Assembly: GCA_017631315.1 (NCBI GenBank)
Contig: JAGBTN010000017.1
Location: forward strand, 62,001-126,000
Direction: 5' to 3'
Length of the DNA: 64,000 nt
Source of the DNA: Bacteroidaceae bacterium
GTDB lineage: Bacteria > Bacteroidota > Bacteroidia > Bacteroidales > Bacteroidaceae
Made by a program: the position numbers and the translations under genes. Below the pieces are notes generated by a model. That model worked only from the letters and a program-made list of their open reading frames with translations. It was not told the DNA's origin and searched no databases. Every line of letters begins with the position of its first letter. Position 1 is the stretch's first letter. This document shows, piece after piece, positions 1 through 64,000 of the stretch.

Positions 1-2
1 AA

Positions 3-755
3 CCGATTGCCTACACCGAAGCCGTTCGCAATAACCTTGCAAAAGAACGTTTGCGTTACGATGCCTTCGAGTTGCAGCCCGAAGCAATGAATAACGACAT
101 GCGTGTCATGAGTTACTTCACACGCTACTACTTCTCCAGCGACCCTGATAAGCAGTATTTCGACAATCTTACGGTCAATAGTAAAGAGACGAATTTCATG
201 CTTCTCAATGGACGTGACCAGAATTGGCCCAACTATCAGGCCGACGAAGTGTTGGCAGAAGGTCTTTATGACATCACCATCACACTGCCTCCCGTACCCA
301 AATACGGCATCTATGAAATCCGTTTGGGTGTATCTACCTATTCCGGCACCCGTGGCATCTGCCAGATTTACTGGGGCTCACGCAAAGACCAACTCGTTGC
401 TCAAGGCATCCCTGTAAACATGCAACTTGGCGGACAAGACCCGATGCTCGGTTGGGAAAAGGATACAGACGACGATGATTACAATGCCGAAGTTGATAAA
501 AAGATGCGTAACAACGGCTTCATGAAGGGTCCCGAATACATCGTTGCCAACGCTGGTGGCAGAGAAACCAACCGACTCAGCTCCGGTTCTACCCGACGCA
601 TCATTGTTCGTGAACCGATGTCCCCAGACGTTACATATTATCTGCGCTTTAAAACAGTGCAGGAAAACAATGAGAAGCAGCTCTTCGTGGACTACCTCGA
701 ATGGTGCCCGAAAGAGGTTTACGACAATCCTGTTACGCCCGAAGATATCTGGTAA
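3..755 (+). CDS. C-terminal part of a fasciclin-type surface protein (5' truncated)
   Basis: The reading frame is open from the first complete codon at position 3, so the gene begins outside the window and only about 250 C-terminal residues are visible. There is no signal peptide or complete catalytic domain to read. The segment is rich in beta-strand-like, aromatic sequence (YGIYEIRLGVSTYSG, TYYLRFKTVQ) and ends with FVDYLEWCPKEVYDNP followed by PEDIW. From memory, that ending resembles the C-terminal extension (DUF5108-like) of fasciclin-domain lipoproteins encoded near SusC/SusD pairs in Bacteroidetes. The role would then be surface binding or adhesion, but this is family inference only. 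A good intrinsic terminator follows at 801, so it is the last gene of its transcript. Confidence 0.5.
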   Translation, partial: PIAYTEAVRNNLAKERLRYDAFELQPEAMNNDMRVMSYFTRYYFSSDPDKQYFDNLTVNSKETNFMLLNGRDQNWPNYQADEVLAEGLYDITITLPPVPKYGIYEIRLGVSTYSGTRGICQIYWGSRKDQLVAQGIPVNMQLGGQDPMLGWEKDTDDDDYNAEVDKKMRNNGFMKGPEYIVANAGGRETNRLSSGSTRRIIVREPMSPDVTYYLRFKTVQENNEKQLFVDYLEWCPKEVYDNPVTPEDIW

Positions 756-800
756 TTATTTGAGTAGAGAAATACTTCTAACATAATAGTCAAACAAAGA

Positions 801-831
801 AAGCCTCTTCAGCATTTGAAGAGGCTTTTTG
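801..831 (+). terminator. Intrinsic terminator after the fasciclin-like gene
   Basis: A perfect 10-bp stem (801-810 with 818-827) has a 7-base loop and runs into T residues. It lies 45 bp after the stop codon at 755 and just before the convergent kinase gene ends at 844, so it may serve both directions. Confidence 0.85.
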
Positions 832-843
832 TTTGCCAAGGGC

Positions 844-1947
844 TCAAACATTCAGCACCGAATCGATGAAGTTTCGCATTTCAGGATAATGCTTCTCAAT
901 ACTCAATAGCAAATGTAATTGATTATTGGCTCTAACGAAATTGTGGTCGGGATACTTGCACTTCCAGTATTTGTCTCCGTTCAGATAGTCCCACAAGAAG
1001 CGCACGCACTGCATATAAGGGAAGAGGGCAGTGGCGTATGGAAGGTTGTCGGTCTCAATAGGCAAAAGGAAATCCTGTGCACTCATGAGATAACCCTCCG
1101 TAAATGCTTTGAATATATCCATCCGGAATTGTACTTTTTCCATTTCAGGGCAATCTTCGGCAACAGTGTTTGCAGCAGTTCGCAGGAAGTCACCATAGTC
1201 GGAAAAGATGAAGTTGTGCATTACTGTGTCAAGGTCAATTATACATATCACTTTACCCTCTTTGTCGAACAGCATGTTGTTAACCTTTGTGTCGCAATGG
1301 CAGACACGTTTTGGCAGAATACCTTCCCGCCCCAGTCGTTCTGCTTTGCACATCTCTTCTGCGCGCGTTCCTATTTCCGCAAGCATTTTCTGTACACGCT
1401 CTTCCTTGACTCTGCCGGCGGGATCTTGTTTGACAACATCGCAGAGTTGTTCAAGCCGGAATTCCATATTGTGAAAATCCTTGATGGTTTCGCCCAGATA
1501 GACGGGTATGTCTGCAAGCATTTTCTGGAAGTTCCCGATGGCTCTACCTGCTTCCCGACTGTTTCCTATGTCAATGTTCTGTTTTGTAATGGCATTATCT
1601 ATGAAGACCATCATGCGCCAATAGGTACCGTCGTTCAACATCGTATAAAGATTACCATCGTTCTTCGTTGGGAGGAAACGCAGGACACGTCGGTCGATGT
1701 CGAGTGTCTCTTTGGCTGCAAGGGTATTCCTTATGTGAGAAGTAACAGCATCTATGTTGTGCATCACCATACCTATGTCTGGGAAGACATGGTGGTTGAT
1801 GCGCTGAAGGACATAGTCGGGTCTGTCTGTTTCGCAGGCCTTTACTTTATATGTGTCGTTGATGAGGCCTTTGCCCAAAGGTTTGATTTCGCAGATAGTC
1901 CCTTCGAAGGCGAATTGCTCCACTATGTTTGTCAGTTTGGTGTTCAA
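844..1947 (-). CDS. APH-fold phosphotransferase (N-acetylhexosamine kinase-like)
   Basis: A 367-residue cytoplasmic protein of the aminoglycoside phosphotransferase / choline kinase fold. It has a nucleotide-loop-like segment near residues 25-35 (GKGLINDTYKV), the catalytic loop H217-C-D219-x-x-x-x-N224, and the metal-binding I-D-L-D (D238, D240). Bacteroidetes members are often called mucin desulfatase or phosphotransferase; the better biochemical analogue is N-acetylhexosamine 1-kinase (NahK), so sugar phosphorylation is the best guess. The start codon is TTG: a -7 box at 1977-1984 places the transcript start near 1970, no ATG follows before the conserved N-terminus, and the TTG gives the expected N-T-K-L-T-N-I-V-E-Q-F-A-F-E-G start. 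It is transcribed alone, divergently from the MG2 protein. Substrate is not readable from the sequence. Confidence 0.8.
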   Translation of the reverse strand: MNTKLTNIVEQFAFEGTICEIKPLGKGLINDTYKVKACETDRPDYVLQRINHHVFPDIGMVMHNIDAVTSHIRNTLAAKETLDIDRRVLRFLPTKNDGNLYTMLNDGTYWRMMVFIDNAITKQNIDIGNSREAGRAIGNFQKMLADIPVYLGETIKDFHNMEFRLEQLCDVVKQDPAGRVKEERVQKMLAEIGTRAEEMCKAERLGREGILPKRVCHCDTKVNNMLFDKEGKVICIIDLDTVMHNFIFSDYGDFLRTAANTVAEDCPEMEKVQFRMDIFKAFTEGYLMSAQDFLLPIETDNLPYATALFPYMQCVRFLWDYLNGDKYWKCKYPDHNFVRANNQLHLLLSIEKHYPEMRNFIDSVLNV

Positions 1948-1976
1948 GGTCTGTCGGTTTATATCGTGTTATGGTG

Positions 1977-1984
1977 CAAAGATA
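1977..1984 (-). promoter_or_regulatory. -7 promoter box for the APH-fold kinase
   Basis: On the minus strand this reads TATCTTTG, matching the Bacteroidetes TAnnTTTG box, about 30 bp before the TTG start. Confidence 0.7.
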
Positions 1985-2027
1985 TAAATATAAAATAACA
2001 GAGGGACTAAAATTAAGAATTATTTTA

Positions 2028-2035
2028 TAACTTTG
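2028..2035 (+). promoter_or_regulatory. -7 promoter box for the MG2-domain protein
   Basis: TAACTTTG matches TAnnTTTG, 30 bp before the ATG at 2066. It lies back to back with the kinase promoter. Confidence 0.75.
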
Positions 2036-2065
2036 TGCACGTAATCATATAATATAGAGGATAAC

Positions 2066-4954
2066 ATGAAACGGCCGGTTTTTCTTTTTTTCTTTTCTTG
2101 TATCTGTTTCTTTTTTGCTTTTGCGCAACAGGCTTCGACGCCCACGACACTCGAAGGTTGGGCGAATCGTCTTGAGACTTTTGGCAAATCAATTCCACAA
2201 GAGCAGGTGTTTGTTCATATGGACAATACGTGCTATTTCCTGGGAGATACCATATATTATAAGGCCTATGTCCGTCGTGGTGATACAGGAACTCCGAGCC
2301 GATTGAGCGGTGTTCTCTATGCGGAGTTGCTCAATCAGGATGGTTATCTTGTGGAACGGCAACAGTTGGAATTGCGAAATGGTCAGGTGCACGGCAGTTT
2401 CGTCTTGCCTGATACACTCTACGGCGGCTATTATGAGCTGAGGGCTTATACGCGTTGGCAACTCAACTGGGGCATTACGGAGCATCCGCACAATAAGGTT
2501 TCCGAGCAATGGTTCTTTAATAAACGGATGGCCAAGGAGTTCTATCGTGACTATGAGAAACTTTACAGCAGGGTATTTCCTGTGTTTGATAAACCCGATG
2601 TGCCAGGCGACTTCTATCACGAGATGACCTTACGCCCTCTCCGTCGTCAGTCGAAAATAGACGAGACATCGCCCAAGCCGAAGTTGCAACTCTTTCCCGA
2701 GGGCGGAAACCTTGTGGCAGGTGTCCCCAATCGTATTGCCTTCGAGGCGACAAGCAACGAGGGTTTGCATCTGGATGGCAAGGTGACGGTGGCCGATGGC
2801 TCTGGCAATGTGGTCGCAGAGGCAGATGTCGAGCAACGAGGTCGTGGCTCGTTTGTCTTCACACCTCAAAGTGGAAAGACTTATTCCGTGACCTATGCGG
2901 GCAAGAAGGGTACGGCAAAAGAGAAACTTCCAAGCCCCGATGTGGATGGCGTGGCTTTGCAGGTGCAGAACAATGGTGTGAGAAACAGGACGGTTGAACT
3001 TAGGATGGCAGGTGCTGCGGCGAGTGAGCCTTTGGGTATGACAGTGATGCACAATGGCGTAATGCTCGACTTTCAGACTGTTCCGGCCGGCACTTCTGCA
3101 ACGCTTACCCTTGATGAGGCGAAACTGAAGACGGGTGTTTGCCAGGTTACCATATATAATAATGTGGGTCGAGTCTATGCCGACAGGCTCTTTTTCTGTC
3201 GCAAGGACGACTTTGCTCCGAGTAATCTTCGCTTCGGAGGCTTGGGCAAACAGCCTGCAGAGCCTTTTGCACTAGTCAGTTTTGCCGTGGAGGGCGGCAG
3301 CCCCGGTGCTACGGTTAGTGTCTCTGTCTGCGACGCGACACATTCCGAGTACCTCTACGACAATGGGAATATCCTGACGGAGATGCTTTTGTCGAGTGAG
3401 ATACGTGGTTTTGTGGAGAACCCTGGTTATTTTTTCGAGAAGGATAATGATGAGCACAGGCGTGCTCTTGATCTTTTGCTGATGATACAAGGTTGGCGTC
3501 GTTACGATTGGCATACGATGACGATGCCTGGGGCTTTTGTGCTCAACCATAAGCCTGAGCAGACTCCTCTGTTTGTTGGTGAGGTAAATAGTTATATGGC
3601 TTCGGAGCAGGAGTCTTTGTTTGCCGACAATTTCCAGTCTGTAAGTGCGGGGTCTGCTACTTTTGAGTCTGTCAGTGTGACGGGCGAACAGCAGGTGGCT
3701 ACCAATATGGACAGCGACACGAAGGAGGCCGAAGATGGTGGCAGTGTGACGGCTTCCCGTCAACTTACAGAGACAACGGGCCCGGAGGTGACTACGCCTC
3801 GCGACGAGTTGGCTCGCTTCTCTCAGGGCGAGAAGTCTCTGAAACATGAACTTCTGGTCAGGGCGCGCTTTGCAAAGCCTGGTGCCGAGCAGGGAATTGA
3901 CGGCGAGATGTTGACCGACCGCCATACGTTCTCCATTCCTTCGCCACGCTTTTATGAGGGTTGCATCTTTCATCTTGCTGCCAGCGACAGCACCAAGTGG
4001 AAGAAGGGCAAGAGCCACGTGTGGGAGTATCCCAGTACGGACCGCAACGACAAGTTGAACTATCCGGAGTTTTATGTTCGCCTGCGTCCTTTCTTTCCCC
4101 GTTTTGTCAAGCCGTACAACTGGTATCAGTGTCATCTGGCGCCTGCGCCCAAGGGTTCTGCCATATCGCAGGAGTGGGTGATGGACGGTTCGCGTTTGCT
4201 CGACGAGGTGACGGTCAGGGTCAAGCGTGCAAGGCTTGGCAGATTCGACCCCACTAAGCCGGCTTATGTCATCGATGCCTATGAGGCTTTCAACGAAGTT
4301 TGTGATGCCGGTTTCTGCCCGGGCATTTACTATGGTTACAATCGCTTTGTACGCGACATCTCCCGTACTTATATCGGCGACATGAACCTGTCGCGAGACT
4401 ATGTCCTCGAGCATCGTCTCGATGGCAAGAAGGAATCCAATAAATCTGTATCTGAAATGAATCGCACGACTATTGGCGGGGCTACCTCTGGTGGTATGCC
4501 AATCGAGACTTTCAACATATCCTCCCAAACGAAGGAGAAATACAATCTGCTGAAGAATTTAGGCAAGGTATATATCTATACGGACTATTCTCCTCGCAGG
4601 GAGGGCAATTCGCTTTACGATGGCGAGGACATTCCTACGGTGAGTGTTTCTCTGCACCTCATTGACAACAACGACACGCATCGCTCCACTTCCCGCGACC
4701 GCCGTTACATCCTTCCCGGTTTCTCTGCTCCCGAGGAGTTCTATCAGCCCGACTATTCCAACAAGCCTTTGCCCGAGGTGAAGGACTATCGTCGTACGCT
4801 CTACTGGAACCCCGACCTCAAACTCGATGAGAATGGCAGAGCGGAAATCCGCTTCTATGGCAACGGAAGGCAGACGTATCTTGGTGTCAGTGCCGAAGGC
4901 CTGGCTAACGACGGTACGCTCCTTACGGGCAAGAGCATGCCGGAGGACAGGTAG
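2066..4954 (+). CDS. Exported MG2-domain (alpha-2-macroglobulin-like) protein
   Basis: A 962-residue protein with a clear signal peptide (about residues 1-20, ending F-A-F-A-Q-Q). Residues about 30-135 carry the motif set of MG2-like domains in Bacteroidetes: E-Q-V-F-V-H-M-D-N, a Y-x-x-G-D-T-I-Y-Y-K-A-Y-V strand, and G-G-Y-Y-E-L-R-A-Y-T. More beta-sandwich-like modules follow to about residue 500 (the segment K-L-Q-L-F-P-E-G-G-N-L-V typically starts the next one). The region about 700-800 has a TonB-plug-like look (L-D-E-V-T-V). The C-terminus (TLYWNPDLKLDENGRAEI) is the usual end of this family. It probably sits in the periplasm or outer membrane; the function of the family is unknown. A promoter at 2028 serves it, and array A follows the stop. 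Confidence 0.75.
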   Translation: MKRPVFLFFFSCICFFFAFAQQASTPTTLEGWANRLETFGKSIPQEQVFVHMDNTCYFLGDTIYYKAYVRRGDTGTPSRLSGVLYAELLNQDGYLVERQQLELRNGQVHGSFVLPDTLYGGYYELRAYTRWQLNWGITEHPHNKVSEQWFFNKRMAKEFYRDYEKLYSRVFPVFDKPDVPGDFYHEMTLRPLRRQSKIDETSPKPKLQLFPEGGNLVAGVPNRIAFEATSNEGLHLDGKVTVADGSGNVVAEADVEQRGRGSFVFTPQSGKTYSVTYAGKKGTAKEKLPSPDVDGVALQVQNNGVRNRTVELRMAGAAASEPLGMTVMHNGVMLDFQTVPAGTSATLTLDEAKLKTGVCQVTIYNNVGRVYADRLFFCRKDDFAPSNLRFGGLGKQPAEPFALVSFAVEGGSPGATVSVSVCDATHSEYLYDNGNILTEMLLSSEIRGFVENPGYFFEKDNDEHRRALDLLLMIQGWRRYDWHTMTMPGAFVLNHKPEQTPLFVGEVNSYMASEQESLFADNFQSVSAGSATFESVSVTGEQQVATNMDSDTKEAEDGGSVTASRQLTETTGPEVTTPRDELARFSQGEKSLKHELLVRARFAKPGAEQGIDGEMLTDRHTFSIPSPRFYEGCIFHLAASDSTKWKKGKSHVWEYPSTDRNDKLNYPEFYVRLRPFFPRFVKPYNWYQCHLAPAPKGSAISQEWVMDGSRLLDEVTVRVKRARLGRFDPTKPAYVIDAYEAFNEVCDAGFCPGIYYGYNRFVRDISRTYIGDMNLSRDYVLEHRLDGKKESNKSVSEMNRTTIGGATSGGMPIETFNISSQTKEKYNLLKNLGKVYIYTDYSPRREGNSLYDGEDIPTVSVSLHLIDNNDTHRSTSRDRRYILPGFSAPEEFYQPDYSNKPLPEVKDYRRTLYWNPDLKLDENGRAEIRFYGNGRQTYLGVSAEGLANDGTLLTGKSMPEDR

Positions 4955-5001
4955 TGCCTCGAAGCATGTTCAACATACAGGTGTGGGCTCTCATTCGGAA
5001 A

Positions 5002-5081
5002 GGTTAACCATTTTGCCAATAATGGTTAACCTTTCCGGCAATAATGGTTAACCTTTCCGGCAATAATGGTTAACCTTTTTT
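5002..5081 (+). repeat. 22-bp phased array A (GGTTAACC x4)
   Basis: Perfect GGTTAACC cores begin at 5002, 5024, 5046 and 5068, exactly 22 bp apart. The 14-base spacers are attttgccaataat, tttccggcaataat and tttccggcaataat. The last core runs into six T residues, so two adjacent cores could form an 8-bp stem with a 14-base loop and a T tract, terminator-like in shape. It lies 47 bp after the MG2 gene stop. Confidence 0.95.
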
Positions 5082-5175
5082 ATTGAGAGACTCTACCTTG
5101 TTGATTAACTACTGCTTCAGAGCGTTTTTCTTTCCTTTTTCAATCGCAAAGTTTCATGGTTCGAAGAAATAATCG

Positions 5176-5183
5176 TACCTTTG
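5176..5183 (+). promoter_or_regulatory. -7 promoter box for the CotH-domain protein
   Basis: TACCTTTG matches TAnnTTTG, 20 bp before the ATG at 5204. Confidence 0.75.
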
Positions 5184-5203
5184 CAGGCAAAATAATATGA
5201 ACC

Positions 5204-7399
5204 ATGATGTGTAAAAGGTTATTATTGTGTCTGTTTGCAAGCCTAATGCTTTTCGGGGTGACCTATGCGGAGACTCCGGAGTTCAGCGTGCCCCATGGCA
5301 TCTATAATGCAACCTTCCGCCTTTCCATAACCTCGCCGATTCCCGGTGCAACCGTCTATTTTACAGACGATGGCAGCGACCCTCGCGAGAAAGGAATACT
5401 CTACGACGGACCGTTCAGCATTAGTCGCACCTCAGTCATCCGTTCGGCATATCTCCACTCCGACACCGTCTGGAGCGACGTCAAGACAGCAACCTACATC
5501 TTCCCCAAAAGCCTGCTCACACAAGGAAACAAGCCCTATGGATACCCCACCTACTGGGGAAAGTACTGCGAAATATCGGGCACAGCCATCGCCGACTACG
5601 AGATGGACCCCGAAATAACCGGCCACGAAACATATTCCACCTATGTCACCGAAGGCATCACCACCTTGCCCATCGTCTCACTCGTTACCGACAAAGGCAA
5701 CTTCTTCAATAATGTGGCCGACGAAAAGACTGGCGGCATCTACATTTTCACCGGTTGCCCCGTAGGCGACGGCACAGGAAGAGGGTGGGAGAGACCCGTC
5801 AGTTTCGAACTCATAGGCGGCGAAGAGAACCACGACCTCACAGTAGATTGTTGCATCAAACTACACGGCGGACACGGACGCCTGCCGGAAAAAAACCCGA
5901 AACACGCTTTCCGCCTCCACTTCAAGAGCGAGTACGGACCAAAGAAACTCAAATATCCCGTCTTTGGAGACCGTGGCCCCCAAAAGTTTAACGCACTCGT
6001 ACTTCGCACATTCTTTGGCTATTCATGGCAACATTGGGACAGCAATCAGCGCAACAAGGCACAGTATACGCGCGACCTTTGGGCACGTGCCACACAAGCA
6101 AAGATGGGCGACCCCATCAGCAAGGCACAATATGTCCATCTCTATCTCAACGGAATGTACTGGGGAATGTATAACCTCTGCGAACGCGTCAACGACGATT
6201 TCTGCGCACAAAACTTTGGCGGCTCGGAAGAAGACTGGGACGTGACGGAAGTAGACGGCGGCGCCGGACAGTATCATGCTGCAATACCCACATACGGCAC
6301 CATCGACGCATGGAACGCCATGGCAGACCTCATCTACGACCTCCCCAACCATTCTAGTTATATGCACCTCATCGGGTGCGGCTCCGACGGCAAGCCAAAC
6401 GTAAAGTACCCCCCTCTGCTCGACGTCGATAACTTCATCCACTACATGCTCATCAACCTCTACGGAGGCAATACCGACTGGGACCATCACAACTGGTACG
6501 CATACAGAAACCGCATCTGGGCAGACCGAGGCTTCCGATTCATTTGCTGGGACACCGAAAACATCCTCGTCTCACCCTCGGAAAACCTTACGAACAAAAA
6601 CAACCGCGGCTGCCCAACAGGCTTCCTCAACCGTCTGATGAAACAAGGCATCTTCGCCCATCGTTTCCACGAAGAAGCACAACGTACACTCACACACGGA
6701 GGCCCATTGTCGCCCGAAGCAGCAGAAGCCACATGGGACAGCCTAAGCAATGTCATACGACTGGCATTGTGGGACGAAGCCGCACGCTGGGGCGATTACC
6801 GTCGCGACATTCATCCCTACACCACAAAAGGCGCCCTCTACAAACCCGACGGAGCCTACGAAGCAGAACGCCTGCGCCTTCAAAAACAATACTTCCCCGT
6901 CCGTACAGACAACTTCATAAAGCAACTCCGCGAACGTGGCTGGTTCCCCTACACAGAAGCACCTGCCATCTATGTCGACGACGTCGAAATAGGTTACGGA
7001 ATCCATCCGTTCTCTACACAAAGTACCCTCACCTTGACAGGCACAGACATCTATTATACACTCGATGGCACAGCACCGGTCAACTGGTTCAAGAACGATG
7101 ACGGAGCAATTTCATCATCGGCAAGACAATACACAGAAGGCGAAAACATACTCTCAAGGTTCAGCGGATCAGTCATCCCCGACACCATAACATTGCGAGC
7201 CATCTGCAGAGAAAATGGAGAATGGAGTCCCATCGTAAACGTAAAACTTGCAACCTACGACCCCGACTTCGTTTCCTTGCCAAAAGAGAACAAGCCCAAA
7301 ATGGAAGGGTTGTTTGACCTCCATGGCCGGCGCATCACTGCTCGCGACCTGCACCGAGGCATCTTTATTGTCAACGGAAAGAAGGTTCTCAAGAAATGA
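5204..7399 (+). CDS. Secreted CotH-kinase-family protein with sugar-binding-like modules
   Basis: A 731-residue protein with a signal peptide (about residues 1-22, ending T-Y-A-E). Domains as read: a CHB_HEX_C-like module at about 28-95 (G-A-T-V-Y-F-T-D-D-G-S-D-P), a CotH kinase region at about 145-560 (I-K-L-H-G-G-H-G, K-H-A-F-R-L, then F-I-C-W-D-T-E-N), a second CHB_HEX_C-like module at about 590-690 (Y-Y-T-L-D-G-T-A-P), and a C-terminal tag at about 703-731 (LFDLHGRRI ... GIFIVNGKKV). CotH proteins are atypical protein kinases in spore coats; the role of secreted Bacteroidetes versions is unknown. The start is at 5204, with a second in-frame ATG at 5207. Its stop overlaps the next gene by 4 bp, so translation is probably coupled. 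Synonymous codons here favour C and A more than in many neighbours. Confidence 0.8.
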   Translation: MMCKRLLLCLFASLMLFGVTYAETPEFSVPHGIYNATFRLSITSPIPGATVYFTDDGSDPREKGILYDGPFSISRTSVIRSAYLHSDTVWSDVKTATYIFPKSLLTQGNKPYGYPTYWGKYCEISGTAIADYEMDPEITGHETYSTYVTEGITTLPIVSLVTDKGNFFNNVADEKTGGIYIFTGCPVGDGTGRGWERPVSFELIGGEENHDLTVDCCIKLHGGHGRLPEKNPKHAFRLHFKSEYGPKKLKYPVFGDRGPQKFNALVLRTFFGYSWQHWDSNQRNKAQYTRDLWARATQAKMGDPISKAQYVHLYLNGMYWGMYNLCERVNDDFCAQNFGGSEEDWDVTEVDGGAGQYHAAIPTYGTIDAWNAMADLIYDLPNHSSYMHLIGCGSDGKPNVKYPPLLDVDNFIHYMLINLYGGNTDWDHHNWYAYRNRIWADRGFRFICWDTENILVSPSENLTNKNNRGCPTGFLNRLMKQGIFAHRFHEEAQRTLTHGGPLSPEAAEATWDSLSNVIRLALWDEAARWGDYRRDIHPYTTKGALYKPDGAYEAERLRLQKQYFPVRTDNFIKQLRERGWFPYTEAPAIYVDDVEIGYGIHPFSTQSTLTLTGTDIYYTLDGTAPVNWFKNDDGAISSSARQYTEGENILSRFSGSVIPDTITLRAICRENGEWSPIVNVKLATYDPDFVSLPKENKPKMEGLFDLHGRRITARDLHRGIFIVNGKKVLKK

Positions 7400-8220
7400 A
7401 CTGCATAGAAATTACATCACTCGAAGACCAAGGTCTGGAAGTTTACGGCACGCTTACCGAAGCACAACTGCGCAATAAACTCGAGCCGGAAAAGGGAATC
7501 TTCATAGCCGAAAGCCCCAAAGTCATCAACGTCGCACTCGATGCAGGCTTCGAACCACTCTCTTTGCTTTGCGAACGCAAACATATCGATGGCGATGCCC
7601 GCAGCATTATCGAACGGTGTCCTGCAGAAATGCCTGTCTATACCGGTAGTCGAGAACTCTTAACGCAATTGACGGGCTATACATTGACGCGTGGAGTACT
7701 CTGTGCTATGCGTCGTCCAAAGCCTCTTTCGCCAGAGGAAATTTGCAAGGATGCACGTCGAATTGTTGTCCTTCATGGTGTTGTCGACACAACCAATGTC
7801 GGTGCAATCTTCCGCTCGGCAGCAGCACTCGGAGTAGATGCGGTGTTGATGACGCGTGACTCATGTGATCCGTTGAATCGTAGGGCAGTGCGCGTGTCAA
7901 TGGGCAGCGTGTTTCTTGTGCCCTGGACGTGGCTCGATGCAGAAGACGGGATAGCAGCCGGCACCATTCACAAACTGCAGCGAATAGGTTTCACTACTGC
8001 AGCAATGGCATTAAGAAAGGACGATATCAGTATTGATTCCCCACGTCTCAAGGCAACGGAACGCTTGGCACTTATCATGGGAACAGAGGGCGATGGGCTG
8101 CCCGATGCGGTTATCGATGCCGCAGACCTTGTTGTGAAAATCCCAATGCATCATGGAGTTGACAGCCTTAATGTAGGAAATGCAGCAGCCATTGCTTTCT
8201 GGGAATTGAGAAAGCATTAG
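7396..8220 (+). CDS. TrmH/SpoU-family RNA 2'-O-methyltransferase
   Basis: A 274-residue SPOUT-class enzyme. An N-terminal substrate-binding-like region (about 20-110) is followed by the knotted methyltransferase domain with the three family motifs: TTNVGAIFRSAAALGVDAV (motif 1, about 130-150), IMGTEGDGLP (motif 2, about 228-237), and IPMHHGVDSLNVGNAAAIA (motif 3, about 248-266). These bind S-adenosylmethionine and methylate the ribose of an rRNA or tRNA nucleotide; the target cannot be read. The ATG overlaps the CotH gene stop by 4 bp. A second, distinct TrmH paralogue sits at 56124. Confidence 0.9.
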   Translation: MNCIEITSLEDQGLEVYGTLTEAQLRNKLEPEKGIFIAESPKVINVALDAGFEPLSLLCERKHIDGDARSIIERCPAEMPVYTGSRELLTQLTGYTLTRGVLCAMRRPKPLSPEEICKDARRIVVLHGVVDTTNVGAIFRSAAALGVDAVLMTRDSCDPLNRRAVRVSMGSVFLVPWTWLDAEDGIAAGTIHKLQRIGFTTAAMALRKDDISIDSPRLKATERLALIMGTEGDGLPDAVIDAADLVVKIPMHHGVDSLNVGNAAAIAFWELRKH

Positions 8221-8227
8221 CAGACGA

Positions 8228-10018
8228 CTACATGTCGTACTTCAGGTTCTCCCATTCGGTTTCCTGATCGAGTTGTGCCATAAAGTCGTTCAGCACACTT
8301 TCATCAATGTCGCCAAGTTCAAACTCCTTCAAGGCATCCTTACGAATCTCGGCAATCCAGGCACGACGGGCTTGGACATAGTCTTCATGAACCTTGGCTG
8401 CGGTTTCTTCTGTTATTTCGTTGATGCCATAATATTCGCAGATGAGGCGATAACTCCATGCCCATCGGTACTCTGAATAATTATCGTTTGCCCGAATGAA
8501 CTCTTCTCGGATGGCAGGAATGCTGTTGATGGTGCCATCTTTTATTGCTGCAACAATGCGTTTTTCTTCGCTTAAAGGGATTAACAGACCACTCAAATCG
8601 CTCCATTTACCTGTGCCGACAGACGAGGCGGGGCGTTCCAGACGATGTCGTTTCATGACGGCTCCCATGTAGATGCGAAGGGCTATGTCGTAGTATTTGA
8701 TGCCTTTTTTGAGTGAAGAGTTCTTAATTACATAGTCATGAAAGTTGTATGTAGCGACGTCGCCCGATACTTCTCGCAGTGCTTCGAGTGTTCGTTTGGC
8801 AACGACAATACCACCAACTGAGAATGGAGAGAGCCAGTCGAAATTGATAATGGAACTCTTTCCGTTGTTTTGACGTTTGTCTCGTTTTGGCCATTTGCGT
8901 ATGTCGCGGTACAGTCCGACTGTGGTCAGGTTGCGTCCAGGCACAAGATACATGTCGTCGCCGTAGGCAATGAGGTATGAGAAGGGTAGCTTTCGGGTGT
9001 CGGGATGGTGCATGAGTTTGCCGAAGCAGACGCTGAAGGTGCCTATTTGGGCTGGCATCAGGATGTAGCTTCCGCTGGCTGTCTTTGTGCCTCGCTCCAG
9101 TACTCCCCAGTGCAAGGGGCCCATTTTGTATGCATGATTAGAGAAGTTTGTGCCGGAACCTGCATTGTAGAAGGAGTACATGCCGCCGATGAGTAGTGAG
9201 CTTTTATGATGTGATGCGGAGAAGGGGCCGCAGAAGGCTGCGCATGCTTCTCCGTTACTCATGTAGCAATTGGCAAAGAAGAGGCTGTTTTCGGCGGTAA
9301 ATCCGTCGGTTATCTCGCAGGCTTCGCCTACGAAGCAGTTTTTAAGTTTGGCGGAATTGGTAATGGTGGAGCCGTTGTAGATGACGGAGTTTTGGCAAAT
9401 AACACCGATGCCGATTGTGACGCAGGCTTCTGGAATGCTTTTGAGGGTGCAGTCGCGTAGACGTAATGCGCCGTCGATGATGGAGCCATCGTTGATGTGA
9501 CAGTTTGTGATGTCGTGGGTTGCGGTGATGCGTACATCGTTGCCGATGGTGGTGATGGGGAGGCTGTGGTCGGCGATGCTTTTCTTGACGAGCTGGTGTA
9601 CGGTGTCTGTGAAGTCTTTGTCCTGCTCGTATTTTATCATTAGGGAGGCAAGTTGTGAGTGGAGACCGTCGAATATCATGACGTTTCCGTTGCCCACTTC
9701 GTTGAGCACAGGTATGATGCGTCCTTCGCCGAAGCAGGCGTCTGGTGTTGTGTTGATGCAGCCTACGTCTTCGATGAGGCAATCGTTGCCGATGATGCAG
9801 TTGCGCAGGGTGGCGCGACGTATGCCGCTGTGTTTGTAGAAGCCTTCGTTTATTTCTATTGTTTTGCAGAAGGTGCCGAGTGTTACCTCTCCGTAGAAAT
9901 TTGTTTGGTGTATGTGTTCTGTGCGGAAATCGTTGGCCACGGTGATGTCGAGCCAGTTTTCTGCCGTGCATCCTTGCTTTTTGAGTGCGTCGATTTCGTT
10001 TTCGTTCAGTTTCCTCAT
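8228..10018 (-). CDS. DUF4954-like left-handed beta-helix protein
   Basis: The proposed start at 10018 gives 596 residues beginning M-R-K-L-N-E-N-E-I; a longer frame reaching 10114 crosses the promoter box and is rejected. Residues about 40-330 contain imperfect hexapeptide-type repeats (for example G-N-D-C-L-I-E-D-V-G, N-S-V-I-Y-N-G-S-T-I-T-N-S-A-K-L), typical of left-handed beta-helix acyltransferase or nucleotidyltransferase folds. The C-terminal about 200 residues are helical and charged. The N-terminus resembles Bacteroidetes DUF4954 proteins as I remember them. No catalytic residue could be assigned, and the function is unknown. It is transcribed alone, convergent with the methylase and divergent from queD. 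Confidence 0.75.
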   Translation of the reverse strand: MRKLNENEIDALKKQGCTAENWLDITVANDFRTEHIHQTNFYGEVTLGTFCKTIEINEGFYKHSGIRRATLRNCIIGNDCLIEDVGCINTTPDACFGEGRIIPVLNEVGNGNVMIFDGLHSQLASLMIKYEQDKDFTDTVHQLVKKSIADHSLPITTIGNDVRITATHDITNCHINDGSIIDGALRLRDCTLKSIPEACVTIGIGVICQNSVIYNGSTITNSAKLKNCFVGEACEITDGFTAENSLFFANCYMSNGEACAAFCGPFSASHHKSSLLIGGMYSFYNAGSGTNFSNHAYKMGPLHWGVLERGTKTASGSYILMPAQIGTFSVCFGKLMHHPDTRKLPFSYLIAYGDDMYLVPGRNLTTVGLYRDIRKWPKRDKRQNNGKSSIINFDWLSPFSVGGIVVAKRTLEALREVSGDVATYNFHDYVIKNSSLKKGIKYYDIALRIYMGAVMKRHRLERPASSVGTGKWSDLSGLLIPLSEEKRIVAAIKDGTINSIPAIREEFIRANDNYSEYRWAWSYRLICEYYGINEITEETAAKVHEDYVQARRAWIAEIRKDALKEFELGDIDESVLNDFMAQLDQETEWENLKYDM

Positions 10019-10052
10019 AACGTGATCTTTTTCCTTGTGTGTGTTCGTAATG

Positions 10053-10060
10053 CAAATATA
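10053..10060 (-). promoter_or_regulatory. -7 promoter box for the DUF4954-like gene
   Basis: The minus strand reads TATATTTG, 35 bp before the ATG at 10018. It decides against the longer start at 10114. Confidence 0.7.
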
Positions 10061-10103
10061 CGAAAAAACAACTAACTCTAATGGTGTATTGTGAATAAAT
10101 TCG

Positions 10104-10111
10104 TATCTTTG
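10104..10111 (+). promoter_or_regulatory. -7 promoter box for queD-queE
   Basis: TATCTTTG matches TAnnTTTG, 17 bp before the ATG at 10129. The leader is too short to hold a preQ1 riboswitch, and none was seen. Confidence 0.75.
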
Positions 10112-10128
10112 CAAAAAGTTTTCAGATT

Positions 10129-10461
10129 ATGTATTATATCAGTAAAAGGCTGGTTATTTCTGCCAGCCATCATTTAGAGTTGTCGTATCCCAGCAAGTGT
10201 AGTCAGTTGCATGGCCATAACTGGACCATCACGGTTTACTGTAAGGCTCGTGAGCTTAATGAGGACGGAATGGTTGTTGACTTCAAGCTCATCAAGGAGC
10301 GCATCGAGTCGCAACTGGATCATGCCAACCTCAACGAGGTGCTTCCCTGCAATCCAACTGCCGAGAATATTGCCAAGTGGATATGCGATCAGCTGCCCGA
10401 GTGCTATCGTGTCGATGTGCAGGAGAGTGAGGGCAACATGGCAACTTACGAGGAGGAATGA
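10129..10461 (+). CDS. queD: 6-carboxy-5,6,7,8-tetrahydropterin synthase
   Basis: A 110-residue member of the QueD/6-pyruvoyl-tetrahydropterin synthase family, which converts dihydroneopterin triphosphate to 6-carboxytetrahydropterin in queuosine precursor (preQ0) synthesis. Visible residues are the zinc-type histidines (H15 region, H28 and H30 in Q-L-H-G-H-N-W), the nucleophile-type C24, and the L-D-H-A-N-L segment with D64-H65. The length is short but normal for bacterial QueD. It overlaps queE by 4 bp, which supports the assignment because QueE uses the QueD product. Confidence 0.93.
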   Translation: MYYISKRLVISASHHLELSYPSKCSQLHGHNWTITVYCKARELNEDGMVVDFKLIKERIESQLDHANLNEVLPCNPTAENIAKWICDQLPECYRVDVQESEGNMATYEEE

Positions 10462-11021
10462 GGGTAAACGAGACTTTTCTGTCGTTGCAGGGCGAGGGTC
10501 GCTTCACGGGGACGCCTGTCTTCTTTTTGCGTTTGTCCGGATGCAACCTGCAATGTCCGTTTTGCGACACCAACCATCAGGGCTACAAGGAGATGTCTGA
10601 GGACGAGATTGTGCAGGAGGCTTCTCAATATGAGCCTCGTCATATTGTCATTACGGGCGGAGAACCTGCCATGCAACTCACACAATCATTGGTCGATAAG
10701 CTTCACGAAGCCGGCTTTTTCATCCAGGTGGAGACGAACGGGACAATGCCTTTGCCCGAAGGCATCGACTGGGTGACGTGTTCGCCAAAGGGGCAGCCGG
10801 TATTGGAAAGTGTTGATGAATTGAAGGTGCTTTACGAAGGAAACGGTACAGACCTGAGCATTGCCGACGATATCAGTGCGAAGGAGTATCGTTTGCAGCC
10901 ACTCGATACGGGCGACGACATGCGTAATCGCATGATTCTTCGCGATACTATTTCCTACATTATGCAGCACCCCAGGTGGTCGTTGTCCTTGCAGACGCAC
11001 AAACTGCTCGGCATAAAGTAA
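10458..11021 (+). CDS. queE: 7-carboxy-7-deazaguanine synthase (radical SAM)
   Basis: A 187-residue radical SAM enzyme. It has the Fe-S motif C29-x3-C33-x2-C36, preceded by F-L-S-L-Q-G-E-G typical of QueE, and the SAM-contact motif I-T-G-G-E-P. It converts 6-carboxytetrahydropterin to 7-carboxy-7-deazaguanine. Length matches the family. The ATG lies inside the end of queD (4-bp overlap), so the two are co-translated. Array H follows 139 bp after the stop. Confidence 0.94.
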   Translation: MRVNETFLSLQGEGRFTGTPVFFLRLSGCNLQCPFCDTNHQGYKEMSEDEIVQEASQYEPRHIVITGGEPAMQLTQSLVDKLHEAGFFIQVETNGTMPLPEGIDWVTCSPKGQPVLESVDELKVLYEGNGTDLSIADDISAKEYRLQPLDTGDDMRNRMILRDTISYIMQHPRWSLSLQTHKLLGIK

Positions 11022-11065
11022 CTTGCTCCGCATTATACAAATGACATCGGAATGTGCCTTTTTAG

Positions 11066-11120
11066 TTTCTTTTTGCTACTTCGGTTTTTGTTCTAAAGTA
11101 GAGTGAAATAGAAAAAGAAA
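11066..11120. other. Imperfect inverted repeat after queE
   Basis: tttctttttgctactt (11066-11081) is imperfectly complementary to aagtag ... gaaaaagaaa (11096-11120), with an unpaired stretch on the right arm. It starts 45 bp after queE and may act as a terminator. The rest of the gap from 11022 to 11467 holds array H and the hairpin at 11258; no gene is seen. Confidence 0.4.
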
Positions 11121-11160
11121 TGGCTCGAAAATTCATCTCTCGGTGGTAGCTTACAGATTT

Positions 11161-11234
11161 GGCATGGGATGTTGACGGACTCGACAGGCTTAGTTTGCCG
11201 ACATGCCACGTTAAGTTTGCCGAAACCCTTAACC
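11161..11234 (+). repeat. 22-bp phased array H (divergent cores)
   Basis: Four 8-bp cores begin at 11161 (GGCATGGG), 11183 (GACAGGCT), 11205 (GCCACGTT) and 11227 (CCTTAACC), spaced exactly 22 bp. The spacers are atgttgacggactc, tagtttgccgacat and aagtttgccgaaac, matching the spacer pattern of the other arrays although the cores have drifted. The core at 11205 is nearly the reverse complement of the core at 24741 in array D. Confidence 0.8.
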
Positions 11235-11257
11235 TGATTTTCCTTCAAGGTATACGA

Positions 11258-11292
11258 AAATTGCCCTTTTCCTACGCGGGAAAGGGCAATTT
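11258..11292. terminator. Hairpin between convergent queE and purF-like genes
   Basis: A 12-bp perfect stem (11258-11269 with 11281-11292), extended by three more pairs around a 5-base loop. It lies between the ends of convergent genes and probably terminates at least the minus-strand transcript, where the stem ends in TTTT. Confidence 0.6.
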
Positions 11293-11467
11293 CTATGTTT
11301 GTCTTGTTTGTCTCGATTTGTAAGTTTCAGTCGGTCAGCCTGTTGCGAATCCTTGCAAAATTCTGGAATATCCGTACAGGGGTACAGCCCGAACATTTCG
11401 ACACCACTCTCAGCGAGTTTGCAAAATACAGTTTGTAAGCAGAATCGCTGTTTTGCCTGACAGAATG

Positions 11468-12895
11468 TTACTTGTTCTCTTCCTCGAGCGTGTAGGTCGA
11501 ACTGCCGTCGAAGCAGTGCGTGCAAATACATTCCTTCGGCAGACCGATGGCATTCACGAGCGTCTCGAGTTTGGAGAAGCGCAGCGAATCGAGGTTCAGG
11601 CGGCGGGCTATTTCGTCCACCATGCGCTTGTATTCAGGGCTGTCGGTGCGTGTGTAAGCCTCAAGATTCTTGTTCTCGTCACCCTCGAAGTCCTTGATGA
11701 TACGGCGTGTGATGAGCTCCAAGTCGCTCTTGCTGGCACTGTAATTGACGAAAGGACAGCTGTAAACCAGCGGCGGGCAACCAATGCGCATATGAATCTC
11801 CTTGGCACCAAGTTCATGCAACACCTTCGTATTGTCGCGCAACTGCGTACCTCTGACAATGCTGTCGTCGCAGAAAAGAACACGTTTGCCTTCCAATACA
11901 TCCTTGTTGGCGATGAGCTTCATCTTGGCAACAAGGCTTCGCATCTCCGGATTGCTCGGTGTGAAAGAGCGAGGCCAGGTAGGCGTGTACTTGCTTATGG
12001 CACGCATATACGGACATCCGTGCCCTTGAGCATAACCAACTGCCATGCCGATTCCGCTATCAGGAATACCGCAGGCGCAGTCCACCTCCGTCTTGTCTTC
12101 CTCACCCATTATCCTGCCACACTCGTAGCGCACCATTTCCGTGTTCTTGCCCTCGTAGTTGCTTGTGGGGAAACCATAGTAAACCCACAGGAAAGAACAA
12201 ACCTGCTTGCGCGGATTGGCTGGGCGAAGCACCTCCATCTGCTCCGCATCAATGCGGACAATCTCGCCGGGGCCTACATAATACGTCGTCTCAAAACCCA
12301 GATTTGGGAAGGCCGTCGTCTCGCTCGTTACAGCCATCGCCCCCTCTTTGCTGCCTACCACAATAGGCGTCCTGCCCCAAGAGTCGCGAGCTGCAATGAT
12401 GCCGTTCTCCGTAAGCAGCAGCATCGAACACGAGCCCTTGATGTGCTTATAGACATATTCAATGCCGTCAACAAAATCCTTACCTTTTATAATAAGAAGC
12501 GCAATAAGCTCTGTGGGGTTGATTTTACCACTGCTGAACTCGCTGAGGTGTCCCCCCTCGTCAAGCAACTGCTGCGCAAGTTCCTCCAGATTGATGATTT
12601 TCGCAACCGTCACCAGCGCAAAACGGCCAAGATGGCTGTTCATGAGCATCGGTTGAGCATCAGTGTCGCTGATCACGCCAATGCCCGACTTGCCCAGAAA
12701 CTTGTCCAGCTCTGGCTCGAATCGAGTGCGGAAATAGGTGTTTTCGAGATTGTGAATACTCCTAAGGAACTCGCCCGTGTCGCTAAGGGTTGTCATACCG
12801 CCACGTTTTGTCCCAAGATGCGATTGATAGTCTGTGCCGTAAAAAAGGTCAGTAACACACTTTTGTTTCTGTACTGTACCAAAGAATCCACCCAT
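11468..12895 (-). CDS. PurF-like amidophosphoribosyltransferase lacking the N-terminal Cys
   Basis: The 475-residue protein starts at 12895 (M-G-G-F-F-G), which fits the promoter at 12972; a longer frame to 12937 adds 14 unconserved residues. Order: a class II glutamine-amidotransferase (Ntn) domain over the first about 230 residues (C-S-M-L-L-L-T-E-N-G-I-I-A-A-R-D-S-W-G-R-T-P), then a phosphoribosyltransferase domain with the PRPP loop V-L-F-C-D-D-S-I-V-R-G-T. PurF makes phosphoribosylamine, the first purine step. Oddity: active PurF has Cys as the mature N-terminal residue (M-C-G...), but here Gly occupies that position and no in-frame Cys aligns. I recall similar M-G-G-F-F-G proteins in Bacteroides, so this may be a lineage paralogue that uses ammonia or has another role. 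Confidence 0.8.
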   Translation of the reverse strand: MGGFFGTVQKQKCVTDLFYGTDYQSHLGTKRGGMTTLSDTGEFLRSIHNLENTYFRTRFEPELDKFLGKSGIGVISDTDAQPMLMNSHLGRFALVTVAKIINLEELAQQLLDEGGHLSEFSSGKINPTELIALLIIKGKDFVDGIEYVYKHIKGSCSMLLLTENGIIAARDSWGRTPIVVGSKEGAMAVTSETTAFPNLGFETTYYVGPGEIVRIDAEQMEVLRPANPRKQVCSFLWVYYGFPTSNYEGKNTEMVRYECGRIMGEEDKTEVDCACGIPDSGIGMAVGYAQGHGCPYMRAISKYTPTWPRSFTPSNPEMRSLVAKMKLIANKDVLEGKRVLFCDDSIVRGTQLRDNTKVLHELGAKEIHMRIGCPPLVYSCPFVNYSASKSDLELITRRIIKDFEGDENKNLEAYTRTDSPEYKRMVDEIARRLNLDSLRFSKLETLVNAIGLPKECICTHCFDGSSTYTLEEENK

Positions 12896-12971
12896 TGTCT
12901 TATAGTTAATGTTGTGAGCAGAGTGGCAAAGGTTCAATATTGCCCAGGAATCCCTCTGCTCAAGTCAAATG

Positions 12972-12979
12972 CAAAAGTA
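12972..12979 (-). promoter_or_regulatory. -7 promoter box for the PurF-like gene
   Basis: The minus strand reads TACTTTTG, matching TAnnTTTG, about 77 bp before the ATG at 12895. The leader is longer than for most genes here. Confidence 0.55.
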
Positions 12980-13058
12980 CTGCAAATCGTGCTTTTCTGC
13001 AACTTTTTTATGCCCTTTTTTTCTGTATAAAAGCAAAAAAAGTACAGAATAGGCCTTG

Positions 13059-15284
13059 TTAGTTGGGGTTGATGAGCTTGAAGTCAAGTTGCTTTCTATA
13101 GAGGTCTGCTCTGGCAACCTGTATCTTTACGCTGTCTCCGAGGTTGTAACAGTGGTGATGACGACGGCCTTTCAGACAATAGTTCTTCTCGTCGAAGTCG
13201 TAATAGTCACCCTCCAGGTCGCGGAGAGGTATCATGCCTTCGCATTTGTTCTCGTCGATTTCCACATAAAGGCCGAACTCTGTGACGCCGGAAATTGTGC
13301 CCTGGAAGGTTTCGCCCAGGTGGTCGTTCATGAATTCCACTTGCTTATACTTGATGCTTGCTCTTTCTGCCTGTGCTGCGGTCTGTTCCATGTCGCTGCA
13401 ATGCTCACAGAGTTCTTCGTATTTCAGCTGGAAGACATTGCGTCCGCCCTCTGCGTAACGGGTGAGAAGCCTGTGCACCAGGAGGTCGGGATAACGGCGT
13501 ATGGGCGATGTGAAGTGTGTGTAGTAGTCGAACGCCAAGCCGTAGTGACCGACATTATATGTGCTGTATTTGGCTTTCATCATGGCTCTGAGGGTTATCA
13601 TCTCGATGACATTTTGCTCGCGTTTGCCTTTGATGTCGCTGAGCAGGCGGTTGAGGTTGCGGCTGATGTCGTTTCGGTTGCCGGTTGCTTTCAGTCGATG
13701 TCCGAACTTTTTCACGAAGTCGGCGAGATTGAAGAGCTTTTGCGGGTCGGGATTTTCATGTATGCGATAGGGCAGAACCTTGGGCTTTTGGTTTTTGGGG
13801 ACTTTGCCGATGCTTTCTGCTACAGTGCGGTTGGCGAGGAGCATGAACTCTTCGATGAGTTTGTTGGCGTCCTTTGCTACTTTGAAATATACGCCTGTGG
13901 GGTGTCCGTCGGGTTCGATTTTGAATCGAACTTCGCATCTGTCGAAGTCGACTGCTCCGGCGTTGAAGCGTTTTTGGCGCAGTTGTTTGGCTATTCGGTT
14001 GAGGATGATGAGTGGTTCGGCGTAGTCTTCTGCCGGTTTGGCATTGATGCTGTCGGGTGCGGGCATGGGGGCCGAGTCGCCTGGGGCTTTGTAGTCTTCT
14101 TCGCTTGCTTCGTGATGGTCTTCCAGCACTTTCTGTACTTCTTCGTATGTGAAGCGTCTGTCGCTGCGGATTACTGTGTGGGCGAGTTGCCAATACTTGA
14201 CTTCTGCTTTTTCGTTGATGTGGAAGATGACGGAGTATGTCAGTTTTTCTTCGTCGGGACGGAGTGAGCAGATGAAGTTGCAGAGCCGTTCGGGCAGCAT
14301 GGGCACTGTGCGGTCTACGAGGTAGACGCTTGTTGCGCGTTTGAATGCTTCTTTGTCTATGATGGAGCCTTCTGTGACGTAGTGGCTTACGTCGGCTATG
14401 TGGACGCCTATTTCCCAGAGTCCTTCTTTGAGTGGTTGGATGCTGAGTGCGTCGTCGAAGTCTTTGGCGTCGTATGGGTCGATGGTGAAGGTGAGCACGT
14501 CTCGCATGTCGAGTCGGCGTGCTATTTCTTCTTCGGTGATGCCTGGTGTGAGTTTTGCGGCTGCTTTTTCTACGTTTGCCGGGTAGGTGTAGGGCAGTCC
14601 GTATTCGGCGAGGATGGCGTGCATTTCGGCATTATTCTCGCCTGTTTTGCCCAGGATGTCGATGACTTTGCCGATGGGGTTCTTGGCTCTTTCGGGCCAT
14701 TCTATGATGCGTACGACGGCTTTGTCGCCTGTTTTGCCTTTTTTGAGGTTGTCTTTTGGGATGAATATGTCGTTGGCGAGTGTGCGGTCTTCTGTCAGGA
14801 GGTAGGCGTAGCCTTTTTGCACTTGCAGTGTTCCTACGAAGGTTTTTTCGCTTCGCTTGATGATTTCGGTGACTGCTGCTTCGCGGACGTGGTGTTTTCT
14901 GCGGGCGAGGAGTGTGACTTGTACGGTGTCGCCGTCCATGGCGTGGAGGCTGTTTCGTTCGGCCACGAGGATTGGTTCGCCGCCTTCTTCGGGCTGGAAG
15001 GTGTTTTTGCCGTTTGCTTTTCGGCGGAAGGTGCCGGTCATTACTTGCGAGGGCATGTTCAGGGTGTAGTGTCCGCGCGGCTGTTCTTTGATGAAGTCGT
15101 CCATCAGCATGCCGTCGAGCACGTCGACGAGGAGCATTTTTGCCTGGCTTGTGCGCAGATGCAGTTGCTTGCAGATGCTTTTCAGGGGAAAGGTTACGGC
15201 TGGATTCTCCTGGAAGAAATCAATGACGGTGCGTTCTAAGTCGCTTTTTCGCAGTGCTCGGCTGCCGGTTTTCTTCTTGCCCAT
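13059..15284 (-). CDS. rnr: Ribonuclease R
   Basis: A 741-residue exoribonuclease from the ATG at 15284; a TTG-initiated frame to 15308 would start inside the promoter. Order: N-terminal winged-helix-like region (about 10-75), cold-shock/OB domains (about 80-230), the RNB catalytic domain with the metal-binding aspartates in I-D-P-Y-D-A-K-D-F-D-D-A (D269, D272, D275, D277, D278), and a C-terminal S1 domain (about 640-735, G-T-I-S-G-V-T-E-F-G-L-Y-V). It degrades structured RNA 3' to 5' and, in other bacteria, acts in tmRNA-linked decay; a tmRNA gene lies at 49744. It is transcribed alone from its own promoter. Confidence 0.95.
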   Translation of the reverse strand: MGKKKTGSRALRKSDLERTVIDFFQENPAVTFPLKSICKQLHLRTSQAKMLLVDVLDGMLMDDFIKEQPRGHYTLNMPSQVMTGTFRRKANGKNTFQPEEGGEPILVAERNSLHAMDGDTVQVTLLARRKHHVREAAVTEIIKRSEKTFVGTLQVQKGYAYLLTEDRTLANDIFIPKDNLKKGKTGDKAVVRIIEWPERAKNPIGKVIDILGKTGENNAEMHAILAEYGLPYTYPANVEKAAAKLTPGITEEEIARRLDMRDVLTFTIDPYDAKDFDDALSIQPLKEGLWEIGVHIADVSHYVTEGSIIDKEAFKRATSVYLVDRTVPMLPERLCNFICSLRPDEEKLTYSVIFHINEKAEVKYWQLAHTVIRSDRRFTYEEVQKVLEDHHEASEEDYKAPGDSAPMPAPDSINAKPAEDYAEPLIILNRIAKQLRQKRFNAGAVDFDRCEVRFKIEPDGHPTGVYFKVAKDANKLIEEFMLLANRTVAESIGKVPKNQKPKVLPYRIHENPDPQKLFNLADFVKKFGHRLKATGNRNDISRNLNRLLSDIKGKREQNVIEMITLRAMMKAKYSTYNVGHYGLAFDYYTHFTSPIRRYPDLLVHRLLTRYAEGGRNVFQLKYEELCEHCSDMEQTAAQAERASIKYKQVEFMNDHLGETFQGTISGVTEFGLYVEIDENKCEGMIPLRDLEGDYYDFDEKNYCLKGRRHHHCYNLGDSVKIQVARADLYRKQLDFKLINPN

Positions 15285-15305
15285 AATTTGTAGATTAGTT
15301 CTCTG

Positions 15306-15313
15306 CAAATATA
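15306..15313 (-). promoter_or_regulatory. -7 promoter box for rnr
   Basis: The minus strand reads TATATTTG, 22 bp before the ATG at 15284. It decides the start. Confidence 0.75.
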
Positions 15314-15447
15314 CGCAGAAAATGAAAACTACGTGACACGAATGGAGAAATATGTTGGATTTGCCTCGTTATTTTTGTGTTTTTCCTGCTCTACAGCAGA
15401 AAATGGTGGCGCCGTAGGCGGCATGTGATGTGGTGTGTGCTGAAAAG

Positions 15448-15550
15448 CCTTAACCTTGTGCGGCAGAATGGTTAAGCATTATTGCAAGAAAGGTTAACCT
15501 TTTTGGCCAAATAGGTTAAGCATTTTCGGCCAAAGGGTTAACCTTTTTTT
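15448..15550 (-). repeat. 22-bp phased array B (five units)
   Basis: Cores begin at 15448, 15470, 15492, 15514 and 15536, exactly 22 bp apart. Read on the minus strand, the direction of the cobW-type gene ending at 15586, they are GGTTAACC, GCTTAACC, GGTTAACC, GCTTAACC, GGTTAAGG. Minus-strand spacers (for example tttcttgcaataat) match those of arrays A and C on the plus strand, which sets the orientation. A run of seven T on the plus strand borders the 15536 core. The remaining gap from 15314 to 15447 shows no gene. Confidence 0.93.
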
Positions 15551-15585
15551 GTGATGTGCCAGAGTTGTCTGGAAATCAATGTGTT

Positions 15586-16791
15586 TTATTCTGCCAAGCA
15601 GCCGTCGAGCAATTCGGCGATTGCCTTTTTGTCGAGGTTCTGTCCGATGAAGACAAGTTTCTGCATGCGGTCGCCGTAGCGGTCGTCCCAGTCGCGGCGC
15701 AGGTTTGCATCGCGCTGTTTCATGGCTTCCAGTTCTGCGGCAGGCATGGTGGCGTACCATTGCCCGATGTTCTGCAGCTTGACCTGTTTGCCTGCTTGCT
15801 CAAAGAGGTAGCAGAAATCTTCTTCGCCTCGGAAGTAGCATATGCCTTTGGCGCGAATGATGTTCTTTGGCCAGAGTCGTGCCACAAACTGGTCGAACTC
15901 GCCCAGGTCCATCGGTTCGCGACGGTAATAGACGTAGGTGCCGATGCCATATTCTTCTGCTTCTCCCTCGTGGTGGTCGTGGTGGTGATGATGGTGGCAG
16001 TGGCATTCGTGGTCGTCGCAGTGATGGTGGTGTTCCTCTTCGTGCTCATGGTGGTGGTGATGGCCCTCCAGTTCCTCTATCCAAGTGGCAGATGTGGCAA
16101 CATCCTTGTAGTCGAAAAGGTCGGTGTTCAGCAACCTGTCGAGTTCCACATCGCCATAGTTGCATGGAATTATCTGTGCCTTAGGCTGCAAACCACGTAT
16201 GATCTGGCGAATACGTTCCAGCTCGTTTGCCGCCACATCGTCGGCCTTGTTCAGCAAGATGATGTTGCAGAATTCAATCTGCTGAATGACAAGATTCTCG
16301 ATGTCCTCTTCTCCGATATTCTTTTCCGTAAGACCGCTGCCACAATCGAACTCATCCTTCAGGCGCAGAGCGTCAACCACGGTGACAATACAATCCACAT
16401 AAGGTACACCGAACTTCGTTACCTCCGGCGCCATGTCCGCCATCGAACAAATCGTCTGCGCAATGGGCTCCGGCTCGCATATGCCGCTGGCCTCTATGAC
16501 AATGTAGTCGAACTTCTGCATCGCCATGATGTCCCGAAGCTGTTCCACCAGGTCCATCTTCAGCGTACAGCAGATGCAACCGTTCTGCAAGGCAATCAAA
16601 CTGTCGTCATCTCCACCTACGACGCCATCCTTCTGGATAAGCTCGGCATCGATGTTCACCTCCCCAATGTCGTTCACAATCACAGCAAAACGAATGCCAC
16701 GACGGTTCGAAAGAATGCGGTTCAAGAGAGTCGTCTTGCCACTACCCAAATAACCGGTGAGCAGCAGCACAGGAATATGATATTTCGTCAT
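15586..16791 (-). CDS. COG0523 (CobW/P47K-type) GTPase metallochaperone with His-rich loop
   Basis: A 401-residue G3E-family GTPase. It has the Walker A G-S-G-K-T-T (residues 16-21), the metal-binding C72-I-C74-C75 motif of the family, the guanine motif N-K-A-D (181-184), and a CobW C-terminal domain (about 284-385). Between the GTPase and C-terminal domains, residues 243-274 contain about 20 histidines and three cysteines mixed with acids, a likely metal (zinc, nickel or cobalt) store or sensor. The family loads metals into client enzymes or handles zinc limitation; the metal here is not certain. It is monocistronic with its own promoter, divergent from the 1057-residue glycosidase-like gene, with array B 3' of it. 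No Zur-like operator was recognised. Confidence 0.9.
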   Translation of the reverse strand: MTKYHIPVLLLTGYLGSGKTTLLNRILSNRRGIRFAVIVNDIGEVNIDAELIQKDGVVGGDDDSLIALQNGCICCTLKMDLVEQLRDIMAMQKFDYIVIEASGICEPEPIAQTICSMADMAPEVTKFGVPYVDCIVTVVDALRLKDEFDCGSGLTEKNIGEEDIENLVIQQIEFCNIILLNKADDVAANELERIRQIIRGLQPKAQIIPCNYGDVELDRLLNTDLFDYKDVATSATWIEELEGHHHHHEHEEEHHHHCDDHECHCHHHHHHDHHEGEAEEYGIGTYVYYRREPMDLGEFDQFVARLWPKNIIRAKGICYFRGEEDFCYLFEQAGKQVKLQNIGQWYATMPAAELEAMKQRDANLRRDWDDRYGDRMQKLVFIGQNLDKKAIAELLDGCLAE

Positions 16792-16820
16792 AAAGCAAAA
16801 TGTTTAAGAATTATCAACTG

Positions 16821-16828
16821 CAAAGATA
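16821..16828 (-). promoter_or_regulatory. -7 promoter box for the COG0523 GTPase
   Basis: The minus strand reads TATCTTTG, 30 bp before the ATG at 16791. Confidence 0.75.
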
Positions 16829-16956
16829 CTGCTTTCTGCCGAATTAAGACTCCTCAAAGTAAGAAAAACATCTACAACTGAATCACTCAGGAATACATAA
16901 TCAGAAGAACAGACATTTTTTTCAATATAAGATATTGCAGAAATTCAGGAAAATAC

Positions 16957-16964
16957 TAACTTTG
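16957..16964 (+). promoter_or_regulatory. -7 promoter box for the 1057-residue secreted protein
   Basis: TAACTTTG matches TAnnTTTG, 33 bp before the ATG at 16998. It rules out the longer frame from 16935. Confidence 0.75.
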
Positions 16965-16997
16965 CACGCAAATATATACATTAATAATAATAGAACA

Positions 16998-19900
16998 ATG
17001 AACAAAATCAAGTCATTCTTCCTGTTCGCGGTCATGCTCGTGGCAACAACACTACAAGCACAAAAACCCGACTACTTTGTGCCTTACAAGCAGATAGCAC
17101 TCCGCTTGCCCAGTGTACCATTGCTCGTCAACGACCCCTACTTCTCCTTCTGGTCGCCCTACAACAACCTCAACGACGGAACCACCAAGCATTGGGGTGA
17201 CCGCCAGAAGTCAATGGACGGCCTTCTGCGAGTGGACGGCCAAGTCTATCGCTTTATGGGTGCAACACGCTCCACAAAGCTTCTCTCCATCGCCCCCATG
17301 GGAAACAAAGGCGGATACACAGCAAAAGTCCGCACTTCTATGCCCTCCACACTCGTAGACACATGGATGAACCTCGGCATCTCCGAGTCCGGATGGGCAA
17401 CACAAACAGGCCCATGGGGCACAAAAGGCGAATATCCCAACATACAAACATCATGGGATGGTGGCAACACCGACCGCTATATCCGCCGACATGTTAACCT
17501 CACAGCCGAAGACCTCAAGTGCGACCTCTGGATTGTCTATTCTCACGACGATATATGCGAGGCCTACATCAACGGTGTGAAGATAATAGAAACAAAAGAA
17601 GAATGGCGTCAGAATGTCAAAGTCCACTTGACGGGAGCGGCACGCGAAGCACTCGTCGAAGGAGATAACGTTATTGCATTCCACGTTCACAATACCTCGG
17701 GCGGTGCTTTGGCAGACATCGGCCTCTATAAGAACGACCTCGGATTCCATCCAGGCTATCGTGCTATTGCAGGAATGGCAGACGAAGGTCCATGGGAAGC
17801 CAAAGTGAAGAAGATCGCAATGAGCGGCACAACCTGGGCACAGGAAAGCTATAACGACGAAAGTTGGGAAACAGAAATGGGCGCATTCGGCACGAAAAGC
17901 GAGTATCCCAACATCAATACGAACTGGACTGCAACAGGTAGTGACTATTATATCCGTCGCTATATTACTCTCACGGCAGAGGATTTGAAGAAAGAGCTTG
18001 CTCTTATTTATTCTCACGATGATGTTTGTCAGGCTTATATCAATGGCCGTCGTATGGTTAACGTAGGCAATACCTGGCATGAGAATGTTGTTTATAACCT
18101 TACAGCCGACGACAAGGCGGTGCTCCACGAAGGCACAAACGTCATTGCTTTCCATGTTCATAATACGACTGGCGGTGCCTTGGCGGACATTGGCCTATAT
18201 GAAAATATAAGGAATGAAGCGAAGGCTGTGCAGAAGTCTGTTGACGTTTTGGCAACAAACACGTACTATACTTTCCAATGTGGTGGTGTTGATTTGGATC
18301 TTGTGTTCACTGCTCCGTTCCTTATGGACGACGTTGAGTTGATGTCTACTCCGGTGAATTACATTTCTTATCAGGTTCGTTCTAATGACGGGGAAGAGCA
18401 TGATGTGCAGTTCTACTTTGGTACGACTCCGGAACTGACGGTTGACAACAACAGCCAGGCTACTGTTTCTAGCATTGTTAATGTTGGTGGTCGCTCTTAT
18501 ATCAAGAGTGGCAGCAGGGACCAGAAGGTTCTTGGCAAGGCGGGTGACAATATTACTATTGACTGGGGCTACCTCTATTTGCCTGATGTGAATGGTTCTA
18601 TCTCTGTGGCCGACCAGGATCTTACGGCTTCGACTTTTGCTTCGACGGGCAGTTTGCCTAAGAATGCTGTTCCGTTTACAAGTTCGGAGGAGGGCGAGAT
18701 GCCTCAGCTTTCTTATGTTCACGACTTCGGAAAAGTGTCGCAGGCAAGCAGTTATATGATGTTTGGCTATGATGAGGTTTACGATATGCGCTATATGGAC
18801 AAGGACTACAAGGGCTATTGGGCGCGTAACGGCAAGACTATCTTCCAAGCTTTTGCTGAGTTCCAGGAGAACTATGACGACATTATGGTGCGTTGTCAGG
18901 AACAGGATCGTGTGATTTATGACGATGGTTTGGCTGCCGGCAACAGCAAGTATGCCGAGGTTCTTTGTGCTTCTTACCGTCAGTGTATTGCTGCGCACAA
19001 GATTTTCGAGGACAACAAGGGCAATCTTCTCTTCTTTTCTAAGGAGAATAACTCTAACGGTTGTGTCAATACGGTAGACCTTACCTATCCTTCTGCTCCG
19101 CTTTTCTTGCTTTACAATACGGAGTTGATGAAGGGTATGTGTACGTCTATTTTCGATTATTGTGAGAGCAATCGTTGGGGTTTCGACTTTGCTGCTCATG
19201 ATTTGGGTACTTATCCTCATGCCAACAATCAGGTTTATGCTCAGCGTTTCCCAGGTTCTAATGGAGAGTTCGGTGGCAATATGCCTATCGAGGAGAGTGC
19301 AAATATGGTTATTTTGGCTGCGGCTATTTCTATTTCCGATGGCAATACCGACTGGGCCGACCGTTATTGGAAGACGCTCACCACGTGGACGGAGTATCTT
19401 GCCGAGAATGGTACCGACCCCGAGAACCAGCTTTGTACCGACGACTTTGCCGGTCACTTGGCTCACAATGCCAACCTTGCCGTGAAGGCTATTATGGGTG
19501 TGGCTGCTTATGCCCAACTCTGTTTCATGCGTGGCGATGTGGATGGCTACAATTCTTATATGGCTAAGGCTAAGCAGATGGCTACCGATTGGGCAAAACT
19601 TGCCAAGGATGGCACTCACTACAAGCTGGCTTACGACCGCAGCGGCACTTGGAGCCAGAAGTACAACATGGTTTGGGACAAGGCGTGGGGCACTAATCTC
19701 TTCTCCGAAACGATTAAGAGACAGGAGTATAACTATTACATGACCAAACTGAAGACCTATGGTCTGCCCCTCGACAGCCGTTCTACGTACACCAAGAGCG
19801 ACTGGGAGATTTGGACAGCATCGCTGGCTTCCAACAACACCAACTTCCTCAAGATTTCAAATCTCCTCTGGAAGTATGCCAACGAGACTCCGAGCCGTGT

Positions 19901-20171
19901 GCCTTTCTCCGACTGGTATTTCACCGACGGCAACGGCGGCTGGGTAAGTTTCCGTGCACGAAGCGTTGTGGGCGGCCACTGGATGAAGGTCTATATGGAC
20001 AAGATTCTCAGTGGAGAGATTGGCACAGCCATTGCTCCTATCCGTGCCGACGAGGTCGGCAACAAGGCGTCGAAGTACATCAACGGCTGGTATAATCTCA
20101 GCGGCCAAAAGATAGATGAGCCCGTTCAGCGCGGCATATATATCAAGGATGGCAAGACTATCGTAAAATAA
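16998..20171 (+). CDS. Secreted DUF4965/DUF1793-type glycosidase-like (glutaminase A family) protein
   Basis: A 1057-residue protein starting M-N-K-I-K-S-F-F at 16998 with a signal peptide ending L-Q-A-Q. The N-terminus (P-S-V-P-L-L-V-N-D-P-Y-F-S-F-W-S-P) and the later regions resemble the Bacteroidetes DUF4964-DUF5127-DUF4965-DUF1793 family, annotated glutaminase A but with an (alpha/alpha)6-barrel glycosidase-like C-terminal half. Inserted after the N-terminus are two tandem galactose-binding-like modules (about residues 125-249 and 266-404), sharing Y-I-R-R-x-x-x-L-T-A-E-D-L-K and A-F-H-V-H-N-T-x-G-G-A-L-A-D-I-G-L-Y. Their codons differ, so the duplication is not recent. It ends with the C-terminal tag (W-Y-N-L-S-G-Q-K-I ... 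G-I-Y-I-K-D-G-K). Substrate unknown. Array C starts 1 bp after the stop. Confidence 0.75.
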   Translation: MNKIKSFFLFAVMLVATTLQAQKPDYFVPYKQIALRLPSVPLLVNDPYFSFWSPYNNLNDGTTKHWGDRQKSMDGLLRVDGQVYRFMGATRSTKLLSIAPMGNKGGYTAKVRTSMPSTLVDTWMNLGISESGWATQTGPWGTKGEYPNIQTSWDGGNTDRYIRRHVNLTAEDLKCDLWIVYSHDDICEAYINGVKIIETKEEWRQNVKVHLTGAAREALVEGDNVIAFHVHNTSGGALADIGLYKNDLGFHPGYRAIAGMADEGPWEAKVKKIAMSGTTWAQESYNDESWETEMGAFGTKSEYPNINTNWTATGSDYYIRRYITLTAEDLKKELALIYSHDDVCQAYINGRRMVNVGNTWHENVVYNLTADDKAVLHEGTNVIAFHVHNTTGGALADIGLYENIRNEAKAVQKSVDVLATNTYYTFQCGGVDLDLVFTAPFLMDDVELMSTPVNYISYQVRSNDGEEHDVQFYFGTTPELTVDNNSQATVSSIVNVGGRSYIKSGSRDQKVLGKAGDNITIDWGYLYLPDVNGSISVADQDLTASTFASTGSLPKNAVPFTSSEEGEMPQLSYVHDFGKVSQASSYMMFGYDEVYDMRYMDKDYKGYWARNGKTIFQAFAEFQENYDDIMVRCQEQDRVIYDDGLAAGNSKYAEVLCASYRQCIAAHKIFEDNKGNLLFFSKENNSNGCVNTVDLTYPSAPLFLLYNTELMKGMCTSIFDYCESNRWGFDFAAHDLGTYPHANNQVYAQRFPGSNGEFGGNMPIEESANMVILAAAISISDGNTDWADRYWKTLTTWTEYLAENGTDPENQLCTDDFAGHLAHNANLAVKAIMGVAAYAQLCFMRGDVDGYNSYMAKAKQMATDWAKLAKDGTHYKLAYDRSGTWSQKYNMVWDKAWGTNLFSETIKRQEYNYYMTKLKTYGLPLDSRSTYTKSDWEIWTASLASNNTNFLKISNLLWKYANETPSRVPFSDWYFTDGNGGWVSFRARSVVGGHWMKVYMDKILSGEIGTAIAPIRADEVGNKASKYINGWYNLSGQKIDEPVQRGIYIKDGKTIVK

Positions 20172-20172
20172 T

Positions 20173-20246
20173 GGTTAACCTATTTCCCAATAATGCTTAA
20201 CCATTCCGGTCATAATGGTTAACCTAATTGACCATAAAGGTTAACC
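20173..20246 (+). repeat. 22-bp phased array C (four units)
   Basis: Cores begin at 20173 (GGTTAACC), 20195 (GCTTAACC), 20217 (GGTTAACC) and 20239 (GGTTAACC), exactly 22 bp apart, with spacers tatttcccaataat, attccggtcataat and taattgaccataaa. It begins 1 bp after the stop at 20171 and precedes the strong terminator at 20257, so it should be in the mRNA 3' end. Confidence 0.95.
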
Positions 20247-20256
20247 TTTCCTGCAA

Positions 20257-20303
20257 GCACCCCTCGGCTGTCGAAAGACATCGGCCGAGGGGTGCTTCTT
20301 TTT
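20257..20303 (+). terminator. Strong intrinsic terminator after array C
   Basis: A perfect 12-bp GC-rich stem (20257-20268 with 20284-20295) with an inner 4-bp stem-loop (tgtc-gaaa-gaca), followed by ttcttttt. Confidence 0.9.
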
Positions 20304-20374
20304 GGCAGGGTTGCGTCGAAGGGAAAGGTGAGGCAAAGGAGCAGCCGAGGGCGCATCTGGTTTGGGAAAGAGAG

Positions 20375-20404
20375 AGGCGGAACTGCCGAAAAGCAGTTCC
20401 GCCT
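20375..20404 (-). terminator. Hairpin after gldH
   Basis: A perfect 12-bp stem (20375-20386 with 20393-20404) and 6-base loop, 18 bp beyond the gldH stop on the minus strand; it may work in both directions. Confidence 0.7.
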
Positions 20405-20421
20405 TGTCTATGTTTCACTGG

Positions 20422-20892
20422 TCAGTCTTCCTTGTTTCTTATCCTGATGCCGACTTCCGTAATGCCCGGAATCGTCTCTTTCGTCATGAGGTGATAGATG
20501 CGCACACAGCCTTCCCGGTCCTTCTCCATACGAAACGGAACGTGTTGTGTCTCGTACTGGTGGAAATTGACGCCGCTCGTCAGTGCATCACCTTCGTTGT
20601 CTGTCAGAGGGTAGCGAATCGTGTCACGCCGAAAAACGAAAGCATTGGAGTCGCATTGCTCAACGGCAAGCACAATGTCCCTTATGGCAAGACCCGCTTT
20701 CGTGCGAAGTCCCACGGTGAGAGTCCCGCTGATGTCCTCCGCATACACAGGCAAATCGAAACAAACCGTGTCGCGCCTCGCCCAACCATCGGCAGGCAAT
20801 GTTGCATAACGATGCACCAGCGTGTCGCCGGCACACGATGCCGTCAGCAGGCCTCCCACAGCCCAAGCATACAAAAGGGTGCGGCGTATCAT
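20422..20892 (-). CDS. gldH: Gliding-motility lipoprotein GldH
   Basis: A 156-residue lipoprotein: hydrophobic N-terminus with lipobox L-T-A-S-C20. The remainder is a short beta-rich domain with Y-A-T-L-P-A-D-G-W-A-R-R-D-T-V-C-F and later F-R-M-E-K-D-R-E-G, the pattern of GldH, a protein needed for gliding and type IX secretion in Flavobacterium and found in many non-gliding Bacteroidetes. Its ATG overlaps the ricT stop by 4 bp, completing a holB-ricT-gldH operon that I recall from other Bacteroidales. Its presence is consistent with the secretion-tag-like C-termini seen on other proteins in the window. Confidence 0.8.
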   Translation of the reverse strand: MIRRTLLYAWAVGGLLTASCAGDTLVHRYATLPADGWARRDTVCFDLPVYAEDISGTLTVGLRTKAGLAIRDIVLAVEQCDSNAFVFRRDTIRYPLTDNEGDALTSGVNFHQYETQHVPFRMEKDREGCVRIYHLMTKETIPGITEVGIRIRNKED

Positions 20893-22007
20893 TCAGTGCG
20901 GCGTTCGCCTTTGTGCGGCTTGCTCTTGTGTTTCTTCTTACGTCTCTTTTTGTCGAAACGGTTCAGGTCTTCCTGCGTCGCCAAATCGACAGGGCGTTCT
21001 GGCTCCTTATGGCCGCCTTCTTCAAGCGAAACAGGCTTCTCGCCGCGCTGATTCATCTCGATGATAGCCTTCGCACGCTCGGCACTGATGGTAACAAGGT
21101 TGGCAGGAGTACGCTTGTCGGTAGAATAAGTCACAAGCTGCGACAGAATATCAGCCTTGAAGTAATAGTAGTCCGCATCCTGTGTATAAAGAATCATATT
21201 GCGGGCAGGCAGCATACGAGAAGCCTCTACATACTGGTCCACCTCATAATTCATGCAGCACTTCAGCTTCGCACACTGGCCGGCAAGCTTCTGAGGGTTG
21301 AGGCTCAAATCCTGAAAACGAGCAGCACCCGTGCCAACACTCTGGAAGTTCTTAAGCCATCCGGCACAGCAAAGCTCACGCCCACAAGGACCGAAACCAC
21401 CAATGCGACCGGCCTCCTGGCGCGCACCAATCTGCTTCATCTCAATGCGAACATGGAAAGTGTCCGCCAAAACCTTAATGAGTTGGCGAAAATCCACACG
21501 CCCGTCGGCAATATAATAAAAGATAGCCTTGTTGCCGTCGCCCTGGTATTCCACATCACCAATCTTCATGTCCAGCCCAAGGTCCTTGGCAATCTGTCGG
21601 CTCTGAATCATCGTGGCATGCTCACGAGCCTTAGCCTCCTCATAGCGTTCCATGTCATTCTCCCGGGCCAGACGGTAAATCTTGCGTATCTCCTCGTTGG
21701 CCTTAAGGTTCGCATGCTTCATCTGCAAAGGCACAAGCTTGCCCGTCAGCGACACAACACCAATGTCATGCCCCGGATTAGACTCGACGGCAACAATGTC
21801 GCCCTTCTTCAAAGGCAAATTCTCACAGTTGTGATAATAGCCCTTACGCGTATTCTTAAACTGCACCTCCACAAGGTCCGTCACCTCATTATTACCTGGA
21901 ATGTCTGCCAGATAATCGTAGGTATTGAGTTGAGCGTAATGGCCCGTGTTGGCACTTTGAGCAGCAAAACCATGCCCGCGGTCGCCACTGAGATATTGTT
22001 TGTCCAT
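20889..22007 (-). CDS. ricT: PSP1-domain protein, RicT-like
   Basis: A 372-residue cytoplasmic protein with a PSP1 C-terminal domain (about 100-260). Cysteines in the pattern P-C208-G-R-E-L-C213-C214 ... C245-A-K-L-K-C250-C251 match the Fe-S ligands of RicT (YaaT), part of a complex that in Bacillus affects RNase Y and mRNA processing. The last about 50 residues are Lys/Arg-rich and probably disordered or nucleic-acid binding. It sits 16 bp after holB and overlaps gldH. The partner proteins RicA and RicF are not in this window. Confidence 0.88.
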   Translation of the reverse strand: MDKQYLSGDRGHGFAAQSANTGHYAQLNTYDYLADIPGNNEVTDLVEVQFKNTRKGYYHNCENLPLKKGDIVAVESNPGHDIGVVSLTGKLVPLQMKHANLKANEEIRKIYRLARENDMERYEEAKAREHATMIQSRQIAKDLGLDMKIGDVEYQGDGNKAIFYYIADGRVDFRQLIKVLADTFHVRIEMKQIGARQEAGRIGGFGPCGRELCCAGWLKNFQSVGTGAARFQDLSLNPQKLAGQCAKLKCCMNYEVDQYVEASRMLPARNMILYTQDADYYYFKADILSQLVTYSTDKRTPANLVTISAERAKAIIEMNQRGEKPVSLEEGGHKEPERPVDLATQEDLNRFDKKRRKKKHKSKPHKGERRTE

Positions 22008-22023
22008 GTATATATCGTTCCGT

Positions 22024-23151
22024 TTAGTTCTTTTTTAGCAATACAATCATTTTCAGAGCAAGGTCAAAGAACACCATCCTGGCATTCGTGTTCTGCGAAA
22101 TGTCCCTGCTCGCATCGCTCAACTCATCCATAATGCCAATGACATTACGCTCATTGATGAACGGAGCAAAGCGCTTACTGAAGTCCTCCTCATCCCTGCT
22201 GAGGTAGTTTATCTCCGGTTGGTTGAAGTTATATATGAAGTTCTCTCGCACTAAACCCTGGAAATAGTCAAGCATTCTTTTCTGCCTTTCACGCCCAAGT
22301 TCTGCAACAGCAAGTGCCCATTGCTGCATTTCCTTGATGCGACGAGCATAACTGTGCCGCATAAGTTGCACAAAGAGGTCAAAGAAATACTGTCGCTCCG
22401 AGTTCTGCTCCATGCGTTTCAATGCTTCTGCGTAACTGCCTTGGGCAATGTGTGCCAGCAGATCTGCATCTTCTTGCAACATGGAATGACGTTCCTGCAA
22501 AGCCTTGCTGATGATGTTTTCCTGCAGAGCAGGCACATTGATGCGTTGCACACGGCTTTGAATCGTGCCAAGAACGTTGTCCGGTTCTTGGCTGACAAGC
22601 AGGAAGTGTGTGCCGACAGGCGGTTCCTCGATGAGCTTGAGGAGTTTGTTTCCTGTTTGTTCGTTCATGCGTTCCGGCATCCATAGGACAACTACCTTAC
22701 GTCCGCCCTGGCTTGATTTCAGTGCTAATTTCTTTTGGAGGTTGTCGCTTTCCTGTACATAGATTGTCAATTGCTGGTTTTCTGCTCCTATTATTTCGAG
22801 CCAATCTTCTGTGTCGAAGTATGGCGAGCGGCAGAGTTGTTCGCGCCAGGGTGTAAGGAAGTCGTCGGAAATGGGGTGTTCGCTGCTTTTTGCCTTGTAG
22901 ACAGGGAAGGTGAAGTGCAGGTCGGGATGTGTCCAGGGGAATGTCATATGACAGTCGGAGCAAGTGCCGCAGGCTCCTTTTTCGTTGGGATTTTGGCAAA
23001 GAAGCATTTGTGCGTAGGCTAATGCCAATGCTAATTTGCCTGCACCTTTTGGGCCGCAGAACATGATGGCATGTGGCACCTTGTTTTCTACGAGGAGTTT
23101 TGTGAGGTGCTGCTTTATGCTTTCTTGTCCTATGATGTTGTCGAATGTCAT
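22024..23151 (-). CDS. holB: DNA polymerase III delta' subunit
   Basis: A 375-residue clamp-loader AAA+ protein. It begins F-D-N-I-I-G-Q-E, has a P-loop-like G-P-K-G-A-G-K (33-39), the zinc-binding cysteines C52, C61, C64 and C67, and V-V-L-W-M-P-E-R-M-N around the Walker B region, which lacks the canonical acidic pair as expected for delta'. It helps load the beta clamp at the replication fork. First gene of the holB-ricT-gldH operon, from a promoter at 23197; a heptamer repeat lies in its 5' leader. Confidence 0.9.
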   Translation of the reverse strand: MTFDNIIGQESIKQHLTKLLVENKVPHAIMFCGPKGAGKLALALAYAQMLLCQNPNEKGACGTCSDCHMTFPWTHPDLHFTFPVYKAKSSEHPISDDFLTPWREQLCRSPYFDTEDWLEIIGAENQQLTIYVQESDNLQKKLALKSSQGGRKVVVLWMPERMNEQTGNKLLKLIEEPPVGTHFLLVSQEPDNVLGTIQSRVQRINVPALQENIISKALQERHSMLQEDADLLAHIAQGSYAEALKRMEQNSERQYFFDLFVQLMRHSYARRIKEMQQWALAVAELGRERQKRMLDYFQGLVRENFIYNFNQPEINYLSRDEEDFSKRFAPFINERNVIGIMDELSDASRDISQNTNARMVFFDLALKMIVLLKKN

Positions 23152-23159
23152 TTACATAT

Positions 23160-23190
23160 ATTGACCATTGGCCGTTGAACACTGACCATT
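23160..23190. repeat. Heptamer repeat between holB and ugd
   Basis: Four degenerate 7-bp units, attgacc-attggcc-gttgaac-actgacc, plus att. It lies inside the minus-strand leader of holB and resembles the repeat at 26536. Confidence 0.7.
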
Positions 23191-23196
23191 TATTTG

Positions 23197-23204
23197 CAAA
23201 GGTA
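23197..23204 (-). promoter_or_regulatory. -7 promoter box for holB-ricT-gldH
   Basis: The minus strand reads TACCTTTG, 46 bp before the ATG at 23151. Confidence 0.7.
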
Positions 23205-23248
23205 CGAAATAATTGTGAATTCTTAAATTATAATTCTTAATTTCTTCC

Positions 23249-23256
23249 TATCTTTG
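23249..23256 (+). promoter_or_regulatory. -7 promoter box for ugd
   Basis: TATCTTTG matches TAnnTTTG, 24 bp before the ATG at 23281. Confidence 0.7.
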
Positions 23257-23280
23257 CTATGAAATGGAAACGCGAATACT

Positions 23281-24624
23281 ATGAAGGACTTTGGTGAACT
23301 GAGAATTGCTGTTGCGGGAACTGGTTATGTTGGCTTGTCGATTGCGATATTGCTTGCTCAGCATCATGAGGTGACGGCTGTGGATGTTGTTCGGGAGAAG
23401 GTGGACAGGATAAATAATGGGGTGTCGCCTATTCAGGATGAATACATTGAGCGTTATCTGGCGGAGCGGCCTCTTAGGCTTAGGGCGACGCTGGATGCTG
23501 CGTCGGCATACAGGGATGCTGACTTTGTGGTTATTGCTGCGCCGACGAATTACGACCCGGTAAGGAACTTTTTCGACACGCATCATATTGAGGATGTCAT
23601 CGACTTGGTGGTGAGTGTCAACCCGGATGCGGTGATGGTTATAAAGAGTACTATTCCTGTCGGCTATTGCAGGAGTCTTTATGCGAAGTATGCTTTGAAG
23701 TTTCTTTACAAGCCGGAGTTGAAGGGCAAGAAGTTCAATCTGTTGTTTTCGCCTGAATTTTTACGTGAGAGCAAGGCTTTGTATGACAATCTTTACCCGT
23801 CGAGAATCATTGTTGGCTACCCGAAAATTATTGAAATCGACGACAGTAATTTCACGGAGGAGAATGCTGCCATCACTGCCATCGGCAACCCTGATGCCAG
23901 GTCTCATGCGGAAACTTTTGCAAGGCTCTTGCAGGAGGGGGCGGAGAAGCCTGACATTGATACGCTCTTCATGGGTATGAAGGAGGCGGAGGCGGTGAAG
24001 TTGTTTGCTAACACGTACTTGGCTTTGCGTGTGAGTTACTTTAATGAATTGGACACTTATGCGGAGGTGAAGGGGCTCGACACGAAGGCTATCATCGAGG
24101 GTGTGGGGCTTGACCCACGCATCGGGTCGCACTACAACAATCCTTCCTTCGGCTATGGCGGTTATTGTCTGCCGAAGGACACGAAGCAGTTGCTGGCCAA
24201 CTATCAGGATGTGCCGCAGCAGATGATGACGGCCATTGTGGAGAGCAACCGTACCAGGAAGGACTATATTGCCGATGCGGTGCTTCGCATGGCGGGTTAT
24301 TACAGTGAGAATGCACAATGGAACAGCGAGAGCGAGCAGCATTGTGTGATAGGCATTTTCCGCTTGACCATGAAGAGTGGCAGCGACAACTTCCGCCAGT
24401 CGGCCATACAGGGCATCATGAAGCGCATCAAGGCCAAGGGTGCCGAGGTGATTGTCTATGAGCCGACATTGCAGGACGGCGAGAGTTTCTTTGGCTCCAG
24501 GGTGGTCAACGACCTCGAAATCTTCAAGATGTTGTCCAGAGCCATTGTTGCAAACCGCTATGAGGCTTGCCTGGACGACGTGAAAGACAAGGTCTATACG
24601 CGAGACATCTTCGGCTGCGATTAG
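23281..24624 (+). CDS. ugd: UDP-glucose/nucleotide-sugar 6-dehydrogenase
   Basis: A 447-residue cytoplasmic enzyme. It has the N-terminal NAD motif A-G-T-G-Y-V-G (12-18), K240 in the [14 protein letters not shown] helix, and the catalytic C296 in [10 protein letters not shown]. It oxidises a UDP-sugar (probably UDP-glucose to UDP-glucuronate) for polysaccharide synthesis; the exopolysaccharide locus at 40-54 kb is a plausible consumer. ManNAc-type relatives cannot be fully excluded, but the motif spacing fits UDP-glucose dehydrogenase. Single gene with its own promoter and a strong terminator, followed by array D. Confidence 0.9.
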
Positions 24625-24652
24625 GCGAAGGGTTCGCTTCTTTATAAAAAGG

Positions 24653-24690
24653 CTGCAGTGAGGTTCTTGTGCCTCACTGCAGTCGTTTTT
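24653..24690 (+). terminator. Intrinsic terminator after ugd
   Basis: A perfect 11-bp stem (24653-24663 with 24672-24682), 8-base loop, followed by tcgttttt. Confidence 0.9.
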
Positions 24691-24696
24691 CAACAT

Positions 24697-24792
24697 CTAC
24701 TGTCGAGTTTGCCAAATAGGTGTACCTAATTGCCCGACTTAACGTGCCTTGTTGGCAATAATGGTTAACCTTTTTTGCCGACTTGGCAGTAG
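24697..24792 (+). repeat. 22-bp phased array D with complementary outer units
   Basis: Five cores begin at 24697 (CTACTGTC), 24719 (GGTGTACC), 24741 (AACGTGCC), 24763 (GGTTAACC) and 24785 (GGCAGTAG), exactly 22 bp apart. Spacers are gagtttgccaaata, taattgcccgactt, ttgttggcaataat and ttttttgccgactt. The first and last cores are complementary over all eight positions if one U-G wobble is allowed, on the plus strand only. It lies just past the ugd terminator. Confidence 0.92.
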
Positions 24793-24814
24793 ATGTTTTC
24801 TTGTGAGCAGTATC

Positions 24815-25933
24815 TTATTGGGAAACAATCTCTTGTGCGTCGGTTGTCGGGCCCTCTACGGTGAGGACGCCAGCCTCGTCGATGTTTATTTTGTCCATCA
24901 GCACAACACGCTCCTCGGGGTTGTCTATCATGCGACCATGATAAACGCAGTAGCGGTTGCCGTCGGGCATTGTGAGCACCATGTTGTGGCCTGTGCCCAT
25001 AACCTTGCCGCCCTTGCTTACGTTCTCCTCCAGCACAGGATTGTTTTCAGCCTTCGTGAAGGGGCCGAGAGGATTGTCGGCAGTGGCATAACCTACGGCA
25101 TAGTACTGTCCGCCATAGTGGTTTGCGCTATACATTATATAATATGTGTCGCCCTCACGGAACAGATAGCTGCCCTCCGTCCAGCGGCGGTTCACCTCGC
25201 CATGCGTCGCACTGCGGCTCTCCCATTCGCTCTGGCGGTCAGACAATTCCGTAGGCGGGCAAAGCAGCAGTACGGGTTCGCCAATGACTCCGCTGAAGTC
25301 GGGCTTCAACTCAACACCATAAACCCAGCTCTCTTCAATCTCCTGGAAACTGCCGGCCTTGCGCAGACTGTCTGCAATCTCACTCTCCACGGCATGCTTA
25401 TAGCAGCAGCGGCTGAAGTAGAGGTAGCACTTGCCGTTCTCGTCGTCGAAGTAAACATTCGCATCGATAATGGGATACTCAGGATTGAAGACAGGCCTGT
25501 CGAACAAATCGACAAACGGACCGGCAGGAGAATCACTGACGGCAACGCCAATCTTGAAGTTCTCGCCTTCGTTCGTGGGGTTCACCCTGTAGTTGGAACT
25601 ATAGAAGAGATAGAACTTGCCGTTGCGTTCATACACCTCCGGAGCCCAGAAACAGTCGAGGTTCCACTGTGCAGAGTCGCCGCCCTTATACACCTGGCCG
25701 CACGAGTCCCACTGAACCAAGTCGTCGCTCACAAAGGCCTCGAAACCATCGCCGAGCGAGGTTCCGTACATATAGTAACGCCCATCGCTGGCATGAAGCA
25801 GGAAGGGGTCGCCAAACTTCAGCGGAATAGGGTTAGTCACGGTGCTTGTCTTCGTCTCCACCTCCTTGCTCGTATTGCAAGCAAAGAAGCACAGGCACAA
25901 GAATGCCAAAGGGAAAAGGATTTTTTTCATCAC
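24815..25933 (-). CDS. GH43-family glycoside hydrolase lipoprotein
   Basis: A 372-residue lipoprotein (lipobox with C19) carrying a five-bladed beta-propeller GH43 domain. Candidate catalytic residues are D42 (K-F-G-D-P-F, base), D157 (I-I-D-A-N-V, pKa modulator) and E253 (W-T-E-G-S-Y, acid). The family covers arabinofuranosidases, xylosidases and galactosidases; specificity is not readable. It is the last gene of a tight run: 6 bp after the gamma-carbonic anhydrase gene, which is 6 bp after pepP. Co-transcription with these housekeeping-type genes is unusual for a glycan-degrading lipoprotein. Confidence 0.87.
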   Translation of the reverse strand: MMKKILFPLAFLCLCFFACNTSKEVETKTSTVTNPIPLKFGDPFLLHASDGRYYMYGTSLGDGFEAFVSDDLVQWDSCGQVYKGGDSAQWNLDCFWAPEVYERNGKFYLFYSSNYRVNPTNEGENFKIGVAVSDSPAGPFVDLFDRPVFNPEYPIIDANVYFDDENGKCYLYFSRCCYKHAVESEIADSLRKAGSFQEIEESWVYGVELKPDFSGVIGEPVLLLCPPTELSDRQSEWESRSATHGEVNRRWTEGSYLFREGDTYYIMYSANHYGGQYYAVGYATADNPLGPFTKAENNPVLEENVSKGGKVMGTGHNMVLTMPDGNRYCVYHGRMIDNPEERVVLMDKINIDEAGVLTVEGPTTDAQEIVSQ

Positions 25934-25939
25934 TACAAA

Positions 25940-26527
25940 TTATTGATTATTGTTTACTTTATAGTCTTCGCTTCGTGTTATGTTTTGCGTGTTTGCCGGG
26001 TCGCTGTCAGCCTCGCGGAACCAGTCGCTGTACTCAACATAGTGTTGAGCGTAAGTCTTGTTTAGTGCCTGAGCCTGTTCGGGGTCAACCTTCTTGATGA
26101 ATTTTGCAGGCACACCGCCCCAAAGCTCACCATCGCCAATCTGCGTGTTGCTCAGCACGAGTGCTCCCGCAGCCACGATTGCACCCTTGCCCACCACAGC
26201 ATGGTCGAGCACAGTGGCACCCATTCCGACCAACGCACCATCCTTCACCTCACAACCATGCAGCGTAACACAGTGGCCGATGGTAACGTCGTCGCCCAGA
26301 ATACAAGGCGCCTTGCCGTTGAGAGTATGGATACAAGAGTTGTCCTGGACGTTCGTGCGATTGCCAATCTTTACGAAGTGAACGTCGCCACGAATGACGG
26401 CATTGAACCAAACCGTGCAGTCGTCGCCCATTTCCACGTCGCCCACTATTGCAGCACCCTCGCTGAAGTAGCAATGTTTGCCGAATCGGGGAGCGGGCAT
26501 CCCCTTGAGTGTCTTGATTATTGCCAT
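25940..26527 (-). CDS. Gamma-carbonic-anhydrase-family hexapeptide protein
   Basis: A 195-residue left-handed beta-helix protein of the gamma-CA/YrdA type. It has the family metal histidine positions in T-L-N-G-K-A region and G-H-C-V-T-L-H-G-C, the conserved G-D-V-H-F-V-K-I-G-N-R-T-N-V-Q-D-N-S segment, and W-x-G-V-P-A-K near the C-terminal end of the helix. The family may hydrate CO2 or act as another metal-dependent enzyme; many members have no known activity. The last about 30 residues form a helical and then polar tail. Confidence 0.88.
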   Translation of the reverse strand: MAIIKTLKGMPAPRFGKHCYFSEGAAIVGDVEMGDDCTVWFNAVIRGDVHFVKIGNRTNVQDNSCIHTLNGKAPCILGDDVTIGHCVTLHGCEVKDGALVGMGATVLDHAVVGKGAIVAAGALVLSNTQIGDGELWGGVPAKFIKKVDPEQAQALNKTYAQHYVEYSDWFREADSDPANTQNITRSEDYKVNNNQ

Positions 26528-26533
26528 TTCTTT

Positions 26534-28234
26534 TTATTGAATATTGACCATTGAACATTGACGATTGAGCCACTCCTTTTCCTCTCCCTCAAGGTAAGGC
26601 GAGAGCTCGTCGCATACTTTCTTGTGATAAGTGTTGAGGTAAGCCACTTCTTCCGGTGTCATCATTTCCCAAATGACGGGTGTTAAGTCTATCGGACAAA
26701 GCGTGAGCGGTTCGAGTCGCAGAAAGCGTCCGAACTCCGTTTCGCCATCCTCGACGATGAGCATGGTGTTTTCGATGCGTACGCCATGCTTGCCTTGTCG
26801 GTAGATGCCGGGCTCGTTGGTGACCGTCATGCCTGCATGGAGTGGGGCAGGTTTCCATGTGTGTCGTATCTGATGGGGTCCCTCGTGGACACACAAGTAC
26901 GAGCCAACACCGTGTCCGGTGCCGTGCCCATAGTTGATGCCATGCTGCCACATTGCATAGCGAGCCAGTGCATCTATCTGCGTTCCGCTGATGCCGTCGG
27001 GGAAACGGGTGAGGGCCAAACGGATATGTCCCTTGAGAACCAAGGTGTAGTCGAGGCGTTCCTCGTCGGTAAGAGCTCCCAAGGCGATGGTTCGTGTAAT
27101 GTCTGTTGTGCCGTCTTGGTATTGGGCACCGCTGTCCAACAGCAGTAATCCTTTCGGCTCGAGCGTGGCGTCCGTCTCGGGTGTGGCTTCGTAGTGGACG
27201 ATGGCACCATGCGGTCCGTAGGCTGCAATCGTGTCGAACGACAAGCCTCGATACAGGTCTTGCTCTGCCCTCAAGGCTGTAAGTTTCCGGTCTATGCTGA
27301 TTTCCGTCTGCCCACCTGCTTCTACGGCTGGCTTCAGCCAATGCAGGAACCGCACCATCGCCACGCCATCTCGCACCATAGCCTTGCGGAAGCCTGCTAT
27401 CTCGGCTGCGTTTTTGATGGATTTCATCGTGGGAATGGGGTTCGCAGCCTTGCTTACGCAGGCCGGCCTTCCGTAGGGGCGAACCTTCACATTGATGCTT
27501 TCGAGATATTGCTTTACGGTTTCATCGAGTTTCTCGCTGTCGATGTAGAGTGTTACATCGTTTTGTGTGAGCAGGACATAACTGACGAAGACGGGATTGC
27601 AGTGTACGTCGGAGCCGCGAAGGTTGAGGAGCCAGGCTATTTCATCCAGTTGTGAGATGACGATGCCCTCTTCTCCTTGTACCCAAAGTGACTGCCTTAC
27701 TCGTTCTATCTTGCTTTCTGCCGACTCGCCGGCCAACTCCAGTGGCTGTATTTCCACCTTGTTCTTGGGAATGGGAGGGCGGTCTGTCCACAAGGTTTCG
27801 GCAGGGTCGAGGTCCGTTTTGAGTTGTATGCCGGCTTTGCCCAGTGCTGCTTCCAGTTCTTCGATTTCTGCAGATGTAAAGACTTCGCCGTCCGCTCCGA
27901 CGATATCGTTCTCGGTAAGTTGTTGGCACAACCATTCCGTAATGCTCGGTGTCTCTGCCAAACCGTCTTTCATAAGAGTGAAAGGAGTGCCAGCGAGTTG
28001 CTCGGCAGCAGCAATGAAGTAGCGGCTGTCTGTCCAAAGAGCTGCATCGGAAAGGGTGACGACGGCTGTTCCGGCACTTCCGTCGAATCCCGAAATCCAC
28101 TGACGTGTCTGCCAATGTTCGGGCACATACTCGCCTTGGTGCGGGTCTGTGCTTGGGAAAATGAAAGCGCTTAGCCCGTTTTCCTGCAAGTATTCACGCA
28201 GTATGCCGACTCTGTTTATGATATCTTTTGCCAT
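26534..28234 (-). CDS. pepP: Xaa-Pro aminopeptidase (M24B)
   Basis: 566 residues from the ATG at 28234 (M-A-K-D-I-I-N-R-V-G-I-L-R); a frame reaching 28309 would add residues from the array I repeat and is rejected. There are two creatinase-like N-terminal domains followed by the pita-bread metallopeptidase domain with L-L-D-S-G-A-Q-Y-Q-D-G-T-T-D-I-T-R, the G-H-G-T-G-H-G-V-G histidine segment, N-E-P-G-I-Y and a final metal Glu in I-E-N-T-M. It removes N-terminal residues before proline. The last ten or so residues (ending Q-C-S-M-V-N-I-Q) are encoded by a heptamer repeat, so the natural C-terminus has been extended or replaced by repeat sequence. Confidence 0.92.
   Translation of the reverse strand: MAKDIINRVGILREYLQENGLSAFIFPSTDPHQGEYVPEHWQTRQWISGFDGSAGTAVVTLSDAALWTDSRYFIAAAEQLAGTPFTLMKDGLAETPSITEWLCQQLTENDIVGADGEVFTSAEIEELEAALGKAGIQLKTDLDPAETLWTDRPPIPKNKVEIQPLELAGESAESKIERVRQSLWVQGEEGIVISQLDEIAWLLNLRGSDVHCNPVFVSYVLLTQNDVTLYIDSEKLDETVKQYLESINVKVRPYGRPACVSKAANPIPTMKSIKNAAEIAGFRKAMVRDGVAMVRFLHWLKPAVEAGGQTEISIDRKLTALRAEQDLYRGLSFDTIAAYGPHGAIVHYEATPETDATLEPKGLLLLDSGAQYQDGTTDITRTIALGALTDEERLDYTLVLKGHIRLALTRFPDGISGTQIDALARYAMWQHGINYGHGTGHGVGSYLCVHEGPHQIRHTWKPAPLHAGMTVTNEPGIYRQGKHGVRIENTMLIVEDGETEFGRFLRLEPLTLCPIDLTPVIWEMMTPEEVAYLNTYHKKVCDELSPYLEGEEKEWLNRQCSMVNIQ
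26536..26570. repeat. Heptamer tandem repeat (ATTGANN x5)
   Basis: Five 7-bp units, attgaat-attgacc-attgaac-attgacg-attgagc. It overlaps the pepP stop codon and encodes the pepP C-terminus on the minus strand. A similar degenerate run is at 23160. Confidence 0.85.
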
Positions 28235-28279
28235 TCTTTTCGTGTTATGTTGTCTGATGTCGCGGTAGTGTTTCGTTGA

Positions 28280-28331
28280 ATGGTCATGATGCAACAATTG
28301 AATGGTCATGATGCAACGATTGAATGGTCAT
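28280..28331. repeat. 22-bp phased array I (ATGGTCAT x3)
   Basis: ATGGTCAT begins at 28280, 28302 and 28324, exactly 22 bp apart, with spacers gatgcaacaattga and gatgcaacgattga. The core differs from the GGTTAACC group but the period and 8+14 layout are the same. It lies 10 bp past the 3' end of the channel/CotH gene and upstream of pepP; no -7 box was found in this gap. Confidence 0.9.
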
Positions 28332-28341
28332 GACCATCCAA

Positions 28342-31300
28342 TCATCTCACCACTTTGCGTCCGTTCATTATGTATATGCCTTGCATTGGCTTCCCATAGA
28401 TGCGACGGCCACTCAAGTCGTAGATTCCTGTCTTTTCCTGTTGTTTGTTTATTAGGATATTGCCGATTCCGTCGGGGTCTTCATTGATATATGCGCCCTC
28501 GTAGTACCAGACGGGTAGATGACTGCTGTCGGGCACGGGGTGGTAGTCCTCGTTGAGTGTCTGGAACCAGGCTTGATTTCCGTCCTTCCTGCCGGCGTTG
28601 AGTAGGTAGCATAACTCGCCGCTTCTTGCACTTTGCTGGTCGGCACTCTTGGCATCGTAGGGAATTTCTGCTCCCCAATCGCTTATATAATATGTGTCTT
28701 GCAGTATGGCTCGGCTGTTGTTGCGACAGATGACGTCGCCACCATCCGAACTGATGTTCATGTTGCCCATCATCAGACAGTTCGAGATGAAGCCCGTTGC
28801 CGTTGCCCATCCCACAAGGCCGCCACAGCTGTTGACTTCGTTACCTTCAATCGAACCGGCAAAGAGGCAGTCCTGCAACTGGCTGATGTTGGAAGCTTCA
28901 CTGATGAGACCAGCCAGACCGCCATGTGTGCCGTCGCCGGAAATCGTGGCGATGATGTCGATGTAACTCTGGCAACGGAGCAATGTGCCGCCAAACATTT
29001 CGCTGACAAGACCGGCATACTTGCCACTTGTTCTAATCGTTCCACGCACAATGAGGTCCTTCACCGTGCCGGACAAATGCCCGAAAAGACCGGCATAGTC
29101 GGCTTCGCGAACCAAGCCAATGGTAATGGTGTGCCCGGCTCCGTCGAATATTCCGCCGTAAGTCTTGCTGTTGCCTATCATTGTGGCAGGATAACCTCTG
29201 AAATCAATATCGTTGCTCAGCACACCACAGATGTTCGTCTGGCCTTGTTCCACCAGTTGTGCGAATCCGTTCAGTGCTTCGGCCGAAGCAATAATGTAGT
29301 ATCCGCGTTCGTCTTTCGGCAGGCTGTTCATGTTCACATAACCGCAGACCTGACATGTCCCGTGCTGGAATGTATGTTCGTCCTGCTTGTTGAGCGAGGC
29401 ATTGTTGGTATAGCCGTCGATTGAGGAGTATGGCGTTCCGTCGCAATGTAAACGTGAGAAACAATACACAACATTGTGCGTAGTGTCTGGCACGGGCGTA
29501 GTGTCCGAGCCAAGCGTTTGTCTCCATGCGGTGGTTCCGGGTTGCTTGTTCTCGAGCAGGAAACAAGCCTCGCCATAGATTACCTGGTTTTCTGTTAGAG
29601 AAGAGACATGCCCACAATCGTTTGCAGCCCCCCAATTCCCATAGAAGAAATTGTTGTGCGAGGTGACATTGCCGCTGTTGCGCGACAAGATGTCGCTGCC
29701 TTGTGTGCTGACAGTGAAGTGGCCTATGATGAGACAGTTGGTGATGTTTGTGCTTCCACTTGCCCAACCTGATACGCCAGCACAACATTCGGTCTGTCTT
29801 CCCTGTATCGAACCACTGATAAGGCAGTCTCGGACTACCGTGCCGGCATAGGAGATACCCACAATGCCGCCGTGTGTTCCATCGCCCCCAATAGAACTGA
29901 TAATGTTCACTCGGCTTTGGCAACGCTCAATGGTCGCATTCTCAGTCTGTCCGGCAATGCCGCCTGCATACTTCGCAGAGGTCGTGATGTTGCCGGTTAT
30001 GGTTAGGTCGTGTATGTAACCAGACAGGTTGCAGAACAAAGCAGCAAAGTCTGCCGTACGTCTCATGTCAAGTTTGATAGTGTGACCGGCACCATCGAAC
30101 TCACCTTTATAGTTTGCCCCCGTACCTATCATGACATCCGGATAGGCCGTGAAGTCAATGTCGTTTTTCAGTACGGCACACAAGGAAATGCTCCCTGTGT
30201 TGACCTGCTGTGCGAAGTCTGCCAAGTCTTCAGCCGTAGCAATCTCAACGATTCTCTCGTCTTCCCCCGCACCACTGTTGTTGATGAGGCGGTCGAGAAA
30301 TTCAATTCGGTTCTCAATGAATTCCTTTAACCAACCCACCTCAACTTCATATGAGCCGCCGGCTCGAGGATTAACCTGTACAAGTTGGTCCAATATGGGC
30401 CAGCGTATGAAATTAAGGCGCTGTGATTGCATGAGTTCTTGTGCTGTCGAATCGATGTACGCCACGAGGCTTTCTGCCGTAATGCCTTGCTTCTCTCGGG
30501 CAGTGTTCCACATCGTTGTCATCGAATCGCAAAGCACTTGGTCGGTGAACAGCCTTTTGACTAAAGCCCTGAAGTTGCCTGCTCCGCCATAAGTGAGCGA
30601 GAGAAAATTGCCTATATTGCAGGTGGGGAAGTAGCGATGGTCGTTGTCAAAAGCAATATCAAAGTCCCATACAGGCCCTACACGAAACAGGTCTTCATTC
30701 CGCTCCTTAGTCATATAACAACTCCAGAACGCATCCGGATTGCTGGCAAGTTCTTCTGTTAAAAAGTATTTGAGGAAACTCTTTTCGTCAAGTCTTGAAC
30801 GGAAACCCAATTCGGGGTCGGCAAAGTTGGAAGACAGGATTTTGGCTTCCATGAGATTGAACTCGCGGCGTATGTATTGAGCCTGTTCCGTTGTTATGTC
30901 ATCCTCGTTGGGGAACTTGATGGTTATAGGGTTTCCTGCGGCACTGCTAAACCACGAAATCTCCTGGTCGGCATAGCCGTCAAGTTCGAGTAGATAGCCT
31001 CCCGTCAATGCTTCGCCTTCGATGTCGGCTGGTTCCATCTCGGTGATGCTGATACGATTCTTGTCTAAAGTCAACTGGTCGGTCAGTTGATAGCATCCCC
31101 GATATTCGCCGTTGACGATAACATCTACAGGCTTGCTCCAAGGCACATAGTCGAATCCCATGCGACGTGCAATTTCATAAGCTACAAGATTTCGCATCAA
31201 AGTCTTGTCGCTATAGTTGTTGATGAGCGTCCATTTCTTTGCCTTTGCAGTAGAACGCATATCAGACCCTTTAAATAAGCGCGACGAGGTATCCAACTTT

Positions 31301-32880
31301 ATCCGATAAGGTTTCTTTGGATGTGCTAGCGAGGCATTGCCACGAAGCCGTGTAGTACCAGATTCCTCTTGAATCTTAGTACCATTATCATATATAAATG
31401 TAATGGAAGAGACTATGTCGTCTTCCTTATTATAAGGGTCGATGTTGTCTTGAGTACGAAAGGAGACGGTTGGAAGGTTCGTCAGTTGGTAAAATATACT
31501 GTCGTTTCCAATACCTGCATGACCATAGAACTCTACTTCAGCCACATTGCATCGTGCATCCGAAGGGCCAACATATCGAACATAACGAAAGCCTCTCGAG
31601 ACATTGACGTCTGCGTAACTTATCTCACCAATCGTTCCTTCTTTGTCTATGATGTATAGGGGAACGGCATCCATAAAGTTTGGTTCGTTTGCCCCTTCAA
31701 AGAGAGCAAGAAGTACACGCTTTGGTCCGTGCCCATCATTGCGTGGTGACCAACCAACACGTGTAATGATATGTGGTTCTCCGAGGTCGAGCCCTACCCA
31801 TGTTTTGCTTCGTTCGTAGGATGCAAAGAATGTGGATAGATTGCCATCGAATGCGTTTGCAGCAGTATTTACCGTTGTGCTAGATTGCCCGGTGGAATAG
31901 TCAACACTTTGTTTTGTGCCAATTATTGTCCCAGAAAGCAGTTGCTCTTGTGCTGTTATCTTGAGGGTAATGCATTGTATTAGGGCAAATAGTATCAGCG
32001 GTAGGGCAGTGTTGCTTTTGTGCGGTGTGCTTTCGCTTTCTTGTTTTAGTCCGCAGAAAGAGCAGAAATGGTCTTCCTCAGAAAGGGGCGAACCACATTC
32101 TGCACAGGTTTTCTTCTTGTTTCGAGGTTTGTGATCATGTACCATTTGTGCGCTGACGATGCCCGTTGGGACTGCCAAAATGGTATAGCCCATAAGCATT
32201 ATTATCGCGCTGAGTATCCGTCCGGGTAATGTTATGGGTGCGATATCGCCATATCCTACAGTGGACATCGTGACGATAGCCCAGTATATGCTTGTTGGTA
32301 TATCAGTGAATGGCGTGTTGGGAATGTTCCCTTCTACAATGTACATGAGTGTCCCCATGCTGATTACCATAATGAGCATGAAGAGGAAGAAGACGGCTAT
32401 CTTTGGTGCACTGATGATAATGGAGCGCATAAGGATGTCGCCTTCTTTTAGGAAACTGAAGAGTTTGAAGACACGAAAGACGCGAATAAGGCGAAATGTT
32501 CGTGCAATCATCAAATAGCGTGCGGGTCCGAAGAACCAGCCGATGTAGAGCGGGAGGGTGCTTAGGAGGTCAATTATGCCAAAGAAACTGACGGCATATT
32601 TGCGAGGTTTTTCGGAACAGTAGAGCCTGCACAAGTATTCTATGGTGAAGAAGACTGTGAGAATGTATTCGAGGACAGTGAATACCAACTTGGCTTTTGG
32701 CGGGAGAGCCTGCATGCTTTCTACGACGACGAGCAATATGCTTATTACGATGCACCACAATAGTGCTACATCGAAAGCTTTGCCCAATGGCGTATCGCTT
32801 TGGAAGATTATTATGCGCAACTTCTCTCGAAGAGCGTTATTATGCATTGCTTTCTGCCATAGGCGTTGTATGGTATTCAT
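28342..32880 (-). CDS. Voltage-gated K+ channel fused to zinc ribbon, CotH kinase and GLUG-repeat secreted protein
   Basis: One uninterrupted frame of 1512 residues. Residues about 30-248: six-TM voltage-gated cation channel with a basic S4 (121-141, R-x-x-R-x-x-R pattern) and potassium filter T-V-G-Y-G-D (207-212). Residues 259-276: zinc ribbon (C259, C262, C273, C276). About 290-310: a hydrophobic stretch ending T-A-Q-E-Q, like a signal peptide. About 330-455: discoidin (F5/8C)-like domain. About 465-870: CotH kinase domain (T-R-L-R-G-N-A-S, K-K-P-Y-R-I-K-L, V-W-D-F-D-I-A-F-D). About 880-1075 and 1195-1400: two GLUG-like repeat regions (F-D-G-A-G-H-T-I). 1484-1512: C-terminal tag. It starts 3 bp after nagA. 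The parts look like two proteins, an inner-membrane channel and a secreted CotH protein, merged near 32010-32030. Either a real fusion or an assembly error is possible. Confidence 0.85.
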   Translation of the reverse strand: MNTIQRLWQKAMHNNALREKLRIIIFQSDTPLGKAFDVALLWCIVISILLVVVESMQALPPKAKLVFTVLEYILTVFFTIEYLCRLYCSEKPRKYAVSFFGIIDLLSTLPLYIGWFFGPARYLMIARTFRLIRVFRVFKLFSFLKEGDILMRSIIISAPKIAVFFLFMLIMVISMGTLMYIVEGNIPNTPFTDIPTSIYWAIVTMSTVGYGDIAPITLPGRILSAIIMLMGYTILAVPTGIVSAQMVHDHKPRNKKKTCAECGSPLSEEDHFCSFCGLKQESESTPHKSNTALPLILFALIQCITLKITAQEQLLSGTIIGTKQSVDYSTGQSSTTVNTAANAFDGNLSTFFASYERSKTWVGLDLGEPHIITRVGWSPRNDGHGPKRVLLALFEGANEPNFMDAVPLYIIDKEGTIGEISYADVNVSRGFRYVRYVGPSDARCNVAEVEFYGHAGIGNDSIFYQLTNLPTVSFRTQDNIDPYNKEDDIVSSITFIYDNGTKIQEESGTTRLRGNASLAHPKKPYRIKLDTSSRLFKGSDMRSTAKAKKWTLINNYSDKTLMRNLVAYEIARRMGFDYVPWSKPVDVIVNGEYRGCYQLTDQLTLDKNRISITEMEPADIEGEALTGGYLLELDGYADQEISWFSSAAGNPITIKFPNEDDITTEQAQYIRREFNLMEAKILSSNFADPELGFRSRLDEKSFLKYFLTEELASNPDAFWSCYMTKERNEDLFRVGPVWDFDIAFDNDHRYFPTCNIGNFLSLTYGGAGNFRALVKRLFTDQVLCDSMTTMWNTAREKQGITAESLVAYIDSTAQELMQSQRLNFIRWPILDQLVQVNPRAGGSYEVEVGWLKEFIENRIEFLDRLINNSGAGEDERIVEIATAEDLADFAQQVNTGSISLCAVLKNDIDFTAYPDVMIGTGANYKGEFDGAGHTIKLDMRRTADFAALFCNLSGYIHDLTITGNITTSAKYAGGIAGQTENATIERCQSRVNIISSIGGDGTHGGIVGISYAGTVVRDCLISGSIQGRQTECCAGVSGWASGSTNITNCLIIGHFTVSTQGSDILSRNSGNVTSHNNFFYGNWGAANDCGHVSSLTENQVIYGEACFLLENKQPGTTAWRQTLGSDTTPVPDTTHNVVYCFSRLHCDGTPYSSIDGYTNNASLNKQDEHTFQHGTCQVCGYVNMNSLPKDERGYYIIASAEALNGFAQLVEQGQTNICGVLSNDIDFRGYPATMIGNSKTYGGIFDGAGHTITIGLVREADYAGLFGHLSGTVKDLIVRGTIRTSGKYAGLVSEMFGGTLLRCQSYIDIIATISGDGTHGGLAGLISEASNISQLQDCLFAGSIEGNEVNSCGGLVGWATATGFISNCLMMGNMNISSDGGDVICRNNSRAILQDTYYISDWGAEIPYDAKSADQQSARSGELCYLLNAGRKDGNQAWFQTLNEDYHPVPDSSHLPVWYYEGAYINEDPDGIGNILINKQQEKTGIYDLSGRRIYGKPMQGIYIMNGRKVVR

Positions 32881-32883
32881 GTT

Positions 32884-34050
32884 TTATTGGAATAGAGAGT
32901 TCTCAATTATTTTGCCCATCTGCCATACGCAGCGCACCTTGAGTTTTTCGTCGAGGATGAGTACATCGGCATCTTTGCCGCGGGACAGCGCTCCCTTGCG
33001 TCCGGAGATGCCCATGATGTGTGCTGGTGTTTCACTTGCCATGCGCACTGCGTCTTCCAATGGAACTTCTGCTTGCAGCACCATAGTGCGAACGAGTCGG
33101 TCTGTTGTGGCTATTGAGCCTGCCAAGGCACTACGGTCGGCCAGTTTGCATACGCCGTCTTCGATGATGACGCGTTTGTCGAAGGCTTTTGCATCGGGGC
33201 CGCTTGCTGCGACAGCCAAGGCGTCTGTGATGAGTGCCATGCGTTCTACGCCTTTAATCTTATATGCCATTCGTAGGATTGTAGGTGGAACGTGTATGCC
33301 GTCGGCGATACATTCGATGGTCATGTCGTCAATGAGATAGACACTTTCTACTGTGCCTTCGTACTTGTAGCCCATCTTGTTGTGGAATCCGGGCATGGCG
33401 TTGTAGAAGTGTGTGACGTGGGTGAAGCCGGCTTCGAAGGCGGCTTTGACGTCTTCGTATTCGGCATTGGTGTGTCCGATGCTGGGCAGGATGCCTTTTT
33501 CGGCGCAGTATCTGCCGAATTGTAGTGCACCGGGAAGTTCGGGGGCGGCATCCCATCTGGTAAGGCAGTCTGAGTGTTCTACGATGGGTATGTATTCGTT
33601 AGGGTCGGGATTTTTTATCCAATCGTGGATTTGTGCTCCGGCTTTGTTGTGATTGATGTAGTGCCCTTCGAGGTGAAGGCCGAGGATGGGCGAATCCTTC
33701 TCTTTCATCAGTTTGTTACAGGTCTCTACTGCTCTTTCGATCATGGGCACGGTGCTGCTGCTCAGTGTTGGGAAGATGCAGGTGGTTCCGTGTTTCCCAT
33801 GAGCGGCAACTGCTGTGCGGAATGCGTCTTCTGTGCCTTCCTGGAAGTCTCTTCCGCCGCCTCCGTGGACGTGCATGTCGATGAATCCGGGCACGACGTA
33901 CATGCCTTTTGCGTCGACGACATTGGCTCCGATGATGGCGAGGTCGCAGTTTGTTACTTCAAGAATCTTGCCATCGCGGAGAATGATGCTGCCGTTTTTG
34001 AGCCATCCTTGCGGTGTGAGAATCTTTCCGTTGATGATTTGTGTTAACAT
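32884..34050 (-). CDS. nagA: N-acetylglucosamine-6-phosphate deacetylase
   Basis: A 388-residue amidohydrolase. It has the metal-site strand P-G-F-I-D-M-H-V-H-G, a metal Glu in G-L-H-L-E-G, histidines in S-I-G-H-T-N and V-T-H-F-Y-N-A-M, and the catalytic Asp in L-I-T-D-A-L. It removes acetate from GlcNAc-6-phosphate, feeding GlcN-6-P into amino-sugar metabolism. It lies 57 bp downstream of glmM and 3 bp upstream of the channel fusion, so the three are probably one transcript. Confidence 0.93.
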   Translation of the reverse strand: MLTQIINGKILTPQGWLKNGSIILRDGKILEVTNCDLAIIGANVVDAKGMYVVPGFIDMHVHGGGGRDFQEGTEDAFRTAVAAHGKHGTTCIFPTLSSSTVPMIERAVETCNKLMKEKDSPILGLHLEGHYINHNKAGAQIHDWIKNPDPNEYIPIVEHSDCLTRWDAAPELPGALQFGRYCAEKGILPSIGHTNAEYEDVKAAFEAGFTHVTHFYNAMPGFHNKMGYKYEGTVESVYLIDDMTIECIADGIHVPPTILRMAYKIKGVERMALITDALAVAASGPDAKAFDKRVIIEDGVCKLADRSALAGSIATTDRLVRTMVLQAEVPLEDAVRMASETPAHIMGISGRKGALSRGKDADVLILDEKLKVRCVWQMGKIIENSLFQ

Positions 34051-34107
34051 GATATTTGTGTTGTTAGTTTTTTGTATGTGTGTGTGGGTGGATTTGTTTG
34101 GGTGTAA

Positions 34108-35493
34108 TTAGGCCATGCTGTAGACGATGTCCATGATTTTCTTGCCGATGGTGTCGGCTTCTTCCATTGTGCTGGCTTCGCTATAGACGCGGATGATGGG
34201 TTCGGTGTTGCTCTTGCGCAGGTGTACCCATTTGTCGGGGAAGTCTATCTTGACGCCGTCGATGTCGTTCACTTCTTCGTTGGCATACATTTCTTTCACC
34301 TTTTCCAGTATTGCATCTACGTCTGTTTCGGGAGTCAGGTCGATGCGGTTCTTTGCGATGAAGTAGGGTGGGTATGTGGCACGCAGTTGACTGGCTGTCA
34401 TTTCTTGTTTTGCAAGATAGGTGAGGATGAGGGCGATGCCTACGAGGGCGTCGCGTCCGTAGTGTGCTGCCGGGTAGATGACGCCGCCGTTGCCTTCGCC
34501 TCCGATGACGGCATTGGTTTCTTTCATCTTTGTTACTACATTGACTTCGCCCACTGCTGCGGCGTTGTATTCGCAACCGTACTTTCGTGTTACGTCGCGC
34601 AGTGCGCGTGTTGAGCTGAGGTTGCTGACGGTGTTGCCGGGTGTGTGCTGCAGGATGTAGTCGGCCACTGTGACGAGTGTGTATTCTTCGCCGTACATTG
34701 TGCCGTCTTCGCAGAAGAGGGCGAGGCGGTCTACGTCGGGGTCTACGACGAAGGCGATGTCGTGCTGGCCTTTTTGCATCAGTGCTTTGATGTCGGCGAG
34801 GTTCTTTTCGAGTGGTTCGGGGTTGTGCTGGAAGTCGCCGGTGGGTTCGGTGAAGAGTCCGGTGACGGTCTGCACGCCGAGTTGTTCGAGCAGTTTTGGC
34901 AGGATGACTCCGCCTACGCTGTTGACGCTGTCGAAGGCGACGCGGAAGTTTGCCTTACGGATGGCTTCTGTGTCCACGAGGTCGAGTCCGAGCACGAGGT
35001 CGATGTGTTTCTGGTCGTAGGTGTTGTCTTCGCGGTAGGAGCCAAGGTGGTCTACGTCGGCATATTCGAAGTCTTCGGCTTCGGCGATGCGGAGCACTTC
35101 GTTTCCTTCCTCGCTGTTGAGGAATTCGCCTTGTGAATTGAGCAGTTTCAGGGCGTTCCACATTCGTGGGTTATGGCTTGCGGTGATGATGATGCCGCCG
35201 CAGGCTTCTTCCATGGTGACTGCGATTTCTGTGGTGGGTGTGGTGGCAAGTCCGATGTTGACGACGTCGAAACCCATGCCCACGAGTGTACCGCAGACGA
35301 TGTCCTTTACCATTGGGCCCGAGATGCGTGCGTCTCTGCCGACTACAATCTTGTTGCTCTTGGCTGTTGTGGTGCGGCGGATGAGTGTGGCATATGCCGA
35401 TGTGAACTTCACGATGTCGAGCGGATTGAGCGTATCGCCGGCTCTGCCGCCTATGGTGCCTCGGATGCCCGAGATGGATTTGATGAGTGTCAT
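34108..35493 (-). CDS. glmM: Phosphohexomutase, probably phosphoglucosamine mutase
   Basis: A 461-residue alpha-D-phosphohexomutase. It has the phosphoserine loop T-A-S106-H-N-P, the magnesium loop D251-P-D253-V-D255-R, the sugar loop G-G-E-G-N-G-G and the C-terminal phosphate loop R-K-S-N-T-E-P. The sugar loop differs from the G-E-Q-S-G-H of E. coli-type GlmM, but its neighbour nagA supports GlcN-6-P/GlcN-1-P interconversion; phosphomannomutase activity cannot be excluded. No clear TAnnTTTG box was found between it and array F. Confidence 0.82.
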   Translation of the reverse strand: MTLIKSISGIRGTIGGRAGDTLNPLDIVKFTSAYATLIRRTTTAKSNKIVVGRDARISGPMVKDIVCGTLVGMGFDVVNIGLATTPTTEIAVTMEEACGGIIITASHNPRMWNALKLLNSQGEFLNSEEGNEVLRIAEAEDFEYADVDHLGSYREDNTYDQKHIDLVLGLDLVDTEAIRKANFRVAFDSVNSVGGVILPKLLEQLGVQTVTGLFTEPTGDFQHNPEPLEKNLADIKALMQKGQHDIAFVVDPDVDRLALFCEDGTMYGEEYTLVTVADYILQHTPGNTVSNLSSTRALRDVTRKYGCEYNAAAVGEVNVVTKMKETNAVIGGEGNGGVIYPAAHYGRDALVGIALILTYLAKQEMTASQLRATYPPYFIAKNRIDLTPETDVDAILEKVKEMYANEEVNDIDGVKIDFPDKWVHLRKSNTEPIIRVYSEASTMEEADTIGKKIMDIVYSMA

Positions 35494-35546
35494 GTCTGTT
35501 ATGTTTTTCTATGTTATTTGTTTCCGTTGTAGTCTCTTGCCAGATA

Positions 35547-35627
35547 GGTTAACCATTATTGTCAAATAGGTTAACCATTATCGTCGGAAAGGTTAAGCAT
35601 TATGGCAAGAATGGTTAACCTTTTTTT
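35547..35627 (-). repeat. 22-bp phased array F (four units)
   Basis: Cores begin at 35547, 35569, 35591 and 35613, exactly 22 bp apart. In the minus-strand sense (that of the GH43 gene ending at 35658) they are GGTTAACC, GCTTAACC, GGTTAACC, GGTTAACC, the same order as array C on the plus strand. Minus-strand spacers are attcttgccataat, tttccgacgataat and tatttgacaataat. Seven T follow the 35613 core on the plus strand. Confidence 0.95.
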
Positions 35628-35657
35628 GTGCATAGGTTTAGGGGGCGTCCAGATGCC

Positions 35658-36632
35658 TTACTGGGGCTTGCCGCCTTCGACGTATGGCCAGCCCGCCTTG
35701 TCCCATTTAATCTGGGCGATGAAGAAGGGGCGGCTGTTGCGGTTGCGACTGCCTTCCACGTGGCAATGGTAGAAGATGTACTCCTTCTTGTCCTTGCCTT
35801 TGAAAATCTCGCCACAGTGGCCGGGGCCATAGAAACGGTCGCCCTTGTCGCTGTGCAGTACGGTGGTGGCGTATCCCTCCTTCATGGGGCGGCCTTCTCT
35901 GTCGACAAAAGTGTCGGTCAGCTTCTTTGCTCTGCCCACCTGAAGCTTGTAAGTGTGGTCGGAATAAAAGCCGGAACTCACGAAGAGATACCAGTATTTG
36001 CCGTGCTTGTGCAGGTATGCTCCCTCGAATACCTTGGAGCGGTTGGGGTTCTGCTCAACCTTCAGGCCTGCCACATGCTCGTATGTTGCACCTTCTTTCA
36101 GGGAAAGTCCGTCCTTGTTCAACTCAATGCGGTGTATGCCCCCGACGGAACCGAAGAAGAGCCACACTTTGCCCGTCTTGGGGTCGGCAACCACTTCAGG
36201 GTCGATGGTGTCGTGGATGCCAGTCTCTTTGCCGCTTGTCACAATGCCCACATAGCGGAACTGACCGGGAGCAACCTCCTGCAACACACCGATATTACTG
36301 TCCTCTGCACTATTGTAAAGTGAGATATAGAGATTCCTCTTGCCGCCCTTGAGCGTAGCCACATCAGGAGCCCAGAAATGTTTGCTCACGGCTCGCATCT
36401 TTTCCCACGAAGCCTCGTCAATGGGAGCCACATCGCTCATGCTCCAATTGAAAAGGTCGTCGCTGACAATGGAACGCCTCGGATTGGTGGCAACACAATG
36501 GTAACGCCCGTCCTCGCCCAACCAAACAGTAGGATCCGGCCAGTCGCGAGGCCATACAGGGTTCGTATACTCTTGCGCAAAAGTGATGGCCGAATGAATC
36601 AAAGCCAATACAAATAAGAGAAAGTAACGCAT
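35658..36632 (-). CDS. Secreted GH43-family glycoside hydrolase (arabinanase-like)
   Basis: 324 residues from the ATG at 36632 (M-R-Y-F-L-L-F-V); the longer frame to 36725 crosses the promoter. A signal peptide ends T-F-A-Q, with no lipobox. GH43 candidates: D33 (D-W-P-D-P-T, base), D144 (D-T-I-D-P-E) and E203 (V-F-E-G-A-Y). The N-P-V-W ... D-P-T-V opening is typical of arabinan- or xylan-active members. It is divergent from the GH31 gene at 36838 with separate promoters, so the two may act on the same glycan. Confidence 0.87.
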   Translation of the reverse strand: MRYFLLFVLALIHSAITFAQEYTNPVWPRDWPDPTVWLGEDGRYHCVATNPRRSIVSDDLFNWSMSDVAPIDEASWEKMRAVSKHFWAPDVATLKGGKRNLYISLYNSAEDSNIGVLQEVAPGQFRYVGIVTSGKETGIHDTIDPEVVADPKTGKVWLFFGSVGGIHRIELNKDGLSLKEGATYEHVAGLKVEQNPNRSKVFEGAYLHKHGKYWYLFVSSGFYSDHTYKLQVGRAKKLTDTFVDREGRPMKEGYATTVLHSDKGDRFYGPGHCGEIFKGKDKKEYIFYHCHVEGSRNRNSRPFFIAQIKWDKAGWPYVEGGKPQ

Positions 36633-36666
36633 AAACTTATAGTCTTTTAAGTGTCCATTTGAAGCA

Positions 36667-36674
36667 CAAAGGTA
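36667..36674 (-). promoter_or_regulatory. -7 promoter box for the secreted GH43
   Basis: The minus strand reads TACCTTTG, 35 bp before the ATG at 36632. It rules out the longer start. Confidence 0.7.
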
Positions 36675-36789
36675 AGAGTTTTCCCCGAAATGTACAAGCA
36701 AAGCAACTGAAAAAGAGTAGGCCAAAGGTTACTCATGAACGAAAAATGTATTTTATTGCTCGTTTTTTGCGAACAAAAAGAAAAAAGAC

Positions 36790-36797
36790 TATCTTTG
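36790..36797 (+). promoter_or_regulatory. -7 promoter box for the GH31 gene
   Basis: TATCTTTG matches TAnnTTTG, 40 bp before the ATG at 36838. Confidence 0.7.
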
Positions 36798-36837
36798 CAA
36801 GCAAAATACTATTAGAAATAAAGATAAAACCCCATCT

Positions 36838-39186
36838 ATGAATTCAAAGTTTATGTCCTCTCCCCATCTTAAGGGAATCCTCATGTTGCTCTGCATGCTT
36901 CTGTCAACAACGCAGAACCTCAGAGCCCAGGACGAACTCAATCCCAAGGCAGATCCTGCAGCAGTTGTCACCTCTGGCAACGCACGATTCACCGTCCTCA
37001 CCAGTCGAATGATACGCATTCAGTACAGCCAGACGGCACAATTCGAAGACCGTGCCACCTTCGCCATCGTTAATCGTCGGCTGCCAGTGCCAGAGTATAC
37101 CACAGAAACAGCAGACGGCTACCTCTATATTCGCACAAACGACCTGACACTTCGCTACAAAGAAGGCAGCGTCATCAATGCCGCCGACAAGAAACCAGAC
37201 AACCTGATGGTCAGCTTCCAAATGAGCGGACGAACCAATATCTGGTATCCCGGAAAAGACGATGCCCTGAATCTTATGGGCACCAACCGTACCCTCGACC
37301 AGGCATGGGGCGACAATGCACGCCATAAACTCGAGAAAGGACTCCTCTCACGCTCAGGCTGGAGCATCATAGACGAAAGCCCATCAGCCACACGAGGCGA
37401 TGGCAGTTCATCGTACGCCTTCGAGTCTGTCGACGAAGGCATAACCTGGTGGGCAAACCACGTAGACAAAAGTGCCATCGATTGGTATTTCCTCGGCTAC
37501 GGACACCAGTACAAAGAATGTCTCGGAGACTACATAAAAGTAGGCGGACGCGTACCAATGCCACCCAAATACATCTTGGGATACTGGTACAGCCGCTACT
37601 GGGCATACACACAGACCGAATTCATGCAGATTGTTCGCGACGTCGAAGCAAACGACATCCCCATGGACGTGCTCATTATGGACATGGATTGGCACAAAAG
37701 TGGCTGGACAGGATGGAGCTGGAACACATCGCGAATCCCCAATCCAAGAACACTTATCAACTTCATGCACCAGCATGGCCTTCGCACAGCTCTCAACCTT
37801 CATCCATCCGATGGAATTGGAACTCACGAAGACGCCTACAAGGATCTTGCAAGAGACCTTGGCGACAATTCCGGACAAACCATCAAATGGAAGGTGGAAG
37901 ACTATACCTTCATGAAGAACTTCTTCAAGGATGTCATCCGTCCTCACGAGCAAGAAGGCGTCGACTTCTGGTGGCTCGACTGGCAACAGGCACTGACCGT
38001 AGGCAAACATGGCGAAGAGAAAAACTATACGCCTGCTGCCGGTTCGGAGAACTTGGGCGAGACTTTTTGGTGTAATCACACATTCTTCGAGGATATGCAG
38101 AAGAACCGTCCCGACCGTCGCCCAGTCATTTATCACCGTTGGGGCGGACTTGGTTCGCACCGTTATCCAATCTGTTTCTCGGGCGACGCATGGGCTGCGT
38201 GGTCAACTCTTGGTTATGAAATCTTCTTTACCAGCACGGCAAGCAATGTGCTCTACGACTATTGGGGACACGATCTCGGCGGACATCAGGGCGGAAACAA
38301 CGACCCGGAACTCATGCTCCGCTGGCTTCAGTTCGGTGCATATACACCAATTTTCCGCACACATGCTACGAATGACAGCAAATTGGAACGTCGCATTTGG
38401 AAGTATCCTAACTTCGAACAACTGCGCGAGGCTGTCCGTATGCGTTATCAACTCTTTCCTTATCTCTATACTGCCGCACGCGAAACCTACGATACGGGTG
38501 TTGGTATGAACCGTCCTCTCTATTATGATTATCCGGAAGACGGCAATGCTTATCTTTATGAGGATGAGTATATGTTTGGCAATGATATGCTGGTTGCGCC
38601 TATTTATACGCCGAGCAAGAATGGAATGTCTGGCCGAATGATTTGGTATCCAGAGGGACAATGGTGGGATGTGACGCGCTCATGCATGGTGAAGGGCGGT
38701 CAGGCTTTCTATACTGTCTATACGCTCGACCAGTTCCCCGTGTTCTATCGTGCAGGAAGTGTCATTCCGTTCTATCCGGTTCGCCGTACTGTTGTGAACG
38801 ATCCGGGTGAGATTATCCTTAAGGTAGTGCCTGGTGCCGACGGTACAGGCAAGTTCTATGAGGACAGCGGCGACAGCCAGGATTACAAGACAGACCAGTG
38901 GGCCATGACGACTTTCACGCAGACTCGTACGGAAAGTAATGTCTCGTTGACTATCGGCAAACGTCAGGGTAGTTTCGAGGGTATGCCTACCGAAAGGAAA
39001 TGGACGGTACAGTTCCTTGGCATGCCTGCCACTTTCATTGCAGAGGGTATTACGGTCAATGGCAATCCTATCGACGCTAAGGACGTCCAGTATGATGCCA
39101 AAACGGGCATTCTTACGGTGAGCGTCAGCACAACCGACCTTTCTCAGTCAATAACCATCAATGTACCTTTGAGCGTAATGGCATGA
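36838..39186 (+). CDS. Secreted GH31-family glycoside hydrolase
   Basis: A 782-residue protein with a signal peptide ending L-R-A-Q. An N-terminal beta-sandwich (about 35-230) is followed by the GH31 barrel with I-M-D-M-D-W-H-K, the nucleophile candidate D381 in F-W-W-L-D-W and the acid/base candidate D450 in F-S-G-D-A-W. Beta-sandwich C-terminal domains follow. GH31 enzymes cleave alpha-glucosides or alpha-xylosides; the substrate cannot be fixed by eye. The SusE/F-like gene follows after 62 bp and is probably co-transcribed. Codon use shifts from C-ending to T-ending towards the 3' part, as in the 16998 gene. Confidence 0.9.
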   Translation: MNSKFMSSPHLKGILMLLCMLLSTTQNLRAQDELNPKADPAAVVTSGNARFTVLTSRMIRIQYSQTAQFEDRATFAIVNRRLPVPEYTTETADGYLYIRTNDLTLRYKEGSVINAADKKPDNLMVSFQMSGRTNIWYPGKDDALNLMGTNRTLDQAWGDNARHKLEKGLLSRSGWSIIDESPSATRGDGSSSYAFESVDEGITWWANHVDKSAIDWYFLGYGHQYKECLGDYIKVGGRVPMPPKYILGYWYSRYWAYTQTEFMQIVRDVEANDIPMDVLIMDMDWHKSGWTGWSWNTSRIPNPRTLINFMHQHGLRTALNLHPSDGIGTHEDAYKDLARDLGDNSGQTIKWKVEDYTFMKNFFKDVIRPHEQEGVDFWWLDWQQALTVGKHGEEKNYTPAAGSENLGETFWCNHTFFEDMQKNRPDRRPVIYHRWGGLGSHRYPICFSGDAWAAWSTLGYEIFFTSTASNVLYDYWGHDLGGHQGGNNDPELMLRWLQFGAYTPIFRTHATNDSKLERRIWKYPNFEQLREAVRMRYQLFPYLYTAARETYDTGVGMNRPLYYDYPEDGNAYLYEDEYMFGNDMLVAPIYTPSKNGMSGRMIWYPEGQWWDVTRSCMVKGGQAFYTVYTLDQFPVFYRAGSVIPFYPVRRTVVNDPGEIILKVVPGADGTGKFYEDSGDSQDYKTDQWAMTTFTQTRTESNVSLTIGKRQGSFEGMPTERKWTVQFLGMPATFIAEGITVNGNPIDAKDVQYDAKTGILTVSVSTTDLSQSITINVPLSVMA

Positions 39187-39248
39187 TATGATGGTACGAT
39201 AAGCAGTATTTGACATTAATATCAATAGAATATAGTTTTAAGATAGAT

Positions 39249-40268
39249 ATGAAGTATAGATTTCTCCTTTTAATACTCTTGGTCCTTGCACCTTGTTCTC
39301 TGCAGATTCTGCAGGCCCAGTCACGCCTTTATATACGTGGTTCTGCTGTGCCAGGCGGTGTTCAGCAGCTGACACGCTTCTCTACGAGCACTACGGGCAA
39401 GTACTCATTCAAGTTCCATGGCCGGCTGCTTCCGGGCAATCTCTACATTACTACGACCGATTCGCCCAAGGCCACTTCGCGTTACTATGCACCCAAGTTG
39501 GTGGATACCAACATTGTTAATGAGGGAACGGCTTATTCCTCCAAGACAGACAGCCTGGGCGCAGAGTGGGCAGTCTTGATAGGTGCAGACAATTACCGTT
39601 TTACTGTTGATGTTACGAACAAGCAAGTGACCGGAGAATTCTTCAATCGTTGGTACGAAGCCTGGATATGTGGCGGTTGCGTGGAGGACGAACAGGGCAA
39701 GAACATTGAGGGGCAGAATGGCCATTGGCAGATAACAGCTGGCAAACAGATGGAGCAAAGCTGGGATGACCCCAATGTGTTCGAGTGGACAGGCCTGCTT
39801 AAGGCATATAGCTACAATCAGGAACCCAAGCGATTCAAAATAAATGGTCAGTACGGTTGGAGCCCGAAAGTGTTGCATCCCTTTACGCAGGATGCCTCTA
39901 TACTGACTGCCAAGCAAGTGTGGTATAATGGTTCGCAGGACTACAAGTGGTCCATTGTCAGGGATGGCTATTATCGTATTAAGATAAATGTCTTTCTGGA
40001 AACCATCGAAGCGGAATACCTCGGCACGGAATTGCCCGATGGAATCCTTCTGACGCCCGAGGTGGAGACCGACATCAAGGTCAGTGGCCGCCAGATAGCA
40101 TTGCAATCGAAGGAGGCTTTGACCGTCAAACTTTACTCAACCGACGGCAGCCTGCGCGATACAGCCTACGGCACAGATGTCACTCTGACCGCACCTGCGG
40201 CAGGCATATATGTGCTCACTGCCAGCAATGGTCATCAAGGCATCACAAGAAAAATAATCGTCCGCTGA
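39249..40268 (+). CDS. SusE/SusF-like glycan-binding protein
   Basis: 339 residues from the ATG at 39249 (M-K-Y-R-F-L-L-L); a longer frame from 39210 lacks support. Signal peptide ending L-Q-A-Q. Two or three beta-sandwich modules resemble the starch-binding modules of SusE/SusF (L-Y-I-R-G-S-A-V-P-G-G, then G-Q-Y-G-W-S-P-K, then D-G-Y-Y-R-I-K-I-N). The C-terminus (L-Y-S-T-D-G-S-L ... G-I-Y-V-L-T-A) is a secretion-tag-like domain. It probably binds the glycan processed by the GH31. No SusC or SusD is in this window, so the unit is incomplete as a classical utilisation locus. Confidence 0.7.
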   Translation: MKYRFLLLILLVLAPCSLQILQAQSRLYIRGSAVPGGVQQLTRFSTSTTGKYSFKFHGRLLPGNLYITTTDSPKATSRYYAPKLVDTNIVNEGTAYSSKTDSLGAEWAVLIGADNYRFTVDVTNKQVTGEFFNRWYEAWICGGCVEDEQGKNIEGQNGHWQITAGKQMEQSWDDPNVFEWTGLLKAYSYNQEPKRFKINGQYGWSPKVLHPFTQDASILTAKQVWYNGSQDYKWSIVRDGYYRIKINVFLETIEAEYLGTELPDGILLTPEVETDIKVSGRQIALQSKEALTVKLYSTDGSLRDTAYGTDVTLTAPAAGIYVLTASNGHQGITRKIIVR

Positions 40269-40298
40269 TAAAGCAAGGCAGAGCATGCCGAAAATAAA

Positions 40299-40372
40299 GG
40301 TTAACCTATTTGCCTGAATAGGTTAACCTTTCTGTTTATAATGGTTAACCTAATTCGCAATAATGGTTAACC
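40299..40372 (+). repeat. 22-bp phased array G (GGTTAACC x4)
   Basis: Perfect cores begin at 40299, 40321, 40343 and 40365, with spacers tatttgcctgaata, tttctgtttataat and taattcgcaataat. A degenerate extra unit may precede them in phase at 40277 (GGCAGAGC, spacer atgccgaaaataaa). It starts within 30 bp of the SusE/F-like stop; no gene in the rest of the gap to 40477. Confidence 0.95.
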
Positions 40373-40477
40373 ATTATTTTCCACGTCTACGAAGCCTCTG
40401 TTTCTGTGGCTGATTTTCCCCTGTCAAAGCAACTCTTCGTACAGGCTCATCAATTCATTTTAGAAAGACAGTATTGC

Positions 40478-41320
40478 TTATGAACGACGGACAATTATGC
40501 GTCTCAACTTGCTATTGTAGATGAAGGACACTATGGATACGGGCATAAGACGGAGACACAAACGCATGAACGAATAGATGTATTTATAACTGAATCTGCC
40601 ATAGAGTCTGCTAATGCCGTCGTTGTATGCAAGGAACTCGCTCCATGCCTTCTCTCGAGTTCTACGTTGCATAACCGATGGATTACGTCTGAAATTTAAC
40701 AGGACATCCTGCATGTTGTTTATCAATTGCCCTCCTGCTGCTGCATCGTACCACATCGTCACATCCTCGCATATATGATATTTGCTGCTGTATCTGTAGC
40801 CCTTCTTAAAGAATGAGGCTCGGAACATCACCGTCGGGTGGGCCAGAGGCGAAACCTTGTACATGGTGCGTAGCACCTCCTTCATAGTGGCTGGGTAGCG
40901 GTAGACGGCCGAAAGAGTACCCTCGTCGTTGAACTCACGTATTGATCCACCCAAAATGTCCACTTCTGGGTGCTCATCCATATACTGCTCCTGAAGCATG
41001 AACCTATCGGGAAGACTGATGTCATCGCTGTCCATTCGCGCAATTAGGTCACCGTGGGCAACTTCAATTGCGTCGTTCATGGCTGCTGCCAAACCCTCGT
41101 TTACAGGTTTTTCTATTACAACGAACATGCTGCCCAACTTCTTCTTCCATGCATCTATCACATCGAGGAGTTCCTTTTTGAGCAAGCCGTCTTCCACCAA
41201 GACAATTTCATCAGGTTTGCGCCTCTGGTCGTCCCAAATGCTCCTCAATGCCCTGTCGAGATACTGAGCCTCCTCTCCTATATATGTAGATATGATGACA
41301 GAAATATAATGTACGTTCAT
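40478..41320 (-). CDS. Glycosyltransferase family 2
   Basis: A 280-residue GT-A-fold transferase: I-S-V-I-I-S-T-Y at the N-terminus, V-L-V-E-D-G-L, then the D-x-D-type motif R-M-D-S-D-D-I-S and a downstream catalytic region E-D-V-T-M-W. It probably adds a sugar to the lipid-linked repeat unit of the exopolysaccharide. Last gene of the wza-led operon; overlaps the next gene upstream by 4 bp. Donor and linkage unknown. Confidence 0.87.
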   Translation of the reverse strand: MNVHYISVIISTYIGEEAQYLDRALRSIWDDQRRKPDEIVLVEDGLLKKELLDVIDAWKKKLGSMFVVIEKPVNEGLAAAMNDAIEVAHGDLIARMDSDDISLPDRFMLQEQYMDEHPEVDILGGSIREFNDEGTLSAVYRYPATMKEVLRTMYKVSPLAHPTVMFRASFFKKGYRYSSKYHICEDVTMWYDAAAGGQLINNMQDVLLNFRRNPSVMQRRTREKAWSEFLAYNDGISRLYGRFSYKYIYSFMRLCLRLMPVSIVSFIYNSKLRRIIVRRS

Positions 41321-42105
41321 ACGTTCCCCTTTCTGTATCTAATTTTTCTTATCCAGTCAATGCCCGTCAGACGCAGCGCCTTCTTTACTGTCTGCGTGCA
41401 TACGAGGAAACCATAGAATACATATGCCTGAAGCCACGACCCCCCATTTCCCCGAATAAGGGCCACATACTCTTTTCTCTTCTTGAAGATGCTCTCGTTG
41501 GTGGCACCGCCCAAGCGGAACACCGATACTAGTTCAGGTACATGCTTGAATTTCATGCCTGCAGAAGTCGCTCGCATGAAGAGGTCGAGGTCCATGGTAT
41601 AATGTAGCGACGTGTTGTAACCGCCCAATCGTTCATATGCCTGTCTGGTAACGAACACGCCCTGATGCCCTGGCCTGCGAAAGAATGGCATGAGGGGGAA
41701 GTGAGTTGACGGATGTTGTATGCGTTTCTCGCCAGTCTTTGTGTCCAGCAAAAGTAGGTCACAACTGTAGATGTCCGTCTTTTCGTCGTAATATGCAGCC
41801 ACTTTCTCCAAAGATCCTGGCAATAGCTGGTCATCGGAGTTGATGCACACAATGAGGTCACCTGTACTATGTGTAATACCTTTATTGAAGGCATCGCTGA
41901 TACCCTTGTCAGGCTCGGAGATATAGTAAGAGATTTGACTGCGGTATCTGTCGATGATATCCTGTGTGCCATCGGTTGAACCTCCGTCAATGACGACGTA
42001 TTCCATGTTTTTGTACTCCTGTGTCGTTACACTCTTAAGTGTCTCCTCTATCGTGGCAGAACTGTTGTAGGATATGGTGATGACGGTAATCCTTGGAAAG
42101 GTCAT
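41317..42105 (-). CDS. Glycosyltransferase family 2 (WcaA/colanic-type)
   Basis: 262 residues from the ATG at 42105 (M-T-F-P-R-I-T-V); an extended frame to 42171 runs into the upstream gene. It has V-I-D-G-G-S-T-D-G-T, the D-x-D-like I-N-S-D-D-Q and the acceptor-region Y-T-M-D-L-D-L-F-M-R-A. It is in a 4-bp overlap with the 40478 transferase and 7 bp after the previous one. Role in repeat-unit assembly inferred from position. Confidence 0.88.
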   Translation of the reverse strand: MTFPRITVITISYNSSATIEETLKSVTTQEYKNMEYVVIDGGSTDGTQDIIDRYRSQISYYISEPDKGISDAFNKGITHSTGDLIVCINSDDQLLPGSLEKVAAYYDEKTDIYSCDLLLLDTKTGEKRIQHPSTHFPLMPFFRRPGHQGVFVTRQAYERLGGYNTSLHYTMDLDLFMRATSAGMKFKHVPELVSVFRLGGATNESIFKKRKEYVALIRGNGGSWLQAYVFYGFLVCTQTVKKALRLTGIDWIRKIRYRKGNV

Positions 42106-42112
42106 AGGTATG

Positions 42113-43006
42113 TTAGTATTTGTTGAAAAGTAGATTGATCCAAAAGAGCAGTTGTGTGGTGCGGTCTGCACAGCGCAGGCTTTTACATGTTAGCATTCTA
42201 AGTCTTTTTGCTACATTCGTCTTACCCTTAAGAAAGAGCGTGAGCAATGCTGCATTAGAGGCAGTGAACTTGTCGTGGTAACCATTGGAGAGTTCACGGG
42301 CCTGCAAGTATCGTTCATCATTCTTGGCGGTGAACCTTCTAAACCGTTTCTTCCATTCATATACAGCACCCTGTCCCAAACCGATAGTGTTATTGCTGTG
42401 TTGCCTATACAATATGTGTGGAGTAGTGTCGAAGTGGATATAAGCACCTATGCCGAGTGCGATGGAGTATATCCATATGTCGTGCATGGGCATTATCTCG
42501 GGCATGAAGTTGCCTACGGCCTCACGCAAGCGGTGGTTCATTACCATTGTGCAACCTCCTATGAATTTGTATATTAGCGACTCTCCGAAGGTCAACTTTG
42601 GGCTTATTATTACGCTTGGTATATGGTTTAGTTGTGCATCAACAAGTTGTGTTTGCGAGAAATACAGTGCAGGCTCGCTCTCATGACCCTCCATCGAGCT
42701 TATGGCGGTGAAGAGCTTGTCGTTCATCCATATGTCATCTTGGTCGGAAAAAGCGTAGTAGTCACTTGTAGGAGCATTTTGCAATAGGTGCATGAAACTG
42801 CGTGCCGGGCCGAGATTACTGCCACAGTAGTAGTCGAGCCGACCGGATTGCTTATACTCGTCGAGTATCGTCAGGGTAGCGTCGGATGAGCCATCGTCCC
42901 TAACGAGAAGACATACCTCTACGCCTTGTTGCCCAATGATGCTTTCTATCTGCTCCCTAAGGTATTTCTCCCCATTGTATGTTGACATCAAAACTGCTAC
43001 CTTCAT
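42113..43006 (-). CDS. Glycosyltransferase family 2 (rhamnosyltransferase-like)
   Basis: A 297-residue GT2 with V-L-M-S-T-Y-N-G-E-K-Y-L, L-V-R-D-D-G-S-S-D, F-S-D-Q-D-D-I-W and later M-H-D-I-W-I-Y, a pattern seen in rhamnosyltransferases and RgpB-type enzymes. The C-terminal about 60 residues are basic and hydrophobic and may contact the membrane. Part of the wza-led operon, 16 bp after the 43023 gene. Confidence 0.87.
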   Translation of the reverse strand: MKVAVLMSTYNGEKYLREQIESIIGQQGVEVCLLVRDDGSSDATLTILDEYKQSGRLDYYCGSNLGPARSFMHLLQNAPTSDYYAFSDQDDIWMNDKLFTAISSMEGHESEPALYFSQTQLVDAQLNHIPSVIISPKLTFGESLIYKFIGGCTMVMNHRLREAVGNFMPEIMPMHDIWIYSIALGIGAYIHFDTTPHILYRQHSNNTIGLGQGAVYEWKKRFRRFTAKNDERYLQARELSNGYHDKFTASNAALLTLFLKGKTNVAKRLRMLTCKSLRCADRTTQLLFWINLLFNKY

Positions 43007-43022
43007 GATTCTCTATTCATAT

Positions 43023-43844
43023 TTAACAATGTACGATTCCAGACTCGAAGTAGGCTTTTAGGTAGCGGAATGTGCGCTGCCTAATGGTATGCGAGAGGGT
43101 GGGGCGCAGTGTTGTTATTGTCAGGGCAAGTGTGTCCGTCCAACTGTCCCTAGGATAGGCCGCAGCACATTGCAGGTATATGCAGAAGCGGCGAAACACC
43201 TTCTCGGGGTCGGTATCAAGTCCGGAGTAGTTTTGTCGGCATATGAGGTCTGGCATGACGTAGAAAGTGTTGTAGTGCTTGCGATATTTCTCGATAAAGC
43301 GAATGTCTGAAAAGTCAAGCCATACTGGTTCGTCGTATCCACCTGTTTTTAGAAAGGATTTGACGCTGACAAGTAAGCCGCTGTTGATGGGGCAAGCGTC
43401 CTTGAAGTCTACTATGCCCGTGAGCACGAAGTCATGAAGACGCGATGTCTTCATTCTGTAGTGCGTCGGCGAGAGGTACTTGCCGTTACTCACCATGTGC
43501 TGTGGTGCTATCATGTCTGTTTCGGGATGAGTTGTTATGGCACTCTCATACTTGTCTAAGGCATCAGGCGGGAACGTTGTGTCTTGGTCGAGCAACAACA
43601 ACCATTCGTATCCTTTTGCTTTTGCATACTGACATGCAGTGTTATAGGCACGACCAAGTCCGCGATTCGATGGGTCGTGGATATAGTGTGCAATGCCTAG
43701 CGGAGGCATGTGGGGCGTTGGCGAATTGTCGTATATGAACAAATGACTCAGCCGTTCTGTATGACCCGTAAACAATGTCCGCATGGTTTCTGTATCTACA
43801 GACTTCCTGCCATAAATCACCAAAATGTATAGAATTGACGGCAT
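43023..43844 (-). CDS. Glycosyltransferase family 2 (rhamnosyltransferase-like)
   Basis: A 273-residue GT2 with Y-D-N-S, N-R-G-L-G-R-A-Y-N, the D-x-D motif L-L-D-Q-D-T-T-F and N-S-G-L-L-V-S, similar in plan to WbbL/RfbN-type rhamnosyltransferases and to the protein at 50224. Follows the glycosidase-like gene by 23 bp. Confidence 0.87.
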   Translation of the reverse strand: MPSILYILVIYGRKSVDTETMRTLFTGHTERLSHLFIYDNSPTPHMPPLGIAHYIHDPSNRGLGRAYNTACQYAKAKGYEWLLLLDQDTTFPPDALDKYESAITTHPETDMIAPQHMVSNGKYLSPTHYRMKTSRLHDFVLTGIVDFKDACPINSGLLVSVKSFLKTGGYDEPVWLDFSDIRFIEKYRKHYNTFYVMPDLICRQNYSGLDTDPEKVFRRFCIYLQCAAAYPRDSWTDTLALTITTLRPTLSHTIRQRTFRYLKAYFESGIVHC

Positions 43845-43867
43845 TTATATTATTTACGATTTGACGA

Positions 43868-44983
43868 TTATTTGTTCCTCATGATTAGTATATCTCCTGC
43901 TCCGAGTGTATATGTGCTCTTTACCGGTTCGGTTTTCAGATCCTTGCGTATACGTATAATATAGTCGCTTGTTTGAAGGCCAACAATAACATCCTTGTCA
44001 GCGCTTTTATTGACGAAGCAGGTGTAGCGATTGCCTTCTTTTGTAAAGTGCGATACGACGACTTCTCCATTGATACACTTCCGATGTTTGATGCTTGTTA
44101 CTTTGCTTTGCCAAAATAGACTTGCAACAGGTTTCAACTCGGCGTTCATCTTTTTGACGGTCTTGTATGTTTTGCCTTTCTTGCCATTACGAAGCAGAGG
44201 TCCGTCGTGAAAGTCATTGTTCTTTGTTGGCGTAGGTGTAGCATAGGAGAAATAACTGATGCCCTGTGCACCGTATGCAAGATTAATGTAGCATTGCAAT
44301 CGCAGATGTGCGAGAGTAGGCATCGGATAAGGGCCGTGTGGAACGCAGAGTATGTAGGCCCAAAAAGGTTTGCCCGTGCGTAGGCTCTCGCTACGGATAT
44401 CCTCAAGGGTGGCGTACCATTGGTCGTTGCTTACCTTCCCTCCTTTCCGTACGGGGTAGAAGTCGTACGAAATCTGAGGTTGTTCTATCATGGAGAAAGC
44501 TTTGACATAATCAGAATATTTTTTCACTCCTATGTCGTCAAGCAACCACTGACCTGCGTTAGGGAAAAGATTTATGTAGCACTGTCCCTTTGGATGTAGT
44601 TTAGCTATGCGTTGTTGCAGATTATATAACTCTTGCCACCGCTTCATTTTCGGCTCGTCTGCCAGTATGTATTGCCAAAGGGCAGGATGATCCTTAATGG
44701 AGGGCACTATGGTTTCAGGACGTCGTTCTATTTCTACACTAAACATAAGTACTTTAAGCCCGTTAGTCTCTGCTACATTAAGCGCCTTGTAAATGTTAGG
44801 TCTAGATTTAGGCCAGACCATTATGGCATTGAATCCAGCATCTCGTATGTCGGAGAATCGAACATTGTCGTAGAGCTCCGTAGGAAGTATGTCGGCAATG
44901 ATGGGGAAGCCTTGTGGCTCGTTTCCCTTTGTCGTGTGCAAGGATAGGAGGCATAGAAATGTCAGTATAAGTCGTGTCTTCAT
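43868..44983 (-). CDS. Secreted TIM-barrel glycosidase-like protein in the exopolysaccharide operon
   Basis: A 371-residue protein with a signal peptide (about 1-20). The body reads as a (beta/alpha)8 barrel with G-F-N-A-I-M-V-W-P, the acid/base-like D-E-P in Y-I-L-A-D-E-P-K and a later W-A-Y-I-L-C-V segment, then a C-terminal beta-sandwich (about 290-371). This recalls GH42/GH-A-clan proteins in Bacteroidetes, but I cannot name the family. Its place between wzy-like and transferase genes suggests trimming or degrading the exported polysaccharide. Confidence 0.6.
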   Translation of the reverse strand: MKTRLILTFLCLLSLHTTKGNEPQGFPIIADILPTELYDNVRFSDIRDAGFNAIMVWPKSRPNIYKALNVAETNGLKVLMFSVEIERRPETIVPSIKDHPALWQYILADEPKMKRWQELYNLQQRIAKLHPKGQCYINLFPNAGQWLLDDIGVKKYSDYVKAFSMIEQPQISYDFYPVRKGGKVSNDQWYATLEDIRSESLRTGKPFWAYILCVPHGPYPMPTLAHLRLQCYINLAYGAQGISYFSYATPTPTKNNDFHDGPLLRNGKKGKTYKTVKKMNAELKPVASLFWQSKVTSIKHRKCINGEVVVSHFTKEGNRYTCFVNKSADKDVIVGLQTSDYIIRIRKDLKTEPVKSTYTLGAGDILIMRNK

Positions 44984-45000
44984 ATGTTAATATGTTGGTT

Positions 45001-46044
45001 TTAATGGAAATAAACGTTATTATACATTTGTGCAAGATAACAGACTAGCGAGAAAATAGCTAAGCAAATTCGAACTACATAGCGTGGTTTAATACAATAT
45101 AGACATTGTGCATATGCTAGCACATAAAATATACCAAAAAGGTCATGAAGACGATGACCTAATACCTCAATTTCTGCAAACAGGACGTGGCATCCCATTC
45201 CAAGAACAAGTACTTTGATGAGAATTTGAGCATATTGACAATGCTTTTCGATGGTGTCATAATAAAAGAGGAAGATGTACAATAATGCAAATTCAGCTAT
45301 AAATGTTAATTGCTTATACGGGATGTAACTCTCCATCCCTCCAGAACTACCCCTATCTTTGTAATATTCTAATTTGCCCTCAATTAAGTTTTTGGGTATT
45401 AAACTAAACAAGCTAAATCCGGCAAAATAAAGTAATAAACATATAGGAATGGCAACTCCAAGGATATATTTCCAAAATTTATTGATTTTAATGTTGCCTA
45501 AAATGATGATAGGCATAAAGACCAAACTTGAATAGTGAAATAGCGTGGCAGCAATCAATAGAACTGTAGCCATGAGGTATTGTCGCTTTGCTAGAGGGAT
45601 TATTGCCCAAAGAAGGAAAGCTGTGGCTGCACCACAACGTATCTGCACGACATCGTGCATAGGATAGTAAATGCCTAAATAGACTATCATGGAAGTGAAA
45701 ACAAAGGGTGTCATCTTCCATAGTATTGTTAGTTTCAGTGTTATTGCTATCAAGGCATATGTCAAGAAAAGGGCCGTAATCTCAAAACCAATTGACAAAT
45801 AGAACCGACTCAGATACGTGAATGTTGGTTCTGTAATTATTTGAACAAGTAATGCATCATTGTTGTAGAAATAGTTTTCATAGTTTTCTGCATCGGCAGT
45901 TGTCATTGGCTTGAATGTGGAGATACATATCAAGGCAATGCCTATAATAATGAGGATAAGTATTTTCTGCCATTTTGGCGTATAATCCTCTATAAGAGAG
46001 AGAACAAAGACAATAGCAAATATGGACAGAATAAGAGTATCCAT
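45001..46044 (-). CDS. EpsG/Wzy-like polysaccharide polymerase
   Basis: A 347-residue polytopic protein with about ten hydrophobic segments and few soluble loops. Between segments it has D-A-E-N-Y-E-N-Y-F-Y near residue 52, a pattern typical of the EpsG family, and R-C-G-A-A-T-A-F (about 136-143) as in Wzy-type polymerases. It probably polymerises repeat units at the inner membrane. Lower GC than its neighbours, common for wzy genes. Confidence 0.75.
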   Translation of the reverse strand: MDTLILSIFAIVFVLSLIEDYTPKWQKILILIIIGIALICISTFKPMTTADAENYENYFYNNDALLVQIITEPTFTYLSRFYLSIGFEITALFLTYALIAITLKLTILWKMTPFVFTSMIVYLGIYYPMHDVVQIRCGAATAFLLWAIIPLAKRQYLMATVLLIAATLFHYSSLVFMPIIILGNIKINKFWKYILGVAIPICLLLYFAGFSLFSLIPKNLIEGKLEYYKDRGSSGGMESYIPYKQLTFIAEFALLYIFLFYYDTIEKHCQYAQILIKVLVLGMGCHVLFAEIEVLGHRLHDLFGIFYVLAYAQCLYCIKPRYVVRICLAIFSLVCYLAQMYNNVYFH

Positions 46045-46068
46045 GAATTGAGAAGTAATGCAGCGTGT

Positions 46069-47118
46069 TTATCCAATTTTTTTCTTTTCATTTGCGATAA
46101 TGTATATAGAACAAATGAAACATGAAAAGAATATTAGGAACAATGTGATGAAGAACCGCTTGGGGCCTGCTGGTTTTTGAGGGACAGATGCGCCTTGCAG
46201 TACGGTTGTGACCGGCATGGCCTCTTGTAGCTTTGCTTTTGCTGCTTGCAATTTTTGTGATGCTGCAGAGAATGTTTGATACTTCATTGTCTTCTCGTTG
46301 TTTAAGGCTTCTAACTTAGCCTTTGCCGTTTCGTTTATTATATCCCAATTGGCATCTATGGCCGCAACATAGCGAACATTCGCTTCCTCATAATCTTTTT
46401 TTGTCTGTTCGTAAATGCGTGATGCGTAATTTAGGTCGTTGCGTGCTTTTTTTGTACGGTAGTCCATAATAAAGTCTTGTAGTCGTCTGCTAATGGTATC
46501 TGCAATGAGTGCGCATACCAATGGGTCGAGATCGTTGACGGTTACTGAAACTACACCTGTCTTTTTGTCGTAGTTATATTTGATTTTACCTGAGATTGCG
46601 CCAACAATATTGTGTTGGTCTTCACTTAGCATAAATCCAGGTGACACATTTTCCCCGATAATACTTGCCTCGGTAGTTTTAAATTCTTCCTTTGACTTTA
46701 ATAACTTTTTTACTTTGCCAATGAGGCTCAAATACCAAGGGCTTTTCCCATGATGTAATAAGTAGTCGTAATATGTTGTTGTGAGTTTGCCGTCCATTGT
46801 GGTTATTTTAACCGGGAACATAGATACGACAAAGTCTTTGGATTTCATGAGGTCGGGGTAGAGGTTAGGGGATATGGCATCATTGGTTGAGGTAGGCTCT
46901 CCAAACCCGAATGAACTCAATATGGAATTCATGCCAGAGCCATCTGTAGCTTCTGGGGCAAGCATGATTTGACATGCATAGTAGCGCGGTATGGTAAATA
47001 CAAAAATTAAGGAGAAGAAAATGGCTCCGATTATGCACAAAATAAACTTTTTCCATCTTTTGAGCAACATCGGGATGATGATAGTCAAATCAAATATTTT
47101 ATCTTTGTTATCTTCCAT
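46069..47118 (-). CDS. Wzz-type chain-length determinant / exporter subunit
   Basis: A 349-residue protein with TM segments near residues 24-45 and 318-340 and a long coiled-coil-like middle (about 190-300), the Wzz/PCP arrangement. The second TM is preceded by V-P-Q-K-P-A-G-P-K-R, matching the P-x2-P-x4-S-P-x-x-P-type proline motif. No C-terminal tyrosine kinase domain. Located next to the Wza-like gene, its functional partner. Confidence 0.88.
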   Translation of the reverse strand: MEDNKDKIFDLTIIIPMLLKRWKKFILCIIGAIFFSLIFVFTIPRYYACQIMLAPEATDGSGMNSILSSFGFGEPTSTNDAISPNLYPDLMKSKDFVVSMFPVKITTMDGKLTTTYYDYLLHHGKSPWYLSLIGKVKKLLKSKEEFKTTEASIIGENVSPGFMLSEDQHNIVGAISGKIKYNYDKKTGVVSVTVNDLDPLVCALIADTISRRLQDFIMDYRTKKARNDLNYASRIYEQTKKDYEEANVRYVAAIDANWDIINETAKAKLEALNNEKTMKYQTFSAASQKLQAAKAKLQEAMPVTTVLQGASVPQKPAGPKRFFITLFLIFFSCFICSIYIIANEKKKIG

Positions 47119-47166
47119 GTTTGTATAATTCTATTAGTATTGTAGGACTGTTTTTGGGGTATTACG

Positions 47167-49542
47167 CTATCTCCTCAATGCACTAATAATAACAGCACCG
47201 ACGGTAGAAATGGTGCTTATGGCGGCCATAATCATAGATACTTTTTGCGTATCAGTTTGCTTCTCGGGTTTTGTTGGGACAACAATTTCGCAGCCAGGAC
47301 GCACACGACCACGATACAGACGACTTACTTGTCCATTGGCGTAGATGATAAATGCTTTGCTACGTTGTCCTTTATTACTTATACCACCAGCTTGATTGAT
47401 ATAGTAGGATGCAGATTTGTCCTCGACAAATGGAACTGTGTTGGGATACAAAACTTCACCACTGATGCGGACTGTGTTGTTGCATTCGGGAATAACGATT
47501 TGGTCACCATTACGCAGAATGATATCTTTGTCTCCGCCAGGTTTTTTCATTGCAGATACCAAATCAATACCAACGGGATATCTGTTTTTAATAGTGATTT
47601 TATCAACATCGACTGTGTCAGCACTATGAGCGATTTCCAGTAATTGGCGAGAACGTTCCTTTTCATTGGAAGATAATGCTCGGGAAAAACGGGCGCCTTC
47701 AGCATATCCTGCTTCCGTAAGTCCGCCTGCTCGTTTAATGATATCGCTGAGTCGCTCATTTCGGCTTTTAAGACTATAGTTACCAGGATACTTGACTTCG
47801 CCACTAATGTGTACGATGGAGACGTCGGAAAACTCGGGGTTCCTTTTGATTGTGATAACATCAAAGGGTTTTAGGGCAAAATTCTGCCCTCCGTTTGCCA
47901 CTAATCCATTCTCGATGTTGAAAGTGTAAATTTTTGCTTTCTTATTGTAGGTGGAGTCTCGTTCGTCGGTGTATTGCAGGCGTCGCGCTATTTCTACGTT
48001 ACTAAGAAGAGCTTCTTCTCTCAGCCCTCCTGCTGCAACGATAGCATCTTCCAATGTCATGTTGTCGACGTATGGGAATACTCCTTCTTTTGCGAGAGGT
48101 CCATAAATGTGATATTTTTGCGCTCGAGTAATTGCTTCGTCTGATGTGACAACCAAAGAGTCTTCATTCTCCAGTATGACATCGGGCGCATTGCCAGCCA
48201 TGATATTTGTTAAATCAATGCTCATCGCTTTTCGCATACGGTTTTCCTTCATACGGAAAAGGACGGCAAGGTTAGTATAGGCATTTTCCATAACGCCACC
48301 GGCTTTCTGAATTAAAGTGCGGACACTGTTGCATTCGTTGGAGATAGAGTAGTGGCCGGGATAAAATACTGCACCACTCACTTCTACCATGTTTTGATAT
48401 CGTTCTACAGTGTTCCTGACGTTGACACTATCTCCGTCCTGAATAGTAAAGGAAGCATAATTCCATTCTTCTACAGAATGGACGCTAAGGCCATCGCTTG
48501 TTTTGCGCTCAACACTAATGATACTTTTGTTAGCATCGCTCTTGAATCCTCCAGAATATTCTATTAGCGATTTTAGTGTTTCGCCTTCCTTCATTTCATA
48601 AAACATGGGGCGTTTGATGGCACCGCTGATGTTAACGAGGGCATCATAGGCTCCTACAATAATGGCGTCGTTGTCCTGCAGCATAACATTCCCCGTAAGT
48701 TTGCCATTTAAAATGTAGTCATAAACGTCAACTTTGGAAATAATTCTTCCGCCTCGGCTTACTTTAATGTTTCGTAGTGTACCAATTTGTGTGATGCCAC
48801 CTGCCATGTATAGTGCGTTAAAAACAGTAGAGAATGCAGAAAGGGTATAGGTGCCTGGATTGATAACTTCGCCAAGAATGTTGACGACCACGGTGCGTGT
48901 TTGACCAATGGTCAACGTTATGCTTGAGCCTTGATAATGTGGCCCCATTTTACTTCTTATCTTACTCTGTGCTTGTTCGACATTTAGGCCAGCAAGAGTC
49001 ACGGGACCAATTTTTTCAACAATTATAGTTCCTTCTGGAGAAATTGCATACTTTTTGCTGCTTTGTGAGATGCCATATATATCAATTATGACTTCGTCGC
49101 CAGGACCAAGGATATAGTTGGCCGGCGTAGCGATATTCATATTTGGTTCAAAAGAAAGTTTTTCGTTTTTAAATATATCGTGACCAAAGATTTCTTTAGT
49201 GTCTGAAACAACATCTGTTACTATTGTGTTATTTTCCTCTACCTGTTTGATTAGATTTGCTCCATTGGATTTTCTTACTCGGTCGCCTGCGGCAGAAGCA
49301 ATATTGCTATTTCTTTGCCCAGAAGTGCCTCCTGCTTGTGCTGCTTCGTACTGTTCTTTAAGTCGTAACAGTTGCTCTTTCTTTACCCCTTTTCGTTGTA
49401 ATTCTATGAGAATGCTTGCTTGGCTTTTCCCGGCTTCGTGCTGTTCTAAAACGAACTGTGCTACTTCTTCGTCACTCATTTGGGCCGAAACTTGACCACA
49501 TGCAAAAAGGGCAAGTATAAAGGCAAATAAAATTCTTTTCAT
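47167..49542 (-). CDS. Wza-type outer-membrane polysaccharide exporter (SLBB repeats)
   Basis: A 791-residue protein with signal peptide ending V-S-A-Q. A helical N-terminal region (about 25-90) is followed by a Poly_export domain (about 135-230: Y-I-L-G-P-G-D-E-V-I-I-D-I-Y-G) and five or six SLBB-type domains (each with I-S-G-E-V or V-S-G-A-V and G-G-x-x), and a C-terminal hydrophobic segment near 770-788. It forms the outer-membrane channel. First gene of a minus-strand operon running to 40478, from a promoter at 49598. Confidence 0.92.
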   Translation of the reverse strand: MKRILFAFILALFACGQVSAQMSDEEVAQFVLEQHEAGKSQASILIELQRKGVKKEQLLRLKEQYEAAQAGGTSGQRNSNIASAAGDRVRKSNGANLIKQVEENNTIVTDVVSDTKEIFGHDIFKNEKLSFEPNMNIATPANYILGPGDEVIIDIYGISQSSKKYAISPEGTIIVEKIGPVTLAGLNVEQAQSKIRSKMGPHYQGSSITLTIGQTRTVVVNILGEVINPGTYTLSAFSTVFNALYMAGGITQIGTLRNIKVSRGGRIISKVDVYDYILNGKLTGNVMLQDNDAIIVGAYDALVNISGAIKRPMFYEMKEGETLKSLIEYSGGFKSDANKSIISVERKTSDGLSVHSVEEWNYASFTIQDGDSVNVRNTVERYQNMVEVSGAVFYPGHYSISNECNSVRTLIQKAGGVMENAYTNLAVLFRMKENRMRKAMSIDLTNIMAGNAPDVILENEDSLVVTSDEAITRAQKYHIYGPLAKEGVFPYVDNMTLEDAIVAAGGLREEALLSNVEIARRLQYTDERDSTYNKKAKIYTFNIENGLVANGGQNFALKPFDVITIKRNPEFSDVSIVHISGEVKYPGNYSLKSRNERLSDIIKRAGGLTEAGYAEGARFSRALSSNEKERSRQLLEIAHSADTVDVDKITIKNRYPVGIDLVSAMKKPGGDKDIILRNGDQIVIPECNNTVRISGEVLYPNTVPFVEDKSASYYINQAGGISNKGQRSKAFIIYANGQVSRLYRGRVRPGCEIVVPTKPEKQTDTQKVSMIMAAISTISTVGAVIISALRR

Positions 49543-49597
49543 ATGTTGCTTGGATTTTTTTATTATTATGTTTGTGTTGTTTTGATATAATGCGGGG

Positions 49598-49605
49598 CAA
49601 AGATA
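49598..49605 (-). promoter_or_regulatory. -7 promoter box for the wza-led exopolysaccharide operon
   Basis: The minus strand reads TATCTTTG, 56 bp before the ATG at 49542. Confidence 0.7.
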
Positions 49606-49710
49606 CTAAATTTTATTAATTTAATAACGTGTGCGCGGTTGCTTTTATTGTGCTTTGTCGCAGATGGAAAGAAAAAACCTAAATAATTTTGTTATAATTG
49701 ATATTATCTG

Positions 49711-49718
49711 TATCTTTG
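49711..49718 (+). promoter_or_regulatory. -7 promoter box for ssrA
   Basis: TATCTTTG matches TAnnTTTG, 26 bp before the mature tmRNA 5' end at 49744. Confidence 0.75.
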
Positions 49719-49743
49719 CGCCAAATTGACCAATATGTGCATC

Positions 49744-50143
49744 GGGGCTGACTGGATTTGACAGCAGGATGAGGTGTTGTGTAAGCACGCAGAGAGTTGG
49801 TGACCGTTCTCTATAATCTCTGATTACCAAAAATTTAATTGGCGAAAATACTTACGCTCTCGCTGCCTAACTGAAGCACAGTAGGTTACTGGCCTAATCT
49901 CAGCACCAGGTGCTGAGACGAGACATCGCTCAGAAGCTGTTGTTCCGAAGCGTCTGGAAAAGCGGTGCAGGAAAATCGGGAATTGTCATGGAAGACGTCT
50001 CTATTTCATGACGAAAATTTAGAGAATAAGGTATTGGTTGGTGGTCCAGGTCTTGCCAATATTCGAAAACGAAGGCTGGAATAAGCGTGTAGAAAGCACA
50101 GGACGTCCCTGTTTGGACGAGGGTTCAATCCCCTCCAGCTCCA
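49744..50143 (+). ncRNA. ssrA: tmRNA
   Basis: About 400 nt. The 5' end GGGGCTG (49744-49750) pairs with CAGCTCC (50136-50142) to form the tRNA-like acceptor stem; the 3' part contains the T-loop ggttcaatccc. The CCA end is not encoded: after the discriminator A the DNA reads cta. The tag reading frame at 49841-49870 gives G-E-N-T-Y-A-L-A-A and a TAA stop, of the Bacteroidetes type. It rescues stalled ribosomes and tags proteins for proteolysis. It is the only plus-strand gene between the two exopolysaccharide operons. No clear terminator beyond 50143; a GC-rich hairpin-like stretch lies at 50153-50187. Confidence 0.96.
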
Positions 50144-50223
50144 CTATCGTTTCGCCCTCCGAGGATTTCACCCTCGCGAGGGGCTTCTGTTGTTTTGGTG
50201 ACAATGTCAGCGCAGTAGTGCTT

Positions 50224-51033
50224 TTATAGTCGTGTTATTAGTCCTGCGTAGCACCCTCGAACAACAGATACAAACTTTTTTATTTTGTTGCTTTCAAAAA
50301 GGAGAATCCAAACAATATTATACAACCATATTTTGAAGTCGTTCTTTATGTAAGCGAATTGGGGATATTTCCTCATGAGTATAATGTTGTTTCTGTAAAT
50401 GCTGTATAGGCGATGTGGAGAATAATTTCTTAAGATTATTGTGCGCCCTAGAAACTCTCGCGTTGCGAGGTCTCCAAGGCAATGTTGCATCACAACACCT
50501 TTTACTGAGTAAATTTTAATGCCGGCCGAATGAGCATGTAGGCAAAATTCATCGTCCACAGCGTCAATTTTGAAATCTTCATTCCAACCTCCGATCTTAT
50601 CAATCAGCGTTACGGGTATCAACATCCCAGATGTTATAGGGCGATTAATTTCCTCAAAATCTCTGTATGCTGTTGTTCTTATTTCTTCAAGAGGTGGTGT
50701 GTATATCCCTTCTGGCGCCTCAACATTGAATATGGTTTGTTTAAGGTAGAAAGAGAAGTTTTCAATGTGAGAATCTTGATCCATCGTCAACAGATGGGTA
50801 TATCCATTGTCTTTCGCATACTTCCATGCATAGTTCAATGCATGTGATATGCTGTTGATGCCGTCTCCATGATACTCTACCTTGTCGTTATGGATGAATC
50901 TATAATTGTCACGTTGGTCGGCTGGTGTGTTTTCCCATATCACGACTTTGTCGACACTATCGATGAATGCTTCAATGTTTTCATAGAGAAGTTCTTCCTC
51001 TGGGAAGTAGGTGACTACAACTGCCAATATCAT
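50224..51033 (-). CDS. Glycosyltransferase family 2
   Basis: A 269-residue GT2 with I-L-A-V-V-V-T-Y-F-P, W-E-N-T, the D-x-D-type L-T-M-D-Q-D-S-H, I-T-S-G-M-L-I-P and V-D-D-E-F-C-L. Same sub-type as the transferase at 43023. Last gene of the wzx-led operon; its start overlaps the DUF616-like gene stop by 4 bp. Convergent with the tmRNA gene. Confidence 0.88.
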   Translation of the reverse strand: MILAVVVTYFPEEELLYENIEAFIDSVDKVVIWENTPADQRDNYRFIHNDKVEYHGDGINSISHALNYAWKYAKDNGYTHLLTMDQDSHIENFSFYLKQTIFNVEAPEGIYTPPLEEIRTTAYRDFEEINRPITSGMLIPVTLIDKIGGWNEDFKIDAVDDEFCLHAHSAGIKIYSVKGVVMQHCLGDLATREFLGRTIILRNYSPHRLYSIYRNNIILMRKYPQFAYIKNDFKIWLYNIVWILLFESNKIKKFVSVVRGCYAGLITRL

Positions 51034-51791
51034 AACATGTCAAGCACTTTAAATGTATAGGACAAGTATCTCCTGATGCGGAATTTCTGACGATATATGA
51101 ATGTATTTTGGGGTTGGACGGAATGTTGGCTCCATTTCATGAAATCTACATTCCGCGTGTTATGGTCGGGAGGTAAGAACAATCCGGGCATGAAATTGTT
51201 TTTCCAGTAAACATACATGAGGTTGAACTGGTCTCTTTTGGTATATTTCATGAATTCAGTCCACCATTCATCTGAAATTTTCTTTACCAAGGCGTCGTTA
51301 TGCTTTCTCAGGATGAAGTTATTCTCAAATAATCCCCAGTGTTTAGGGAACTTGTTTCTTTTCAAATGCCAGTACTGGCGGAAAGTTTTGCAGAATCCGG
51401 AGCGTCCGCATAAGTAGGCAGTTTTTATCTCCTCGTAAATGCAGTCGCAAGGCGGAAGGCAGTGAGTCACTTGGTATATTTTGTTGCCTTCTGCTATTTT
51501 GTCGTCTACGATGGAATATAATTCTTTCCCTGTAATTTGGATGTTTGCGTCCATCCACAAACTCCATTCGTAATCTTCGAGGGCTTTATGCGGCATTAGT
51601 TTTACATATCGTGAAAGCCGTGCATTATCTTTGTGTTCGAAGGGGATAGGACGTATTTGCCATACTCCAACTCTGTCCTCTTTGATGTCGTTTGAAAAAC
51701 AGATATAATCGAAGGTCTCGTCAACGACTAAAGGTTGTCGAAGTACATCGTAATTGCCTACCAGACATGTATATATTACTTTCTTGTTCAT
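51030..51791 (-). CDS. DUF616/TOD1-like glycosyltransferase
   Basis: 253 residues from the ATG at 51791 (M-N-K-K-V-I-Y-T-C-L-V-G-N-Y-D); the longer frame to 51842 overlaps the upstream gene heavily. The opening, the W-S-L-W-M-D-A-N-I D-x-N/D-like motif (about residue 75-83) and W-W-x-E-x5-R-D-Q-x-x-L resemble DUF616/TOD1-MUCI70-type putative glycosyltransferases. It overlaps the ATP-grasp gene by 4 bp, so it is translationally coupled. Confidence 0.75.
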   Translation of the reverse strand: MNKKVIYTCLVGNYDVLRQPLVVDETFDYICFSNDIKEDRVGVWQIRPIPFEHKDNARLSRYVKLMPHKALEDYEWSLWMDANIQITGKELYSIVDDKIAEGNKIYQVTHCLPPCDCIYEEIKTAYLCGRSGFCKTFRQYWHLKRNKFPKHWGLFENNFILRKHNDALVKKISDEWWTEFMKYTKRDQFNLMYVYWKNNFMPGLFLPPDHNTRNVDFMKWSQHSVQPQNTFIYRQKFRIRRYLSYTFKVLDML

Positions 51792-52702
51792 ACGTTCTTC
51801 TTTGATGGGAGTTTTAACCACTGACCGAACTTTAAGTCCCACTCTTTAGGCTCAAAAGGTGTAAACCCGCTCCAGTGTGAGAAGGTCAGTTCTCCAAAAT
51901 ATATCTTTCCGTTTGCTTCATAGAAATCAACGCGCAGGTGCGGAATGTTTTTCGACAGATGTCCTGCCATTTCTTTCATTTTTTCAAAGGAATGAGGTTT
52001 CGCAGGAGGTGTGTTGGCATTGGGATGACCGTTACGGATGTCCAGATGATTGAAGTCTGCATCGAAGAAATCGAATTTGGTTTCTTCGTCTTTGTGTCTG
52101 TCTCCTGCAATAAATAATGCTTTAACCTCACCGTTGAAGCAGAAGAACTTGTAGTCACGGAGTTCTTGGGTGTCGTTATCTTCCAGGTAGGCTTCGGCAA
52201 TGATGCGTGGCTTTACGTTTTTGTAAGGCCATTCGCGGTTTTGCCAGAAGTAGTTTTTCTGGAGTCCTTTTTCGAGCATGGCAAAAGCCTCGTCTGTCTT
52301 AAAGGTCTTTTTGTCTTTGCAGATGGCAACGCTGCCGCTGTCGTGGGTGCATTTGAGTACGAACTTGTCCGGTAGCACATCCAAGTTGATCTCTTTCGTG
52401 CTATTATATACCGCCAAAGTCGGTATGATGTATTCCTCTCCGATGATGCTTGCTACATATTTCTTGGCTTCATGTTTATCGACCATTTGTGTGTATTGGG
52501 GATTGTGGTCATAAAGTTTGAGCCATTGTAGTTTTTCGCTGAAGGTCTGGGGGCATTTCAGGTTCAATTCTGAGCCCATAAAGTTGCGAAAGAGTATCTT
52601 GAGGAACTGCTTGTCGGAAAACAGTTTTGGATACTTTATTGCCAATGCAAACTGCAAATTTTGAGGGTGTTGCAAATAATATAATGCCTTTGCAAATTTC
52701 AT
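51788..52702 (-). CDS. TupA-like ATP-grasp protein
   Basis: A 304-residue cytoplasmic protein of the TupA-like ATP-grasp family: L-P-D-K-F-V-L-K-C-T-H-D-S-G-S-V (nucleotide-binding), E-L-R-D-Y-K-F-F-C-F-N-G (about 175-186), and a C-terminal F-G-E-L-T-F-S-H-W-S-G-F. Such proteins occur in polysaccharide clusters and may ligate an amino acid or acyl group to a sugar, as in teichuronopeptide synthesis. It overlaps both neighbours by 4 bp. Confidence 0.85.
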   Translation of the reverse strand: MKFAKALYYLQHPQNLQFALAIKYPKLFSDKQFLKILFRNFMGSELNLKCPQTFSEKLQWLKLYDHNPQYTQMVDKHEAKKYVASIIGEEYIIPTLAVYNSTKEINLDVLPDKFVLKCTHDSGSVAICKDKKTFKTDEAFAMLEKGLQKNYFWQNREWPYKNVKPRIIAEAYLEDNDTQELRDYKFFCFNGEVKALFIAGDRHKDEETKFDFFDADFNHLDIRNGHPNANTPPAKPHSFEKMKEMAGHLSKNIPHLRVDFYEANGKIYFGELTFSHWSGFTPFEPKEWDLKFGQWLKLPSKKNV

Positions 52703-54231
52703 CTTTCTTTATTGTGTGTGAGGCGTTGCCTAATGTATAATAGTAGAGTATTCCTTTCTTCTTTGTAGAGCCCTATGTAATACACAGATGCTGCCATGAA
52801 GAGGCAGGCTATCAAGAAATTCGCTATGTGCCACAGGCTTTGTTCTGCGTTGAAGGATTCTGAAAGCAGAACATATGTCACGCCACATACAAACACGCCA
52901 AGAGGTCGTAGATAAGATTTCTGTACGAAACTGTTGATGTCGAGTTTTATATATCGGTGCAACAGATATATTTGTATGCAACGGCTTACTGCGTCGGCTA
53001 TAAAGTATGACAGGATGACGGTATATGGTGGGAAGCCTGCTTTGTAGAGGCCAATGCTGATGAGGAGTGCAAGGACATACAGAACTGCGAATTGTATGGA
53101 AAACCATTTAAGGTTTCCTGTTCCACGTATGAGTTGGGTGATTCCGCCAGATGTTGCAGACACCAAGGCTACCAGCAATGTGCATTTACAGAATGTGACG
53201 GTGCTCTCCGGCATACTATTGCCTAACCACAGATGAAGGATGAAGGGCAGTTCGCAATAGATGGGGAACAATAATAGCAATGTAAGCAGCGTACAAACCC
53301 TGCACGTGGAGGATGCCAGCAGGATGGTTCTGTCCATGTTGCCTCGGCTGATGTTTTGAGTGATTTGCGGTGCGGATGCTATGTCGAAGTTGCCGACAAA
53401 GGTCGTTATATAACCTTGCACGGCATAGGAGATGGCATATGCGGCATTGATGACTGTGCCGAAGAAATAATTGATGACTATGTTACTGCCTTGGTTCCTG
53501 AATAACAATGCTGCAGCACTTAACAGACTATAGTTGTTGAACACCAGCATGTCTTTGTATTTGTTTCTCTCTTTTATGAAATTGAACTTTGTGGTTCTCG
53601 GCCATTTCTTGCAGGCGGAAAGGTAATAGGCGACCGATGTCAGTGCAGTGACAAATGCCATGCTCAGGGCGTAGAAGCGAAGGAGATTCCCTCCATAATA
53701 CGACAGTGCCAATATCAGGGCAAACTTGGCGATTGCTCCCGCAATGTCGATTATTGCTATGGTCCGGAAGTCTTCGTGTACGATGAAAAGACTGTTGAAG
53801 GGTACACTTATTAGGCTTAGGCATGTTACGATTGTGGAGACTTGAAATACGAACATGGCGTCGGCCTCCTTGCCCGGTTCTACATTCAGATAGTTGTGAA
53901 TGTAATAAACGCCTACCGATTCCAGTATCAACAAGGCTACGATTGCAAAACAGACATGGATGACAATGCTCATGTTGAAGATGCGATTGACATTGCCGTC
54001 CGACTTCCCCTGCTCGTAGTTGATGAAGCGAGTGGTGGTGTTGTAGAGCGCGCTTGTGATGAAAGAAAACATGATGACGGTCGCGCCCACAACATTGTAT
54101 AGGCCATAGTCGGATTTTCCAAGTGCTGCAAGAACAAGTCGCATTGATGCCAAGCCTAATACAGTGGTGATTATGAGCCTGGCATACACGATGAGTGTGT
54201 TCTTCGCTATTCGCTTGTCTTCTTCTCTCAT
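52699..54231 (-). CDS. wzx: Wzx/MATE-like polysaccharide flippase
   Basis: 510 residues from the ATG at 54231 (M-R-E-E-D-K-R-I-A-K-N-T); starts at 54264 (TTG) and 54255 lie on or within a few bases of the expected transcript start. About 12-14 hydrophobic segments, with the N-terminal R-x4-N-T-L-x-x-Y-x-R and the L-G-x-x-D-Y-G-L-Y-N-V-V-G typical of Wzx-type MOP flippases. It moves lipid-linked repeat units across the inner membrane. First gene of the operon wzx / ATP-grasp / DUF616 / GT2. Confidence 0.9.
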   Translation of the reverse strand: MREEDKRIAKNTLIVYARLIITTVLGLASMRLVLAALGKSDYGLYNVVGATVIMFSFITSALYNTTTRFINYEQGKSDGNVNRIFNMSIVIHVCFAIVALLILESVGVYYIHNYLNVEPGKEADAMFVFQVSTIVTCLSLISVPFNSLFIVHEDFRTIAIIDIAGAIAKFALILALSYYGGNLLRFYALSMAFVTALTSVAYYLSACKKWPRTTKFNFIKERNKYKDMLVFNNYSLLSAAALLFRNQGSNIVINYFFGTVINAAYAISYAVQGYITTFVGNFDIASAPQITQNISRGNMDRTILLASSTCRVCTLLTLLLLFPIYCELPFILHLWLGNSMPESTVTFCKCTLLVALVSATSGGITQLIRGTGNLKWFSIQFAVLYVLALLISIGLYKAGFPPYTVILSYFIADAVSRCIQIYLLHRYIKLDINSFVQKSYLRPLGVFVCGVTYVLLSESFNAEQSLWHIANFLIACLFMAASVYYIGLYKEERNTLLLYIRQRLTHNKER

Positions 54232-54269
54232 GAATTTCTCTTTTTGAATAACCATCTTATTCAAGAGTA

Positions 54270-54277
54270 CAAAGGTA
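54270..54277 (-). promoter_or_regulatory. -7 promoter box for the wzx operon
   Basis: The minus strand reads TACCTTTG, 39 bp before the ATG at 54231. Confidence 0.7.
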
Positions 54278-54468
54278 CGTGTTTTTTCTCTATTTTGGAA
54301 GAAGATGCTGGTTTTTCTTGTTGTGGCAGGTGCTTTTGCGCTTTACATTTTATCACTTAAAACGTATAATCCCTTACTTTTTGCTATTTTGTTTTTGGAC
54401 ATGAAACGGGACAAAATAGATAAGAAAACGTCCTAAAAACAGAGTTTTGCAGTCGACTTTCACGACTA

Positions 54469-54542
54469 CACTAGTGAAGTTTGCAAACTACACACGTCCA
54501 TTTTCCTAACTTCACACGTGTATTTTGGTGTTTTTACACGTT
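54469..54542. repeat. 22-bp phased array K (CACACGTG-type cores)
   Basis: Cores begin at 54469 (CACTAGTG), 54491 (CACACGTC), 54513 (CACACGTG) and 54535 (TACACGTT), exactly 22 bp apart, with spacers aagtttgcaaacta, cattttcctaactt and tattttggtgtttt. The first spacer matches the aagtttgcc type of array H. It lies between divergent genes, so unlike the others it has no gene ending beside it. The surrounding gap (54278-54866) otherwise holds no convincing gene; a 16-base near-repeat (gaaaacacctycaatc) occurs at 54554 and 54586. Confidence 0.8.
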
Positions 54543-54866
54543 TCTGTGAGCGGGAAAACACCTTCAATCAGGCACTTTTCAGCATGAAAACACCTCCAAT
54601 CTTTGCTCTTACGTTTATGTTTATATCGTAACGTTTGGATTTCCAAATGGTTGTAAAAGTTTGTAGCAATCCTGTTGCCTTGGGTCTGGGTACGAGACGA
54701 TACGTTTTGTGTCATTCTCGTGGAGTTGGAGAAAAGCAAAAAGAAAGAAGAATCGTTCTTTTTGTGACAATTTGTCAAATGGCAGTTCTTTGTTTCGGAT
54801 GAGCCTATTTGCAAGCAGACTCAATAATTAAATTGTTGCAAAGCAGAGTTATTGAATTATTTTTTG

Positions 54867-54874
54867 TAACTTTG
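54867..54874 (+). promoter_or_regulatory. -7 promoter box for the serine hydrolase gene
   Basis: TAACTTTG matches TAnnTTTG, 27 bp before the ATG at 54902. It rules out the longer frame from 54809. Confidence 0.7.
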
Positions 54875-54901
54875 TGCCATGATAATAAATATAATAGTAT
54901 T

Positions 54902-56119
54902 ATGAAGAAACTGCTTTGCCTTTTGCTGGTCGCTTTTTCTCTGACGGCGACTGCACAGAAAAAAGTTATCGAATCCAAGACTTCCTTTGCCAAGGATGTG
55001 CTGCAGCCCTATGTCGAAAGTGGTGAACTGCCCGGTGCTATCAGCATTTTCTACAATAATGGCGTGCAGGAAACGTGCTGCGTAGGCTATGCCAACGTGG
55101 AACAGAAACGCCCCATCGGCTTGGACAATGTTTATATGCAATGTTCGCAGACCAAAGGCTTCTGCGGTGTTACCATTGCCAAACTTGTGGAGGAAGGTAA
55201 GATTTCTCTCGACGATCCCGTGTCGAAGTATCTGCCAGAGTTTAAAGAACTGTGGGTGCAAGAGAGCGACAAGGACGGCGTAAAGGTGCTTCGCAAAGCC
55301 AAGAACGTTCTTACCGTTCGCATGGTCCTTAACCACACAGGCGGTTTCCCCTTCGAATGTAGTGCCAAGCGTGCCGACGTGAGAGGTGGCGGCTGGTCGG
55401 GTGGTGCTCCTCTCAGGCAGATTGCATCCATCGCTGCCGCTTCGCCCATCATGTTCGAACCGGGTACAAGAGACTTGTATTCCAATACCGGCATTGACAT
55501 CGGCGCAGCAGTTGTAGAGGTTGTTACGGGAATGAAGTGGGAGGACTACCTCAAGCAGGAGGTGCTCGAACCGCTTGGCATGAAGTCCACATGGTTCTGG
55601 CCCACCGACAAACAACTGAAGAAACAAGTGGAAATGTATGATACCCACGACAAGGCTCCTGCCACCTATCGCCTCGAGAACGGTTGGCAACAGCGTCCGT
55701 ACAACGACTCCCATGTGTTTGCATCAGCAGGTGCCGGACTCTGGACAACTGCAAACGACCAACTGAAATTCTACAAGATGCTCATGAATCTGGGCATCGG
55801 CGATAACGGTGTACGTATTCTTAAGGAAGAAACCGTGAAGTCCATCCTTGCCGTTACCACTCGTCCAGACAACATGGGCGGTTATTCGCTCGGACTGAAT
55901 GCGCCGAGAGTCGATGGTGACAACGAATGGTTCGGCCATGGCGGTGCATGGGGAACAAACTGCATGGTCAACTGGCATAAGAAACAACTCAAACTCTGGG
56001 TGGTGCAGATTAATGGTCCTCAGCCATGGAACGACAAGGTTAACAAGGCGGCCGAGAAGTTCTTCTCCCAGACAATAGATATGTCGGGCATCAATGCATA
56101 TACAGGAAGAACAAAATAA
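54902..56119 (+). CDS. Exported beta-lactamase-fold serine hydrolase
   Basis: 405 residues from the ATG at 54902 with a signal peptide ending T-A-T-A-Q. Class C beta-lactamase/PBP4*-type motifs: S82-Q-T-K85 (nucleophile and general base), Y-S-N (in D-L-Y-S-N-T-G-I-D) and a third-motif H-G-G in F-G-H-G-G-A-W-G. Such proteins include esterases, D-aminopeptidases and peptidoglycan-active enzymes; true beta-lactamase activity is not implied. The H-G-G third motif rather than K-T-G favours an esterase or peptidase. The TrmH gene begins 4 bp after the stop. Confidence 0.88.
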   Translation: MKKLLCLLLVAFSLTATAQKKVIESKTSFAKDVLQPYVESGELPGAISIFYNNGVQETCCVGYANVEQKRPIGLDNVYMQCSQTKGFCGVTIAKLVEEGKISLDDPVSKYLPEFKELWVQESDKDGVKVLRKAKNVLTVRMVLNHTGGFPFECSAKRADVRGGGWSGGAPLRQIASIAAASPIMFEPGTRDLYSNTGIDIGAAVVEVVTGMKWEDYLKQEVLEPLGMKSTWFWPTDKQLKKQVEMYDTHDKAPATYRLENGWQQRPYNDSHVFASAGAGLWTTANDQLKFYKMLMNLGIGDNGVRILKEETVKSILAVTTRPDNMGGYSLGLNAPRVDGDNEWFGHGGAWGTNCMVNWHKKQLKLWVVQINGPQPWNDKVNKAAEKFFSQTIDMSGINAYTGRTK

Positions 56120-56123
56120 GACA

Positions 56124-56903
56124 ATGCTCACAAGCACTCAAAACCCTCGCATCAAGCACCTTCTGCTGCTTCAGCAAAAGTCGTCACAGCGGAAGGCAGA
56201 CGGTCTGTTCGTTGTTGAAGGACGTCGAGAGGTGGAACATTGTTTGGCGGCAGGATATACGCTTCGTACTGCATTCGTGTGCGAAGAGATAGCCGACGTC
56301 TCTCTTTCTCTGCCGCAAGGCATAGAGATTGTACCCGTCGGCCGCAACGTCTACGAACGCATTGCATATCGTGGCGGAACGGAAGGCATCGTTGCAGTTG
56401 TGGACACAAAGAAGACAACGCTCGCTGACCTCAGACTTTCTTCTTCACCACTCATCGTCGTCCTCGAAAGCGTAGAGAAACCAGGGAACCTGGGAGCAGT
56501 GCTGCGAAGTGCAGATGCAGCAGGAGCCGATGCCGTCATTGTCTGCGATCCGCTCACCGACCTCTATAATCCCAACCTCATTCGCTCTGCCGTGGGTGCT
56601 ATTTTCACAGTGCCTTGCGTGGCTTGCAGTACCGAAGAGTGTATTGCTTTCTTCAAAGAAAAAGGCATAAAGATACTCACTGCCCAACTGCAAGACTCGC
56701 ATCTCTACTATGATACGCCAATGACGGGGCCAACGGCAATCGTGATGGGAACAGAAGCAACAGGACTGACTCCTCAGTGGCGACGTGCTGCAGATGCACA
56801 CATCCGTATTCCAATGTTAGGTCAATTAGACTCCTTAAACGTTTCTGTCAGTGCTGCTATCCTTCTATACGAAGCCGTCAGACAGCGGCAAAATGCGGAA
56901 TAA
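56124..56903 (+). CDS. TrmH-family RNA 2'-O-methyltransferase (second paralogue)
   Basis: 259 residues from the ATG at 56124 (M-L-T-S-T-Q-N-P-R-I-K); the longer frame from 56094 lies inside the upstream gene. A SpoU_sub_bind-like N-terminal domain (about 20-95) precedes the SPOUT domain with N-L-G-A-V-L-R-S-A-D-A-A-G-A-D-A-V, V-M-G-T-E-A-T-G-L and I-P-M-L-G-Q-L-D-S-L-N-V-S-V-S-A-A-I. Typical of 23S rRNA 2'-O-ribose methylases such as RlmB; target not readable. Probably co-transcribed with the serine hydrolase. Confidence 0.9.
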   Translation: MLTSTQNPRIKHLLLLQQKSSQRKADGLFVVEGRREVEHCLAAGYTLRTAFVCEEIADVSLSLPQGIEIVPVGRNVYERIAYRGGTEGIVAVVDTKKTTLADLRLSSSPLIVVLESVEKPGNLGAVLRSADAAGADAVIVCDPLTDLYNPNLIRSAVGAIFTVPCVACSTEECIAFFKEKGIKILTAQLQDSHLYYDTPMTGPTAIVMGTEATGLTPQWRRAADAHIRIPMLGQLDSLNVSVSAAILLYEAVRQRQNAE

Positions 56904-56947
56904 TGAAAAAAAACAAGTAAGTAATGTTCTTTTTAATATAAAAAGAC

Positions 56948-56955
56948 TATATTTG
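56948..56955 (+). promoter_or_regulatory. -7 promoter box for the calpain-like protease
   Basis: TATATTTG matches TAnnTTTG, 42 bp before the ATG at 56998. Confidence 0.7.
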
Positions 56956-56997
56956 CGAGAGAAATAAATCATAAATGTAGATAAATAGGTAAAAAAG

Positions 56998-58557
56998 ATG
57001 AGAACAAAGAGAATTCTGAGTGTTGCATTGTTCGTGTTGGCACTCTGTCAGGTTGCAGTCGCTCAGCAGCGTTTGGACATTATGCTCAAGAACAGGAGTG
57101 TGATGTCTTGTCCTTTGGATGATATCAATTACATGGAAATCGTTGAAGGTGCTGCGCCAGGCGAATTGGACGGTGTTTGGTATCTTGGTTGGAAGGCAAC
57201 GAACAACGGTGCCGGAACACAGACACACGTCGACGGCACAGAGATGTTGATTTTTACTGCCGGTCCGCAGATGAAGTGGGTGAAAGCCGGTGGCGAAACT
57301 GTTTATAACCTTGAATATCCCGAAGGCGGTGCCAAGGAAGGTATCACTTTCAAAGGTGTTCGCGATGGTTCTTCTATTTCAACAAGCTTCACGATTGTAG
57401 CCAAGGAAGACGATTTGCTCCTCATCAAGCAGGGCACAACTCGCTATTATTTCTACACCTCGAAGGAGGCTGCAACTTATGCTGAGTTTGTTAAATATCC
57501 CACACGTGCCACCATTTATACCGATGCCGACAAGTTGTGGGCAGCGAACATCAAGGGTGGCGACTCCAGTTCAAAGATTACTCCGATGGGCAGACATTTC
57601 GAGAGTTTCAATGCTGCTTCAGAAGAGGACAAGGCATGGCTTGCCAATCCCAGCAACCAGCCTGACCTGACTTATCATGAATTGAGTGGCAAGTCTTGGA
57701 TTGCTAAGACTGTGAATCTCTATCCCTTCGGTTCTCCTGTTCCTGCCGACGTCAACCAGCACGCAATCGGTGACTGCTGTATGTGTGCAGTGTTTGCTTC
57801 GTTTGCATATATCTATCCCGAATGGATTAAGACTATTATTGAGAAGAATGGCAACAACTACACCGTACACATGTTCGACCCCAAGGGCAATCCTGTGGAT
57901 GTGGTTGTTGACAATAAGATTATGTGCAACTCTGGTGGTGGCGTGGACCAGTTGACTGGTAAGAATGGTGTCGTAAACTGGGCAACTATCATGGAGAAGG
58001 CTCTCATGAAGTGGGAGACACGTTTCAAGTGTAACCGTATTGGTGGCATCGGAACCGAGCATGCTGCTCCTCCTTTCACCGGCAATGGTAACAGCTATAG
58101 CTTTAGCCCCGACAAACTTTACAACTCTGAGTTCGACCTCGTTGTTGACTATGCTTTGAGCCATGGCATGATTAGCGTGGGTGGTTTCAACGAGGGTGGT
58201 CTTATCTGCGGCGAACTGGAGACTGTAACCGGCCATGCCTTTACAGTGATGTATCCCGACGAGGGTGCCGACTACAAGTTTGTGATGCGCAATCCTTGGG
58301 GTAATGGTGGCAACATCGACGGTAAGCTTAAGATTCCCGCAAAGCGTGAAATCCTGAAGACTATCGACTTCCGTCTGGTATTCCCCGGTGCCCAGATGGC
58401 AGAGTACAAGAAGGAGAATCTCGGTGGTTACACTGTTCCCAAATTCATCCCGATGGATATCGACATCCATCCCTCTGAGGAAATGCTCCGCATGTATGGC
58501 TTGGAGAGCTACGAACCTCACTATGCTGTTCCCGAAGAGGCTCTCGAAGTTGAATAA
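56998..58557 (+). CDS. Secreted calpain-like (C2-type) cysteine protease
   Basis: A 519-residue protein with a signal peptide ending V-A-V-A-Q. Residues about 50-160 form a lipocalin-like beta domain (G-V-W-Y-L-G-W-K). The protease core shows the calpain triad in order: C260 in Q-H-A-I-G-D-C (calpain Q-G-x-L-G-D-C), H413 in T-G-H-A-F-T-V, and N432 in M-R-N-P-W-G-N-G (calpain R-N-P-W-G). Two further cysteines, C261 and C263, follow the nucleophile, an unusual cluster. No EF-hand or C2-like domain is visible. Bacterial calpain relatives include the Porphyromonas Tpr protease, which this may resemble. Alternative: an inactive papain-fold protein. No C-terminal secretion tag is present. A strong terminator and array E follow. 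Confidence 0.8.
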   Translation: MRTKRILSVALFVLALCQVAVAQQRLDIMLKNRSVMSCPLDDINYMEIVEGAAPGELDGVWYLGWKATNNGAGTQTHVDGTEMLIFTAGPQMKWVKAGGETVYNLEYPEGGAKEGITFKGVRDGSSISTSFTIVAKEDDLLLIKQGTTRYYFYTSKEAATYAEFVKYPTRATIYTDADKLWAANIKGGDSSSKITPMGRHFESFNAASEEDKAWLANPSNQPDLTYHELSGKSWIAKTVNLYPFGSPVPADVNQHAIGDCCMCAVFASFAYIYPEWIKTIIEKNGNNYTVHMFDPKGNPVDVVVDNKIMCNSGGGVDQLTGKNGVVNWATIMEKALMKWETRFKCNRIGGIGTEHAAPPFTGNGNSYSFSPDKLYNSEFDLVVDYALSHGMISVGGFNEGGLICGELETVTGHAFTVMYPDEGADYKFVMRNPWGNGGNIDGKLKIPAKREILKTIDFRLVFPGAQMAEYKKENLGGYTVPKFIPMDIDIHPSEEMLRMYGLESYEPHYAVPEEALEVE

Positions 58558-58623
58558 TAAAGAGATAGGTGGCTATTTGAAAAGCAGAGCATTATTCTCT
58601 GCAGGGTAGCCGATATGACCTAC

Positions 58624-58667
58624 AACGCCGTTCTGTCATCGACGACAGAACGGCGTTTCTTTTTTTT
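58624..58667 (+). terminator. Intrinsic terminator after the calpain-like gene
   Basis: A perfect 14-bp stem (58624-58637 with 58644-58657), 6-base loop, followed by tctttttttt. Confidence 0.95.
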
Positions 58668-58736
58668 GTTGTTTGCATTTATGAATTATTGCTGTACGCC
58701 ATTGTTGCAGACGCTTGATGTTTCGCCCGAAAACAT

Positions 58737-58810
58737 CTACTGCCTAATTGCCCAACAAGCCACACCTTTCCGACCGGAAAGGCACGCCTATTTGCCCGAC
58801 TTGGCAGTGG
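58737..58810 (+). repeat. 22-bp phased array E with complementary outer units
   Basis: Cores begin at 58737 (CTACTGCC), 58759 (GCCACACC), 58781 (GGCACGCC) and 58803 (GGCAGTGG), exactly 22 bp apart, with spacers taattgcccaacaa, tttccgaccggaaa and tatttgcccgactt. The outer cores pair over all eight positions with one U-G wobble on the plus strand; the centre (58765-58782) is a 7-bp stem around gacc. Flanking sequence (aaaacatctactg ... cagtggatgtttt) extends the complement and matches the ends of array D. The gap 58558-59000 holds this array and two terminators, no gene. Confidence 0.9.
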
Positions 58811-58884
58811 ATGTTTTCCGAAGAGGTATGGGATGCCTTTTTCGCCCTCACTTGTGGCGTACAAAGTAAGCGTTCGATGTCTGC

Positions 58885-58931
58885 GAAAAAGTTATGCCCG
58901 AAGGCAAGGAATTCCTCTGCTTTCGGGCATA
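58885..58931 (-). terminator. Intrinsic terminator of the pyrB-pyrI-glyA transcript
   Basis: A 9-bp stem (58894-58902 with 58922-58930), extended inside by gcaagga/tcctctgc pairing; on the minus strand it is followed by actttttc. It lies 70 bp past the glyA stop. Confidence 0.8.
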
Positions 58932-59000
58932 AATCTATGTAGGTTGTCGAATTCTCTTCTTGAGAATGTGTGCGTCAGTAATCGGCTTTTTGCCGTAGCA

Positions 59001-60281
59001 TTAGTAGGCGAAGATGGGGTAGCCTTCCATGATGGCGTTCACTTCGCTGCGAACCTGAGCGATGACGTTCTCGTCTTCGGGCGCATTGAGCACGCGTTCG
59101 ATGAACTCTGCAACCTTTACCATCAGGTCTTCCTTCGCGCCACGAGTCGTCATGGCCGGTGTGCCGAGACGGATACCAGAGGTCTGGAATGCACTGCGGC
59201 TGTCGAAGGGCACCATGTTCTTGTTGACTGTCAAGTCGGCAGCGACGAGCGCCTTCTCGGCAACCTTACCCGTAAGGTCGGGATACTTGCTGCGAAGGTC
59301 AACGAGCATAGAGTGGTTGTCTGTGCCTCCGCTCACGATGTCGAATCCTCTCTTCGTGAGTTCCTCTGCCAGAGCAGCAGCGTTCTTCTGTACTTGCTTT
59401 GCCCACTCCTTGAACTCCGGCTTCAATGCCTCGCCGAAGGCAACGGCTTTCGCTGCAATGACGTGCTCCAGCGGACCGCCCTGGATGCCGGGGAAAACGG
59501 CACTGTTCAGCAGTGCAGACATCTTCTTGAGTTCGCCCTTGGGAGTCGTCTTGCCCCATGGGTTGTCGAAGTCCTTGCCCATGAGGATGATGCCGCCACG
59601 AGGACCACGAAGCGTCTTGTGTGTGGTACTGGTAACAATATGAGCATACTTGACAGGATTGTCGAGCAAACCTGCAGCAATAAGTCCGGCAGGATGTGCC
59701 ATGTCTATCATCAAAAGTGCGCCCACCTTATCGGCAATCTCACGCATACGTGCATAATCCCACTCGCGGCTATAGGCCGAACCACCGCCAATGATGAGCT
59801 TTGGCTTGTGTTCCAAAGCAAGCTGCTCCATCTCGTCGTAGTCCACGCGGCCGGTCTCCTTCTTCAGATTATATCCGACAGGCTTGTAGATGATACCACT
59901 CGTGTTCACCAAAGATCCATGGCTCAAGTGGCCGCCGTGGTCGAGATTAAGGCCCATGAATGTGTCGCCGGGGTTGAGGCATGCCAGAAATACAGCGGCA
60001 TTGGCCTGAGCACCAGAATGGGGCTGCACATTGGCATACTCAGCGTCGAAGAGTTTGCAGATGCGTTCGATGGCAAGTTCTTCCACTTTGTCCACAACTT
60101 CGCAGCCGCCATAATAACGCTTGCCAGGGTAACCCTCGGCATATTTGTTGGTCAGGCAAGAGCCCATGGCTGCCATGACCTGTTCGCTTACGTAGTTCTC
60201 AGAGGCAATAAGCTCCATGCCTCTGCGCTGTCGCTGGTTCTCCTCCTCAATGAGGGAGAAGAGAATTGTGTCTTTTTCCAT
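59001..60281 (-). CDS. glyA: Serine hydroxymethyltransferase
   Basis: A 426-residue PLP enzyme: E-L-I-A-S-E-N-Y near the N-terminus, [10 protein letters not shown], and the PLP lysine K222 in [14 protein letters not shown]. It interconverts serine and glycine, charging tetrahydrofolate with a one-carbon unit used in purine and thymidylate synthesis. It begins 19 bp after pyrI and is probably the last gene of the pyrB-pyrI-glyA transcript, giving a nucleotide-precursor operon. Confidence 0.97.
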
Positions 60282-60300
60282 AATTATGTGTTTTGTTATC

Positions 60301-60756
60301 CTATACGAGTTTTACGTCCGAAAGACTGATTTCTCTGTTACAATAATGGCACTGAAGCGTACCTCTCTCTTTGCCAAGGAAATGGAACCGTGTGCGCATC
60401 GGCTCGTTGTTAGTGATGCATTTGTGATTATCGCAACGAACAATGCCAATAAGCTCCTCCGGCATGTGAACCTCCTTCTTCTCCACCACCTCATAATCGC
60501 GGATGGTGCTGAGCGTCACGTTAGGCGCAACAACAGAAAGCTGGTTGATTTCATCGTCAGAGAAGAACTTGTCCGCAATCTTTATAATGCTCTTTTGCCC
60601 CATCTTCTTGCTCTTCAAATTGTAGCCGACAGTGGCAGAAGAGTTAAGTTCCTCAAGGTGAAGCAGGCTGATAACCTGGAAAAGTTTAGACGATGGTATG
60701 TGGTCGATGACCGTTCCGTTCTCAAGAGCGGCCACTTGGAGTTCCTGTCGTTTCAT
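60301..60756 (-). CDS. pyrI: Aspartate carbamoyltransferase regulatory chain
   Basis: A 151-residue protein with an N-terminal allosteric nucleotide-binding domain (G-T-V-I-D-H-I) and a C-terminal zinc domain with C108, C113, C136 and C139. It binds the PyrB catalytic trimers and confers feedback by CTP/ATP in E. coli. The ATG overlaps the pyrB stop by 4 bp. Confidence 0.96.
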
Positions 60757-61700
60757 TTGAAGGATATTTTATCGTTGATAATATCGTCGAGCGTAATGCC
60801 AAGCGAGTCGCAAAGAATTGCCTGACGTGCGTAGAGACCATTCTGCGCCTGCTGGAAATAGTACGCATATGGCGTGTCGTCAATAGAGTATTCTATCTCG
60901 TTTACCCTCGGCAGAGGGTGCAATATCTTCATGTTAGGCTTTGCCTTGGAGAGCATGGCACGGCTCAAAAGGTAACGATCCTTCACACGTTCGTATTCGT
61001 CAAGGTCGGTAAAACGTTCCCTTTGCACGCGTGTCATATATAATATGTCAGCACCGGCAATCGTGTCAGCATCAAAATCCTGATGCTCCACAAACTTGAT
61101 GCCATTTTGCCTGCAATACATCTTGTAGTGCTCAGGCATAGCCAACTCATCAGGAGCAATGAAGTGGAACGTCGGAGAGAAATGCCTCATCGCAGTCAGC
61201 AGACTATGAACCGTTCTGCCATACTTGAGGTCACCCACAAGATAGATATCCAAATTGTCCAGCGTTCCTTGCGTCTGGTAGATGGTGTAAAGGTCAAGCA
61301 TAGTCTGGCTGGGGTGCTGATTGGCTCCATCGCCTGCATTGACAATAGGAACAGGCGATACCTCGCTTGCATATTGGGCTGCACCTTCCAGATAATGGCG
61401 CATAACAATGATGTCAGCATAACTCGACACCATCATAATCGTGTCCTTAAGCGTTTCGCCCTTTGTGCCGCTCGTTACTTTAGGGTCAGCAAAGCCAATG
61501 ACCTTCGCACCAAGTCGGTTGGCTGCAGTCTCAAAACTGAGACGAGTGCGAGTGCTCGGCTCAAAGAATAATGTAGCGACGATGCGACCTTCAAGCAAAC
61601 GACGATTCCGATGTTTCTCGAACTCCTGTGCCATTCGGATGAGATATTCAATTCTCTCTCTCGAATGGTTGGCTATGGTTACAAGACTTCTGTTTTCCAT
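60753..61700 (-). CDS. pyrB: Aspartate carbamoyltransferase catalytic chain
   Basis: 315 residues from the ATG at 61700 (M-E-N-R-S-L-V-T-I). An ATG at 61718 lies on or before the expected transcript start given the box at 61721, and a longer frame reaches 61805. The carbamoyl-phosphate loop S49-T-R-T-R53, then H-P-S-Q-T-M-L-D-L and the aspartate-binding H-P-L-P-R-V-N-E-I are all present. It catalyses the committed step of pyrimidine synthesis. The leader is very short, so no pyrimidine attenuator of the E. coli kind can be present. Confidence 0.97.
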
Positions 61701-61720
61701 TGCATGATTATTTTCCATTG

Positions 61721-61728
61721 CAAAGATA
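61721..61728 (-). promoter_or_regulatory. -7 promoter box for pyrB-pyrI-glyA
   Basis: The minus strand reads TATCTTTG, 20 bp before the ATG at 61700. Confidence 0.75.
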
Positions 61729-61822
61729 TAAAGAAATGAAGAAATATAAGCCCCTAAGGCGGAATTATTCTTATATTTTCTATTTTCTGAACAACTAATT
61801 CCCAACTCTTAATTCTTTTTCG

Positions 61823-61830
61823 TACCTTTG
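61823..61830 (+). promoter_or_regulatory. -7 promoter box for the class A PBP gene
   Basis: TACCTTTG matches TAnnTTTG, 23 bp before the ATG at 61854. Confidence 0.75.
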
Positions 61831-61853
61831 TAGTCTTAAAATAGTAGTTCTGT

Positions 61854-64000
61854 ATGAGAAAGAAGTTTTTCGTGTTTCTATGGATAAGTTTTATCTCAGG
61901 TGCACTCGCCATTGGTGTTACGTTCTATTTTATCTTTACAGGTGCGATTGGTTATATGCCAAACATCCAACAGTTGCAGAACCCTGTTAATAAGTTCGCA
62001 ACACAGGTTTTTACATCCGATGGCAAGCAGATAGGAACATGGAGCTACAGTAGTGCGAATCGTGTGTTTGCGGATTACAATGAACTTCCTCAACCCCTGG
62101 TGCAGGCTCTTGTTGCAACGGAGGACATTCGCTTTTATAATCATAGTGGCATAGATTTCCAAGCCTTGCTGCGTGCCATCGTGAAGCGTGGAATACTGAG
62201 GCAGAAGAGTGCGGGTGGTGGTAGTACTATTACGCAACAGTTGGCCAAGCAGCTTTATTCTGCAAAGGCTGCCAATACGAAGGAACGTCTTTTGCAAAAA
62301 CCTATTGAGTGGGTTATTGCGCTTAAGTTGGAGCGTTTTTATACAAAGGAAGAAATCATTTGTATGTATTTTAATTACTTTGATTTCTTACACAATGCTG
62401 TAGGTATCAAGACTGCTTCGCAAACTTATTTCGGTAAGGAGCCGATGGCGTTGGATACTTGCCAGTGTGCTTTGCTTGTGGGTATGTGTAAGAATCCGAG
62501 TTTGTACAATCCTGTCCGTTATCCGGAGCGTTGCATTGAACGGCGTAACATTGTATTGTTACAGATGGCTAAAGCGGGATATATTACGGAAGAGCAGCGT
62601 GAAGAATTCAGAACACGTCCGTTGGGTTTGAACTTCCATCGTGTTAATCATAAGGAGGGTCATGCGACTTATCTGCGCGACCATTTGCGTCGGATTTTGA
62701 TGGCTAAGAAGCCTGTCCGCAGTGACTATGCATCTTGGCAGAATCAGCAGTATTACGAGGATTCGCTTTCTTGGGTGAATGATCCGGTTTATGGCTGGTG
62801 TAATAAGAATTTGAATCGTGATGGGCGTCCTTATAATATATATACGGATGGTCTCAAGGTTTACACGACTCTCGACAGCCGCATGCAGGAGTATGCGGAG
62901 CAAGCGGTTGCTAAACATGTGACGGGCGAGTTGCAGCCTCTCTTTGATAAGGAGCAGAAGAACAATAAGAATGCTCCTTATGCTTCGGCTATCTCTGCCA
63001 CCAGGGCAAGGGCTAATCTGGCTCGTGCGAAGCGTCAGAGTTCGCGTTATATTGAGATGAAGAAGGCTGGTTTTAGTGATGCCGAAATTGACGAGGCGTT
63101 CTTGAAGCCTGTAGAGATGACGGTTTATTCGCTTACGGGCGACAAGGATACGGTGATGACTCCTCTTGACAGTATCCGATACTACAAGTCGTTCCTCCGT
63201 ACTGGTTTTATGTGTATGGATGCCGAAACTGGGCATGTGAAGGCTTACGTGGGTGGTGTTAATTACAGTTATTTCCAGTATGATATGTGTACTCAGGGCA
63301 AGAATCAGGTTGGTTCTACCATTAAACCTTTCCTTTATTCGCTGGCTATGGAGAATGGTTGGTCGCCCTGTGATGAGGCTCCAAACGTTCAGCAGACTTA
63401 TGTTGTGGCTGGCAATCAGTTGTGGACGCCTCGCAATGGCAGCCGTTCCCGCTATGGTGAGCAGGTGACTTTGAAGTGGGGGTTGGCTACGAGTAACAAC
63501 TGGATTTCTGCTTATCTGCTTAATCAACTCAGTCCGGACTTGTTTGTCAGGCTTTTACATGACTTTGGGGCTAAGAATCAGGATATACATCCTTCGTTGG
63601 CTCTTTGCCTTGGTCCGTGCAATCTTTCTGTGGCCGAGATGGTGGGTGCTTATTCTGCTTTTCCGCAGAAGGGTGTCCGTCGTACGCCTCTCTATGTGAC
63701 TCGCATCGAGGATAGTGATGGTAATGTGCTGTCTCAGTTCCAGTCGAGTGTGAAGGAGGTTATCTCTGAGGAGGCTGCCTACAAGATGGTTGTTATGATG
63801 CGTGGTGTTATTGATGGCGGAACGGGCTCCCGTATGCGCAATCGTTACCATATTACTGCGCCTATGGGTGGTAAGACGGGTACGACCAACGACAATAGCG
63901 ACGGCTGGTTTATTGGTTATACGCCGCGTCTTTGCTTTGGTGCGTGGGTTGGTGGCGACGAGCATGATGTTCATTTTGCCAGCATGGCGTATGGACAGGG
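61854..64000 (+). CDS. mrcA: Class A penicillin-binding protein 1A (3' truncated)
   Basis: The frame is open from the ATG at 61854 to the end of the window, giving the first 715 residues. A TM anchor (about 7-30) is followed by a GT51 glycosyltransferase domain with E90 in A-T-E-D-I-R-F-Y-N-H and G-G-G-S-T-I-T-Q-Q-L-A-K-Q, then a transpeptidase with S488 in G-S-T-I-K-P, the S-x-N-type T-S-N-N-W and K-T-G in G-G-K-T-G-T-T-N. It polymerises and cross-links peptidoglycan in the periplasm. Divergent from pyrB. The C-terminal end lies outside the window. Confidence 0.93.
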   Translation, partial: MRKKFFVFLWISFISGALAIGVTFYFIFTGAIGYMPNIQQLQNPVNKFATQVFTSDGKQIGTWSYSSANRVFADYNELPQPLVQALVATEDIRFYNHSGIDFQALLRAIVKRGILRQKSAGGGSTITQQLAKQLYSAKAANTKERLLQKPIEWVIALKLERFYTKEEIICMYFNYFDFLHNAVGIKTASQTYFGKEPMALDTCQCALLVGMCKNPSLYNPVRYPERCIERRNIVLLQMAKAGYITEEQREEFRTRPLGLNFHRVNHKEGHATYLRDHLRRILMAKKPVRSDYASWQNQQYYEDSLSWVNDPVYGWCNKNLNRDGRPYNIYTDGLKVYTTLDSRMQEYAEQAVAKHVTGELQPLFDKEQKNNKNAPYASAISATRARANLARAKRQSSRYIEMKKAGFSDAEIDEAFLKPVEMTVYSLTGDKDTVMTPLDSIRYYKSFLRTGFMCMDAETGHVKAYVGGVNYSYFQYDMCTQGKNQVGSTIKPFLYSLAMENGWSPCDEAPNVQQTYVVAGNQLWTPRNGSRSRYGEQVTLKWGLATSNNWISAYLLNQLSPDLFVRLLHDFGAKNQDIHPSLALCLGPCNLSVAEMVGAYSAFPQKGVRRTPLYVTRIEDSDGNVLSQFQSSVKEVISEEAAYKMVVMMRGVIDGGTGSRMRNRYHITAPMGGKTGTTNDNSDGWFIGYTPRLCFGAWVGGDEHDVHFASMAYGQ

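Follow-up and report, generated by a model that had tools for sequence, protein, structure and literature searches.

The window, by which the whole 64-kb stretch of DNA analysed is meant, contains ten short arrays whose units recur every 22 bp. An earlier note had described ten such arrays, and the register can be seen on inspection at all ten places, the one at 11161 being borderline. Its count of at least 17 perfect core copies also agrees with the window, where GGTTAACC occurs 17 times. The arrays are as follows, with no strand assigned to any of them.

5002..5075: A-type array, four copies of GGTTAACC at 22 bp, between two plus-strand genes and 47 bp past the stop of the MG2-domain gene.
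11161..11256: degenerate 22-bp array of GGCATGGG, GACAGGCT, GCCACGTT and CCTTAACC, with convergent genes on either side; identity 0.61, below the threshold of the lag scan.
15448..15543: A-type array of five units (CCTTAACC, GGTTAAGC, GGTTAACC, GGTTAAGC, GGTTAACC), in the gap from the CobW stop to the RNase R start.
20173..20246: A-type array of four units, 1 bp past the glutaminase A stop in a convergent region.
24693..24796: E-type element with inverted ends ACATCTACTGTC / GGCAGTAGATGT, the end cores exactly 88 bp apart, in a convergent region.
28260..28353: 22-bp direct repeat of ATGGTCATGATGCAACRATTGA with a weak dyad, from the lag scan and the dyad test.
35547..35620: A-type array of four units, 37 bp from the stop of a GH43 gene (minus strand).
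40299..40372: A-type array, four copies of GGTTAACC, with convergent genes on both sides.
54451..54552: C-type array with CACTAGTG / CACACGTG cores and AAGTT / AACTT arms, in a divergent region.
58733..58814: E-type element with inverted ends ACATCTACTGCC / GGCAGTGGATGT, the end cores exactly 66 bp apart, in a convergent region.

The interior of the first E-type element holds the cores GGTGTACC, AACGTGCC and GGTTAACC in the 22-bp register, and that of the second holds GCCACACC and GGCACGCC; both have 12-bp inverted ends. Although they score below the identity threshold (0.48 at 24697 and 0.55 at 58737), they are regarded as real because of their inverted ACATCTACTGYC / GGCAGTRGATGT ends and the exact spacing of their end cores. 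The G000 and G023 DNA examined (the genome under study, which contains the window, and its sister species) includes six E-type elements with inverted ACATCTACTGCC / GGCAGTAGATGT ends and an end-core distance of 66 or 88 bp; the four that lie beyond the window (L107, L110, L130 and L139) all measure 66 bp. As a simple direct repeat of 22 bp whose dyad symmetry is low (0.46 versus 0.41±0.05 in shuffles), the one at 28280 is the weakest member, and it probably does not belong to the same class as the other arrays. A strong hairpin followed by a T-run, ordinary and terminator-like, lies at 20255, just past the array at 20173.

Tandem similarity was scanned at lags of 12-40 bp in 44-bp segments with an identity of at least 0.64. 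Across the window 7 clusters were found at lag 22 and none at any other lag, and these correspond to the arrays at 5002, 15448, 20173, 28280, 35547, 40299 and 54469. A Markov-1 control gave no cluster at any lag in 100 random windows. Tandem Repeats Finder ranked the arrays at 5002, 20173 (called with a period of 44), 28280 and 35547 as its top four, and at its lowest score setting it also listed low-scoring repeats with other periods in the window. In a further 400 kb of G000, lag 22 yielded 42 clusters and no other lag exceeded 4; G000 has 49 clusters at lag 22 and G023 has 42, with every other lag at 4 or fewer; array densities in both genomes are biased upward, because the pieces were picked partly for arrays shown by a pattern search. 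The 22-bp observation in the window is confirmed.

The same regularity is displayed by the cores themselves. There are 106 copies of GGTTAACC in 464 kb of G000 (the window plus additional pieces), and all pairs up to 120 bp apart are separated by 22, 44, 66 or 88 bp (41, 28, 20 and 2 pairs, respectively). Exactly four units are present in 27 of the 40 G000 arrays that have at least two. Over the whole G000 genome, 105 pairs of the form GGTTAACC-N(3-33)-GGTTAACC were found, and the spacer is N14 in all matches listed. Outside A-type arrays only 8 unchained copies remain in the 464 kb, compared to about 7 expected by chance in a hand estimate.

Other cores share this period. In G000 these include CACTGCAG, CACGTG, and TAACGTGTTA between AACTT and AAGTT arms, and a single intergenic stretch of G822 (L176) contains three blocks that are each 22-bp periodic with differing cores. 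Within most G000 arrays the spacers have diverged between units and the register is still held. The spacers fit a two-orientation model (log-likelihood -1108) better than a symmetric one (-1215), and within arrays 63 pairs agree in orientation and 31 disagree. The earlier proposal that the period is kept while the core changes is supported, which implies that something measures 22 bp.

Arrays of GGTTAACC are narrowly distributed. Among the 41 genomes of a search of relatives they occur in G000 and G023, and the pairs are absent from all 23 other genus mates. In 398 other genomes of the family the pairs are at background, three genomes having 1-2 pairs: in one of these, a genus mate, there is just one pair, N13, and another has one N14 pair; among 394 other genomes of the phylum, 11 have 1-2 pairs and none has N14. 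Triple cores at 22 bp were found in five named genomes among 84,980 species searched, with unlike spacers: two Bacteroidaceae MAGs, a Tannerella, a Prevotellaceae and a Chitinophagaceae MAG. Pair counts in G822, G823, G824 and G825 are 18, 6, 2 and 6, and the pieces taken from these distant carriers gave 6 (with 4 at lag 21), 2, 0 and 1 clusters at lag 22, the last being a CT run. The Tannerella (G824) has 23-bp arrays in addition to its GGTTAACC array.

Arrays with other cores are frequent across the family. Pieces from 20 other genera, 345 kb together, contained 11 clusters at lag 22, spread over 7 of the pieces, while lag 21 gave 5 clusters and each other lag shown (15-31) gave 0-2. In non-coding DNA at the same identity threshold, G045, G048 and G049 have 6, 6 and 1 clusters at lag 22 and at most 1 at other lags; in the 120 kb of G048 covered, 22 was the sole non-coding period. 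The earlier expectation that 22 bp would be commoner than neighbouring spacings therefore stands for G000, G023 and the non-coding DNA of G045 and G048. It does not stand for the genus mates when coding DNA is included, where lag 22 does not stand out: in 341 kb from 19 of them, lags 22, 21 and 18 have 7, 8 and 7 clusters, and lags 14 and 15 have 6 each. Small samples from Escherichia coli (50 kb, lags 12-39) and from eight Bacteroidota of other families (about 106 kb, lag 22) contained no cluster. In viral contigs the two-core pattern matched 20 stretches, of which 12 were checked in register; one had a third core, and the rest resembled chance or unrelated matches.

The comparison of sister species separates what is held from what is free. 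Of 23 A-type arrays alignable between G000 and G023, 20 are gap-free. Cores differ at 19 of 568 positions (3.3%), compared to 106 of 714 (14.8%) for spacers and 291 of 2000 (14.6%) for 100-bp flanks. Within the spacer, positions 2, 3, 12 and 13, the TT and AA next to the core, changed 0, 1, 1 and 3 times in 51, and the middle positions 6-8 changed 17, 16 and 18 times. Gap openings number 4 in 1,625 aligned array bases versus 109 in 13,902 other intergenic bases. These differences indicate that the core, the AT arms and the period are held under selection and that the middle is free; judged from this alignment, the constrained footprint is AAnGGTTAACCnTT, its middle changing fast in sequence but not in length.

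Both observed changes in unit number are whole multiples of 22 bp. Between the sisters, one array has four units in one genome and one in the other, a change of 66 bp, and a C-type array differs by a single 22-bp unit. Such steps, together with an array in one relative that has 17 perfect central units with near-identical spacers, would be expected of neutral minisatellites produced by slippage or hairpin-templated duplication, in which the copying machinery sets the 22 bp. This explanation is highly improbable, for neutral copying would not leave core and period more conserved between species than spacer and flank, and most G000 arrays hold their register with spacers that have already diverged.

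The arrays lie mostly behind genes. According to a home-made hexamer gene caller, 20 of 40 A-type arrays are located between tandem genes, 10 between convergent genes, 6 between divergent genes and 4 at gene edges, at a median distance of 40 bp behind the stop codon. Among regions of at least 60 bp in all sampled genomes, both sister genomes being counted, a 22-bp array is present in 34 of the 119 that are convergent, in 66 of the 476 between tandem genes and in 21 of the 151 that are divergent; in G000 alone the numbers are 12 of 28, 26 of 95 and 8 of 33. The frequency per region between convergent genes is about twice that elsewhere. RNase R has an array next to it in the window and again in G822, where it lies on the other side of the gene, and this shared neighbourhood is regarded as a coincidence.

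A position shortly behind stop codons is also where RNA elements would be expected. Adjacent palindromes could pair in the transcript into an 8-bp stem with a 14-nt loop and, together with the T-richness of the flanks, serve for intrinsic termination in both directions or for 3' stabilisation. The flanks are indeed richer in T outward (about 6 of 12 in the outer part versus 4.1 in the inner), an array core forms the best terminator-like hairpin (dG of -8 or lower) at 10 of the 20 convergent gene ends with arrays and at 8 of the 20 tandem ones, and long hairpins are predicted from whole elements of G048. However, the signatures of a selected RNA structure are missing. The covariation of cores within arrays that the earlier note had proposed for testing was not found in G000 (adjacent cores z=0.7, first and last z=-0.2, second and third z=-1.7), and the spacer arms there are less complementary than shuffles (z about -3). 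In G048, the left flank of an element matches its own right flank no better than that of another element (complementarity, z from -0.8 to 1.3), so the stable folds predicted there are attributable to the palindromic units, and four arrays judged by eye have no T-tracts. Spacer orientation shows no bias with gene direction (p=0.62, 18 arrays), and at 20 tandem arrays there is no T excess at the gene-downstream end (5.75 versus 6.15 of 12 upstream, p=0.44), both ends being T-rich. Moreover, nothing would oblige a loop to stay at one exact length. Stacked RNA hairpins, one of three mechanisms suggested earlier, are accordingly disfavoured and considered distinctly unlikely.

A search of the window against Rfam brought only a tmRNA to its gathering score, and the arrays had no match. 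In a first test of the terminator reading, other terminators were found at 5 of 20 convergent ends with arrays versus 27 of 36 without; with an equal-sized block masked in array-free regions, the numbers became 13 of 58 versus 59 of 162 (p=0.05, both sisters counted), and the reading was weakened.

The elements of G048 differ in build from the A-type arrays. Their core, AAGTATnATACTT, forms 114 pairs, 22 or 44 bp apart in all matches listed, and such pairs are absent from all 14 congeners of G048. Each element has a central AAGTATnATACTT block, on each side of which palindromes continue in the same 22-bp register for four units and then fade. Related flanks are common to 12 of 23 sampled elements; they have two distinct ends, which occur in both orientations. 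The in-phase signal of the flanks is strong in these 12 and weak in the other 11 (z 0.7-2.6). One end motif occurs at 10 places, of which 8 belong to arrays in the list and 2 lie in DNA outside it, and no autonomous copy was seen at these 10 places themselves. The cores are species-specific, both GGTTAACC pairs and the G048 core being absent from the congeners searched. Replacement of one core by another in place was not found at the two loci compared: at a D-type locus the relative G011 lacks the array, and at one G048 locus G076 lacks it, while G149 has a 22-bp repeat, weak at 0.64 and placed by eye, downstream of the same gene.

The shared flanks and the repeated end motif of G048, the inverted ends of the E-type elements in the window, and the sporadic, species-specific cores bring to mind miniature mobile elements of the BrickBuilt kind: non-autonomous, with small inverted ends and a body of phased repeats, spread by a postulated transposase, with any function secondary. 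A stretch of about 130 bp, made up of an array and its surroundings, is missing from the sister genome, but this lone pair of occupied and empty sites shows no clear target-site duplication. Positions are otherwise stable: of 41 arrays in G023 DNA, all 18 within aligned blocks are matched by an array in G000. The flanks of different A-type loci show no relation to one another, with three weak pairs among 79 flanks. The Y1 transposase family (PF01797, also known as RAYT), the only family searched, matched 3 of 20 genomes: G064 with four matches, and G823 and G825, two of the four distant genomes with GGTTAACC arrays, with one partial match each. It had no match in G000, G023, G822, G045, G048 or G049, and a missed copy is possible in G000, which is 86.6% complete. 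Nor does mobility account for the slower evolution of core and period compared to spacer and flank. As the whole explanation it is somewhat improbable, and the origin of the arrays may nevertheless be mobile, as in BrickBuilt. The REP-like mobile system of the earlier note is half borne out: G048 does have dispersed elements with common flanks, but neither G000 nor G023 gave a Y1 match and the arrays keep their places between these sisters. Identity with REP elements and their RAYT transposase was rejected or at least weakened on this absence. The GTAG/CGTC tag at the foot of the REP palindrome is not present in the A-type unit of G000; exceptions are the E-type ends, GGCAGTAG, and some spacers of G823 (Chitinophagaceae) that begin with CTAC or end with GTAG.

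Of the three mechanisms suggested earlier, phased protein sites fit best, and the earlier interpretation is partly supported. The arrays are tentatively explained, with slightly less than even confidence, as operator arrays for a cooperative dimeric DNA-binding protein, mostly located behind genes and probably acting as a barrier or insulator. Each array would be a row of sites for a predicted dimeric, sequence-specific protein, two to five sites here, commonly four, and up to 17 in one relative, the site in G000 being AAnGGTTAACCnTT with a middle of fixed length and free sequence. Dimers placed every 22 bp, about two helical turns, would lie on nearly the same face of the helix and touch, and so bind cooperatively. 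Cooperative dimers on DNA are suggested by the exact pitch, the palindromic site of 14-17 bp, the free middle of fixed length, the varied cores at one period and the missing RNA signature, including RNA-type covariation in G000 and G048. The position behind genes and the enrichment between convergent genes suggest that bound arrays would form a bidirectional barrier to transcription, to supercoil diffusion, or to both. Since specificity changes between species and geometry is kept, the protein, or the paralogue in charge, would have to alter its recognition surface.

Several observations weigh against this protein explanation. No cognate protein emerged near the arrays: the flanking genes are diverse, and among 20 flanking proteins from G000, G822, G823, G824, G825 and G048 there is no shared regulator, the DNA-binding proteins being an MraZ and an HU-HIG protein, once each. 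Arrays are present in divergent regions too (6 of 40), and lag 22 is not outstanding in genus mates with coding DNA included. Ordinary coevolution of protein and site would hardly arrive at a core that is changed at many loci from one species to the next. As for the barrier role, the terminator deficit is weak after masking, and an ordinary terminator-like hairpin follows the array at 20173.

A more far-reaching form of the protein explanation, rather unlikely at present, is a chromatin-like system of the Bacteroidaceae, in which a dimeric DNA-binding family on 22-bp-phased palindromes at gene ends would serve as a transcriptional and topological insulator, its recognition sequence being rewritten genome-wide in each species. 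If true, it would be a bacterial parallel to the fast-evolving specificity of centromeres or hotspots. The arrays constitute a strictly phased site, in many copies and under selection, in a major gut family, for which no name was found in open-licence papers. If a protein binds them, they would represent a system that shapes the chromosome or insulates transcription along its whole length, and of which the open-licence literature searched has no description in these bacteria. The combination of species-specific cores with fixed geometry makes coevolution of protein and site directly testable.

Porphyromonas gingivalis belongs to the order Bacteroidales. Its BrickBuilt element is the closest described element found in the open-licence literature (PMC4596501). 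In that account, BrickBuilt is a MITE with a 23-nt minisatellite, intergenic and at many loci per genome (19 in ATCC 33277), having one unit family, at most 6% indels within elements, a leader of up to 285 nt, a tail of up to 318 nt and small inverted ends; 22- and 23-nt tandem repeats had been noted earlier in strain W83 (PMC4596501). The present arrays resemble it, as described there, in lying between genes at many loci and in being built of tandem units roughly two helical turns long, in which some positions are conserved and others free (PMC4596501). They differ from that description in their period of 22 rather than 23, in their presence in several genera rather than in P. gingivalis, in cores that are mostly palindromic and vary by species and locus instead of one unit family, and in the A-type arrays having no shared leader or tail (PMC4596501). 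At lag 23, G000 and G023 have no cluster, compared to 49 and 42 at lag 22. Possible counterparts of a leader or tail are the related flanks of 12 of 23 sampled G048 elements and the inverted ends of the E-type, with none for the A-type.

REP and BIME sequences with RAYT are described as short, high-copy intergenic palindromes that favour tandem and convergent gene ends, and the arrays are like them in all these respects (PMC3733652, PMC2817692). They are unlike REP and BIME in the strict 22-bp register with a free middle, the A-type unit without GTAG/CGTC, and the lack of Y1 matches in G000, G023, G045, G048 and G049. Phage and plasmid operators and iterons are palindromic or repeated sites with a pitch of about two turns that are bound cooperatively. 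Unlike these, which comprise a handful of sites at one locus, the arrays described here are distributed over tens of loci across the chromosome.

Features noted in the window, whose arrays are intergenic rows of mostly palindromic cores with a 22-bp period, are these:
20255-20304, strong GC-rich hairpin followed by a T-run, directly after the array at 20173
24693-24796, E-type element (inverted ends)
28260-28353, direct repeat with a 22-bp period and no clear dyad symmetry, flanked by two minus-strand genes
49744-50144, tmRNA gene, tag GENTYALAA
58733-58814, E-type element
As the hairpin and T-run are present at 20255-20304, the array at 20173 is no substitute for a terminator. The direct repeat at 28260-28353 may be a plain duplication.

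Between two species, one 14-bp spacer is the exact reverse complement (L102:17958 compared with L129:2989). The inverted spacer is also present in a second array of the sister species G023, at L129:6091, and copying from a neighbour is therefore as likely as flipping of the spacer. The longest array seen, with 17 perfect central units and flanking palindromes, lies between convergent genes in G048, a genome of another genus in the family (L253:3298-3776, about 1.444 Mb). One intergenic region of the more distant G822 (L176:4986-5310) holds three successive 22-bp-periodic blocks with differing cores, the first being GGTTAACC.

A 23-bp period was found in tandem arrays of near-identical copies in G824, a Tannerella MAG (L189:1-230, L190:347 and L190:3377). 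They appear palindromic by eye, and a link to the 23-nt BrickBuilt repeats of Porphyromonas gingivalis is possible.

Further E-type elements lie on L107, L110, L130 and L139. No RAYT, the Y1 transposase linked to REP elements, was found in the genome of the window; one partial Y1 transposase match occurs in each of G823 and G825, both distant carriers of GGTTAACC arrays. Some G823 spacers start with CTAC or end with GTAG. The ends of E-type elements are GGCAGTAG, or GGCAGTGG in one element, and GGCAGTAG includes GTAG, a known tag of REP elements.
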